Shown here one piece after another: positions 1 to 64,000 of a DNA stretch of 64,000 nt. Below the pieces are notes generated by a model. It was given only the letters and a program-made list of their open reading frames with translations, was not told the origin of the DNA and did no database searches. Made by a program: the position numbers and the translations under genes. Each line of letters starts with the position of its first letter. The first letter of the stretch is position 1. The stretch lies in assembly GCA_034509735.1 (NCBI GenBank), contig JACGWO010000006.1, positions 34,837,141 to 34,901,140 of the forward strand, written 5' to 3'. This DNA comes from Sesamum alatum (taxonomy: Eukaryota > Streptophyta > Magnoliopsida > Lamiales > Pedaliaceae).

Positions 1-378
1 CAAAAACCAACCCCTATTTGGTGAGCTCTTAATAGAATTATCATTGCGGCTATCTCTATTGCCCTCCGAGACCCTCATGCTCATGGGACCTGGTCAAACA
101 CTTGTCTCTACTCCTTAAAGTGAACCCGCTCCCTGATGAACACATCAACAAGATCATTCTTGTTTTCATCATAACTCTATATGACATGTTGACTCCTACT
201 TCAAAATGCCCAGCTCTAGCATGCTCGGTTTCATCAGAAGGAGGAAGTTGGGCGAGCTGCCATTCGCAACACCCGCCATGCTCCAACAAGACGAGCCTAT
301 CCCTAATGGTCACACCAGCAATGAAGAGGCCAACAAAGTGATTAAGTACATGGCATATGCCCTTCGTTAGGAGATGAT
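1..378. other. unassigned sequence at window edge
   Basis: No reading frame here resembles a protein I recognise; the short open frames on both strands look like chance. The stretch ends where the LTR of a gypsy element begins. It could be flanking genomic DNA or part of an older repeat cut by the window edge. Confidence 0.4.
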
Positions 379-2649
379 TGTAACATCCACAATTTTTTTT
401 ACCCTAATCGTGGAACTAATTGGTATTATTAAAGAAATCTAAATTGATGGATGATAAATTTATAGGTTGAAATTTGAATATATTAAGTCCAAGGGACAAA
501 TTTAAATTTTTTTAAAATATTTAGGGTTAAATTATACAATAAAAAAAATAGGGACCAAGCTTTAATTTAATAAAAAGTAAAAAGAAAAAGAAAAGGAAAG
601 AAAATGATGAAACAAGGATGAGGATCAAATTAAGGGTGACACGTGGGCATTCCAAGGAGAAACACCTAACTCACCCTTTTGCCATATGGATATATGTACA
701 AAATTATCATTTTCCCCTTAACACCAACCTCATTTCAAAAGGGTATGTCTCGGCTTCTCTTTGAAACAGTAAGGATAATTAGTTATATTATTAGTTAATT
801 GGTATACTAATATTATTTGATTAACGAGTTTACTAGATGTAGTTTTATTATTCGATTTAACATTTAATCGGGAATTTAATGTATTTTATTATATATAAAT
901 TAGTGATTGATTTAATATCTTATTTGCTTTAAGAGTGTTACAGTTGATTAATTAAATTACTTGATGTAGTAGTATAATTGATTTACTCAATTTAGCCGTT
1001 TTGATAACCAAATACTTAACTATGTGCACTGGTGTTTCATTAATTATTATAACAGCAAAGAATTGATGAAAATTAATAAAAATACTAGAAAATTATGTTT
1101 GAGAAATATCAGAAAATTATATTTGAGAAATATTGTATTTATAAATAAAAAAAGGAATATGAGATTTTTTTAATAATTTAATTTAGGGATGTTATAGAGA
1201 ACTATTGTTATAAAAATATAAGGGGTTTGATGAAATAAATTTCTATGAATTAATCGATAAATTATATATATATATATATATATCTGAAAAATCTAGAATG
1301 TCCAATTATTTAGAAGAAAATAGAACTGATGTTTGAATTTCGATATATATAAAACATTAAAGGATTTGTGAAAAATATACAAATATTATTTAATATTTTA
1401 TTTAGAGTTTACGATATTCTCAATATATTAATTATATGTATTATAATTTATTATAGGATACAGAGATAAAGTAGATGGTTGATTAGCCCTTATACTAATG
1501 TAATCTTTTGAGATTAAGGTAATTATAGTTAATTGGATTTATATATATATATATATATTCTTGTGTTGTATAGGTGATCATGAATAGTTAGCTATTTGTC
1601 TGGATTACCTTGTGATTATGTGAAGTTGTTATTATATGCTTATATGTGGTTATGGGGTAAAAAAGATGAAGAATGATTGTACGTTGCATGCTATTTTCTT
1701 GCGGATTGGAATTTGGTAACGAGATTATTGATGAAAATATTGTGAATTGAGACAAGGAGATGACTTAACTAGTTGGGGAACATAGTCAATGGTTTGTGAT
1801 GATGTGATTGAGGACGATGTGATATGAGAAAAATGAATATAAGCTAGGTACCATAGCGCGTAGGGTACCGGGGAATATCCTGTGCTGATAGCTACACACT
1901 GGGGTGGTGTGGGATGCCATGTTCGTTGTGATGTTCTGTACTGATATTGCTACACACTCAGATAGTGTGGGGATATCACATTCGACGGGTATCCTGTGCT
2001 GTATATGATATGATATGAATTGAGATGATGATAGCCGGCAAAACCATTGGCTTATATACTCCAATTAGAGTAAGCAGGGCCCTAAAAGAGTAAACTATAA
2101 TTTTGAGTATATCATGTTGTGTATCAATTTATGATTATTACTATTGGTTATTTTGTGATTCCGTGATAATTGCATGGTGAATGATTGTTGGTTAGTGTCA
2201 ACAGCATGAAATTTCTCCTAGTGCGCATGTGTATGTGTATATATATATACACTAATTAGCTATACTTATTGAGTAGACAGCTCATCCTTTGCCACATATT
2301 TTTCAGGATATAAGTCACAATGACTAGCCGAAGGGTGAATCATGAGCCGATCATCAGTATTACTAGGTGGGGCAGTAGGGATATATTGAGCGGGAGCCCT
2401 AGTTGCATAATAGCATATATATTAGACTTTCAGTAGATTTGTATTTTAAGTTCTGCAATAACTAGGAACTGTACTTTTCTCTTTTTCTTATATTTACAAA
2501 TGCTAAGGTTAGGAATTAAATACAACATTTTGATGATGTATGCATTACGTGATGCCTATGTAATATATTGGTGAAAATATGAGTTGTCATATTGGGGTTA
2601 AAGATGAATTTCTTATAAGATGGATTGTAATTACGGAGGGGGTGTCACA
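379..2649 (+). repeat. 5' LTR of a degraded Ty3/gypsy element
   Basis: The block opens with TGTAACATCC and closes with GGTGTCACA, the TG...CA form of plant gypsy LTRs. It is followed 5 bp later by a primer-binding site for initiator-Met tRNA. At about 2.27 kb it fits the long LTRs of chromoviruses. Around 1870-2000 it contains a partly repeated phrase (TATCCTGTGCTG and CTACACACT occur more than once). I found no matching 3' LTR downstream, so the element looks 3'-truncated. The 5' boundary rests on the terminal dinucleotide and the family pattern only. Confidence 0.7.
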
Positions 2650-2654
2650 TTGTG

Positions 2655-2666
2655 TGGTATCAGAGC
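2655..2666 (+). other. primer-binding site (tRNA-iMet type)
   Basis: TGGTATCAGAGC is the standard primer-binding sequence complementary to the 3' end of plant initiator methionine tRNA. It lies just inside the 5' LTR and fixes the element's + orientation. Confidence 0.85.
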
Positions 2667-5180
2667 GGGAATTAGATTCTTTGGGTATATTTGGTGAGAG
2701 TAGTATTATCAAATCCATAAAATCCTCAGTATGAGTTTAAATGTATATGTGGGTTTTTACATAGAATTGAACATTAGGTGAATATGCTTGCTAGCTCAAA
2801 GGAGGTATTAGAGTTTGTACATAGTGATTGAGAATCTTTGAGGGATGAGTCTGTAGAATAGAGGTTTGGTATCACATGCGAATGCCGATAGATTTGATAT
2901 ACCTTTAGAAGAGGTATCGAGTAAGGATTGTATATATAAATCAACGTATAGATATTGTAGTGATGGACTTGATGGAATTTGATGTGAAATTTGGGGATAG
3001 ATTTCTTGGTATAAAATGAAGTAATATTTGGTGGATATTCTTAAGTGATGTAATTTGTACAATATTTGTCATAAACACAAACCACTGATGTTAGAAAGTT
3101 GTGAAACATATTTAGGTAATGTGATTGATACCAAAATGGTTAATCCAACACTAGAAGAACTTCTTTTAGCAAAAGACTTTTTTTTCCAAATGTTTCCTGA
3201 TGACTTTCTAGGTTTGACACTATAGAGGAAAGTGGATTTGCCAGAAACTTCATTAGGACAGAATAATGGGAGCAAAAAAAAAAAAATAGAAAAAAAAATA
3301 TAATTGGGTGATAGAGAAAATTGAATAGCCATTATTAAGAGTTGATGATTTGCTAGACTAGTTGATCTTTTTAAGTATCGATTTGTGGTCTAGTTACTGA
3401 CAATTCAAGACAACATAGAGGGTTATATCTAAAACAGTTTTTCACACTCTTTATGATCATTAGGAGTTTTGTAATATCATTCGGATTTTGAAACTCATAA
3501 GGACGTTCATGGTATTGACAAATTACATATTTCATGATTACTTGGATCAATTTGTGATATTTTCTAGATGACATTTTAATGTACTCGAAGAGTAGGGAGG
3601 AGCATGAACAAATTTTGAACTAGATATGCAAATTTTGAAAGGAAAAGAGTTGTATGTTAAGTTAAATAAGTGTGATTTTTGGGTGAATTGAGTAGTTTTC
3701 TAAGATGTGGAATACCTGGAGATGAGATTATGTTTAACCTTGTAAAGGTGGAAACTATTAAGGAATGGAGAATACCAAAGAATGTGACTGAAGTTCGGAG
3801 TTTCTTTTGGAGCTAGCTGGATATTATACGAGATTTGTTGAGGATCCCCTCCATAATTTTTGGTCCTTCGACAAAGGTATTAAGGAAATAGGTGGCTTTT
3901 CACTAGATTGAGTAGTATCAACTAAGTTTTGATGAGTTAAAGAAATATTAACATCACTTTTGCTTTTAGTTCAACTATCTGGTAGTGGTGGATACATGAT
4001 GTATACAAATGCTTTGCAACAAGGTTTAGAATATGTATTAATGCAAAATAGGAACGTGATTTCGTATGCATCTCGTTAACTAAGGGGCCACTAGTTAAAT
4101 TACCTACGCATGATTTGGAGCTAGCAATAAATATACATTCCATTGAAAATTTGGTGGCACTATTTGGTTGCAAAAAGATTTTAGATTTTCAATGATCATA
4201 TGAGTTTGAAATATATTTTGACGTATAAGGAGGAATTTAAGACAAAGGACATGGATATGATTGTTAAGGAATTATGATTGTACTATCGATTATCATCCTC
4301 GGAAGACGAATTTAGTAGCATATGCTTTGAGGAGGAAGAGTTCAATCATCTTAGCTAATTTTGGAAGTCTTAATGTGATATTATTATTAGAAATAATACC
4401 AATTAATGTGAAGTTAGAGGTTGATTATGTAGCAGATTTGTTAACAACCTTACAATTTAAGCCAGCTACCATCTTAACGGTATTAGGATAAGATCTCTAG
4501 ACCTATGGTGTAAGTTAACAATTGGATCAGGGTAGAAGTTTAGAAACTTCAGTTATTTTGGATGCTTAGATCTGTTCAATGCTAAAATGTAGTGAACCAT
4601 TGCTGGGTGATTGATCGATACATGATTTACTATAATTGAAGTACTGAGCCGAGAAATTATGTCACTAGTCTTGTTATAGTAGCTTCCTTTAGGTTGTGAT
4701 ACTATTAAGAGTCTGGTTCGCTATTGGTTCACGATTTAATAATGAACCTTGGAAACATACTATATTTGATATTTGGAAAGGAACTTGTGTAATAAGCGTG
4801 GTATTGATTGTCTGACAAAGTTAGATTTTAATAATCATCAATGGTAATGATTAATTTGTAATGACTGTCTGGGAATTCATGGGTTACCGATTAATGTTAC
4901 GTAAGTAATTTTATTAGGATGCATTAAGAGATGATTCGAACTTTTGGAGCATCTAAAATTTTATAAGGCCAAATTATACGATGGATATTTGGGTTTTGAT
5001 GATAATTTTGGCGAAATTATATTGATGAGATATGAGGAAAACAAATGTTGAGATTGGAGCTAACTAATAGAATTCTTATTCATGAATAAATCTTGGGGTA
5101 TCAGAGAAACGATGAGGTGGGTTTGGATGTATATAATTTTATTACGAGACTATATTAGTACACTTGGATAATTTTCTTCT
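2667..5180 (+). pseudogene. Ty3/gypsy (chromovirus-like) pol remnant
   Basis: No long reading frame survives, but pol can be followed through frame changes. Near 3100-3240 is the linker that precedes reverse transcriptase (NPTLEELLLAKDF, then FPDDFLGL). At about 3552-3600 is the RT catalytic stretch FLDDILMYSKS. At 3720-3835 are the RT C-terminal phrases PKNVTEVRSF and LAGYY. At about 3980-4340 is RNase H, with LEYVLMQN, VISYASR and DYHPRK. Integrase is at best vague near 4860-5100. gag and protease cannot be read. Stops and frameshifts are frequent, so the copy is old and inactive. The 3' limit is an estimate. Confidence 0.75.
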
Positions 5181-7711
5181 CTCATTTTCTTTCATTAATT
5201 TCTTATTTTTTTATATTTTTAATATTTTAGAATTTAATTAATTTATTTTTTAAAAAAATAAATATTTTATAAAAATTTAAATTTAATTGTGCACACACAT
5301 TTGAGTGTGCCACATTTATTAGTTATTATTATTATTTTGTGAAAGAAAAAAAAGATAGATTCCTTATGCCATACGCTGTTTTGATATTACATTTTCAGAC
5401 ACGTTGTCGTATTTACATTAGGGATCAATTGAGTCGGACAACAAAAGTGACTTTCTTCCCTTCACCTAATTTGTCAATTTTAATTTTCAATAGAGATAAA
5501 TTGTTTTATTTTAAAAAATACGGAGGTAAATTACTTCATTTTAAAAAATATAGAGAGGTAAATTATAATTTTTTATTACGGAAAGATAATTTACTTTACA
5601 ATATCACATTAGAATTGCTTGCATTTTTCTCCCTACGTAACTCCTTAGGCCTCATTTACTTCTAAGTACTGGCCATGATATCATGCACAATCCTAGCTAG
5701 TAATGTGTTTACTTTCATTTGGTCCAGCCCGTTATTGATGCTCAAAGCCCGGCACTGTTGGTGATAATTGTGTGATATCAATCAACATTTTTCCCCATGA
5801 ATTAGTTAAACGTCATGGTCCACCACTTCATGACTAATTATTTGTTCCCACTTTTGTCCTCACCTTTTGTAAATTATTACCAAGTTGGCCTTTACTATTG
5901 CAATTTATTACTCCACCTATCCATCTGCATGAGACCCTTCATCAGGTAAGGTTTTGAAAAAACCTATTTCTCCTCTACTTTTTTATTATTCATCTTCTTC
6001 TTGAACCTATTCCTTTGTCTCTTGAGCAGATACTCCATAGAAACACTTCTTGCTATCTTCCATGGCTAAGCTTATAATATTTGGGTAGTTTGTCTAAGGT
6101 AATTTTTTTCTAAAAAACTTGTATGTTTTTGGTTCCTTATTCATCTTCCGAAACGTATTTTCATATTTTCGATAAGATCTTTGTTGTGTTTGTATAGTTT
6201 TTGAGTTACGGTATTTGGGTCGTCGGATACATAATAAAGATACTATTTTGTTGCCGAAGGGTAATATTTCCTGTCACCTGTTTGTTGCAAGCAGTAGGTT
6301 GTTCTACTGCACAAGCACAAGCACACCGTGTGTAGGAACTCACCGTGTGTAGGTGAACTTAGCACAAACACAATAACAAGCACAAATGGAGTACATGCAC
6401 GGGAGAAGGGAGAGGAGAGCAGTGGACGAATTTTTTTGATGAAGCTTCACAAAAAGAAAATGATGGCAATGGAATCTTCTAGACCCACTCCACCATTCAT
6501 GTCAAATCAAACCTTTTTTTTTTTATACGGACAAATGGGTAAATTTATTTAAAAAATACTGTTACAAAATTTAAAAGTCAACACTAATCCTACACCAATC
6601 ATGATCTAATGCAATACGTTCTAATATAAATAAATACATTTTTAAACAATCATATATATTGTTATCACAATTTTAATTGTATTTTAATCAATCACAATCT
6701 AATCCTCATCAAAGAAGTAAAGGAGGCCCCTAATTGTTGGAGCTCGGGATTCAAATCAATATCATTGTCTTGGGGCATGGAGTAACAGTACTTTGATGTC
6801 GGAAAGAACATGACCTAATTTTGGTGATGTCATAAATATAATATGATAGTCATCCTATTGAACAAACTTTATAATTAATTACCCCAATATTTCTCTTTAA
6901 TTAAAAAGGTGTGGAATCATGTCACCACATATAAGTTGATTTTCTTTAAAGTTGATCACATCCAATTGCCTCAACTGTGTATTTTCCTGTTGTAGACCCA
7001 TATAAAGGAAGATTTGATTATTAATTATTTTGCGGGGGTCATTTTAATTAAAGTTCATTTGTGAGCAAAATTATTGTTTGCTGGTCCAATAAAAGATTGA
7101 CACATGGTTGGTGCTTTGTGTGTCACTTCCTCATTGCATCCTTGGACGATAATCATGACACCAAAAGAATATTGATGTCGTGTCAGTTGAAATTCTGCTA
7201 CCCAATAATTACTTTATTACTTAATTAAGTAATTATTGACAGATCATGACATCAAAATGAATATTACATATAGAGTAAAGATATTGTGACCGGTGGATTA
7301 GATTATTTCTCTCTTGTCGCATGTTGTTGTCCACTTATTATAAAGGGCAGATGCTGATGGGACTAGCTTTTGTTGGGTGATACAAATTTTATTTGTGTTA
7401 TATGTAGAAGAAATTGACTAATATTTTTTTTTATGGTAAAGTTATAGATTTTATTTGTTTGTAATTCAAGCTCAAACTCACTATATAAAAAAGAGAATAT
7501 TAGTGATTAAAGTTAAATAAGATACCCAAATCATGACTAGTTATATATGTTAATAAGTGACAAAATTTCTTATTTTGTCATGATAATAATTCTTATAATT
7601 TCATACACTAATAATATTTACATAAAATTTATCACTTGATAGGGGTTGTACCCCATATATATGAAGAAAACATAACTAATCTTGAAAATGTACTAAATTT
7701 ACATATAGGCT
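5181..7711. other. gene-poor AT-rich intergenic stretch
   Basis: Open frames at 5339-5665 and 6328-6552 show no recognisable domain and contain low-complexity phrases, such as repeated Phe/Lys/Tyr codons from TTTTAAAAAATA tracts. Around 6300-6400 the word AAGCACA recurs. No RNA gene or complete transposon is evident. It may include decayed 3' parts of the gypsy element to the left. Confidence 0.4.
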
Positions 7712-8085
7712 TCAGGATTCGTGCACAAGACAGGTAGCGACCCGACCCGAAATCTAGACCCTTTGTCTTCTGACAGCTTAACCTTTGAGATGAAGCCACG
7801 TGGACCAGGTAAGTATATATATTTGCCCCTATAAATACTCTTGTTCCACCGCATTAATGGTAAAACATATTGATTTAATTCGCTCTACTACTTTATTTAG
7901 ATCGTATTTTTACCACCTCGAACTTGAGCTGACTTAAGCATCGAAGGGTCTTCGCCGGGGACCATCCCGGCTAACCTGACGTGCTTTCTCTTCTCAGGTA
8001 CCACTACAGTTTGGGTGATAGATCGAGATCGTGAGCATTAACCTTATTAAAGGATCGCTACGTGGCACCGGAATTCATCACTATT
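7712..8085 (+). repeat. LTR-like fragment (gypsy type, probable)
   Basis: The stretch contains a TATA-like CTATAAATACTC at about 7831. Downstream is the phrase GAAGGGTCTTCGCCGGGGAC followed by CCCGGCTAACCTGACG. From memory this phrase is typical of the R/U5 part of plant gypsy LTRs, and the run CTACGTGGCACCGGAATTC resembles the end of such an LTR. No internal region adjoins it, so it is either a solo LTR or a fragment. Borders are approximate. Confidence 0.5.
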
Positions 8086-9048
8086 AATATATTTATAGTC
8101 ACAAAACTTTTTGGTGTAAAGGAGTGACACATATATATAGTAATAATGAAGTAAAGACAATTAAATTGTTTTTGTCAATGTATATGTGTTGTCGTTATAT
8201 ATATGTTATTAACTGTTTATTGTGGTAATTTTATAAAGAGTTTTCGCCAATAATGAATATATTACCAAAATCAAAATTATTGTTATTTAATATATATTTT
8301 TAATCTTAATTAAATTATCATTAATATTTTTGTTTTACTGTAATGTTTTCTTATTTATTTTTCTTAAGAAAAAAAGACAGATGATTTGCCGACAACATAA
8401 CTTTCCATTGATTGCAAAACGACAGATTCTTGAAAGGCTAAAAATGGGCTAGTTTTTGTGTGGTCGTACAAATTTCATGTTTTTTTTTTTGTTTTTTTTT
8501 GTTTTTTTGTTTTTTATATAGGTACAAATTTCATTTGGTTTATGATGGAAGAAAGCTTCAACTTTTTGTGATGCTAAAATTAATTAATCTTTTTTTCTAA
8601 ATTTAAAGATTTTTTCTATTGTTCATACATGCTTACTTATTATTATTATTATTGTTATTTATTTATTTATTCATATTTTTTGTGAAAGAAGAAAAATATA
8701 GAGTCCCGACGACATAACACTTCATTGATATTTGTTACATTTTGCATACACTTGGTCGCATAATTTTCCCTTTTTATTTTAAAATACACGATAAAATTTT
8801 TAAAGTATCATTTTGTTTCACTTACTACTGCTTTTGTTTTTTTGAAAAATAAAAATAAATTTAAGAACTAAAAAGAATCATAAAAAAAATCATAGGAGAA
8901 CCATACAATGTTTAAAATCGCGACATTACCAAATTACCTTTCAACAAGCACATTGTAATCATATAAGGAGAGTCGAAAAACGGATGTAATAGTAATTTCA
9001 CATAATTGAATCAAAACAAAAAAACTTTCACTCCTACAATTAAATTTA

Positions 9049-9327
9049 GGGATAATTATATTTACACCCCCTAATCAATGGTCTATTTATAGAAACTACT
9101 CATATTTTTTGGATAATTACATATACACTCATCAAAATGTGAACATAATGTACACAAACTAACTCTGACTTTTTAAAAAATTACACATACAACCCCCAAA
9201 ACGTTAACATCATTATACAAATCATTCTTATTTTTTTACTGTCAGGGGTGGTTTCTATAATTATGTAAAAAATAAGGATAATTTGTGTAAACAGACCGTA
9301 GATCAGGGAGTGCAAATGTAATTATCC
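9049..9327. mobile_element. foldback MITE (GGGATAATTA termini)
   Basis: The element starts GGGATAATTATATTTACACC and ends with the inverted form, TGCAAATGTAATTATCC. The flanks TTAAATTTA and TTTAAATTA are similar AT-rich 9-mers, possibly an imperfect target duplication. The same element lies in arm 2 at 56533-56811, so it predates the duplication. Confidence 0.65.
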
Positions 9328-10038
9328 TTTAAATTAGGAATGATTTAACAATATTATAAACTGAGTCGGACAGTAAAAATGACATTTTACCCATATCTCC
9401 CAATTTCTTTAAATAAATACTTGTTTTGAAATTATTGGTAAAGTAAATATGCAGCATACATATATATATATATATATATCATTAAATTTTAATCATTTTA
9501 TCTTGAGATAAATTGTGTACAAAGTACAAACATGCAAACTTTTGGTGCCTTTAATTTTCACGTGGAACTCCTTCGATTTTCCAACTTCGGATATTCAAAT
9601 GGATATCTTTTTCTGGCTTATTTATAATTATATTATAAAAAAAAATGTACGTGTACCGCCAAAGCGGTACACTTTGCAAAAATGTAGTCGGTCTTCAGCC
9701 CAGTCGGCGACTGGCGGTCGCCCGCTGGGCCAGCGACCAATGGTCGCCGGCAAGGTTGGCGACCGTGGGTCGCTTCCCCGGTCAGTGACCGCTGGTTGCT
9801 GCCCGGGGGAGCAACCCTTTTTTTTTTAATTTTTTAATTCGTTGTTATATTATATTTAATATATAATTATATTAATTGTTAATATATTTAATAAGATTTA
9901 CTAATTAAATATTATTTTATTATTTCAAGCTAATTATGATTAATTTATTCCAATAAAATAATGTTATTACAATTTTAAAATTCTTTACAATAACTAATAA
10001 ACTTAAAATTTTACTTTAAAAAAATATAATTACAAAAA

Positions 10039-10871
10039 TTAATAATGTCCGCCTGTATCACAATTACGCCTTTGTCGCTGTCGCCTAGGTCGTCGTATTT
10101 CCGGACTTGTTGGTTTATTTTGCTCTTGATCATCAATATAGGCATGAATTTGAAAATGACCAGATGATGCTGTAGAGCTCGACCCTATTCGATCACGATA
10201 TGCACTCCATGATGGAAATTGGATAGGTGAAACATTACGTACTGGTGCATATGTTTGATTCATGCCAAGACCAAGGTCAAGTTCAATATTTGTATAATGA
10301 CCTTAAGTATGTACTGGCATGTAAGGAGTCGATTGAAACCAATCATCTTGTTGAGGCGGTTCAGGCACGTAGCAATCTTCAGTAAAAAATTGAGAGGTAT
10401 GCACAGTAGATGGCCCAGCTATGTCAACCTCTGATGTATCTCTTTCTACTGTGCGAGTTGATCTCCTGCTACGACTTCGCGTTTGTCTGTGGGATGTGGA
10501 CGGAACATCATCTTGTGGAAATGGATTTTGAGGGGCTATACCTTGTCCCACTCGTTGATTTGTTGCAATTTGAACAACATTTCGATATATGTCCAAATGC
10601 GTTGTCATTGCTTGACGATATGCCTCTAGTTGATCGGGTGTAGTTTCACAACTTATTCGAAGAGTTTCCATTTGGTCAAGCTAAAGTGAACCGAATATAT
10701 TATAAGTGTGCAATTTTGAACGTGTGAAAATATAAAAATAGGATTAGAAATAAGTATGTTTACGAGATAACGTGCCACCATTTGCCACGATGTTGCATGT
10801 CCAGGTTGGTACCCACTTTCAACACGCATTTGAGCAGATGATGATATGAAACGACGTGTAATTTCATCATA
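10039..10871 (-). pseudogene. MULE-carried plant mobile domain (PMD) gene, 3' part
   Basis: Two exon pieces are readable on the - strand. The first (10871-10764) reads EITRRFISSSAQMRVESGY and ends at a GT donor. After an intron of about 83 bp (10763-10681, GTAAAC...TTTAG), the second exon starts LDQMETLRISCETTPDQLEA and continues to a stop at 10303. The same frame stays open beyond that stop to 10039 (ending QRRNCDTGGHY), so the stop is probably a nonsense mutation. The tail is rich in Arg, Ser and Gln. This matches, from memory, the C-terminal part of PMD (aminotransferase-like) proteins found in plant MULEs. The N-terminal body is missing, so it is not functional. Confidence 0.6.
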
Positions 10872-10888
10872 TCACTGCATTTGAGAGG

Positions 10889-11518
10889 ATGGCTAAGAGT
10901 ACTACAATGATAAACAGCAATCAACCGTGGATGGACTATGCATATAAAATGTTCCAATGGTGGTCCGCCAGATCCGTCGAGCATGTGGTCATGACATTCG
11001 ATCAAATTGAACAGACTACCTCTGTGGTTACGAGACATTATTATGGACAGGGGTGTAACACTCACGTTATGAAAATTGCAACGCAAGAGTGTTTATGTGG
11101 CAAATGGAATCAATTTGGAATACTATGCTCTCATGCTCAAAAGGTATGCACTGCATATAGGCTTAACGCTGCATCAATGATTAAGAAATATTATGCTTTA
11201 ATGGCTTACCGAATGACATATTCTGAATCTTTTCAACCGATATGGCGGAAGACTATTGGGATATTCCCAATTTTCAATTGGTCCACGATGATACTTTTCG
11301 TACATCAACTCGTCCGGGTCCACGCCAAAGTACCCGAATACCTAATGAAATGGATTCGGCACAAGCTCGTGCACGATAACAAATTCGTAGTCAATCCCGA
11401 CGAAACAAAGGTCCTTCAAGCCAAAGTAATGTCCAAAGGCAGGGTCGTAGACGACAAAATAATATACCAAATACTTGAATACACATTTTTATGTAATTTT
11501 TTAGTGTATTATTTTTAA
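10889..11518 (+). pseudogene. MULE transposase, C-terminal part with SWIM finger
   Basis: The 209-codon frame carries the SWIM zinc-finger pattern CxC...CxH in CLCGKWNQFGILCSHAQKVC, preceded by the usual strand-helix phrases (VTRHYYGQGCNTHVMKIATQ). This is the C-terminal part of MULE/MuDR-type transposases, which bind terminal inverted repeats. The DDE catalytic core, normally several hundred residues upstream, is absent. The frame begins within 20 bp of the oppositely oriented PMD remnant, so an internal deletion probably removed the 5' halves of both divergent genes. After about residue 115 the frame looks less transposase-like and may be frameshifted. Confidence 0.75.
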
Positions 11519-13212
11519 TTCTAAATTTTTATAATCATAATTGTTTAAATTATCATAAAGTCAATTTTTTTTTGTAATGAATAATCATAATTAGCTTGAA
11601 ATAATAAAATAAGATTTAATTAGTAAATCTTATTAAATATATTAACAATTAATATAATTATATATTAAATATAATATAAAAATGAATTAAAAATTAAAAA
11701 AAAAAGGGGTTGCTCCCCCGGGCAGCGACCGCTGGTCGCTGGCCCAGCGGGTGACCGCCGGTCGCCGACTGGGCTGGCGACCCATATAAAAAACTAATTT
11801 TTAATAGCCGGTCGCCAGCTACATTTTTGCAAAGTGTACCGCTTTGGCGGTACACGTGCAATTTTTTATTTTTTTTATAATATAATTATAAATAAGCCAT
11901 CATTTTCTTGGGACATGGAGTAGTTACAATAAAATTTTATATAAAATACATAAATTATACTGAATTATACTTTATTAATTTTAGTAAAATTTAATTATAA
12001 CTAAAAATAGAGGATAAATACACTACAAAAGAATGATTTTACTGGGATGAAAATTTGGAACGACCAATAGTGGTCACAAAATCTATCCCAGATATCCGAC
12101 GATTTTGTAACAAATTTTACTAATTTCTGAAGAATTTCTTTGATAGATGAAGGAATTGCACAATCCATCAGAGAAAAAAAAAAAAAAAAACAATTGTCGC
12201 AAATTCCACCAAAAAACAGGACGTAAAAATATGTTCGTCACTAATCGTCGGAAAGTTTGTCGGATTTTTTTTGAACCTTGGGACATAATTTCCAACGGCC
12301 GACGAAATTTTCTTTGGAACTTCTGACTACTCGATAATTTTTTGCGATGATAAGGCACGAGAAAGAAGTTAGTTTTTATTTTTTTAAAAAAATTAAGTAA
12401 AATATATGTAATTTTTCAAAATTTAAAAATAATAAAAATATGGTTGATGCTCCCTCAAACTTTTACTCTATGATCCCAAGAGCAAGGAGGTGAGACCTCA
12501 ACTAAACAACCTAGCAGGCAAAGCCCATTCTGCCCAAGGAGCAAGGATTGTAGCTCATAGGGCTATATTCTGTCCACTAACCTAGTAAACCCAGGAAAGA
12601 AGCCAAACACAACAAGCCTAGTTAGCGTATAACAGGAATTCCACCTCATATATGTGATTGACATGTGAGGACACATCACATTGAAATATCTTCAATAAAT
12701 TTCCAAAGACCCATCTGGAGTTCACGTTGGTCAACAAGTAACTGATTCCTGGAAAAGGTGGTAGACATGACAAGATTTAGTAAAACAATTTCTTTTCAGT
12801 CAATTTTTCCAAATCCTATGCGATTTTTTTGAGGAGATAGCTGACTCTTGTAGTTTCCTAATGGTAAACTGCACTCAGTAACAACCATCTGAATCTGGCT
12901 CCACGAGCGTCTATAAAATGGCTCTTTGTACAGTCATTTGTCAAGTTGGGACGGGTTTTGGCAGATTCTTTTTGTTTGAGACGGATAACAAAAATTACGT
13001 CATTTTGTTTTTCAAAAATAATTATAAAATAACTTGCGTCGTCTTTTGGGACTGGTTTTCAAACTGACGTTAAAATGATGTTTTTTATGTTAAGTTTCTG
13101 TGGGGTACAAACAACGTCTTTTTTAGTACCAAGGGACGTTGTGTTATTACATTTGCAACGGACTTTATTGCGAATTTATATTCTTTAGTACACATTGAGA
13201 TGATTTATTATA

Positions 13213-14334
13213 TTACAAGAAAATGACTTAATAGTGAAAAAAAAATTGTGCTGAAATCAGTGTCAAACTAATTAGCAAGTAAATTCTCATAGCTAATTTA
13301 CACTATTTAATATATATTTTAAATAGTTTGTTGCTAAATTTGTTAACAAGTAAATTTCTCATTGCTAAATTCATGAGCAAGTATTTTTTTTTGCATTAAC
13401 TAATGTAGTTTAGCAACGAGAATTTTACTTGCTAATTAACTCGACGTCGATTTTTTTGGGTTAAATACACTTTGCCCCTTGAATTTTCTCTGATATAACA
13501 ATTATCCCCCTAAACTATTACATATAACACTAACCCCCCTGGTTGGACAAAATTGCCCCTAATGCTTTGAATAATTATATTATTCTCAATATATTTTAGT
13601 ATTTTGCATATTAAATCATCACCAAATTATTTTCTAACTATTTTTTTCAAGGTGAAGAATTTAAATTAAAATGGTGTAATAAGTTCATATACATAATAAA
13701 TACAGAACAAATATAGTAACCCAACAAAAAAATCTTTTACATGAATTTTTTTTGTATATTTATTGTACTCATTCATTACTTAACTTAATTTTTTTTGTGT
13801 ATTTATTTTACATTTTGAACTATTTTACAATAAATACACAAAAAAAATTTCATGTAATTTTTTTTATTAATTTGGTAATAGTTAAGTTATTAACTATTTA
13901 CTTTATTAGATATGAATAAGTAATTACATATTCATTTTCTAAACATATTTTCTTTAAACTATATGATAAAATATATTTATTAATCTTTATTCTTAAAAGT
14001 GTTTAAATTTTGGTTAAGCATATATATTGTCAATTTCTTTTCAAAAGTATATATTAGTTGTTGAATTATTATATTTGTTGTGTATCTATCATATATATTC
14101 ACTTATTACACCACTTTTAATTTAAATTCTTCACTTATTAATTTTTTTTAGTTAAAAAATAATTTGGTGATGATTTAATCTGTAAAATACTAAAATATAT
14201 AAAAATAATATAATTATTCAAGGCTTGAGGGGCAATTTTGTCCAACCAGGAGGGTAAATGTTACATTTGATAGTTTAAGGGGATAAATGTTGCGTCAATT
14301 TCCTTGTAGCTATTGAACTCTTTTTTTTTTTTTT

Positions 14335-14366
<32 letters not shown>

Positions 14367-14420
14367 GTGTATTTAACTCTTTTTTTTTTTTTGTAGCTAT
14401 TGAACAATTTCCTTGTAGTA
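13213..14420. mobile_element. older CACTA-type MITE split by a foldback element
   Basis: The left part reads TATTACAAGAAAATGACTTA and continues with GCTGAAATCAGTGTCAAACT. The right end reads TTTCCTTGTAGTA. Both match the 204-bp MITE at 18775-18978, although the terminal CACTA has decayed. A foldback element interrupts it between CGACGTCGATTTT and TTTTGTAGCTATTG. A second copy with the same arrangement is in arm 2 at 53742-54942. Confidence 0.65.
13458..14377. mobile_element. foldback element (GGGTTAAATACAC termini)
   Basis: Ends are GGGTTAAATACACTTTGCCC and GAGTGTATTTAAC in inverse form. Inner phrases such as GGCAATTTTGTCCAACCAGG near the right repeat the left end inverted. The right end in arm 1 has a 24-T run followed by a 21-G run (14321-14365) and a local repeat of CCTTGTAGCTATTGAAC; arm 2 (53790-54695) lacks that repeat and has a shorter C run. 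The element is shared by both arms. Confidence 0.65.
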
Positions 14421-14738
14421 TTATATGGAATTTCTGTGATTTATTGTTCAGAATTCTGTGTTTCCAGTTGTTGTTTATGTTGAGACTTGAGATGGTTTAG
14501 TACAGATTGAGATGATTTTAGGCTGTTTAATTTTCGCAAATTAGTTGGAAATTTTTGAAAATTTGTATGTAAATTTGGATGTTCGCATTAGCATGATTTA
14601 GTACACATTGGGGAACTTTCTGAATTTTTTTAAAATATGTACGTATTTTTCTGAAATTGTCTAAGTTTTTGGTGAATTTTCTGAATTATTTGAATTTTTA
14701 TTGGAAAATATTAGGAATTTCATAACATTATTCCACAG

Positions 14739-14991
14739 GAGTCGCAGTTCGGCAGACCGCTAAAGAAGATTGAGCTTTTCTTCAAATACTATAAGAAGAA
14801 GGCAGACGGCAACTAGAGTGGGTCAACAACAACTACAAGAAGCAGGTGGCGGTAAGTACATTAAAATAAAAATAATTTAATTAATTATTTATTTTTTTAC
14901 TAATTTATTTTTTCTTATTTCAAGAGATCATCTAGAAGCTATTGGAGGACCAGACTGCCTAGGCACATGGGCACGAGGAGGCCGCTTTAAA
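14739..14991 (+). pseudogene. En/Spm-type plant transposase fragment (two exons)
   Basis: Exon a (14739-14851), after a CCACAG acceptor and before a GTAAGT donor, encodes ESQFGRPLKKIELFFKYYKK followed by KADGN and a stop. Exon b (14925-14991) follows a CAAG acceptor and reads like KLLEDQTA with more stops. The phrase GRP-KKIELF-KADGNW is typical of the Ptta/En/Spm plant transposase family (from memory). The arm 2 copy at 53177-53426 has the more conserved GRPPKKIEL. In-frame stops show it is dead. It supports the CACTA assignment of the surrounding element. Confidence 0.5.
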
Positions 14992-16159
14992 TTAAGATTT
15001 TTTATTCAATTTATATTTTTGTACAATTTTTTAAATTAAATATATATATTTTTATTAATTTTGTTTTTAATTTAATTGCAGTCCAATTTATTTGATAATT
15101 CAACTTATAAAAATTAAAAATAATTGAAACCATGAATTTAAATAGAAATAATTAATAATTAAATAACATAATTTATATAATCAAAAATGAAATAAAGTTA
15201 ATTTTTTGAAAAAATTCAAATATAACCTTTGCAGGGGACATGGTCGCAAAAATAAAACAATAAAAACAAATTCGCTGGAAAATTACCAAACTGATGCAAC
15301 AGTCGTCCAAATTGCGACAAGATGGATGTCACAAAGCCCGTCTGAAAACCGTGACGTCCCAAAACTTTTCAACGCATGTCATTGCAAATTCCATTTTAAA
15401 ATTGTTCCGTCTAGGGGTGTTTTCTGACGGGCATCCATCTCAAACCTTTGGACGATTTTGAGACGAACATTGTTGCAAAATATTTTGATTTTTTTAGTCA
15501 AATTCCATCCCAATGGAAAGCCATTGCAAATTTATTCAACAATTATTTATCTAAACCGAAATCCATAAGGAAGGATAGGATACAATAAGCCATATGACAA
15601 CATTTTGCCACGGTCAATTCCATCCGTCTCTAGTCTGTTGCAAATTTCAAATGGAAATTTTTTCCTATTCCAAATTTTTTCCAACACCATGAGCAACGAC
15701 CGGAAGTTGCCCGTAGCAAACCCCCGTCTCAAAAAATAACTCCTCGTTTGCAAAAGTCTGTCCCAAAAATCCATTTTCTTTTTTGTAGTGTTGAAGTACT
15801 CCTCAATGTGCTTTCAATTTTTGGTTCGAAAGTGTCAAATCTATTGTAACCAATCATCGTGTGAACTTGTTTGGATAATTCAACACCACAAAAAATTTCA
15901 AATTTTTGAAATTTTATTTTGAGATATTTTGTCACATGGTGACGGATTCTAAATTTATATATAGTGTGAAGTCATTTGAAATCCTTTAAATTCATTTGTC
16001 AAATTTAAATCATTCCATACCAAATATAACCTAAAACTATATCTGGATTGATGAATTTTAAAGTTATAAATCTCAAATTCTCAATAACAATTTTTTAGAT
16101 ATATTTGGATAATTTTAAATTATTTTTTCTTAAATCTTTCAATTTAAGGTTTCGTCTAA

Positions 16160-16649
16160 GGGAAAATAACATTTTTGGTCCCATAAGTTAGGCATGTTTC
16201 ACTTTTGGTCCCATTCGTTACGGGATTGGTATTTTTGGTCCTGTAACTTATGAAAATTCGCACTTTTAGTCCTCATCCACTTTTTTGTTCGTTTTTTAAC
16301 TTCGTCAGGCACATGCCTAATACATGGCCGTTAAGTATTTTTTGTTGGAGGGAAAATTGGTGCATTTTTCAACTTGGCAACACCTTGGCGGGGAGGGGGA
16401 ATATAACTATTTTGAGGGGAATAAACCAATTCTAAAGAAAATTAGGGCAAAGAAAGGAAAATTCTCTCTTCTCTAATAAAAATTGAATTTTTCTTCAAGC
16501 AAAAGTTACTTAAAAACCAAACAAAAAAGTGGATGAGGACCAAATATGTAAATTTTTGTAAGTTACGGGACCAAAAGTGCCAATCCCGTAATAAATGGAA
16601 CCAAAAGTAAAAAGAACCTAACTTATGGCACCAAAAATGCTATTTCCTT
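16160..16649. mobile_element. 490-bp MITE, arm 1 only
   Basis: It starts GGGAAAATAACATTTTTGG and ends with an inverted counterpart near GCTATTTCC. It is flanked by 10-bp TTTCGTCTAA duplications at 16150-16159 and 16650-16659. Arm 2 keeps a single TTAGACGAAAAC site near 52026, so it is a post-duplication insertion. Length and duplication size suggest a MULE-derived MITE. The repeated internal phrase TTTTTGGTCC runs inward from both ends. Confidence 0.85.
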
Positions 16650-16833
16650 TTTCGTCTAATATTAAATCATTTGAATCATTTTATCAAGTTGTTCCATCAA
16701 AGACAAATGCAGCATGGCACTTTCCCTTGCAGTTCGGTTCTTATCCTTTTCAATAGTCGCTTCTGATTGGTTAAATTAAACAACACGTGTTGATATACAC
16801 ATTATAAATTGGTTCCCAATAAAATATTTCTAA

Positions 16834-17791
16834 GGGTTAAATACTTTTTGCAGCCTCTAATTATGTTTAAAATAAAATTTATCCCCCTAAATTATAAAAT
16901 ATAACAAAATATCCCCTCAAGATATGACCCAACTTTTTTAGATGAAAATGCCCTTATTAGTTACACCCCTAAAATATATTTATTACAATTATTCCCGTAA
17001 AAAATAATTTGAATCATTAGAAATATTTTATTTAAAATAGACACTACTCAAAATTATGATTTTTATAATTGATATAGTATCTGTATAAACTTTATAAATT
17101 TACAATCCTTATATTTTTTTATATAACAGTTCAAACATTTAAATAATTTTTGCTTGTCCTGAATATATATATATATATATATTGAATGTTTTAAAAAAAA
17201 TAAATTATCAATCCAAGTTTAAATTATTACATCGAACATAAATATATACACACCGTAAAATATGCAAATATATAATATAATTAATCTATAATATTCTTTA
17301 ATATTTTGAGTAATATATTTTAATTATTCGTATATGTGATTGAATAAAAATTTATAAGTTACACAACATACTTTTTTATAAAATTATATGCATTATGTAC
17401 ATGTGATTGAATAAAAATCTATAAGTTACACAACATACTTTTTTTATAAAATTATATGCATTATGTATTTACACATATTCTCATGTATTTTTTAACACAA
17501 ATAATTTACTTTGTAAAAAACATTATTGAGATTGTAAATATTTTTTCTATTACATAATTTATAAAAAGCTATAAATTAAATATTATTTTTTATTTAAAGT
17601 AGTTCTCGGGGATTTTTTAAAAATAAAACATACTTTAGGAAGTAAAATAAAAAATATAGGGGTAAGTGAGAAGCACATTCTTGTCCTATATATCAATGCG
17701 AAATTATTTTCTCTGAGGAGGGGGTGTTCTTACGTCTCATACTTTAGGGGTAAATGCGACTATATGTCAAAAGGGTAAAATGTATTTACCC
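16834..17791. mobile_element. foldback element upstream of the P450
   Basis: Termini are GGGTTAAATACTTTTTGCAG and the inverse GTAAAATGTATTTACCC. It lies about 205 bp upstream of the P450 start codon. It occurs in arm 2, where a copia element splits it (43830 to 51853), and as a partial third copy at 57547-58163. Its right end lies about 150 bp upstream of the TATA box, so it may contribute promoter sequence. Confidence 0.65.
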
Positions 17792-17942
17792 TAATATTAA
17801 TTTAGAAATGTCCAATTTAGATATGATGCAATTAAAATAGTGATGGCCATATGTTCAGTCTTTTGTCTCTTTCCTTTATTGTTTTTGTCAAGAATTGGAA
17901 GATTTTTGTTGGGTTACATGCTTTTTATTTGTCTAAATTTCC

Positions 17943-17950
17943 TATAAATA
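17943..17950 (+). promoter_or_regulatory. TATA box of the arm 1 P450
   Basis: TATAAATA lies 46 bp upstream of the ATG, in a context (CCTATAAATAGGGG) kept in arm 2 and in the truncated third copy. A transcription start roughly 25-30 bp downstream would leave a short 5' leader of about 20-25 nt. Confidence 0.7.
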
Positions 17951-17995
17951 GGGGTGAGGTGCCCTCCTCCTCCCATCAGCAAAAAATATACCAAA

Positions 17996-20900
17996 ATGTG
18001 GGTATCCATCTTGCTTACTTCAGTGCTAGTTCTAGTGCTGCACCAAGCATGGGTATTCCTGAACTGGGTTTGGATCCAGCCCAGGAAAATGGAGAAATTC
18101 CTGAGGAAACAAGGCCTCAAAGGCAATTCTTACAGGTTTCTCTTCGGAGATGCCGGGGAATCCGCCGCCATGTACGAGGAATCCTACTCCAAACCTATCG
18201 ACATCAACGGCGATCCCCGCCTTCGTGTCATGCCCTTCATTTACAAGACTTTAAAGACATATGGTGCTCATCTTCTTACAACAACGAGTTTAATATATGT
18301 GTCTATATATATGTCTAACCTTAATGGTTACATTATTATTATTGTACAGGTGAAAAGTCGTTCATGTGGGTAGGGCCTAGACCGTGTGTGTTCATCACGG
18401 ACGTTGAGATGATCAAAACTGTAGTAAACAAGCACACTATTTTTCAAAAGCCTTTCAAGGCATCCAATCCGATAGTGAGGAGACAGATTGGGGGACTAGT
18501 TCGATATGAAGGTGAAGAGTGGAGCAGAAGCAAAAAGAAGCTCGGCCCACATTTTCATTTGGAGAAACTCAAGGTGAGTTTTAGGGGAAATTCTAGTTCG
18601 GACTCGGTTCAGTTATACTTGAACCAATTATATAGTAAGTGCAATATATTACCTCCTTCAATTTATTAAAAAATGGCAAAATTAATGCATGCACCCTTCA
18701 TCCAGGTTGTGTGCTTCACGTACCTTGAGTGTAATTTTGCTTAATTTTCTTTTCTATAAAATAACTATTATAACCACTACAAGAAAATAGGTTAATAGCA
18801 ATGAAAAAATCTGTTGCTGAAATCAGCGTCGAACTAATTAGCAAGTAAAATTTTTATGCTAAATTCATTAGCAAGTAAATTTCTTGTATTAAATAATGCA
18901 TTACCAAAAAAAAATTTGCTTGTTAATTAGCTCGACGCTGGTTTTATTTCGTTGCTATTTAGCGTTTTTCTTGTTGTGAACCCTAATCATAGACCGTTGG
19001 ATCTTATTTTGTATATGCATATCAATGTTTCAGATCTAATAAATAAATGAATAGTATACATCTTTTTTGATATAGATCAACGTATGATTTACATTTGATA
19101 TACAAATTAATGGCTCACATCCATTTAAGTTAGATCAAAGAGTCAAATTTTTTTATGTTACAAAATAAATTTATACAGTAAATAATATATAAATATATAC
19201 ATACCCAAATTTATACAGCATAGTTTTTTTTATGTTACATATAAAATAAAATTTCAACCATTGATTTGGAAAGATAAGATCTTGATCATAGATTTAAGTA
19301 ATATTTGATCTGGGCTGTAGATTATTAAAGATAAAATATGAACGATCAATTTTACATCAGATAAGATCCACAATAGTACTGAAATGAAAAAAAAAAAAGG
19401 AAAAACCGATGAAGGAGGTATTTTGCACTTTTTGTAAATAATGAAGGAGGTAAATTGATGTTTTATTTTTTACAAGGGTCTATTTGCCTATTTCTGGGAA
19501 AATTGCAATTTTCGTCCTGTAAATTAGGGGGGTGGCAATTTTGGTCTTGTACAAATTAATTTTTGTAATTTAATTCTGTAACTTTAAAAATTTGGCAACT
19601 TTGATCCTTTTATGACGGAAAATGCATGTGCTGGGTGGGTACAAGACCTTGACAATTGGGGCTTTCCGGCGAGATGGGACCAAAATTGCCAAATTTTAGA
19701 AGTTATAAGACTAAATTGTGAAAATCAATTCGTACAAGACCAAAATTATCAACCCCCTATGTTATAGGATGAAAATTGCAATTTCCCCCCCAAAAATTAT
19801 GGGGTGTGTTCAGAGAAGCGCTAAACAAATAGACAACAAAAACTTATATGGTTTGTTGAAAATTTCACTATTTTTTATTCATGAAGAATATAAATTAAAA
19901 ATATTTCAATTGAAAAATTAGAGCCTTATAAATATATTTTTCAAGCTTCGCAGGTAACATGCCCCCATCAAAGGGTTTGGCAATATAGTGCTGAACAAGT
20001 AGACTATAAAAATATTATTTTTTTTTTTACTAAACATCCACCTACTTTTTACCCCTTAGAGCAAATAAATAAATAAAGTATATAATTAAAAAAATTAGAG
20101 CCATAAAAATATGATTTCCAAACCCGATAGATCAACGTGTCTCTAGCTAGCATAGGGTGTGTTGAGGGCAGTGTTGAACAAATTGACTAAAAAATAGAAA
20201 AATCGCAATATTCATCCTGTAACTTAGGGTTGGCAATTTTAGCCCAGCACGAATTGATTTTTGCAAGTTAGTCCTATAACTTTAAAGTTGGCAATTTTGG
20301 TCCAGCCAGAAAAATGCATGTGCCGAGCGCATGACCTTTAAAATTGGGCTTTCCGGCCAAATGGGACTAGAATTGCCAAACTTTCAAAGTTACAAACTAA
20401 ATCGCGAAAATTAATTCGTGCAGGACCAAAATTGCAACCCCCCAAAGTTACAGAACGAAAAATTACAATTTTTCTTCTATTTTCTGTATCACATGTAGGT
20501 AAATTGCAATTTGCCCTTAAATTATATCATATTAGTAGAGTTGCTACAGATATTGTACAACAAAAAAATAAGTATTTACATCTCGATATCGAAATTTCAA
20601 ACAAAAACAACTGACAATCATCATAAATTCATTCCTACAACCCGTCGATGTTTTCTTAAGATCACCCATACCAGATCTTGCTCTAATTGTTGTACAAACT
20701 CACACACACGCCCTCTGCTCGTGTTGGTGGATTACTACCAACGCAATTCACTTTTCATTAAAATTCTTACACTTTATGATTCTTGTGCATTACAGAACAT
20801 GGTGTCCACTTTTCAAACCTCTTGTGAGAAAATTCTAGATGAATGGAGCAGGATAGTCCCAAAGGACGGGTCTCCTACTGAGTTGGATGTTTACCCTTAT

Positions 20901-23126
20901 CTCCCAGACTTTTCAGCTGCTGTAGTATCAAACGCATTATTCGACATTCCTTTCACTCCAGCAGTGAAAAAGGTTTTTCATCTCATACATGAGCTCACAT
21001 TTATTGCGAATCACGCCCAGCCTTTCAGCGTTCCTGGAGAGCAGTAAGTTCCAGTACTCAATTCAGAAACGTAAAATATTATTTATTATATACACGTTGA
21101 GATAACGTACCACAACATCTAGTATAATGAAATATGGCAAAATTACATTTCTGGTACTGTAGCTATAGGTTGTTAGCACTTTTGGTCTTAAAACTTTCTC
21201 CATTTACACATTTAGTTTTTTTTTTATTTGACAAATTTAGTGATGTGTTGACAATTTTGGTCCCCTTTAGAATGGAGTAGATATCATTTTTGGTCCTATA
21301 ACTATATGCTATCAGGACTAAATTTATCAACACAGGATCAAATTTGAGACATGCGAGACTAAATTCGTTAAAAAAAGGACTAAATGTGTAAACAGAGTAA
21401 GTTTGAGGACTCAAAGTGCTGACGACCTAAAGTTACAGGACTAAAAATATAATTTTGCCGTGAAATATTACAAAAAGAGAGAAACAAATGGGGAATTGAA
21501 TGCCAAAGAACATAAATAAACAAACATAGACTAAATTATCACCATATATATATATATATATTTATAGTTTAAAATGCATGAGCTTAGCTTATACTTTTTT
21601 AATATGGGACAATGAATGATGCGCATTTATCTAACAATTTGTTATTAATCTGTTGTGAAATTATTGTTATTTGTTTACTCTGTGACTTTAGGTACTTGCC
21701 AACCTGGAGATACAGGAGGGCAAACGCAATTGAAAATGAATTGACAGACACGTTCACAAATATGATGATGGAAAGGTTGGAGAGGATCAAGAGGGGAGAA
21801 GTGAAAGGTGAACCCATATTACACGACACATTGTTGGATGAACTAAATCAAATAGACATTAAAGACAAAAATGGTCGTGCCAAGGTCATTGCTGAACTTG
21901 TCCAACATTGCAAGGTGTTTTTCTTGGCTGGCCATGAGACCACTGCCAATCTCATCGGTTGGACCATACTTATGCTTTCCATTCACCATAAGTGGCAATC
22001 TCTTGCTAGAGAAGAGGCTGTCAAAGTTCTTGGCGACGTCGATAAGATCACCGATGATCACTTGGAGGACCTAAAAATTGTAAGTATAAGGTTTAATTCA
22101 TTTAGACATTCATCGTCATGATCAGGCCGTTCTTTATTTATTTATAGGGAAAAATGCAATTTTGGTCTAATTTCTTAAGGGTAGTGGCACTTTTGGTCCA
22201 GATCCATTTCAAAATAGCGATTCAGGACTGTAATTTCTAGAAAGTGGCAGTTTAAGTTGAAAAGGCCTTAATTTGGTCGGAATCTCTCAGATGTGTCGCA
22301 CGTGACCAATAATTTTTGGGAATCTTCCACCTGTCTGACGACCATTTGAAACGTAGGCAAAGTTGGCCGGAATAGTGAAATTTTTTCCAATTTTTAAGGT
22401 CACGTGTGGCCCATGTGAGGCATTCTGGCCAAATTAGGGTTACCGGACAGGTGGAAAATCTCCAAATTTTATTGGTCATGTGCGGAAAATGTGACATATT
22501 CCGACCAAATTAGGGTTTTTTCGACTTAAACTGTCACCTTTAAGAAATTACAGTCCTGAATCGATATTTTGGAATGGGCCTGGACCACAAGTGCCACAAA
22601 CCCTGAAATTTGGACCAAAATTGCATTTTTCCTTATTTACATGAATCCGCTATGAATTAAAATATCAAATATTGATCTTTTTTCCATTTCGCTGCAGATA
22701 AATATGATTGTACACGAGGTGTTGCGTTTATATCCACCATCAATTGAACTCACTAGAATAGTCGAAGAAGACACAACCTTGGGTGAACTCACTCTAAAAA
22801 AGGGCACAATGTTGCAGTTGCTTGCAATTCAGCTACACCTGGACCCTAAAATTTGGGGGGACGACGTTATGGAGTTCAAGCCGGATAGGTTTGCCCAAGG
22901 AGTGCTGAAAGCAGCTAATGGGCATGCGGCGTTCGTGCCCTTCGGCGGGGGCGTCCGCATATGCCTAGGGGCGACCATGGCATTGCGGGAAGCCAAATTG
23001 TTTATTGCATTGTTTCTACTCAAGTTCTCCTTTGATCTTTCACCGAACTACAAGCATGCGCCTATTGTTCTACTAAGCATGCAACCAGAGTACGGACTTC
23101 CTCTCATCCTGCGCAAGCTGGTCTAG
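17996..23126 (+). CDS. cytochrome P450, CYP72 clan (CYP72A-like), intact copy
   Basis: Heme-thiolate monooxygenase anchored in the ER membrane; substrate unknown. Five exons with GT-AG borders join in frame: 17996-18263, 18350-18573, 20796-21043, 21692-22079 and 22698-23126 (1,557 bp, 518 aa), the usual size and exon number for CYP72A. Residues about 4-24 form a hydrophobic anchor, followed by the basic WIQPRKMEKFLRKQGLKGN. Landmarks: I-helix AGHETT (326-331), ExxR EVLR (383-386), FKPDRF (436-441), heme loop FGGGVRICLG with Cys about 465. The start is the ATG after the TATA box; an in-frame ATG 42 bp upstream (17954) lies too close to the TATA box. The intron 1 donor GTGCTC is weak. Introns 2-4 contain MITEs. 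The heme loop FGGGV differs from the FGWGP usual in CYP72A, so subfamily is uncertain. Confidence 0.9.
18775..18978. mobile_element. 204-bp CACTA MITE, arm 1 only
   Basis: Ends are CACTACAAGAAAATAGG and, inverted, CACAACAAGAAAAACGC. The flanks are the 3-bp duplication AAC (18772-18774, 18979-18981), as expected for CACTA elements. The equivalent position in arm 2 intron 2 has no insert (near 36670, between ATAAAATGATTGATATAAT and CCTAATCATAG in P450 sense). It is therefore younger than the duplication. Confidence 0.85.
19496..19788. mobile_element. foldback MITE in P450 intron 2
   Basis: Termini GGGAAAATTGCAATTTTCG and GAAAATTGCAATTTCCC are inverted. Inner phrases 'TTTTGGTC' and 'CCAAAATT' mirror each other around a central GGCTTTCCGGCGAGATGGG. 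The counterpart in arm 2 is 35375-35662. Confidence 0.65.
20196..20475. mobile_element. foldback MITE in P450 intron 2 (second)
   Basis: Ends GAAAAATCGCAATATTCATC and GAACGAAAAATTACAATTTTTC are inverted, and the core GGGCTTTCCGGCCAAATGGG resembles the MITE at 19496. It is shared with arm 2 (34678-34957). Borders are approximate because the ends have diverged. Confidence 0.55.
21136..21459. mobile_element. 324-bp foldback MITE in P450 intron 3
   Basis: Ends GGCAAAATTACATTTCTGG and TATAATTTTGCC are inverted. Flanking 9-mers ATGAAATAT (21127-21135) and GTGAAATAT (21460-21468) form a target duplication with one mismatch. The arm 2 counterpart is at about 33702-34019. Confidence 0.75.
22147..22632. 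mobile_element. 486-bp foldback MITE in P450 intron 4
   Basis: Ends GGGAAAAATGCAATTTTGG and CCAAAATTGCATTTTTCC are inverted. Flanking 9-mers TTATTTATA and TTATTTACA form a near-perfect target duplication. It occupies most of intron 4. The arm 2 counterpart is 26734-27223. Confidence 0.8.
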
Positions 23127-23227
23127 AAATTAATGTTGGATCATTTTCGATGAAGAGTTTGTAAGTAATTAATCTATATATAGACTGCATGCGGTACTAT
23201 ACATTGTGAGATAAATGTATGGGTGTC

Positions 23228-23346
23228 GTGTCCCTTAGGGGACATCCCAATGGTTTGAGATTCAATATTTCATTGTGGAGATATTGGGTTTAAAATCCAT
23301 TGGGAGAGTGTGTGAGTGGGTGCTTGCGTGCAAAAAAAAAAAAAAA
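23228..23346 (+). mobile_element. short SINE-like retroposon in P450 3' flank (arm 1)
   Basis: A 119-bp unit starting GTGTCCCTTAGGGGACATCC contains a pol III B-box-like GGTTTGAGATTC at about 23252 and ends in a 15-17 A run. It is flanked by 14-bp direct repeats AATGTATGGGTGTC (23214-23227) and AATGTATGAGTGTC (23347-23360) differing at one base. Poly(A) plus a long target duplication indicate LINE-type retroposition. No clear A box was seen, so it may be 5'-truncated. The inner border of the inverted duplication falls in its A tail. Confidence 0.65.
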
Positions 23347-23551
23347 AATGTATGAGTGTCATCTTTCAGCTGTGATTCTATAAAATCAAAAGTGCGTGCG
23401 TTATTGTATGTGAGATAAATGTATGGGTGTCTGTCTTTCTGTTATTCTAATAAAATTTTATATAGTAGTTATTATTAGTACTTGTTTGGAAGTGTAGCTT
23501 CAATATGTACCAGCAGGAGTGTAATTTCTAATTAAGTGTAACAAACTATAT

Positions 23552-24558
23552 GGGAAAAATGTAATTTACTCCCTGTGTTAAGGGGAATGAGCAATTTATC
23601 CTTTTGTGAAAAAAAAAAAGTAATTTACCCTCTGTGTTTTTGTAATGGAGCAAAACATCTCTATATGACAAGTGGTGTACAACACGCGCCTTAAGTGCAT
23701 TTGTACATGTTTTTTACTGTTAAAAATATTATACTACATATATATATATATATTAAATATATTATATATTAGTATATATAATAAAATGTATTCCACCTTC
23801 TTCTTCTTCTCCACTGCCGTCCCCTTCGCTAGATTGCGGCCGCCTCCTTCTCCCCTTTCCATTCCTACGCCCACCCCCTCCCCAGACCTCACCGTCGCTG
23901 CTCCCCCTCGCCTGATCTCGCCGCCGCCGCACCCCTTCCCAGATCTCGCGCTGCCCACACCCTCGCCAAAGCTCGCTGCCGCCGCACGCCACCCTTGCCA
24001 GACCTCGTCGCCACCCCACCCCCTCCCCGTGGCTCTCTGCCGCCGCACCTTCCCCTTCGTAGCTCTCCGCCGCCGCACCTTCCCCTTCCTCCCCAACTCG
24101 CCACCGGTCACTACCCTTCTCTCTCTCTCTATATATAATATATATATATATTTAGTTTATTATTATATAAGTGTGTATATATATATATATATATTCAAAC
24201 TTAATTATATATAATATATAATTTTAATTATTATTTCTTTAAATCTAAACCGTCGATTCAAATGACATAAAGTCTACATGGTTGATTTATTAGCTAAAAT
24301 TTGAACCTTAGATTGACAAGATCCAGGTTTATAAATAAGGGCATAAATATTATTCTAAATTTTGAATTTAAAAAATTGAAAAAAAAAAAAAATACACGTG
24401 TGTTATTCACGAAACGCATCAGGGAGGTTTGCTCTATTTTTGAAAACATACGGGGGTAAATTGCTATTTTCTCACAGGGGGTAAATTGCTATTTTTTGTC
24501 ACAGGGGGTAAATTGCTCATTTCCCTTAACAGAGGGGGGGTAAATTGCATTTAACCCC
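23552..24558. mobile_element. foldback element A with GC-rich core
   Basis: Ends GGGAAAAATGTAATTTACTC and the inverse TAAATTGCATTTAACCCC bound a 1.0-kb unit. Subterminal words GTGTACAACACGCGCC and ACACGTGTGTTATTC sit inside the ends. The core at about 23800-24115 is C-rich on the + strand and would encode Pro/Ser/Arg-rich low-complexity peptide on + and Gly/Arg on -. The abrupt composition change against AT-rich flanks is what one sees in elements carrying captured sequence, but no gene is recognised. Confidence 0.55.
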
Positions 24559-24683
24559 AAATTAAAAGATTATATATATATATATATATATTCCTTGTCC
24601 TGATCTTGTAGTATCTTTTACTCCATTTAATATATACATACCACGTGTATAAAGATGATAAATAAAAATGAAAATATTTTATA

Positions 24684-24955
24684 GGGTTAAAATGTATTTT
24701 TGGTACTGTAATTTAGGTCATTTGCCGTTTTCATCCTTTAACTTTATAGGGTAGCATTTTCGTCTTGCATCTTTTTTATTTTCACAATTTCAGTCCTTTT
24801 GTTCGTTGGAGTTCACCTCCACCGGCGAGAAGTGTGAACCTCAACGAAAAAAGGACTGAAATCATGAAAATTAAAAACATGCGGGACCAAAATACTATTC
24901 TAGAAAGTTAAAAAATGAAAATACTAATAGAAATGGGCCAATAGGAACAATCCCC
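24684..24955. mobile_element. small foldback MITE in the spacer
   Basis: It begins GGGTTAAAATGTATTTTTGG and shows mirrored 'TTTTCGTC...' and 'GGACCAAAATAC' phrases around CACCTCCACCGGCGAGAAG. Both sides carry an ACGTGTATAAAGATGA repeat (24644 and 25011). Borders are uncertain. Confidence 0.45.
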
Positions 24956-25030
24956 AATTTTAATATACATGGGTTGTTACTCTAATTAATATACATGACA
25001 CGTGTATAAAGATGACGCCATATATTTTCA

Positions 25031-25244
25031 GGGCAAATTGCAGTTTACCCTCCTGTGTTAGCAAAAAATGGCGAAACACTGTCATGTGAAAAATAAATTA
25101 GTATTTACCCCCCTTTGCTTTTTAATAAAGGGCGAAATGCCCCCTTAGGTCATGCGATGTGCAACACGCGTTGTATCTGTGATTTTGCTAAAAATTTTAT
25201 TATAAAATGACTTTCATGCTCTAAATGTGGACCATTAGATCCTG

Positions 25245-25280
<36 letters not shown>

Positions 25281-26032
25281 GACTGAGATTTGATAATCAA
25301 ATAATGGCCTACATCTATCCTGATTTAGATCAACAGTCTATATTAATGTGCAAATAGATGGCTCAAATTTATTTCAATTAAATCAATGGCTCGCATGTAT
25401 ACAATATATTAAAATAAAATTTATAACAATAAAAATATTTTTTTACAATATAACTAAATATAAATTATACATATACATACAAATATATACAATACATACA
25501 TATAATATTAACAAAAGAATCAAAAACTACACCCAAAAAAATTGAATGGGCGGTGGTGAGGATGGGTTGATGCGGCCGTAGGGGTGGGGACGAGGAAGGG
25601 GTTGCCGCGGTATTAGGCGGTGGTGAGGAAGGGCTGACGGCTCAGAGGAGGGGAGAAGCGGGGGGAGGCACGCTGGAGGGGTGCAGCGGTGATGGAGGCG
25701 AAGCGCGCGGCGGGGGAGGCTACAGCACCGACGACGGGGGAGGGAAGCAATTGTCTGGTTATGCATATATATATATTATATCTGTATAAAGATTATACCT
25801 ATATATATTGTATAGATCTGTATAAATATATACATAATACATATATTATATTTATAAAAAATATATTTATACTTTTTGTATATAATTATATAAGTAAAAT
25901 TAAATTTGGATCATTTATATATAAAGATAAGATCCAACGGTCGATAATAAAGATACAAATAAAGAAAATGAAAAAAATAAAAAGAAAATGGTGCGTGTGT
26001 TACATCACTTGCGTGAAAAGGTATTTTGCTCA
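25031..26032. mobile_element. foldback element B with GC-rich core
   Basis: It begins GGGCAAATTGCAGTTTACCC and carries GTGCAACACGCGTTGTATC just inside, like element A. The right end reads GAAAAGGTATTTTGCTCA and abuts the SINE poly(T) of arm 2 without a clean terminus, suggesting truncation. The core at about 25545-25755 is G-rich on the + strand, the opposite orientation to element A. It has similar low-complexity Pro-rich coding content when read on the - strand. No gene is recognised. Confidence 0.5.
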
Positions 26033-26139
26033 TTTTTTTTGCACACACCCACTCACACACACTCCCAATGAATTTTGAACCCAATATCTCCACAATGAAA
26101 TATTGAATCTCAAATCATTGGGATGTCCCCTAGGGACAC
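26033..26139 (-). mobile_element. SINE-like retroposon in P450 3' flank (arm 2)
   Basis: Mirror copy of the SINE at 23228-23346, with its A tail shown as eight T at 26033-26040. Read on the - strand it has GGGTTCAAAATTC, closer to a B-box than the arm 1 form at the equivalent place. The outer target repeat AATGTATGAGTGTC is present (26140-26153, - strand); the inner one is missing because foldback element B begins directly after the tail. Confidence 0.6.
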
Positions 26140-26733
26140 GACACTCATACATTTATCTCACAATATATAGTACTGCATGCAGTCTATATATAGATTAATT
26201 ACTTACAAATTCTTCATCGAAAATGATCCGACATTAATTTCTAGACCAGCTTGCGTAGGATGAGAGGAAGTCCGTATTTTGGTTGCATGCTTAGTAGAGC
26301 AATAGGCGCATGCTTGTAGTTCGATGAAAGATCAAAGGAGAACTTCAGTAGAAACAATGCGATAAACAATTTGGCTTCCAGCAGTGCCATGGTCGCCGCT
26401 GGGCATATGCGGACGCCCCCGCCAAAGGGCATGAAGCCCGCATGGCCGTTAGCTGCTTTCAGCACTCCTTGGGCAAACCTATCTGGCTTGAACTCCAAAA
26501 CGTCGTCCCCCCAAATTTTAGGGTTCCGGTGTAGCTGAATTGAAAGCAACTGCAACATTGTGCCCTTTTTTAGAGTGAGTTCTCCCAAGGTTGTGTCTTC
26601 TTCGACTATTCTAGAGAGTTCAATCGATGGTGGATATAAACGCAACACCTCGTGTACAATCATATTTATCTGCAGTGAAATGGAAAAAAGATTAATATTT
26701 GATATTTTAATTCATAGCGGATTCATATAAATA

Positions 26734-27223
26734 AGGAAAAAAATGTAATTTTGATCCAGATTCTCATGGTTTGTGGCACTTGTGGTCCAGACCCATTCCA
26801 AAACATCGATACAGGATTGTAATTTCTAAAAAGTGGCAATTTAAGTCCAAAAAGTCCTAATTTGGCTGGAATGTCTCACATTTTCCGCACATGACCAAAT
26901 AAATTTGGAGATTTTTCCACCTGTCCGGTAACCCTAATTTGGCTGGAATGCCTCACATGGGCCGCACGCGACCTTAAAAATTTGAAAATTGTTCACTATT
27001 CCGGCCAACTTTGCCTACGTATGAAATGGTTGTCTGACAGGTGGAAATTCCCAAAAATTATTGGTCAGGTGCGACACATCTGAGAGATTCCGACCAAATT
27101 AAGGCTTTTTCAACTTAAATTGTCCCTTTCTAGAAATTACAGTCCTGAATTGCTATTTTGGAATGGGCCTGGACCAAAAGTGCCACCACCCTTAAGAAAT
27201 TAGACCAAAATTGTATTTTTCCC
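26734..27223. mobile_element. foldback MITE in intron 4 of the arm 2 P450
   Basis: Counterpart of the MITE at 22147-22632, with inverted ends GGAAAAAAATGTAATTTTG and AAAATTGTATTTTTCCC. Confidence 0.75.
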
Positions 27224-27706
27224 TATAAATAAATAAAGAACGGCCTGATCATGACGATGAATGTCTAAATGAATTAAACCTTATACTTACAATTTTTAGG
27301 TCCTCCAAGTGATCATCGGTGATCTTATCGACATCGCCAAGAACTTTGACAGCCTCTTCTCTAGCAAGAGATTGCCACTTATGGTGAATGGAAAGCATAA
27401 GCATGGTCCAACCGATGAGATTGGCAGTGGTCTCATGGCCAGACAAGAAAAACACCTTGCAATGTTGGATAACTTCAGCAATGACCTTCGCACGACCATG
27501 TTTGTCTTTAATGTCTATTTGATTTAGTTCATCCAACAATGTGTCGTATAATATGGGTTCACCTTTCACTTCTCCCCTCTTGATCCTCTCTAACCTTTCC
27601 ATCATCATATTTGTGAATGTGTCTGTCAATTCATTTTCAATTGCGTTTGCCCTCTTGTATCTCCAGGTTGGCAAGTACCTAAATTCACAAAGTAAACACA
27701 TAACAA

Positions 27707-28351
27707 TGTTGGGAATGACTAACTTTTCTTTCTCTCCCTTTTCTTGTCCCACATTGCTTTGACAACCCACCTTTGTCTAACATATATTCATCTTTCCACT
27801 TAGTCCTTGGATAAGAACTGTGAGTAGGTGGATTTTGGAGGAATTGCCACACGCGCGCGCCCGCCCCGTCCCGTCCCGTCCCGGTCTGGGCAGGGCTGGG
27901 CTGGGCCGCGCGCGTGACACATATCTTTTTGGAGAAAATTCATTATTTTCCTTCAGATTTTGATTTGAATAGGTCAATTGACCAAGTCTTTAGAAGTTGA
28001 GAAAATCATGCCACATATCCGATTTTTTGCTGCATGGTTGAGAATTCGTGTTGCTGAAATTTCTCAACCCACTCACACTTTCACTCCTATAAATAGCAGC
28101 TCATTTGCTGCTTTGAACACACGAAAAAAACCGAGTGTTTTCCTCCCCTTCTTCTCTCAGTTCTTCTTCTTCCTTTCTTGAGTGTTCTTCATTGAGTTGT
28201 TCCATACTCTCTACCACGAGTGCACGTGTTAGAGGGTCTTGCTGTGTGAACCTTGGGGAGCGATCGGAATATCCTATTAGCACCTCGGTAAAACCGAAAT
28301 TTCGCTTTCAAGGCAGTGGTTTTCCCACGACACAGCTTCATTTTTCCAACA
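27707..28351 (+). repeat. 5' LTR of copia 1
   Basis: 645 bp. It contains a GC-rich ACGCGCGCGCCCGCCCC stretch with three GTCCC units (two in the 3' LTR) and a TATA-like CCTATAAATAGC at 28087. Confidence 0.9.
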
Positions 28352-28384
28352 AATTGAAAGCGAAAATATACACTTCCTGCTCAA

Positions 28385-31300
28385 ATGGCTGTTCCCGTGT
28401 CAAAAACACTACCAGATCTATCCAAACTGGAGCCGCTCGATGGGAGTAATTACAGACGTTGGTCTCAGAAGTTGCTCATCTTCTTCGAACAATTGGAGGT
28501 AGACTATGTGCTGTTCACAGATCCCCCCGTACCAGCAGAAACCTCCACAGTCACCATAATTCCTCTCGCCATCGAAAGAGCCAAAATATCTGAAGATGAT
28601 GCCAAACTCAAATACGATAGAGACAACAAAACGGTGAGAGGACATCTACTGAACCATATGAATAACTCATTATTTGACTTATTCGTCAACCACAAAAGTG
28701 CAAAACACATTTGGAGCACCCTCGAGACACGATATGGAGGCGACGATGCCGGCAGGAAAAAATACGTCGTTGGTAAGTGGCTGCAGTTCCAAATGGTGGA
28801 TGAGAAACCAATAGTGGACCAAGTCCATCAGTATGAAAACCTAGTGGCGGACGTACTAAGTGAAGGCATGCAGATGTGCGAGATACTACAAGCAAACGTG
28901 CTGCTTGAAAAATTTCCTCCTACTTGGAGTGAATACCGTAATCACTTGAAACACAAGAAAAAAGACCTAACCCTCCAGGAGCGAATCAGTCACATGAGAA
29001 CAGAGGAAGCCAACCGTTTGAAAGATAAGGAAACTTCTAACCCTTCCCTTTCAGTTAAAGCTAACTTGGTTGAATCTTCTGCCTCTAGAGACAGGTTCCA
29101 TCAAAACAAAGGAAAAAAGTTCCAGAAAAGCAATCAGCACAAGGTGTCCAAAGGAACTGATGGCAAAATCCAAAAAGGGAAACAATTGTGCTATTGCTGT
29201 GGGAAGCCCGGACACAAAGCCTACCAGTGCTACCAAAGAAAAGACCAACAAAAGCAAAACCACAAGCCAACCAATCATGCTGCTCCACAAGCCAACCTAG
29301 CTGAGAAGGATGAGATCATAGCTGCAGTAGTAGTAGAGGCGAATCTAGTGGAAAACAAAGAAGACTGGATATTGGACACCATCGCATCTAGGCACTTTTG
29401 TTCCAACAAAGCTCTATTCCATGAATTACTTGATGCAACAGACGGCGAGTGTGTCTTCATGGGGAATTCTGCCACAGCCGGAGTCTTGGGTAAAGGAAAG
29501 GTTTTTCTGAAACTTACATCTGGTAAAACTTTGGCTTTGAACGATGTGCTATATGTGCCTTCCTTGCGTAGAAATCTCATTTCCGGTAGCTTATTGAACA
29601 AAGCAGGTTTGAAAATTGTCTTAGAATCTGATAAGGCAATAATCACTAAAAATAGTGAATTCGTAGGGAAAGGGTACTTATCAGATGGTCTCTTTGTTCT
29701 GAACACTGTTCCCACTTTGCTTAATGAAGTATCTTCCAATTCTGCTTATTTGGTGGAGTCTTATGACGTGTGGCATGGTAGACTAGGACATATTAACTTT
29801 GCTTCTATTAAAAGGTTGAAAAGCATGAATCTTATCAATGTTTTTGATTCTAATAAATGCTCTAAATGCTCAGTTTGCGTAGAGGCTAAACTTGTTAAAA
29901 AACCTTTTAAACCTGTAACATCTAGAAGCACGGAACTTCTTGAATTGATTCATTCGGATTTGGCGGATTTCAAAAAACTCTTTAAGCAAAGGTGGTAAAA
30001 ATATTATATATCTTTCATTGATGATTTTTCGAGATACACCAAAATTTATTTGCTAAAAACAAAAGATGAAGCGGCTGAAATGTTTTTAAAATACAAAGCA
30101 GAAGTTGAGAATCAACTAGATAAGAAGATTAAAAGACTCAGATCTGATAGAGGTGGAGAGTATAATACCAATCTTTTGAAGGATTTTTGTGAAAAACATG
30201 GAATAATCCATGAAACTAGTGCCCCTTATACACCTCAACAAAATGGCATAGCTGAACGGAAAAATAGAACTCTAAAAGAAATGATGAATGCTATCCTTCT
30301 AAGCTCTGGTATGCTGGATAATATGTGGGGGGAAGCAGTTCTATCTGCATGCTATGTATTAAATAGAGTCCCACATAAAAGGTTAGATAAAACGCCTTAT
30401 GAAATGTGGAGAGGTTTTGCCCCTAACTTAGGGTATCTCAAAGTATGGGGGTGCTTGGCTAAAGTAGCATATCCAGACTTCAGAAAAATGAACATAGGAT
30501 CTAAGACCTTTGATTGTGCATTTATTGGCTACGCCCATAATAGTTCTGCTTACAGATTTATGTGTTTAAGTAATTTTTCTATCTGTGAATCTAGAGATGC
30601 TGAGTTCTTTGAACATGTTTTTCCTCTTTGTAAAACTCTCAATAATGATGTAGTTTCACCTAGTGTCAACTTAGAACCTTTGAACACTTCTCTTGTTGAA
30701 AATGAACTTAGAAGGAGTAAGAGACAAAAAATTGGAACTAGCTTTGGATCAGATTTCCTAACTGTATTCCTAGCTGAAAACAGTGATAAAATAGATGAAC
30801 ATTTTGTTTCAGCCTTTTTGGTTAATGAAGACCCTAAGACTTACACAGAAGCTATAACTTCTATAGATTCTAATTTTTGGAAAGAAGCTATTAAAAGCGA
30901 ACTAGACTCCATTATAACAAATCACACTTGGGATCTAGTTGATTTACCTAAAGGGAGTAAGCCCATTAAGTGCAAATGGATCTTCAAAAGGAAAACTAGG
31001 ACAGATGGGTCTATAGAAAAATACAAAGCTAGATTAGTAGTTGTAGGTTATACACAAAGGAAAGGTATAGATTACTTTGACACCTATTCACCTGTGACGA
31101 AAATTGCAACCATTAGAACCTTGATTGCACTATCCGCCATATATGAACTAGTAATTCATCAAATGGATGTAAAAACTGCCTTTTTAAATGGTGACTTAGA
31201 AGAAGAAATATATGTGGAACAACCTGAAGGCTTTGTAGTTTCAGGTCAAGAAAATAAAGTGTGCAAACTTCGAAAGTCTCTTTATGGTCTTAAACAGGCT

Positions 31301-32369
31301 CCCAAACAATGGTATGAGAAGCTAGATCACACTTTGGTAACCAATGGTTATAATGTAAATGCATCAGATACTTGTGTTTATTCAAAATTGTTTGGTTCAG
31401 ACTGTGTGATTATATGTTTATATGTTGATGACATGCTGATTTTTGGTACTAATCTAGAGGTAGTTAATGAAACTAAGAAGTTCTTGTCTTCACATTTTTG
31501 ATATGAAAGATTTGGGGGAAGCTGATGTAATTCTTGGTGTTAAAATTAGGAAGTCAGAAAATGGGTTTTTCCTGAGTCAATCACACTACGTAGAAAAGAT
31601 TCTAAGGAAATTTAACTGTTATGATGAAATGCCTGTTAGAACTCCCTATGATCCAAGCACTTGTTTAAAAAAGAATAATGGTGACAGTGTGTCAAAAACT
31701 GAGTATGCCAAAATTATAGGGAGTGTTATGTTTCTTATGAATTATACTAGACCTGACATAGCCTATGCAGTGAGTAGACTAAGTCGTTACACTCATAACC
31801 CTAATAGACAACACTGGAATGCCCTTCATCGCCTGTTAAGATACCTAAAAGGTACAATGGACCTGTGTTTGCATTTTAATAAATTTCCTGCAGTGTTAGA
31901 AGGATTTTGTGACGCAAACTGGGTTACCGATAACGATGAAGTAAGTTCAACTAGTGGTTATGTTTTTACTTTGGGGGGTGGAGCTATCTCTTGGAAATCA
32001 TCTAAACAAACCTGCATTGCACGCTCTACCATGGAATCTGAATTTATTGCTCTTGATTTAGCAGGACAAGAAGCTGAGTGGCTGAGAAATCTGTTGAGAG
32101 ATGTGCCACTGTGGGGGTCATCTGTACCAGTCTCTCTGCACTGCGATTCTCAAGCCGCTATTGGGATTGCCAAAAGTTATGCGTACAATGGCAAAAGAAG
32201 ACATATACGCATCCAACATGGTGCAGTGAAAGAGCTCTTGAAGAACGGAGTAATCTCCCTGGATTATGTGAGGTCCGAGAGGAATTTGGCAGATCCTCTC
32301 ACAAAAGGACTAACCAGGAGAGTTGTGTTTGAGACTTCAAGAGCAATGGGGCTTAAAGCTCCAGAGTGA
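28385..32369 (+). pseudogene. copia 1 gag-pol polyprotein (nearly intact)
   Basis: Gag, protease, integrase, reverse transcriptase and RNase H in the copia order. The first open part (28385-29998) has Gag phrase LDGSNYRRW, a CCHC knuckle CYCCGKPGHKAYQC (about residue 270) and the protease site WILDTIASRHFC, where the usual D-S/T-G reads D-T-I. It also holds the HHCC integrase finger (VWHGRLGH...CSKCSVC). A TAA at 29996 breaks integrase; the same frame resumes at once (30050-31501) with RSDRGGEY, TPQQNGIAERKNRT, RT MDVKTAFLNGDLEEEIY and YVDDML. One extra T near 31499 shifts RNase H into another frame (31467-32369; [15 protein letters not shown]). Three lesions in about 4 kb: close to functional. 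Confidence 0.9.
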
Positions 32370-32858
32370 TGTATTATGGTTAATAACCATATGAGATCCA
32401 TAGCCCAGTATGTTGGGTGGTCCTAACAAGGACTTGATGGATGATCCTGATCAAATGGGTCAGGAAGATAACTTCATAGCTCAGTGGTTGAGTGGTCTAT
32501 AAAAATATGGACTTGATGAAGCTATCTAGATGAGTGTGAAGGTGGGGCCGCCTTCTATGAAAGGAAAGGAGTTCTTTCTAGAGCACTCATCAGAAACTCA
32601 AGGTATTAAGCGCAGGGCCACAAAAGCGCTAGGGTCTATATCGCGGAACAACTCAATAAGGGAGTAATACGTGTTGTGACGATCCTGGCTTCAGCTATCG
32701 AAAGTTCAAGATGTATATCACTTTCGTTTAGCTGAGCTGTAGCCTCACCTCACTATGCATTAATTCAAATCGAAAGATATTAATGCTTAAGTATATTTCT
32801 CCCTTCACTCATAATTATTCCTTTCTCAAAACATCCGAGTTAGTCATTCGTGGGGGAA

Positions 32859-33500
32859 TGTTGGGAATGACTAACTTTTCTTTCTCTCCCTTTCCTTGTC
32901 CCACATTGCTTTGACAACCCACCTTTGTCTAACATATATTCATCTTTCCACTTAGTCCTTGGATAAGAACTGTGAGTAGGTGGATTTTGGAGGAATTGCC
33001 ACACGCGCGCGCCCGCCCCGTCCCGTCCCGGTCCGGGCAGGGCTGGGCTGGGCCGCGCGCGTGACACATATCTTTTTGGAGAAAATTCATTATTTTCCTT
33101 CAGATTTTGATTTGAATAGGTCAATTGACCAAGTCTTTAGAAGTTGAGAAAATCATGCCACATATCCGATTTTTTGCTGCATGGTTGAGAATTCGTGTTG
33201 CTGAAATTTCTCAACCCACTCACACTTTCACTCCTATAAATAGCAGCTCATTTGCTGCTTTGAACACACGAAAAAAACCGAGTGTTTCCTCCCCTTCTTC
33301 TCTCAGTTCTTCTTCTTCTTCCTTTCTTGAGTGTTCTTCATTGAGTTGTTCCATACTCTCTACCACGAGTGCACGTGTTAGAGGGTCTTGCTGTGTGAAC
33401 CTTGGGGAGCGATCGGAATATCCTATTAGCACCTCGGTAGAACCGAAATTTCTCTTTCAAGGCAGTGGTTTTCCCACGACACAGCTTCATTTTTCCAACA
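32859..33500 (+). repeat. 3' LTR of copia 1
   Basis: 642 bp, nearly identical to the 5' LTR at 27707-28351. It differs at CCCTTTCCTTG, GGTCCGGGC, GGTAGAACCG and TTTCTCTTTC, and by indels in GTCCC and TTC repeats. Confidence 0.9.
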
Positions 33501-33701
33501 AACAACAATTTCACGACAGACTAATAACAAATTGTTAGACAGACGGGTATCGTTCATTGTCCAATATTGAAAAAGTATAAGCCAAGGTCATGCATTTTAA
33601 ACTATAAATATATATGGTGATAGTTTAGTCTATGTTTGTTTATTTATGTTCTTTGGCATTGAATTCTGCATTTGTTTCTTTCTCTTTTTTTATTATTTCA
33701 C

Positions 33702-34019
33702 AGTAAAATTATATTTTTAGTCTTGTAACTTTAGGTGGTCACCACTTTGAGTCCTTAAACTTACTCTGTTTACACATTTAGTCGTTTTTTTAACGAATTT
33801 AGTCACACACGTCTCAAATTTAGTTCTGTGTTGACAAATTTGATTCTGACAGCATATAGTTATAGGACCAAAAATGAGATCTACTCCACTCTAAAGGGGA
33901 CCAAAATTGTCAACACATGACTAAATTTGTCAAAGGAAGAACTAAATATGTAAATGGAGAAAGTTAGAGGACAAAGTGCTAACGACCTATAGTTATATGA
34001 CAAAAAATATAATTTTGCC
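33702..34019. mobile_element. foldback MITE in intron 3 of the arm 2 P450
   Basis: Counterpart of the 324-bp MITE at 21136-21459. Ends AGTAAAATTATATTTTTAG and AATATAATTTTGCC are inverted. It lies just beyond the copia 1 3' LTR. Confidence 0.65.
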
Positions 34020-34677
34020 ATATTCATTATACTAGATGTAGTGGTATGTTGTCGCTACGTGTATATAATTAATAATTTTTTACGTTTTTGAATTGAGTAC
34101 TGGAACTTACTGCTCTCCAGGAACGCTGAAAGGCTGAGCGGGATTTGCAATAAATATGAGCTCATGCAGGAGATGAAAAACCTTTTTCACTGTTGGAGTG
34201 AAAGGAATGTCGACTAATGCGTTTGATACTACAGCAGCTGAAAAGTCTGGGAGATAAGGGTAAACATCCAACTCAGTGGGAGACCCGTCCCTTGGGACTA
34301 TCCTGCTCCATTCATCTAGAATTTTCTCACAAGAGGTTTGAAAAGTGGACATCATGTTCTGTAATGCACAAGAATCATAAAAGTGTAAGAATTTTAACGA
34401 AAAGTGAGTTGCGCCGGTAGTAATCCACCAACACGAGTAGAGGGCGTGTGTGTGAGTTTGTACAACAGTTAGAGCAAGATCTGGTATGAGTGATCTTAAG
34501 AAAACATCGACGGGTTGTAGAATGAATTTATGATGATTGTCGATTGTTTTTGTTTGAAATTTTGATGTCGGATGTAGCTACTTATGTTTTTGTTGTACAA
34601 TATTTGTAGCAACTCTACTAATATGATATAATTTAAGGGCAAATTGCACTATACCTACATGTGATACAGGAAATAGA

Positions 34678-34957
34678 GGGAAAATTGTAATTCTCATTCT
34701 ATAAGGGTGGCAATTTTGATCTTGTACGAATTAATTTTCGGAATTTAGTTTGTAACTCTAAAAATTTGGCAATTTTGGTCCCATTTGGCCAGCGGAAAAG
34801 CCCAATTTTAAAGGTCATATGCTCGGGCACATGCGCTTTTCCGATGAAAAAGGACCAAAATTGCCAATTTTCAAAGTTATAGTACTAGATCGCAAAAATC
34901 AATTCGTGCTGGACCAAAATTGAATCCTAAGCTACAGGATGAAAATTACAGTTTTTC
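34678..34957. mobile_element. foldback MITE in intron 2 of the arm 2 P450
   Basis: Counterpart of 20196-20475, starting GGGAAAATTGTAATTCTCATT and ending in GAAAATTACAGTTTTTC. Confidence 0.55.
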
Positions 34958-35374
34958 TATTTTTAGTCCATTTGTTCAACACTGCTCTCGACACATCCAT
35001 GCTAGAGGCACGTTGATCTATCGGGTTTGAAAATTTATTTTTATGGCTCTAATTTTTTGAATTGTAGACTTTATTAATGTATTTTTTCTAAAGGGTAAAA
35101 AATAGGTGAATGTTTAGTAAAAAAATAATATTTTTATAGTATACTTGTTCACCGCTGCAATCGCCAACCCTTTGCTTGGGGCATGTTAACTTGCAAAGCT
35201 TGAAAAATAAATTTCAAAGGCTTTAATTTTTCAATTGAAAGGCGCCTTTAATTTATATTCTCTATGAGTAAAAAATAGTAAAATTTTTAGCAAAAAAATA
35301 AGTTTTGGTAGTTTATTTGTTTAGCACTTCTCTGAACACACGCACTTCCCTGAACACACCACATGTTTTTTTGG

Positions 35375-35662
35375 GGGAAAATTGCAATTATCATTCTGTT
35401 ATATAGGGGGTGATAATTTTGGTCTTGTACAAATTGATTTTCGCAATTTAATCATGTAACTTCTAAAATTTGGCAATTTTGGTCCCATCTCGCCGGAAAG
35501 CCCTAATTGTCAAGGTCTTGTCCCCGGCACATGCATTTTTCCGTAAAAAAAGAATCAAAATTGCCAAATTTTTGAAATTACAGGATTAAATTATAAAAAT
35601 CAATTCGTATAGGACCAAAATTGCCAGCCCCCTTAGTTACAGAACGAAATTGCAATTTTCCC
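35375..35662. mobile_element. foldback MITE in intron 2 of the arm 2 P450 (second)
   Basis: Counterpart of 19496-19788, with inverted ends GGGAAAATTGCAATTATC and GAAATTGCAATTTTCCC. Confidence 0.65.
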
Positions 35663-35698
35663 AGAAATAGGCAAATAGCCCCCTTGTAAAAAATAAAA

Positions 35699-36188
35699 GA
35701 GGAAATAGTATTTTTGGTCCCATAAGTTAGGTCCTTTCCACTTTTGGTCTCATTCATTACGGGATTGGCATTTTTGGTCCCATAACTTACAAAAATTTGC
35801 AGTTTTGGTCCTCATCCACTTTTTTATTTATCTTTTAAGCATTTTTTTTTTTTGTTTAGGGCAAATTCAATTTTTGCTAGAGGAGAGAAATCCCCTTTCC
35901 TTGCCCTAATTTCCTCCAAAATTTATTTTTTTTCGTCAAAACAGTTATATCCCTATCCCCCAACGTGTTGCCAAGTTGAAAAATGCATCAATTTTTCCTC
36001 CAACAAAAAATACTTAACGGTCACGTATTGGACATATGGCCGACGCCGTTAAAAAACCAACGAAAAGTGGATGAGGACCAAAAGTGTGAATTTTTTGTAA
36101 GTTACGGGACCAAAAATGCCAATCCCGTACCGAATGGTACCAAAAGTGAAACGGGCCTAACTTATGGGACTAAAAATGTTATTTTTCC
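35699..36188. mobile_element. 490-bp MITE, arm 2 only
   Basis: Same family and same length as the arm 1 MITE at 16160-16649 (shared phrases TTTTTGGTCCCATAAGTTAG and ATTACGGGATTGGCATTTTT) but at a different site. It is flanked by 9-bp AAAATAAAA duplications (35690-35698, 36189-36197). Arm 1 intron 2 has the single site (TTTTATTTTTTACAAG near 19461). It is therefore a separate post-duplication insertion. Confidence 0.85.
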
Positions 36189-37382
36189 AAAATAAAACAT
36201 CAATTTACCTCCTTCATTGTTTACAAAAAGTGCAAAATACCTCCTTCATCAATTTTTCTTTTTTTTTTTTTTATTTCACTACTATGGATCTTATCTAATG
36301 TAAATTCGATGGTTCATATTTTATCTTTAATAATCTATGGCCCAAATCAAATATTACTTAAATCTATGGTCAAGATCTTATAATCTTTCCAAATCAATGG
36401 TTGAAATTTATTTTATATGTAACATAAAAAATATTTGTTGTATAAATTTGTGTATGTATATATATATATATTATTTACTGTATAAATTTATTATGTAACA
36501 TAAAAGAATTGACTCTTTGATCTAACTTAAACGGATGTGAGCCATTAATTTGTATATCAAATATAACTCGTTGATCTATATCCAAAAAGATGTATACTAT
36601 TGATTTATATATTAAATCTGAAACATTGATATGCCTATACAAAATAAGATCCAACTGTCTATGATTAGGATTATATCAATCATTTTATAAAAAGAAAAAA
36701 ATTAAGCAAAATCACACTCAAGGCACGTGAAGCACACCACCTGCATGAAGGGGGCATACATTAAGTTTGCCATTTTTTAATAAATTGAGGGAGGTAAATT
36801 GGTATTTCTCTTTCTTCACATGGGGGTTAGTCGTTGATTTCCTGTATCACATGTAGATAATGCAATTCGCTCTTTACTATAATTTAATGTAGATCTAAAA
36901 CTCGGGAAATTCTTACCCGGACTAGGTTTGGTCGAACCAAACCAATCATAAAGTAAGTGTGATACAATTGTTATGTGATTGATCATTTTCACTAAACTGT
37001 ACACCAATCACACGATAAGTATATTGCACTTACTAAATAATTGGTTCAGGTATAGCTTAACTGAGTCCGAACTAGAATTTCCTGGAAAGCTCACCTTGAG
37101 TTTCTCCAAATGAAAATGTGGGCCGAGCTTCTTTTTTCTTCTGCTCCACTCTTCACCTTCATATCGAACAAGTCCCCCAATCTGTCTCCGCACTATGGGA
37201 TTGGATACCTTGAAAGGCTTTTGAAAAATAGTGTGCTTGTTTACTACAGTTTTGATCATCTCCGCGTCCGTGATGAACACACACGGTCTAGGCCCTATCC
37301 ACATGAACGACTTTTCACCTGTACAATAATAATAATGTAACCATTAAGGTTAGACATATATATAGACACATATATTAAACTC

Positions 37383-38087
37383 TGTTAGTATTGGCCCATG
37401 ACCTTTCGGGTAGGCCCACTCACGGGCCCAAAAGCCCCACCACCTTGGATGATTCACACCACCACTCACTGGCCCAAGTCGCATCAGCCCATCTGCTTCC
37501 TTGTCAGATCCGGCCCATGGTCTTCTCTTGATAAAAACCTTTTGACCAAATGTGTCTTGGTCATTTCCCTCCTCCTTCCCCCTTTCGTCTAGGGTTTCCG
37601 CCGCCGCCTCTCCTCTCTGGTTTCTCTCACCCACTCTGAAGCCCCGACTCCTTGTCATCTTCCCCTCTCTGTTTCCGATGGTCTCGGTACCATTCTTCAC
37701 CGCCTCCTTCCGCCTATGGTCTCTCACGCTCTTGTCATATAAAAGGAATTTCATCCTTTTGTATATGACAAGCAAGAAAAACCGAGAGTAAATTTCCCTT
37801 GTCTTCTATCTCCCCAAAATCTCTCTTTGTGATTTATGTCTGTGTGACACCTTTGTGGATCTCGGCCTTTGTGGTGGTTTGAGTAACCGGTGGTGGGAGC
37901 CGGCCTTGTGCGTGGCCGTGAGTTCCCGGATCTTGGCTCCCTGAGCCATAGATATAGCTAGGTTTATTTTTCTCTGTTGTGAGTTAATTTTAATATCTGT
38001 AATTTGTAGTTTAGTCTTTTTATCAATCGGGCTGTAATAGTAAAGTTAGGATTTTCTGTAAATCCACTGGTGGCCCTCCACCCAACA
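37383..38087 (+). repeat. 5' LTR of copia 2
   Basis: 705 bp, TG...CA ends. It has a TATA-like CATATAAAAGG at about 37736 and a following transcribed-looking leader. Confidence 0.9.
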
Positions 38088-38088
38088 G

Positions 38089-38100
38089 TGGTATCAGAGC
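38089..38100 (+). other. primer-binding site of copia 2
   Basis: TGGTATCAGAGC, complementary to initiator-Met tRNA, lies one base after the 5' LTR end. Confidence 0.9.
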
Positions 38101-38573
38101 CGGTTTATCCGGTTCTGGCCTCGGCATCCTCACGGTAACTTCTAACCCTATCTCTTTCCTTTTCGGTTTCCGGGTAATTTTGCTGCGTGCGATTTTACTG
38201 CTTCCGCAAAATATATCAGTTACTTGTTATCTGTGTGATATTCTGAAGTTTGTCTCTTATCTTTGTGATATTTCCGTATTCTGTGTTGTCTAATATCTTT
38301 GTGATATTTGGTATTCTGAACTGTCTCATATCTTTGTGATATTTCAAGCTTACCCTATATCTCTGTGATAAACTGCTATCAGTATTGATCAGTCTTATTT
38401 TATTATCCTCGTGGTATTCTGAACCTAGACCGATCCCTCTCCTTACCTCTCACTTGGCCGGGTCCCTGAGACCGTCGGGTATCTGGTTGAGAACAGGAAG
38501 AGGAACCCTTTAAATATATTTTCTGTTGTTTTGCATTTGTTGCGCTTGTTGTTATATTACTGTTTCTTCATCA

Positions 38574-41500
38574 TGGCTGGATATAACTTGCTTCCTTTTT
38601 GACGGAAAAACCGATTTTACTATTTGGCAACAGAAAATGAGAGGTGTTTTGATTCAGCAAAAAGTTTTCAAAGCTATTGATGGGAAATATGCTGATACTG
38701 TTAATGAAGAAAAGAGGCTTGAAAATGATGAATTTGCATACTCCTCTATTATTCTTAACTTATCTGATGCTGTAATTCGAAAAGTAGGAAAACAAAAATC
38801 AGCTAGAGAACTATGGAATAAGTTAGAGGAACTTTACACAGAAACCTCACTACCTAGTAAGTTGTTTTTACTAGAGAAATTTTTTCAGATACAAACTGGA
38901 TTTAACTAAAACAATTGATGACAATATAGATGAGTTCACCAAGTTAATCCAAGACATAAAACTCACTGGGGATAAAAAATATTGATGATTATACCTCTAT
39001 AGTACTGCTTAATGCCATTCCTGACTCTTATGGTGATGTTAAAGCTGCCATTAAGTATGGTAGGGACAATGTAAAATCTAGAAACTGTTGTCAGTGGCCT
39101 TAAGAGTAAAGAAATGGACCTCAAAACAAATAAACCAAACCAGTCACAGGGTGAGGTTAATTTTGTGAGAGGTAGAACCAAGAATAGAAATTCTGATCAC
39201 AAGTATAGAAAAAATAGTAAGGGTAAACACAAGAGTAGGAGCAAGTCAAGAGGTAAGAATGACAAAAACTCTGATGATAAGGTAAAAGAGAGAAAATGCT
39301 ATAACTGCGGGATTAAGGGTCACTACATTAAAGACTGCAGAAAGCCTAGGAAAGATCAGAACTATTCAAATGATAATGCTAATGTTGTTACTGATGATTC
39401 CTCTGAAGTCTTTATGGTTTGTGATGTGAATAATGTTCAGAGTTTAAATATGCATGAATGGCTCATTGATTCTGGCTGTTCTTTCCATATGTCTCCTTTT
39501 AAGGAAATCTTCTCAAATCTTGAATCTGGAAACTATGGCTCTGTTTCTATGGCAAATGAAAAACGCTGTGAAATTCTTGGTCTTGGTGATGTAAACCTGT
39601 CTTTTGAAAATGGTTTTAAATTTACTCTTAAAAATGTCAGGTTTGTCCCTGACTTGAGTCATAATCTTATTTCTTGTGCCATTCTTGAAGAAGATGGTCT
39701 AGAAGGTAGGTGGGGAAAGGGGGTCATGAAAATTTTGAAGGGTGCATTAACTGTTTTCAAAGCTGAACGCAAACATAATTTGTATGTGTGCTCTGTTAAA
39801 TATGATGCCTTCTCTGCTAATGTGGTTGAGAATGATAAAACTGTTTTGTGGCATAAACGGTTGGGTCATATAAGTCAAAAGGGCCTTGAAATTCTCAAAA
39901 CAGAAGGTGCATTGCATGATGACATTGATAAATTGAAATTCTGCGAAGAATGCATCATGGGAAAGCAACATAGAGTTCAATTTCCTGTTACCCCATACCC
40001 CAACCCCACATCTTCATCCAGCATTTTGGATTATGTGCATGCTGATGTATGGGGCCTTCTAGTACCCCCACACATGGTGGAAACAAATATTTTTTGTCAA
40101 TCATTGATAATTTTTCCAGAAAAGTTTTTTGTGTTTCTTATGAAGTGTAAATCTGAAGTGTTTGAGCATTTTCAAAAATGGAAAGTTTTAGCTGAAAATC
40201 AAAGTGGAAAAACCTTGAAAGCATTACGTACTGACAATGGTTTGGAATTTTGTAATCAAAGCTTTTCTGATTTATGTGATAAATTTGGTATAAAGAGACA
40301 TAAAACCAACCCTTACACTCCTCAGCAAAATGGTGTTGCTGAACGCATGAACCGAACCATTTTGGAAAAGGTAAGATGCATGATCACTGGTTCTGGTGTT
40401 CCAAAAACGTTTTGGGGTGAAGCAGTATTAACTGCTGTTCACCTCATTAACAGATCTCCTTCCGTTCCTTTGAATGGTAAAATTCCTGAATCTGTATGGT
40501 CTGGCAAAAGTGTTGATTTATCTGCTTTACGTGTTTTTGGGTGTGCTGCTTATGTTCATCAAAGTGTTGATAAACTCGAACCTAGATCTCAAAAATGTGT
40601 TTTTATTGGATACCCAGATGGGGTTAAAGGATATCGGTTGTGGCTTAGAAGCCAACCGGGTTTTAAGGTCCTGATTAGTAAGAACGTTGTCTTTAATGAA
40701 TCAGATATGCCTTGCCTCTCTAAAACTCCTGATAAGATAGGAACCCCATTAAAACCGAATTTCATTCAGGTAGAGGAAATTCAGGAGGATAACCAACAGG
40801 TAGAGGGTAGCCTAGAGGGTCACACTGAGAACCAGAACCTAGAAGATAACTTAGATAATTATCTGTTAGCTAGGGACAGAAACAGACGTGTACCTAGGCT
40901 CCCTCTAAGTACAGTGATTTTCATATTGCTCTTAATGCTGAATCTAGTGAGCCTAGCACCCCTGAAGAAGCCTTAAAATCTGAAGATGGTGAAAAAATGG
41001 TTAAGTGCTATGAAAGACGAAATGAAATCACTAAACAATAATAAGACTTGGATCTTAGTTCCAAAAACCCAGCAGTGGATCCATCATAGGGTGCAAATGG
41101 ATTTTTAAATTAAAACAGGAAGAAAACTCTAAAAGGTATAAAGCTAGACTCGTAGCCAAAGGCTTCACTCAAAAAGAAGGTATTGACTATACTGAAGTTT
41201 TTCTCTCCTGTTGTTAAGTACACTACTGTTCGCATTTTACTGGCTCTATCTGCACATTTCGATTGGGAGTTAAAAAACAAATGGATGTAAAAACTGCATT
41301 TCTGCATGGAGATTTGGAAGAGCATATTTACATGCATCAACCTGTTGGATTTATTGATAAATCCAAACCTGACTATGTGTGCTTATTAAAAAAATCTCTG
41401 TATGGATTAAAACAGTCCCCACGTCAGTGGAACAAAAAGTTTGACAACTTCATGCTCTCTTTAAAATACACTCGTAGTAATTACGATCATTGCTTGTATT

Positions 41501-42631
41501 TTAAATATTATGACAAAATACCTGTTTTTCTAGTCCTTTATGTGGATGATATGCTAATTGCCAGTCCGAGCATGTTGCATGTAAATGAACTTCAAAACAG
41601 TCTTAGCAAAACCTTCGACATGAAGGATCTTGGTGATGCTAAGAAAATTTTAGGCATGACTATTGAAAGGGATAGAAAAAATTCTATCATTATTTTAAAT
41701 CAAAGTGCTTATACCCTATCCATGCTTGAAAAGTTTTCAATGAAAGACTCAAAAGCTACCTCTGTGCCCCTATCTTCTCACTTCCAGTTGTCTAAGGATC
41801 TGTGTCCTAAAACTGATAATGATAGGGAGAAAATGGAAAAAGTTCCTTATTCAAATGCAATAGGTTCAGTCATGTTCTTAATGGTATGTTCCAGGCCTGA
41901 CATTGCATATGCCATTTAGTTGTCTTAGTCGTTACATGTCAAATGCAGGTCCTTCTCATTGGGAAGCTCTGAAATGGTTATTAAGATATTTAAAAGGAAC
42001 TTTTAAAATGGTATTAAATTCACTAAGTGTTTCAGATGGTGTGAAATTAATTGGATATGTTGACTCTAATTATGCAAATGATAAGGATAGCAGAAAATCT
42101 ACTACCTCTTATGTGTGTACTTTGTGTGGGTCATGCATTAGTTGGAAGTCCCAACTCCAACAGATTGTTGCTTTGTCAACCACAGAAGCCGAATATATTG
42201 CTGCCACTGAGGCCTTTAAAGAAGCTCTGTGGTTAGAAGGTCTTGTCAAAGAAATTGGTTTTTTAAATCATAATGTTTGTGTTTTCTCTGATAGCCAGTC
42301 TGCTATTCAGCTTTGTAAAAATCCTGTCTTTCACGATAGAACTAAACACATAGATGTTAGGTATCACTTTATCCGTGATATAGTAGGAAAAGACCTTATT
42401 CAACTTGAGAAAATTGATTCTGAGTCCAATCCCTCTGATATGGGAACTAAATGCCTGACTGTTGAGAAATTTACTAATTGTCTTGTTACCTTAAAATCTG
42501 TTATGAATGTTCTCTACTCACCTTGTTCTTTTGCAGGTACCAAAGAACAAATGGCGATGATGATAAGTCAAAGATCCGGGCCTTGGTATCAGTCACCCTC
42601 ACGGGTCCTGGTCCAAGGTAGAGTTTGTTAG
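38574..42631 (+). pseudogene. copia 2 gag-pol polyprotein (several frameshifts)
   Basis: The gag start is the ATG at 38574 (MAGYNLLPF), followed within 30 bp by a frameshift; 38526-38909 then holds Gag. More shifts lie near 38890, 38975 and 39075. The 39114-40976 frame has the knuckle CYNCGIKGHYIKDC, protease WLIDSGCSFHMS, integrase finger (WHKRLGH...CEECIMGKQH) and RTDNGLEF...NPYTPQQNGVAERMNRT. RT is broken near 40977-41262 and continues at 41263-41919 with MDVKTAFLHGDLEEHIY and YVDDML. RNase H is at 41903-42631 (SRKSTTSYVC, VFSDSQSAIQL). The knuckle and the visible protease, integrase and RT motifs are intact; nearly every lesion is a one-base change in or near a homopolymer, at odds with the almost identical LTRs. 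Confidence 0.9.
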
Positions 42632-43328
42632 TATTGGCCCATGACCTTTCGGGTAGGCCCACTCACGGGCCCAAAAGCCCCACCACCTTGGATGATTCAC
42701 ACCACCACTCACTGCCCAAGTCGCATCAGCCCATCTGCTTCCTTGTCAGATCCGGCCCATGGTCTTCTCTTGATAAAAACCTTTTGACCAAATGTGTCTT
42801 GGTCATTTCCTCCTCCTTCCCCCTTTCGTCTAGGGTTTCCGCCGCCGCCTCTCCTCTCTGGTTTCTCTCACCCACTCTGAAGCCCCGACTCCTTGTCATC
42901 TTCCCCTCTCTGTTTCCGATGGTCTCGGTACCATTCTTCACCGCCTCCTTCCGCCTATGGTCTCTCACGCTCTTGTCATATAAAAGGAATTTCATCCTTT
43001 TGTATATGACAAGCAAGAAAAACAGAGAGTAAATTTCCCTTGTCTTCTATCTCCCCAAAATCTCTCTTTGTGATTTATGTCTGTGTGACACCTTTGTGGA
43101 TCTCGGCCTTTGTGGTGGTTTGAGTAACCGGTGGTGGGAGCCGGCCTTGTGCGTGGCCGTGAGTTCCCGGATCTTGGCTCCCTGAGCCATAGATATAGCT
43201 AGGTTTATTTTTCTCTGTTGTGAGTTAATTTTAATATCTGTAATTTGTAGTTTAGTCTTTTTATCAATCGGGCTGTAATAGTAAAGTTAGGATTTTCTGT
43301 AAATCCACTGGTGGCCCTCCACCCAACA
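42626..43328 (+). repeat. 3' LTR of copia 2
   Basis: 703 bp, differing from the 5' LTR at CACTGCCCAAG (one G lost), ATTTCCTCC (one C lost) and AAAAACAGAG (one substitution). Confidence 0.9.
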
Positions 43329-43668
43329 AACTCGTTGTTGTAAGAAGATGAGCACCATATGTCTTTAAAGTCTTGTAAATGAAGGGCATGACACGAAGGC
43401 GGGGATCGTCGTTGATGTCGATAGGTTTGGAGTAGGATTCCTCGTACATGGCGGCGGATTCCCCGGCATCTCCGAAGAGAAACCTGTAAGAATTGCCTTT
43501 GAGGCCTTTGTTTCCTCAGGAATTTCTCCATTTTCCTGGGCTGGATCCAAACCCAGTTCAGGAATACCCATGCTTGGTGCAGCACTAGAACTAGCACTGA
43601 AGTAAGCAAGATGGATACCCACATTTTGGTCTATTTTTTGCTGATGGAGGAGGAGGGCACCTCACCCC

Positions 43669-43676
43669 TATTTATA
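43669..43676 (-). promoter_or_regulatory. TATA box of the arm 2 P450
   Basis: TATAAATA on the - strand, 45 bp upstream of the ATG at 43624, in the same context as arm 1. The core promoter survives, but everything more than 274 bp upstream of the ATG is displaced by copia 3. Confidence 0.65.
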
Positions 43677-43898
43677 GGAAATTTAGACAAATAAAAAGCA
43701 TGTAACCCAACAAAAACCTTCCAATTCTTGGCAAAAGCCAATTAATGGAAAGAGTCAAAAGAGTAAACATATGGCCATCACTATTTAATTGCATCATATC
43801 TAAATTGGACCACTTCTAAATTAATAATAGGGTAAATACATTTTACCCTTTTGAATTATGTATGTAGTCGCATTTACCCCTAAAGTATGAGACGTAAG

Positions 43899-45153
43899 TG
43901 TTGTAATTGACATTTTAGTGTTAATTTGTAACAACATATTGTTCTAAAATATGGGTTCAATTACACATGAATCCATAGATTAGATGATGAGAGAAATAGA
44001 GGGATTACACTTGTCCTACATAGGAATATAATGGGAAAGTGTGGAGCTTTGATAAGGATATAAAGGTGTATGTGGGGATGAGTGTTTTACACTGAATGTT
44101 GTCCCACATTGAAAGTTTAAGAATAACTTAAACTCCTTATATCAAGTTCAATGTTCAATATATGTTTGAAGTGTTATGGAGACTAGAGAGAATATGGGGT
44201 TGCCCCATACGCGCGTTGTCGTCGCCCGACTCCGGCGCGGGCGTGGGTGCTAATGTATTAGTCTCAGTATCTATCTTTTTGCAGCAAAAATATTTGATTT
44301 ATCTGATAAAACCCGGTGCATTTATGACTATCAAATCGTTTTAAAATCTGTTTTAAAAATCGTTTTAATGGTGCTTTAATACCAAATTTTAAACCTGGAT
44401 TAAATGCTGATTTATTACAAACCTGAAACTCCCGTATTTATGTGGCGGTTTCAGCTGATTTTAATGCCTAGTTTTAATAGCGTTTAATGGTTTTTAAACC
44501 TGTATTTAAAACCATTTTAAATTTCGTTAATGACTATTTATGTCAGCCTTAATGGTGGTTTAATGCTGCATTAATGATGGTAATTAATGCGGAAGTTGTA
44601 ACCGCTGATAGCCTTGCCTATATAAGGCTGCAAAGGCTCACTTCAAAGAAGGCATAACAGACACTTACGAATACGAAACACAACACGTGTTCCTCTCTCT
44701 CTTTTGCTCTCTCTTCTCTCGAATTCCTCTCTCAAATCCGAGAGTGTTTGTCCTGCAATTTTCGAGTTTTGACCTTCAGTTTTCCAAAGGCTACTGAGTG
44801 TTGTTTCGAGGTGTTCTTCGGTAAAGTGCATACCGTTAGAACTGAAACCGTCTTATCCTAGAAGAAGTTGTGTAGTACCCGTGTGCACGTTCGGTACGGG
44901 ACGTATAATTTCTTCAAGGCAAGCAGATTATATCTGTGATTCAGTTTGTTTATATCATTAGACCGAGAATTGTTACGATATAATCTCATTGTAAGTTTTA
45001 CTTTATCGCTATAACAGTATTTCTAACTGTTTCGTGTTATTTGGTTCCAACGTGTTTCTTGTGTTTTGGTTTCAAAACTGTTTGTAAAACCTGATTGTTA
45101 TTTCAAAATGATACTACGATTGTCTGTTTGACAACTTGTGATTTTTTCCAACA
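43899..45153 (+). repeat. 5' LTR of copia 3
   Basis: 1,255 bp. It contains TATA-like GCCTATATAAGGC at about 44615 and a downstream CT-rich leader (TCTCTCTCTTTTGCTCTCTC). Confidence 0.9.
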
Positions 45154-45289
45154 ATCTTGAAGAAATTATACGGTTTTGAAAAATCAGGCATTTTCGTTGG
45201 AACGAAAACAGTCATTGTTTTACGGTTTTAAATATTCGGATTTTGTTTTTTAAAATCTGTGATTTAGTTTCTGTTTCTTAATTATTAAA

Positions 45290-48200
45290 ATGGCCGATGC
45301 AATTTCTGTCGATATTCCGATCGCCCATAAAGTCGATTTATTCGGGATGCCGAAAAAGTTTTCGAGCCAAATTTTCAAACATTGGCAACAACGAATGAAA
45401 ATATGGTTGACGATGAAAGGACTTTTGTCGGTTATTCAGGTGAATTACCTGAACCAACTGAAACCGATCCTAAGACAGCTGAGATTGCTCAGTCGACCGA
45501 GTGGGATCAAATAGACAGAGGAGCTATTTTTGCCAGCGATGTCAAATATGCTCTTTGATGTCTACTGTTCCGATTCTTACACTGTAAAATCGCTGTGGGA
45601 TGAGTTGGACAGGAAATATAATACTGAAGAGCAAGGACTCGAAAAGTATTCTATTTCCAAGTTCATGAGGTATTAGATGGTCGAGGGAAGGTCTGTAACT
45701 GAACAGACGCATGAGATTATCAATCTTGAGCATTCTCTGTTTGATGTTGAGATGAAGCTTCCCGAAAAGTTTCTGGCCATGGCCATCGTGGATAAATTTC
45801 CCAAGTCTTGGGAAAGTTTTGGCATGATACTCAAGCATCAGAAAAGGGAGAATATCTCTGGATGATCTTATGGTCACGATAAGCATTGAGGAAGAGCACA
45901 GGAACTAGACCCACAAGATGCCGGTTTAGCATCAGCCAAAGGCCAATTTAGTAATCGGGAAAAAAGAAAGTGAATAAGGTTAACCCGAACTCGAAAATCA
46001 TCGATAAAGGCAAAGGCAAAGCCATTAAAAACAAGAAACCAAAAGCAAGCAAACCCTGCTGGAACTGTGGGCAGGTGGGATACTGGGCTAAGGACTGTCC
46101 TAATAAAAAGACCAAGTCCGAGCAGGCAACTGTCAACATGGTTGTGGGAGGAACTAGCAATGCTAGCACCTCAGGAGCAACTGAAGGGTATGTTTCTGTA
46201 CAACCCGAACTCCTTATAATCTATGAACCATTTGATTGGTTGATTGACACTGGCGCAAATGTGCACATCTGTGCTGATAAATCGTTGTTTGTGTCTTATC
46301 AGGCCATAAATGGAAGGACAGTAAGCATGGGGGATTCTAGTACAGCTGAAGTACTTGGGATATGAAGCGTGGACTTGAAGTTTCCTTCAGGGTGCATTCT
46401 GTCGTTGCAAAGAGTTCACCATGTACATACTGTTAGGAGAAACATTATCAGTGCTTCTGTAATAGTTAGTGAGGGATATGAATTATCCTTTAAATTTAAT
46501 AAAGTGATAATTCAACATTTTGGTGTTTTTGTTGGCAAAGGATATTTGTCTGATGGGTTATTCAAAATTCGAGTTGATAGCAATGATATTGCTGAATCTG
46601 ATTCTATTGTTTTGAATATCGAATCTACTTCTTTGTGGCATAGTAGATTAGGTCATTTAAATTTGGGTTCAATCAAACGAATGATGAATCTTGATTTAAT
46701 ACCTAATCATGAAATTGAACGAGGTCACAAATGTGAAATTTGTGTAGAAGCTAAGCAAGTTAGGAAACCCTATCAATCAGTTGAAAGGGATTCGAAAATA
46801 CTTGATTTAGTGCACACTGATATTTGTGAGTTCAATGGGATTTTGACTAAGGACCACAAGCGATATCTTATAACCTTTATAGATGATTGCAGTAGATACT
46901 GTTATGTCTTTCTCATGTGTAATAAAGATGAAGCGTTAGATAAATTTATTTTGTTTAAAAATGTAGCAGAAACCCAAACTGGTAAGAAACTTAAACAATT
47001 AAGGTCTGATAGAGGAGGAGAATATGAGGCGAGTAAGTTTAGTGAATTTTGTCAAAATTTTGGCATAATTCATGAGACTCCTCCACATTCCCCTTCGTCT
47101 AATGGAATTGCTGAACGAAAGAATAGAACCTTTAAAGACATGATTAACAGTCTTCTGTTAACCTCTGGGTTACCTAAGTATTTGTGGGGAGAGGCTTTGA
47201 ATACGGCTTGCCATATTCTAAATAGAGTTCCTCTGAAACACAATACGAGTACTCCTTTCGAGTTATGGAAAGGGAGAAAGCCAAGCCTCAAATACTTTAG
47301 AGTGTAGGGGTGCCTAGTAAAGGTACTGGTCCCTGAACACAAGAGAAAGAAATTGGGCCCTAAGACTGTTGATGCTGTGTTCTTGGGTTATGTGGAGACA
47401 AGTTATGCGCTGAGATTTTCTGGTTATTAAATCAGAAATTTTAGGCATTGAGGTCAACACAATAGTCAAATTTCGTGATGCTACTTTCCTGGAAGATGTA
47501 TTTCCCGTGAAAATGGGAATACCTCCTAGTATTTCACTTGATGATTCACTTGCCTCCAATTCTATTCCTGAACATGTGGAAAAGATGACAAATGTGGGGG
47601 TTAATCCTAGTAGTACTAGTCAGACTCATGAAGAGTCAAATGAACCTAGACGGAGTAAGAGAGCTAGGATCGTCAGGGATTTTGGAAGTGACGTTGTCAC
47701 TTACAATATCGAGGACGAGCCTGTAACCTTCAAAGATACTATGGCTTCTTCTGAAGTCAAGCATTGGAAGGAAGCTGTCAAAAGTAAGATAGACTCCATT
47801 GTTTCTAACGGGACATAGGTGCTAGTCGATCTCCCTCCGGGTGTACTACAATTGGATATAAGTGGATCTTTAACAAGAAACTGAAACCTGATGGACCATT
47901 GATAAGTTTAAGGCCAGATTGGTGGCTAAGGGTTTTAAACAAAAAGAGGGAATAGACTATTTCGATACCTATTCTCCGATAGCTCGGTTGACTACAATCT
48001 GGGTGCTTATAGCATTGGCCTCAGTGTATAATCTTCCGGTTCACCAGATGGATGTGAAAACAACCTTCTTGTATGGTAAACTAGAGGAAGAGATATACAT
48101 GGACCAACCTGAGGGATTTGTAGCTCATGGTAACGAGCACAAGGTTTGTAAACTTGTTAAGTCTCTTTATGGACTTAAGCAAGCACCCAAACAGTGGCAT

Positions 48201-49200
48201 GAAAAGTTTGATATAACTATTCTTGCGTTTGGCTCTATCGTGAATGAGAATGACAAGTGTGTTTACTGTAAAATTTAAGGAGAGAAAATTATCATTATAT
48301 GCCTGTATGTAGATGATATTCTGTTAATAGGATCATCTTTAGACATTATTATGGAAACCAAGTCATTTTTGAAAAATAAGTTTGAAATGAAGGATATGGG
48401 TGAGGCTAATGTAATTCTTGGCATCAAGATTGATTCGGTCAACTGATGGGATAGATGTTTCTCAATCTCACTATGTTGAGAAGATAATTGAGAAATTTGG
48501 CTATCAGAACAGTAGAATTGCTAAGACACCATATGATCTTTCTGTGGCTTTATTCAAAAATGAAAGTGGTACACCTGTTGCACAACTAAGGTATTCCCAA
48601 ATTATTGAGAGTTTGCAGTATTTGGCAAATGGCACGAGACCAGACATTTTATTTTCTGTCTCGAAATTGGCTAGCTACACGAGTTGTCCGGACAAAACTC
48701 ATTAGGGAGCTTTGGATAGGGTACTTTAAGGGCACAATGTCATTGTCTATTCATTATGGAAGATTCCCTACTGTTTTGAAAGGTTATAGTGATGCTAGTT
48801 GGATAGCCAAAAACTCCGGAACTAATGGGTGTTCAGGATATGTGTTTACCTTACGTGGGGGTGCAGTCTCCTAGAAGTCTGCAAAACAAACTTTGATAAC
48901 CCGGTCTACTTTTGAAGCCGAGTTATATGCGTTCGATACGACTGGTACCGAGGCAGAATGGTTGTATGGGTTGTTACTACAACTTCCCATGGTAAACTAG
49001 CCTCTTCCACCTATTATTGTATATCGTGATAGTCAGAACACAATAGCAAAGGTTCGTAGTCGTAAATACAACTAAAAGACAAAAAGACACATCCAAATTA
49101 GACTTAAGTCTATAAGGGCATTAGTGTCGGAGAGAGTTATAGGCATTGACTTTGTGGGAACAAAGGACAATGTGGTTGATCCTTTGACGAAAAGATTAGA
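45290..49200 (+). pseudogene. copia 3 gag-pol remnant
   Basis: Gag starts at ATG 45290 (MADAISVDIPIAHKVDLFGM) and is broken by frameshifts near 45445 and 45540 and an in-frame stop at 45675. The knuckle at about 46050 reads CWNCGQVGYWAKDC, with Tyr where the zinc-binding His belongs. Protease is WLIDTGANVHIC. Integrase (46369-47307) keeps WHSRLGHLN, CEICVEAK, FIDDCSRY, RSDRGGEYE and NGIAERKNRT. RT is split over 47507-48700 with MDVKTTFLYGKLEEEIYMDQ, YGLKQAPKQWHEKFD and YVDDILL (48309). RNase H has stops (ARTSTFEAELYA-like region near 48900; DPLTKRL near 49180). The high lesion load agrees with its older LTRs. Confidence 0.85.
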
Positions 49201-49792
49201 TTGTCACAAGTACAAAAATCCAGATTAGGGATGGGACTGAACCCCTCAGTGATATAACTACGATAGCAACCCAACCTTCCAAGTGGAGATCCCACAAAGA
49301 AGGTTCGATGTAGTATTAACAAGTCGTAGGGGATATCCGAGCACCTAAAAATAGACTGATACTTTGTATCTGGAGTTTGTCCCCTGTAATTCTGGAAGAT
49401 GCTGTTACTGCAAGTATAGTAAGAGTTTTAACTCTGAATAGGGTCAAGTCTTTATAGACGAGATGCTAAGCAGTGCATCCCTGGAGACGCCCAACTAAGT
49501 GAATGGAGTTGTTTGGCCGTAACTAAGGAATGGGGTTATTCCTGAAAACATTCAACGAACAGGATCATGACACATGGCCTAACGTGTCAACCCTATAGAT
49601 CAACACAAAGCCGGTGGCTTGTTGTTACTAACAGACGTTGTCACAACCACGGGCTCAAATTCAAGGCTTAGTTCCATTTGACCCGGTGACAGCTGACGTT
49701 AGATAACTTAGGTAGTGGTTCAAACCGGGAGGTACCATTGCTAAAAGCAAGTCACAGAAGCTTGAGTTCAAATCTATGGATTTGTGAGGGAT

Positions 49793-51048
49793 TGTTGTAA
49801 TTGACATTTTAATGTTAATTTGTAACAACATATTATTCTAAAATATGGGTTCAATTACACATGAATCCATAGATTAGATGGTAAGAGAACTAGAGGGATT
49901 ACACTTGTCCTATATAGGAATATGATGGGAAAGTGTGGAGCTTTGAAAAGGATATAAAGGTGTATGTGGGGATGAGTGTTTTACACTGAATGTTGTCCCA
50001 CATTGAAAGTTTAAGGATAATTTAAACTCCTTATATCAAGTTCAATGTTCAATATATGTTTGAAGTGTTATGGAGACTAGAGAGAACATGGAGTTGCCCC
50101 ATATGCGCTGCCGCCGCCTGACTCCGGCGTGGGCGCGGGCGCTAATGTCTCAGTCTCAGTATCTATCTTTTTGCAGAAAAAATATTTGGATTTATCTTAT
50201 AAAACCCTGTGCATTTATGACTATCAAATGGTTTTAAAATATGGTTTAAAAATCATTTTAATGGTGCTTTAATACCAGATTTTAAACCTAGATTAAATGT
50301 TGATTTATTACAAACCTGAAACTCCCGTATTTATGTGGCGGTTTCAGCGGGTTTTAATGTCTGGTTTTAATAGCGTTTAATAGTTTTTAAACCTGTATTT
50401 AAAATCATTTTAAATTCCGTTAATGGCTATTTATGTTAGCTTTAATGATTGTTTAATGTTGTACTAATGATGGTAATTAATGCGGAAGTTATAACCACTG
50501 ATAGCCTTGCCTATATAAGGCTGCAAAGGCTCACTTTAAAGAAGGCATAACAGACACTTACGAATACAAAACACAACACGTGTTCCTCTCTCTCTTTTGC
50601 TCTCTCTTCTCTCGAATTTCTCTCTCAAATCCGAGAGTGTTTGTCTTGCAATTTTCAAGTTTTGAGCTTCAGTTTCCCAAAGGCTACCGAGTGTTATTTC
50701 AAGGTGTTTTTCGGTAAAGTGCATACCGTTAGAACTGAAACCGTCTTATCCTGGAAGAAGTTGCGTAGTACCCGTGTGCACGTTCGGTACAGGACGTATA
50801 ATTTCTTCAAGGCAAACAAATTATATCTGTGATTCGGTTTTGTTTATATCATTGGACCGAGAATTGTTACGATACAATTCTCATTGTTAGTTTTACTTTA
50901 TCGCTATAACAGTATTTCTAACTATTTCGTATTATTTGGTTCCAACGTGTTTCTTGTGTTTTGGTCTCAAGATTGTTTGTAAAATTTGATTGTTATTTCA
51001 AAATGATACTGCGATTGTCTGTTTGACAACTTGTGATTTTTTCCAACA
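49793..51048 (+). repeat. 3' LTR of copia 3
   Basis: 1,256 bp, colinear with 43899-45153 but with many substitutions, for example ATTTTAATG for ATTTTAGTG near the start and CATATGCGCTGCCGCC for CATACGCGCGTTGTCG. Confidence 0.9.
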
Positions 51049-53176
51049 GTAAGAACACCCCCTCCCCGGAGAAAATAATTTCGCATTGATATATAGGACA
51101 AAAATGTGGTTCTCACTTACCCCCTATAATTTTTATTTTATTTTTAAAAAATTCCCCCAGAACTGCTTTAAATAAAAAATAATATTTAATTTATAGCTTT
51201 TTATAAATTCTGTAATACAAAAAATATTTACAATCTCAATAATGTTTTTTACAAAGTAAATTATTGGAGTTAAAAAATACATGTGAATATGTATAAATAC
51301 ATAATGCATATAATTTTATAAAAAAGTATGTTGTCTAACCTATAAATTTTTATTCAATCACATGTATGAATAATTAAAATGTATTATATCATTACTCAAA
51401 ATATTAAATAATGTTATAGATTAATTATATTATATATATTTGCATAAATATTATATATATTTATGTTCGATGTAATAATTTAAACTTGGATCGATAATTT
51501 ATTTTTTGAAAACGTTCAATATATATAACAGGACAAGTTAAAATTATGTAAATGTTTGAAATGTTATGTAAAAAATATAAGGATTGTATATTTATAGAGT
51601 TTATACAGATACTATATTAATTATAAAAATCATAATTTTGAGTAGTATCTATTTTAAATAAAATATTCCTAATGATTCAAATTATGTAATTCAGGGGAAT
51701 AATGTAATAAATATATTCTAGGGGTGTAACTAATAAGGGCATTTTCGTCCTAAAAAAATTGGCATATCTTGAGGGGATATTTTGTTATATTTTATAATTT
51801 AGGGGGATAAATTTATTTTATACATAATTAGGACTGCAAAAAGTATTTAACCCTTAGAATTATTTTGTTGGGAACCAATTTATAATGTGTATATCAACAC
51901 GTGTTGTTTTTAACCAATCAGAAGGGACTATTGAAAAGGATAAGAACCGAACTGCAAGGGAAAGTGCTATGCTGCATTTGGATTTGATGGAACAACTTAA
52001 AAAAATGATTCAAATGATTTAATATTAGACGAAAACTTAAATTGAAAGATTTAAGAAAAAATAATTTAAAATTATCCAAATATATCTAAAAAATTGTTAT
52101 TGAGAATTCATCAACCAAGATGTAGTTTTAGGTTATATTTGGTACGGAATGATTTGAATTTGAGGAATGAATTTAAAGGAATTCAAATGGCTTCACGCTA
52201 TATAGATTCAGAATCCGTCACCATGTGACAACATATCTCAAAATAAAATTTCAAGAATTTGAAATTTTTTGTGGTGTTGAATTATCCAAACAAGTTCGCG
52301 CGATGATTGGTTACAATGAATTTGACACTTTTGAACTAAAAATTGGAAGCACGTTGAGGAGTACTTCAACACTACAAAAAAGAAAACGGGTTTTTGGGAC
52401 AGACTTTTGCAAATGAGGAGTTACTTTATGAGACGGGGGTTTGCGACGGGCAACTTCCGGTCGTTGCTCATGGTGTCGGAAAAAATTTGGAACAGGAAAA
52501 AAATTTCCATTTGAAATTTGCAACAGACTAGAGACGGATGGAATTGACCATGGCAAAATGTTGTCATATGGCTTATTCTGTATCCTATCCTTCCTTACGG
52601 ATTTCGGCTTAGACAAATAATTGTTGAATAAATTTGCAATGGCTTTCCATTGGGATGGAATTTGACTAAAAAAATCAAAATATTTTGCAGGGGTGTTCGT
52701 CTCAAAATTGTCCAAAGGTTTGAGATGGATGCCCGTTAGAAAACACCCCTAGACGGAACAATTTTAAAATGGAATTTGCAATGACAGGCGTTGGAAAGTT
52801 TTGGGACAGCATGATTTTCAGACGGGCTTTGCAACATCCATCTTGTCGCAATTTGGGTGACTATTGCATCAGTTTGGTAATTTTCCAGCGAATTTGTTTT
52901 TATTCTTTTATTTTTGCGACCATGTCCGTTGCAAAGGTCATATTTGAATTTTTTTAAAATACTAACTTTATTTTATTTTTGATTATATAAATTATGTTAT
53001 TTAATTATTAATTATTTCTATTTAAATTTATGGTTTCAATTATTTTTAATTTTTTTATAAGTTGAATTATTAAATAAATTAGACTGCAATTAAATTAAAG
53101 ACAGAATTAATAAAAAATATATATATTTAACTTAAAAAATTGTACAAAAATATAAATTAAATAAAAAATCTTAATT

Positions 53177-53426
53177 TAAAGCGGCCTCCTCGTGCCCACG
53201 TGCCTAGGCAGTCTGGTCCTCCAATAGCTTCTAGAAGATTTCCTGAAATAAGAAAAAATAAATTTGTAAAAAAATAAATAAATAATTAAATTATTTTTAT
53301 TTTATTGTACTTACCGCCACCTGCTTCTTGTAGTTGACGTCGACCCACTCCAGTTGCCGTTGCCTTCTTCTTGTAGTATCTGGATAAAAGCTCAATCTTC
53401 TTTGGCGGCCTGCCGAGCTGCGACTC
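53177..53426 (-). pseudogene. En/Spm-type transposase fragment, arm 2 copy
   Basis: Two exons on the - strand (53426-53315 and 53242-53177). Exon a reads ESQLGRPPKKIELLSRYYKK and keeps the Pro-Pro of the family where arm 1 has Pro-Leu. A base lost after KKKA shifts the frame, so it is also dead. Exon b has in-frame stops in both copies. Confidence 0.5.
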
Positions 53427-53741
53427 CTGTGGAATAATGTTATGAAATTCCTAATATTTCCCAATAAAAATTCAAATAATTCAGAAAATTCACCAAAAAC
53501 TCATAAAATCTCAGTAAAATACATACATATTTTAGAAAATTTCAGAAAATTCCCCAATGTGTACTAAATCATGCTAATGCGAACATACAAATTTTCAAAA
53601 ATTTCCAACTAATTTGCGAAAATTAAACAGCCTAAGATCATCTCAATCTGTACTAAACCATCTTAATTTTCTCAATTCTCAACATAAACAACAACTGGAA
53701 ACACAGAATTCTGAACAATAAATCACAGAAATTCTATATAA

Positions 53742-54942
53742 TACTACAAGGAAATTGTTCAATAGCTACAAAAAAAAAAAAAAAAAAGAGTTAAATACAC
53801 TCCCCCCCCCCCCCCCAATTATCCTTGACGTAACATTTATCCCCTTAAACTATCAAATGTAACATTTACCCCCCTGGTTGAACAAAATTGCCCCTCATGC
53901 CTTGAATAATTATATTATTTTTATATATTTTAGTATTTTACAGATTAAATCATCACAAAATTATTTTTTAACTAAAAAAAATTAATAAGTGAAGAATTTG
54001 AATTAAAAGTGGTGTAATAAGTGAATATATATGATAGATACACAACAAATATAATAATCCAACAAATAATATATACTTTTGAAAAGAAATTAACAATATA
54101 TATGGTTAACCAAAATTTAAACACTTTTAAGAATAAAGATTAATAAATATATTTTATCATATAATTTAAAAAATATGTTTAAAAAATGAATATGTAATTA
54201 CTGATTCATATCTAAAAATGTAAATAATTAATAACTTAATATTACAAAATTAATAAAAAAAAATTACATGAAATTTTTTTGTGTATTTATTGTCCTCATT
54301 CATTACTTAACCTTAAGTCTGTAAAATAGTTCAAATTGTAAAATAAATACACAAAAAAAATTAAGTTAAGTAATGAATGAGTACAATAAATATACAAAAA
54401 ACTTTCATGTAAAAGATTTTTTTTTATTGGGTTACTATATTTGTTTAGTATTTATTATGTATATGAACTTATTACACCATTTTAATTTAAATTCTTCACC
54501 TTGAAAAAAATAGTTAGAAAATAATTTGGTGATGATTTAATATGCAAAATACTAAAATATATTGAGAATAATATAATTATTCAAAGCATTAGGGGCAATT
54601 TTGTCCAACCAGGGGGGTAAGTGTTATATTTAATAGTTTAGGGGGATAATTGTTACATCAGAGAAAATTCAAGGGGGCAAAGTGTATTTAATCCCAAAAA
54701 AATCAACGTCGAGTTAATTAGCCAGTAAAATTCTCGTTGTTAAACTACATTAATTAATGCAAAAAAAATTACTTGCTAATAAATTTAGCAATGAGAATTT
54801 TACTTGTTAACGAATTTAGCAACAAACTTTAAAATATATATTAAATAGTGTAAAAATTAGCTATGAGAATTTACTTGCTAATTAGTTTGACGCTGATTTC
54901 AGCACAATTTTTTTTTAACTATTAAGTCATTTTCTTGTAATA
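53742..54942. mobile_element. older CACTA-type MITE, arm 2 copy
   Basis: Mirror of 13213-14420. Ends TACTACAAGGAAATTG and TTTTCTTGTAATA; split by the foldback element at 53790-54695. Confidence 0.6.
53790..54695. mobile_element. foldback element, arm 2 copy
   Basis: Mirror of 13458-14377, ends GTTAAATACACTCCCC and AAGTGTATTTAATCCC. It has a shorter C run (about 15) than the 21-base run in arm 1 and lacks the 24-base T run and repeated segment. Confidence 0.6.
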
Positions 54943-56249
54943 TAATAAATCATCTCAATGTGTACTAAAGAATAAAAATTCACGATAAAGTCCGTTGCAA
55001 ATGTAATAACACAACGTCGCTTGGTACTAAAAATGACGTTGTTTGTACCCCGCATAAACTTAACATAACAACATCATTTTAACGTCAGTTTGAAAACCCA
55101 TCCCAAAAGTCGACGCAAAATTATTTTATAATTATTTTTGAAAAAAAAATGATGTAATTTTTGTTATCCGTTTCAGACAAAAAGAATATGCCAAAACCCG
55201 TTCCAACTTGACAAATGATAGCACAAAGAGCCATTTTATAGACGCTCGTGGAGCCAGATTCAGATGGTTGTTACTGAGTGCCGTATACCATTAGAAAGCT
55301 ACAAGAGTCAGCTATCTCCTAAAAAAATTCTCATAGGATTTGGAAAAATTAACTGAAATGAAATTGTTTTACTAAATCTTGTCATGCCTACCACATTTTC
55401 CAGAAATCAGTTACATGTTCACCAAAACGTGAACTCCAGATGGGTCTTTGGAAATTTATTGGAGATATTTCAATATAATGTGTCCTCACATGTCAGTCAC
55501 ATGTAAGAGGTGGAATCCCTGTTATACGCTAACTAGGCTTGCTGTTTGGCTTCTTTCTTGGGTTTACTAGGTTAGTGAACAGAATGTAGCCCTATGAGCT
55601 ACAATCCTTGCTACTTGGGCCAAGTGAGCTTTGCTTGCTAGGTTGTTCAGCCGAGGTCTCACCTCCTTGCTCTTGGGATAATAGAGTAAAAGTTTGAGAG
55701 AGCATCAACCATACTTTTATTATTTTTAAATTTTGAAAAATTACATATATTTTACTTTTTAATTTTTTTTTAAAAAATTAAAACTAACTTCTTTCTCGTG
55801 CCTTATCATCGCAAAAAATTATCGAGTATTCAGAAGTTCCACCGAAAATTTCATCGGCCGTTGGAAATTCTGTCCTAAGGTTCAAAAAAAAATCCGACAA
55901 ATTTTTCGACAATTAGCGACGGACATATTTTCACGTCCTATTTTTTGATGGAATTTGCGATAATTTTTTTTTTCCTCTGATGGATTGTGCATTTCCTTCA
56001 TCTATCAAAGAAATTCTTCGAAAATTAGTAAAATTTGTTACAAAATCGTCGGAATCTGGGATAGATTTTGTGACCAATTTGTGACCATTATTGGCCGTTC
56101 CAAATTTTCATACCAGTAAAATGATTCTTTTGTAGTGTATTTATCCTCTATTTTTAGTTATAATTAAATTTTACTAAAATTAATAAAGTATAATTCAGTA
56201 TAATTTATGTATTTTATATAAAATTCTATTGTAACTACTCCATGTCCCA

Positions 56250-56259
56250 AGAAAATGAT
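56250..56259. other. empty MULE target site
   Basis: Single AGAAAATGAT in unbroken sequence. In arm 1 the reverse complement is duplicated around the MULE at 9615-11898. Confidence 0.8.
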
Positions 56260-56532
56260 ATCCATTTGAATATCCCAAGTTGGAAAATCGAAGGAGTTCC
56301 ACGTGAAAATTAAAGGCACAAAAAGTTTGCATGTTTGTACTTTGTACACAATTTATCTCAAGATAAAATGATTAAAATTTAATGATATATATATATATAT
56401 GTATGCTGCATATTTACTTTACCAATAATTTCAAAACAAGTATTTATTTAAAGGAATTGGGAGATATGGGTAAAATGTCATTTTTACTGTCCGATTCAGT
56501 TTATAATATTGTTAAATGAGTCCTAATTTAAA

Positions 56533-56811
56533 GGATAATTACATTTGTACTCCCTTATCTACGGTCTGTTTGCACAAATTATCCTTATCTTTTACATAAT
56601 TATCAAAACACCCCTGACAGTAAAAAAACAAGGATGATTTGTATAATAATGTTAACATTTTGGGGGGTTGTATGTGTAATTTTTTAAAAAGTCAGAGTTA
56701 GTTTGTGTACATTATGTTGACATTCTGATGGGTGTATATATAATTATCCAAAAAATATGAATAGTTTGTATAAATAGACCATTGATTAGGGGGTGTAAAT
56801 ATAATTATCCC
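56533..56811. mobile_element. foldback MITE, arm 2 copy
   Basis: Mirror of 9049-9327, ends GGATAATTACATTTGTAC and GTAAATATAATTATCCC. Confidence 0.65.
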
Positions 56812-57344
56812 TAAATTTAATTGTAGGAGTAAAAGTTTCTTTGTTTTGATTCAATTATGTGAAATTACTATTTCATCCGTTTTTCGACTCTCCTTATATG
56901 ATTATAATGTGCTTGTTGAAAGGTAATTTGGTAACGTCGCGATTTTAAATATTGTATGGTTCTCCTATGATTTTTTTTTTGTTTTTAAATTTAATTTTAT
57001 TTCCCAAAAGAAAAGCAGTAGTAAGGGATACAAAATGATATTTTAAAATTTTTATCGTGTATTTTAAAATAAAAAGGAAAAATTATGCGACCAAGTGTAT
57101 GGAAAATGTAACAAATATCAATGAAGTATTATGTCGTTGGGACTCTATATTTTTCTTCTTTCACAAAAAAAAAAATGAATAAATAAATAAATAAATAAAT
57201 AATAAAAAGTAAGCATGTATGAACAATAGAAAAAATCTTTAACTTTTAGAAAAAAAATAATTAATTTTAGCATCACAAAAATTTGACTTCTTCCATCATA
57301 AACCAAATGAAATTTGTACGACCACACAAAAGCTAGCCCATTTT

Positions 57345-58163
57345 GGGCAGCACTAGAACTAGGCACCTCACCCCTATTTATAGGAAATTTAGACAAATAA
57401 AAAGCATATGTAACCCAACAAAAATCTTCCAATTCTTGACAAAAACAATTACAGGAAAGAGACAAAAGAGTGAACATATGGCCATCACTATTTTAAATTT
57501 TTAATTGCATCATATCTAAATTGGACCACTTCTAAATTAATATTAGGGTAAATACATTTACCCTTTTGAACTATGTATGTAATTGCATTTACCCCTAAAG
57601 TATGAAACGTAAGAACACCCCCTCCCCGGAGAAAATAATTTGGCATTGATATATAGGACAAGAATGTGCTTCTCACTTATCCCCTATATTTTTTATTTTA
57701 TTTTTAAAAAATTCCCCCAGAACTACTTTAAATAAAAAAATAATATTTAATTTATAGCTTTTTATAAATTCTGTAATACAAAAAATATTTACAATCTCAA
57801 TAATATTTTTTGCAAAGTAAATTATTTATGTTCGATGTAATAATTTAAACTTGGATCGATAATTTGCTTTTTAAAAACGTTCAATACATATAACAGGACA
57901 AGTAAAAATTATATAAATGTTTGAAATGTTATGTAAAAAATATAAGGATTGTATATTTATAGAGTTTATATAGATACTATATTAATTATAAAAATCATAA
58001 TTTTGAGTAGTATTTATTTTAAATAAAATATTTCTAATGATTCAAATTATATTTTAGGACAATAATTGTGATAGATATATTTTAGGGGTGTAACTAATAA
58101 GAGCATTTTCGCCCTAAAAAAGTTGGGCCATATCTTGAGGGGATATTTTGTTATATTTTATAA
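57345..58163 (-). pseudogene. third, partial copy of the P450 promoter and 5' end
   Basis: Read on the - strand, this block repeats the arm promoter: part of the foldback element (58163-57547), the spacer, TATAAATA (57382-57375) and the GGGGTGAGGTGC leader. After GAGGTGC the leader, ATG and first codons are missing, and the sequence resumes at CTAGTTCTAGTGCTGC, which in arm 1 encodes about residues 9-14. It then ends at the outer border of arm 2. A second deletion of about 260 bp is inside the foldback part (near 57825). No start codon and no further P450 sequence remain, so it cannot encode an enzyme. It marks a third P450 copy once present here. Confidence 0.75.
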
Positions 58164-59195
58164 CTAGCATGAACCCCGTACTATGCACGAAAACTTATAA
58201 ACTATATGTTTTTAGAAATTTTGAGTTATACAAAGTTATGTCATATTTTAAAGATTGGTTTTTTATACATAGTAGTTGTAGTACAAACTCAATATTGAAT
58301 TCATCACTAAATTTATAAATTGAATATTTTGAAAATAATCATAGAGTATTAACATATTTTTAGATATTGAGGAAATTGTATAAGTTTCAAATACATATAT
58401 ATTTCCATATTTAATTAATATAGTTTTAGTAAAATAAAAATTTTGATTTAAATATATTTTTATAAAAGATATATACTATCATATCTATTCTATGATATAA
58501 TTAATAAATTTCTACTAAAATAATACATTAAGAAATACTGAGTTTTTTTCAAGTAAATATGTTTAAGTAATAAAGCATATAGGAAAAGAAACGGCAAAAA
58601 CTAATGACAAGAAATAAAAGTAAAATGAAATTGAAAAACTTCTAATCACAAAACAATGAAATGAAGATGAATAAATAAATTCTCCTTTGTCATTAAATAA
58701 CGGTAGAGTTATCCAAATAAAAAATATCTCCAGATGAAATCAAATTCAAATTGAAGAGAAAAATCAATAAAAATGTATAAAGCATAATTAAGTGAATTCT
58801 GAAATTATCAATTAATAATTCAGTGAGAATATAAATGTATATATATATATATGTAGCTATATGTAGTTTACGATAAGAAAATAAGAGATACCTTGGAATG
58901 AAAAATTAATAGGAGTTATTATAAACATTGTTGAATACTAACATGGGTGAAAAAAATTGGTGGAGAAAATATCACAAAAGTTCTAAGTCTATACATATCA
59001 TTCAATAAGAGTACTTTTAAATAAATAAACGTGAAATTTAATGAATAAAATATTACTGGATAACTTAAGAATTTGAAGAACTTTAGTACAAATAAAAAAA
59101 ATACAAACTAATTTAAGCGAAAAATTCAGGTCCAAATTCCACACTGGAAAGAAGGCAACAAATGCAAAATTTTAATTGATTTTTCTAATAGTAAT
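58164..59195. other. AT-rich intergenic stretch, nothing recognised
   Basis: No frame over about 40 codons looks protein-like and no transposon ends were found. It lies between the broken promoter copy and the LTR of a gypsy element. Confidence 0.4.
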
Positions 59196-59939
59196 TGTTG
59201 ACGTCGAAATTTTGGAATAAATTACCAATTAAAAGCCTAAAATAAATTGGCTAATAATTGGGTTTCAAAATAAAAGTTCATAATAAATTTGGGCTGATCG
59301 TTGAGGAATTAAATTCATAAGTCCATATTAAATTTGGGTCTTATGTAATTTTATGGGTCGATCCAAAATATAAAATTATTATTTTTGGATTGACTAAATT
59401 GGGCCAGCTACATGTTTGAAATGTAGTCCATCAAAAGACTAGTCCATGTCAAAGCCCGCGGTAATCAAGCCCAATGGAAGTGAGCCCAAGTTGTTTAAGC
59501 CCTACTCACACCTATAAAAAAGGGGCCTCCACCACTCAAGTTAAAAAAGAGAGAAATTCCATAGAGCATTGGAGCACAAGACAAGAAGTCACTCCATACA
59601 ACACAAGAAATCCAAAGGGACCCAAGTCCAAAAGCTCTCTGCCACAACAAAGATCCACGACCACGAAGGTTTCACGTCTTCCTCGGCATCAAATTCATCA
59701 AGCCTTGATACCAAATTTCAAGGTGACACGTAGTTCACTCCACAAATCTGGAGGAGATTACATATCAACATCTAAGAATAAGCTTCAAGCCCTTGAATCA
59801 ACATTCGGAAGGAAGAATCAGGGGATTACATCCAAATTAGAGATTGTATCCACTTTTATTTTTAAATCAATAAACTCCATTTGTCCATATTTTTCTTGTC
59901 TCGTAATTATTTTTGCAGACACGAAATTTTGTGTGAACA
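59196..59939 (+). repeat. 5' LTR of a Ty3/gypsy element
   Basis: It opens TGTTGACGTCGAAATTTTGG and closes GTGTGAACA, 744 bp. CCTATAAAAAAGG at about 59512 is a TATA candidate, and AATCAATAAACTCC near 59866 looks like a polyadenylation signal. A primer-site-like sequence follows. The 3' LTR would lie beyond the window. Confidence 0.65.
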
Positions 59940-59945
59940 AATTTC

Positions 59946-59963
59946 TGGTATGCCCAGTGTGAC
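59946..59963 (+). other. probable primer-binding site of the gypsy element
   Basis: TGGTATGCCCAGTGTGAC follows the LTR by 6 bp and resembles the TGGCACGCCCAGTGGGAC primer site that I recall from Tat/Ogre-like gypsy elements; it is not the initiator-Met type. Confidence 0.5.
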
Positions 59964-60025
59964 AATCTCTGCCCCTCATATCTTCTTCCTACATCAAAGT
60001 TCAAGTCACCACATCAAAGTGTTCA

Positions 60026-62373
60026 ATGGCACCCAAGAAGGATCAAGTCACCGTCAACGCTACTACTGCCGGTCAATCCTCCACCGGGGGCAAGATTGTT
60101 GACGCGACCCCTTCAGATGGTTCAAACTCGACAAGTCCTACCGAGAATAACTCCAAATCCACGCATTTCACTATCGTCCTCGCCAAGATGGCCGACGTGA
60201 CAGCAATGGAGGAACAACCAGCACAAATTTGTCGAAGCCATCGCTTATCTCCAGAAGACCATCGAGGAAAAAGACCTCCAAATCGCCCAATTGATGATAA
60301 ACCAAGAGCATACGAGCGTTGAAGAAACCAACGACAGACACAAGCATGCCTCCTTCTCAAATCATGTCGAAAGCGAGAAGCAAGTGGATAAAGCACCACC
60401 GACGCATGACTTCGTGCAAAAGTCTACACGTTTTGAAACATCTATTGCTACATGGTCTGTTCAACAATTGCAACAGATGATTGCCAACACCATCAAAGCT
60501 CAATACGACGGAATGACCCAAAGCTCGCCCGCGTATTCAAAACCATATACTAAGCGCATCGACACATTGAGGATGCCAATGGGATACCTACCGCCGGAAC
60601 TGCGACAATTCGATGGAAGAGAAAACACATCATCCACTTCATCGAGACATGCAACGACGCCGGCACTGACGGTGACCTCTTGGTGAAGCAATTCGTTCAA
60701 TCGCTTAAAGAAATGCTTTCGATTGGTATGTCGATCTACAGCCCGAGTTAATTGACAATTGGGACGAGATGGAGAGGCAATTCCTAAATCGCTTCTATAG
60801 CACCCGTCGGACGGTGATCATATACGAATTCACCAACGCAAGGCAGTGGAAGGACGAGCCAGTGACCGACTACATCAACCGTTGGCGTACTCTAAGTCTG
60901 AACTGCAAAGACAAACTCTCGGAGGCCTCGTCGATAGAAATGTGCATTCAAGGTATGCACTGGGGTCTTGTTTACATCTTGCAGGAGCTTTGAGGAGTTG
61001 GCTACCCGCGCGCATAACATGGAGATAAGCATCACCAATCACAAACCTAAATTCTCAATTGACTACCAAAAGAGGGAGTCAAAAGAGGATGAAGACTTCG
61101 TCACACCCGACGTCAAAGAGTCCATGGCCATCAAAGCAACTTCTATCAAATTACCACCAAGCGAAAGAAGGAGTGAAGGGCCTCAAAACCACCAAATGCC
61201 ACGTTACAAAGGTTGGCTTACTTTGGATGACGAAGACATGGCGGGAACGAACGTCGTCAGCGTCACTCCAACAAATGACTTGCATATTTTGGAAAGTAAA
61301 GAAAAAGCTCTACCATCTCTACCGGCAGCGCCATCAAAACTTCGATTGGACCGTCTTGAACCCATACAAAGGGAGGCCTCCGACACCGGCATGAAGTCCT
61401 TCATCAAGGCAGAGTCGTACTTTGCGGATGCCAAACTCCATCTCAACCCTGACGAGATGCAAGAAGCCATGCCTTTGGAAATTCCAACTGGTCAATCCGT
61501 CAACGAAGTACACTCCAACTTCACTGCGTCAGAAATCAGTAATGAAAAGTTCCACAAAATTGACCATCGCTGAAGTGCCAACAAGCGGAGATCATAAGCC
61601 AAGGAGGCCACCTTACTAGTCAATATTCCCTTATGTGGTTCGGTCCGACGACAAAGACAAACAAAGCTCGTCACAAGACCATGCTCCTCCACTATCCAAA
61701 CGAATCAAACAACAAAGTAAGGTGAAATCCAACGACCCTCAAGGTGCCAAGGTTGAACTAATCAAACCCATCATTGGTCGACACTCGTTGGTCTCAAGTA
61801 AACTACTTCTATAGAAAAATCAACCCGAAGAAATGCCGGGGGCATTTTAGCTCAAAAGCTTACCACCTCTTAGCGAAAGCAGGGTACGACTTTTCTGCCC
61901 CATCTCGACTCAGCAAGTTAAATCCAGAGTTAACTGGTGAAAAGATTCATGGATTAACTGAAGCGCAACATGAGTTGAGAAGACAAGGCTTCCGTGTCAA
62001 CCAACCGCGCATTAGCTTAGGCTTCACTCCGGACGGACTTGTGCACGATCACCTCGAAGATGGTCCTGTGCGACAGCTGAAGAAAAGAAGTCAACTTGAC
62101 CCAACAAACAAATCGATAGAAAAATGTAAAAGTCAAGAACTTCACGAGTCTCGGCCCCGGGGAAGTAAGACGTCATTCCTGCTCCTCCCCTCAAACAAGC
62201 CAATCAAAGTGAAGCGACTTCTCGCCAGACGATTGCATGATCAAGAAAGCACTTCAGATAAAGAGGACGAAGAAAGCATCAAGCTACGTCCATCCAACCA
62301 CGTCAGTGTTGATGAAAACTCGGACTTGAAGATCTTAAAAAATGAGATCAAGACGCTCCCAAGCACAACTTGA
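60026..62373 (+). pseudogene. Ty3/gypsy gag (Tat/Ogre-like), broken frame
   Basis: The ATG at 60026 (MAPKKDQVTVNATTAGQ) starts a frame that shifts near 60300, 60625, 60730 and 61000. The Gag core is readable in pieces: MPMGYLPPELRQFDG (about 60575), ETCNDAGTDGDLLVKQF (about 60645), then QFLNRFYSTRRTV and DYINRWRTLSLNCKD at 60769-60993. TFEELATRAHNMEISI-type sequence follows (about 60980). The 61774-62373 frame includes SKAYHLLAKAGYD, GKIHGL-like LTGEKIHGLTEAQ and GLGFTP-like SLGFTPDGLV, typical of the region just before protease in this lineage (from memory). No protease, RT or integrase is visible after it. Confidence 0.7.
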
Positions 62374-64000
62374 AGGTGTAGAACATGAAACCTCCATTAT
62401 CTCAAATCAAAGATACGACCTCGGCCTTACAAATGAAAAGTTCATGAAGAAGTTGCTACTTGACGCATGAGCTTAAACTGCATGTTGCTTTATAACCCTC
62501 GAGCCTAAACTGCACGTTACTCCTAGCCCGCATGAGTATAAACTGTGTACGGCATCCCTCCTGTTAAACAAAAAAAAAGAGAGAAATAAAGAAAATTCAA
62601 GTTTCTTTGAACTACATTTTGACTTGACCCTTCTCGGGGTACGTAGGCAGCTTGGGTATATGTTCCTAAGTTTAGTCATATCTTCAAATAAGTCCATTGT
62701 TGTTTTAAGCAAGACCTCTTTCCTAAAATGAAAATACAAGCAAAATTCATTCTAGCGGTGTCAGCATACGAAGCCATGTTGTGTATGCTAAGTCGTGCTC
62801 TTTTCGGGAAGAAATCAGGCAAAAAAAATGAAGGGAGATAGTCGAACATGCCTTAGCCGTGTTCAAAAACACGGTTGTGTCCATGGGGGCAAGCAAAACA
62901 CACCCTGGGGGTCCAGAAACACGGTCGTATCAGAAAAAAAAAAAAAAAAAAAAAAGGTCTCACCGGCAACAAACTGAGAAGAACATACCCTGGCCGTGTT
63001 TCTCTCGGCCATGTGAAAAAAAATAATTCTCTCGAGAAGGAAGAGGGCAATACAGAGGTTGGTCGATTTCATATCCAAAGTAAACAAGTTTTGGAGTTCC
63101 GATTGATCTTAAATGTGCATTGCAACCGTTCCTATCATGGTCAATGTCAACAAGAAAAGAAACGCTCCAAATGATACGCAATGAAAATTTTGAGAAGGGA
63201 TTGTGTAAAAGAAACACTTTCATTGCACAAAGATCCATTTACATCGCAAGAAGACAAAGTAAAAAAAAAAAAAAAAAAAAAAGACAAAGTGAAAGTAGCG
63301 CTAAATGCTAAACACTCAAGCGAACAAGTTGAAAGTTGTCAAATCTCATCTTGAGTCTTCAAGAAGCACATCCATTTTCTTCAACTCCCTTGGTTAGATT
63401 CTTCGAACAAATATGAAGTCTCTTCAATCAGTGAGGTCTTCTATCTCTTGGCGACCATATCCCTTGAGGTTAGACAAGCTCTCTTCGGCTTCTTGGCAAG
63501 GGTCTTCTCGCTCAAGTAGAAAAGGCCTCTCATCAAGTGCTTCACAGCTTGGGGGCAATGATCAACATCAACAAGTGGAGCAGCCAAGGTTGTTCGAGTC
63601 GGAAAGCAGCTTTCGCTCAAGAAATGCGTGAAGAAGACGTCGCTTGGACGAAGGTTGACCAAAGGAGATGAGCATGCCGTCTAAATCTGTGGAAAGTCGG
63701 TGGCGCACCAAAAGTAAAGATCACGACTTCATGGCATGGAGGGCTTACAAGCGTCATCGCCTAGCATCTCCTTAAAAGAAAAGACGACCTCGTCGTTGAA
63801 ATCTCCAAGTACAAGCGGCCATGAAGCTTCAACTTCCTCTCTGGACTTCGCTAATGGTGGAAGGCAAGACGTCACAGAAGGTATCCTAGCTCGAGGAAAG
63901 CTTGAAGAATGTCCTTGTAGCAATGCAAGTGAAAAGAAACGCGCAGATGACGGCATGGATTTCGACTTCGTGAAAGACACTTGGACGATAGCCTTGCTCT
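62374..64000. other. internal non-coding part of the gypsy element
   Basis: No RT, integrase or RNase H frame is found before the window ends. Short frames here look like chance. The phrase GGGGTACGTAGGCAGC at 62636 and several ACACGG.CGTGT words at 62870-63005 are repeats I associate with large gypsy elements. Two long A runs (about 62933-62955 and 63259-63281) interrupt it. The element may be a non-autonomous, gag-only type, or the pol may lie outside the window. Confidence 0.45.

Follow-up and report, generated by a model that had tools for sequence, protein, structure and literature searches.

The stretch of Sesamum alatum DNA analyzed here (64,000 nucleotides, hereafter the window) very probably holds two copies of a CYP72-type P450 gene that arose by a real local duplication in inverted, tail-to-tail orientation, which was followed by divergence of the two arms, arrival of transposons, conversion of exon 1 and decay of the copy in arm 2. 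The window contains the two arms, private insertions with their empty sites, an uneven pattern of divergence, a frameshift in one copy and a truncated third copy of the gene. Duplication of this kind is an ordinary process for plant P450 genes, and its most instructive detail is the recent conversion patch between the two genes, which offers a useful internal time line.

Arms, spacer and outer borders

The duplication and its surroundings comprise the following parts, with the borders of the arms drawn by eye on the basis of self-BLAST:

8441..23339, + strand: arm 1 of the inverted duplication
23340..26032: AT-rich spacer separating the arms and containing tandem repeats as well as low-complexity stretches that are GC-rich
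26033..57344, - strand: arm 2, its own private insertions included
57345..58163, - strand: truncated third P450 copy, a promoter with TATA box and 15-16 bp of exon 1, start codon missing

Self-BLAST of the window gave a chained antiparallel diagonal (8522-23339 against 57319-26033), and it was the continuity of this diagonal that had been set beforehand as the test of the duplication. Its segments are listed below (arm 1 / arm 2):

8522-9614 / 57319-56250
11899-16159 / 56259-52025
16649-17733 / 52035-51049
17729-18291 / 43898-43328
18286-18648 / 37382-37020
18649-18773 / 36797-36671
18979-19469 / 36672-36189
19461-21668 / 35698-33501
21663-23339 / 27707-26033

By eye, the match extends beyond a poly-T insertion of arm 1 to 8441 and 57344, the same outer coordinates as in the original prediction. 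Without recognised private insertions each arm is ∼11.9 kb long, in agreement with the two predicted mirror-image arms of about 12 kb carrying the same P450. In the assembled window the copies are linked, opposite in orientation and collinear past the gene along the whole of this chain, as is characteristic of a tail-to-tail inverted segmental duplication, and the arms differ at 763 of 11,504 aligned sites. Among the self-BLAST matches listed (at least 80 columns), none joined the spacer to either arm. The G+C content of the window is 34.7% and its N count is 0; searches of the window for RNA families at the gathering threshold and for tRNAs returned 0 matches each.

Judged from its bases, arm 2 terminates outwards in a rearrangement junction with the third copy; the duplication does not simply stop there. 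The third copy passes into arm 2 at the outer end of that arm, where both sides share ATGGG (by eye); the last 60 bases there were placed by eye and not by an alignment program. A second rearrangement seems to have produced this outer border. It was probably a tandem duplication, which would yield the junction seen here if its breakpoints lay in exon 1 and at an 8441-like point. Over 776 three-way columns, K was 0.0577 between the arms, 0.0606 between arm 1 and the third copy and 0.0496 between arm 2 and the third copy, and 754 of 1000 bootstraps of this unrooted comparison of three sequences with no outgroup placed arm 2 and the third copy closest together. To the right of 58163, sensitive scoring gave five weak matches (59-71%) as candidates for the upstream continuation of the third copy. 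The best of them (E 1e-12, 476 columns, 60.7%, arm 1 ∼13749-14215 against 58638-58200) was not counted; its orientation fits a tandem duplication, its divergence goes far beyond that of the arms and its place is within an old transposon shared by both. Since the third copy stops at what we take to be a Helitron-like end (CTAG then T), its continuation may lie outside the window. Searches of the spacer and flanks for further P450 pieces by tblastn placed all 11 rows obtained with the arm 1 protein (E up to 1), as well as the best 60 rows obtained with the listed homologues, in the two genes.

The P450 gene and the coding state of its two copies

Both arms carry the P450 gene in five exons:

17996-18263, 18350-18573, 20796-21043, 21692-22079, 22698-23126, + strand: arm 1 gene (17996..23126; GT/AG exon model, PF00067, Sesamum homologues)
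43356-43624 (with frameshift), 37095-37318, 34111-34358, 27291-27678, 26241-26669, - strand: arm 2 copy (26241..43624; exon model, PF00067)

The GT/AG splice sites match between the arms, and the arm 1 gene is open for 518 aa. PF00067 was matched by exons 4 and 5 of both arms; the exon 3 pieces alone gave no match to it in either arm. Exon 4 matches 15 distinct solved P450 sequences, and the arm 1 translation includes the heme-cysteine and ExxR motifs. In the protein search, 7999 candidates were scored and 2695 found; among the best 120 of these 2695, the top three were Sesamum proteins with 75% identity, and none was closer. Identity above ∼40% to named CYP72 members marks membership of this family, and the P450 studied here is 75% identical to a Sesamum CYP72A219-like protein and 42% identical to tobacco CYP72A219; among the matches listed, a Vitex protein named aucubin synthase by its source reached 49%. 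A protein tree of 40 rows (both arms and 38 of the first 47 proteins found, selected by length) joined the arms as sisters (100/100) nested in a clade of Sesamum proteins, on branches of 0.01 (arm 1) and 0.065 (arm 2).

The encoded identity of the arms, predicted at about 93%, was measured at 93.8% (32 of 518 residues differ, with arm 2 read in the register of arm 1), and exons 2-5 showed a dS of 0.089 and a dN of 0.032. When the derived side of each of the 32 changes was assigned against the majority of 10 homologues, 21 fell in arm 2, nine in arm 1 and two were unclear, a difference between the arms of marginal significance only (p = 0.043). The changes of arm 2 include residue 467, a glycine two residues past the heme cysteine, and residue 326, the alanine of the oxygen-binding motif, each of which is kept in 9 of 10 homologues. 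Arm 1 has L at residue 424, where all 10 compared homologues have R. The frameshift in exon 1 is present in arm 2 only. We infer that the arm 2 copy is a decaying pseudogene that has lost its function, and the arm 1 gene is probably functional.

Transposon insertions and their relative age

The insertions recognised in one arm only are as follows:

27707..33500, + strand: copia-type LTR element A, arm 2 intron 3, 28 bp from exon 4, target duplication AACAA
37383..43328, + strand: copia-type LTR element B, arm 2 intron 1, target duplication AACTC
43899..51048, + strand: copia-type LTR element C, upstream of the arm 2 gene, target duplication GTAAG
35697..36188: private MITE, arm 2 intron 2, of the same family as the arm 1 MITE at 16160-16652
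∼8480-8515: poly-T insertion in arm 1 with a 13-bp duplication (by eye)
9614..11899: MULE-like private insertion in arm 1, with ∼410-bp terminal inverted repeats (76%) and an imperfect 10-bp duplication
16160..16652: private MITE in arm 1 with ∼136-bp inverted ends
18774..18978: private 205-bp MITE, arm 1 intron 2, with CACTACAAGAAAA-like ends and a 3-bp duplication AAC

Elements A, B and C all have the paired LTRs, the 5-bp target duplication and the order of integrase before RVT_2 that define Ty1/copia elements, and the domains found in them are gag_pre-integrs, rve and RVT_2. The rve match of element B is under the Pfam cut-off (24 vs 32.6 bits) and its RVT_2 match is above it; the coding region of element C, which lies ∼210 bp upstream of the arm 2 TATA box, is split over several short frames. 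Arm 1 is the empty site for all three elements, and the third P450 copy is empty at the site of element C as well. The sole domain signal in the MULE-like insertion was a SWIM match of 17.1 bits, under the cut-off of 19.6. The 205-bp MITE, presumably of CACTA type, has older relatives in both arms (13214-13457 and 54696-54939). A further 222 bp of arm 2 (36798-37019) are absent from arm 1, by insertion or deletion.

The predicted gain of about 19 kb of LTR retrotransposons within and just upstream of the arm 2 gene was borne out by the three copia elements, which total 18.9 kb. In arm 1, the MULE and two MITEs that had been named as its only gains were all seen, the first as a MULE-like element, and the word "only" did not hold, as the poly-T insertion had been missed. 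The one-sided load claimed before is therefore real in bases (arm 2 has 18.9 kb of LTR elements, and the recognised private insertions of arm 1 amount to 3.0 kb) and does not extend to counts (four or five insertions in arm 2 against four in arm 1). That one arm carries all three LTR elements gives p = 0.25, and no special cause need be sought for the asymmetry. The arm 2 MITE at 35697-36188, the 222 bp at 36798-37019 and the third copy at 57345-58163 had been left out of the original prediction.

The noncoding DNA of the arms has a K of 0.0755 (standard error 0.003, 9843 sites), and the LTR pairs gave 0.0063 for element A, 0.0014 for element B and 0.064 for element C. Elements A and B are young. 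The LTRs of element C showed 63 transitions to 13 transversions and the arms 432 to 272 (p 1.4e-4); a transition excess is expected of methylated repeats. Counted by transversions (13/1253 in the LTRs of element C against 274/9947 in the arms, p 9e-5), element C is clearly younger than the arms, and it is so by transversions only, its raw K being nearly at arm level. These fewer transversions and the empty site of arm 1 jointly place element C after the duplication. The claim that the duplication came well before the copia insertions consequently held for elements A and B and failed for the raw K of element C; the order itself, with the inverted duplication first and copia elements entering one arm later, agrees with the empty sites of arm 1 and the three 5-bp target duplications.

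Gene conversion, order of events and alternative explanations

The divergence between the arms is uneven: the flanks differ at 375 of 6439 sites (5.8%) and introns 2-3 at 275 of 2603 (10.6%; p 3e-14, or 8e-5 with transversions alone), so that a single duplication date does not fit all segments. Flank conversion, faster change in the introns or conversion with another paralogue could account for this. One stretch stands out by its similarity:

17990..18369, + strand: near-identical tract between the arms, comprising the end of the 5' UTR, exon 1, intron 1 and the start of exon 2

The tract has 373 identical aligned sites with one substitution inside. None of 2000 shuffles, which presume even rates along the arms, produced as many; their largest value was 235, and the 95% limit on the longest run was 140. 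A second identical run of 171 sites (13533-13703), which is non-exonic, also exceeds the limit of 140, and other conversion tracts or rate differences may exist. Exon 1 and intron 1 together hold one substitution in 348 sites, the 86 bases of intron 1 are all identical and the ∼59 silent sites of exon 1 show no change; exons 2-5 differ at 8/224, 11/248, 11/388 and 25/429 sites. The tract is thus more alike than its surroundings, silent and intron sites included, as is characteristic of a conversion tract, and because protein selection does not explain these unchanged sites, it points to a later gene conversion between the arms. Element B and the frameshift of arm 2 both lie inside the tract and probably postdate the conversion; the frameshift would then be late, later than both homogenisation and element C. 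As had been predicted, the copy loaded with retrotransposons (three copia elements) is also the damaged one (the exon 1 frameshift). With the frameshift inside the near-identical tract and hence probably later than its homogenisation, no cause and effect can be read from the coincidence of load and damage in arm 2.

The events may be ordered as follows. The locus holds at least three copies of the P450 5' end. After the inverted duplication, the arms would have diverged, each taking up transposons, and element C would have inserted upstream of the arm 2 gene. Gene conversion would then have homogenised the first exon and first intron of arm 2 with those of arm 1, with element B and the frameshift following and element A being of similar youth to B. 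The outcome would be an arm 1 gene that is still readable and an arm 2 copy that is a decaying pseudogene.

An assembly artefact, in which two haplotypes or two distant tandem copies were wrongly placed next to each other and facing, is unlikely: repeated elements and the AT-rich low-complexity spacer are indeed spots where assemblies can fail, but the noncoding K and the independent insertions on both sides appear to exceed what is expected of ordinary alleles, the spacer is single and arm 2 meets the third copy at a sharp junction. Strong purifying selection on exon 1 and intron 1 in place of conversion is slightly less probable still. All five exons are more similar than introns 2 and 3, as such selection would predict, but the chance that the silent sites of exon 1 and the bases of intron 1 all stayed unchanged is 1.1e-5 with the mean rate of noncoding DNA and 1.7e-4 with the flank rate of 0.058, and the other exons did accumulate differences. 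Conversion between the arms is accordingly the reading we retain for this tract.

The idea that arm 2 was put out of action by the copia insertions and thereby came free of constraint deserves more weight, although we consider it doubtful. All three elements lie in or just upstream of the gene, and element A is just before exon 4. Yet A and B are very young, the 21 derived changes suggest a longer time, and element C, the only one old enough, is well upstream of the TATA box; loss of function first, with tolerated insertions afterwards, fits equally well. The ∼640 bp at the P450 5' end hold the breakpoint of the third copy, the conversion tract and element B within it, with element C just upstream, a clustering noticed post hoc. 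It is improbable that the 5' end is a recurrent site of recombination and insertion; on this reading, a single template-switching event could even have given rise to both arms and the third copy, with their near-equal divergence. Hairpin-RNA silencing from the facing arms was set aside as speculation, the exon 1 copies being ∼25 kb apart.

A comparable case is the tandem inverted duplication of GSTT2 in human and chimpanzee, where silencing mutations passed from copy to copy by gene conversion (Marotta et al., 2012; PMC3375281). Both loci combine an inverted duplicate of an enzyme gene, conversion between copies and duplicates that may die; unlike in that primate case, the frameshift here is confined to one arm, and the abstract on GSTT2 is silent on LTR insertions. 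Among plants, inverted repeats are also represented by the palindromic repeats of the willow sex chromosome, for which gene conversion is discussed, the term occurring 26 times (PMC7023750); in contrast to those, conversion here is proposed for one short tract of a CYP72 locus. For flowering plants, a CYP72A phylogeny described species-specific clades and mentioned pseudogenes (PMC5036807); the present genes belong to the same family by sequence, whereas they form a tail-to-tail pair with one broken member, and the main text of that survey contains neither "tandem" nor "inver". The literature search for this locus gave no paper whose title or abstract start pointed to it, and passages of a study of a 22-Mb maize region (PMC2773423) added nothing specific to it.

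Inverted pairs allow duplication, conversion, transposon arrival and pseudogene decay to be dated relative to each other at one locus. The present pair suggests that a homogenised first exon can mask the age of duplicates, and that conversion can renew part of a copy not long before that copy breaks. This is of use for the annotation of CYP72 genes in sesame relatives, as the arm 2 copy could easily be mistaken for a gene.

Insertions and repeats in the arms and spacer

8466-8530, arm 1: poly-T stretch with a 13-bp duplication, GTACAAATTTCAT, on its flanks
16160-16652 (arm 1) and 35697-36188 (arm 2): MITEs of one family, one per arm
23868-24088, spacer between the arms: G+C-rich tandem repeats, units of ∼29-61 bp

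The poly-T stretch is a short retroposed insertion in arm 1, and it is missing from arm 2. Self-comparison of the window showed that the two MITEs are 83% alike, and their insertion sites differ between the arms.

An identical run shared by the arms

Comparison of arm 1 with arm 2 revealed 171 consecutive sites without difference at 13533-13703, outside the P450 exons, which might represent a second conversion tract in addition to the probable one in exon 1/intron 1. The run is located in or near an old transposon common to both arms.

Third P450 copy and right-hand flank

57345-58163 (-): truncated third P450 promoter and exon 1 fragment, fused to arm 2 at the outer border of that arm

Element C, the copia-type LTR element upstream of the P450 gene of arm 2, is absent from this copy. 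By signature, CTAG followed by T plus a weak hairpin at 58150-58200 was presumed to be a candidate Helitron-like 3' end; its position coincides with the stop of the third copy's similarity. Further to the right, open frames at 59465-62373, within DNA of higher G+C, had no Pfam matches above the cut-off, and the region gave the impression of a gypsy-type remnant.
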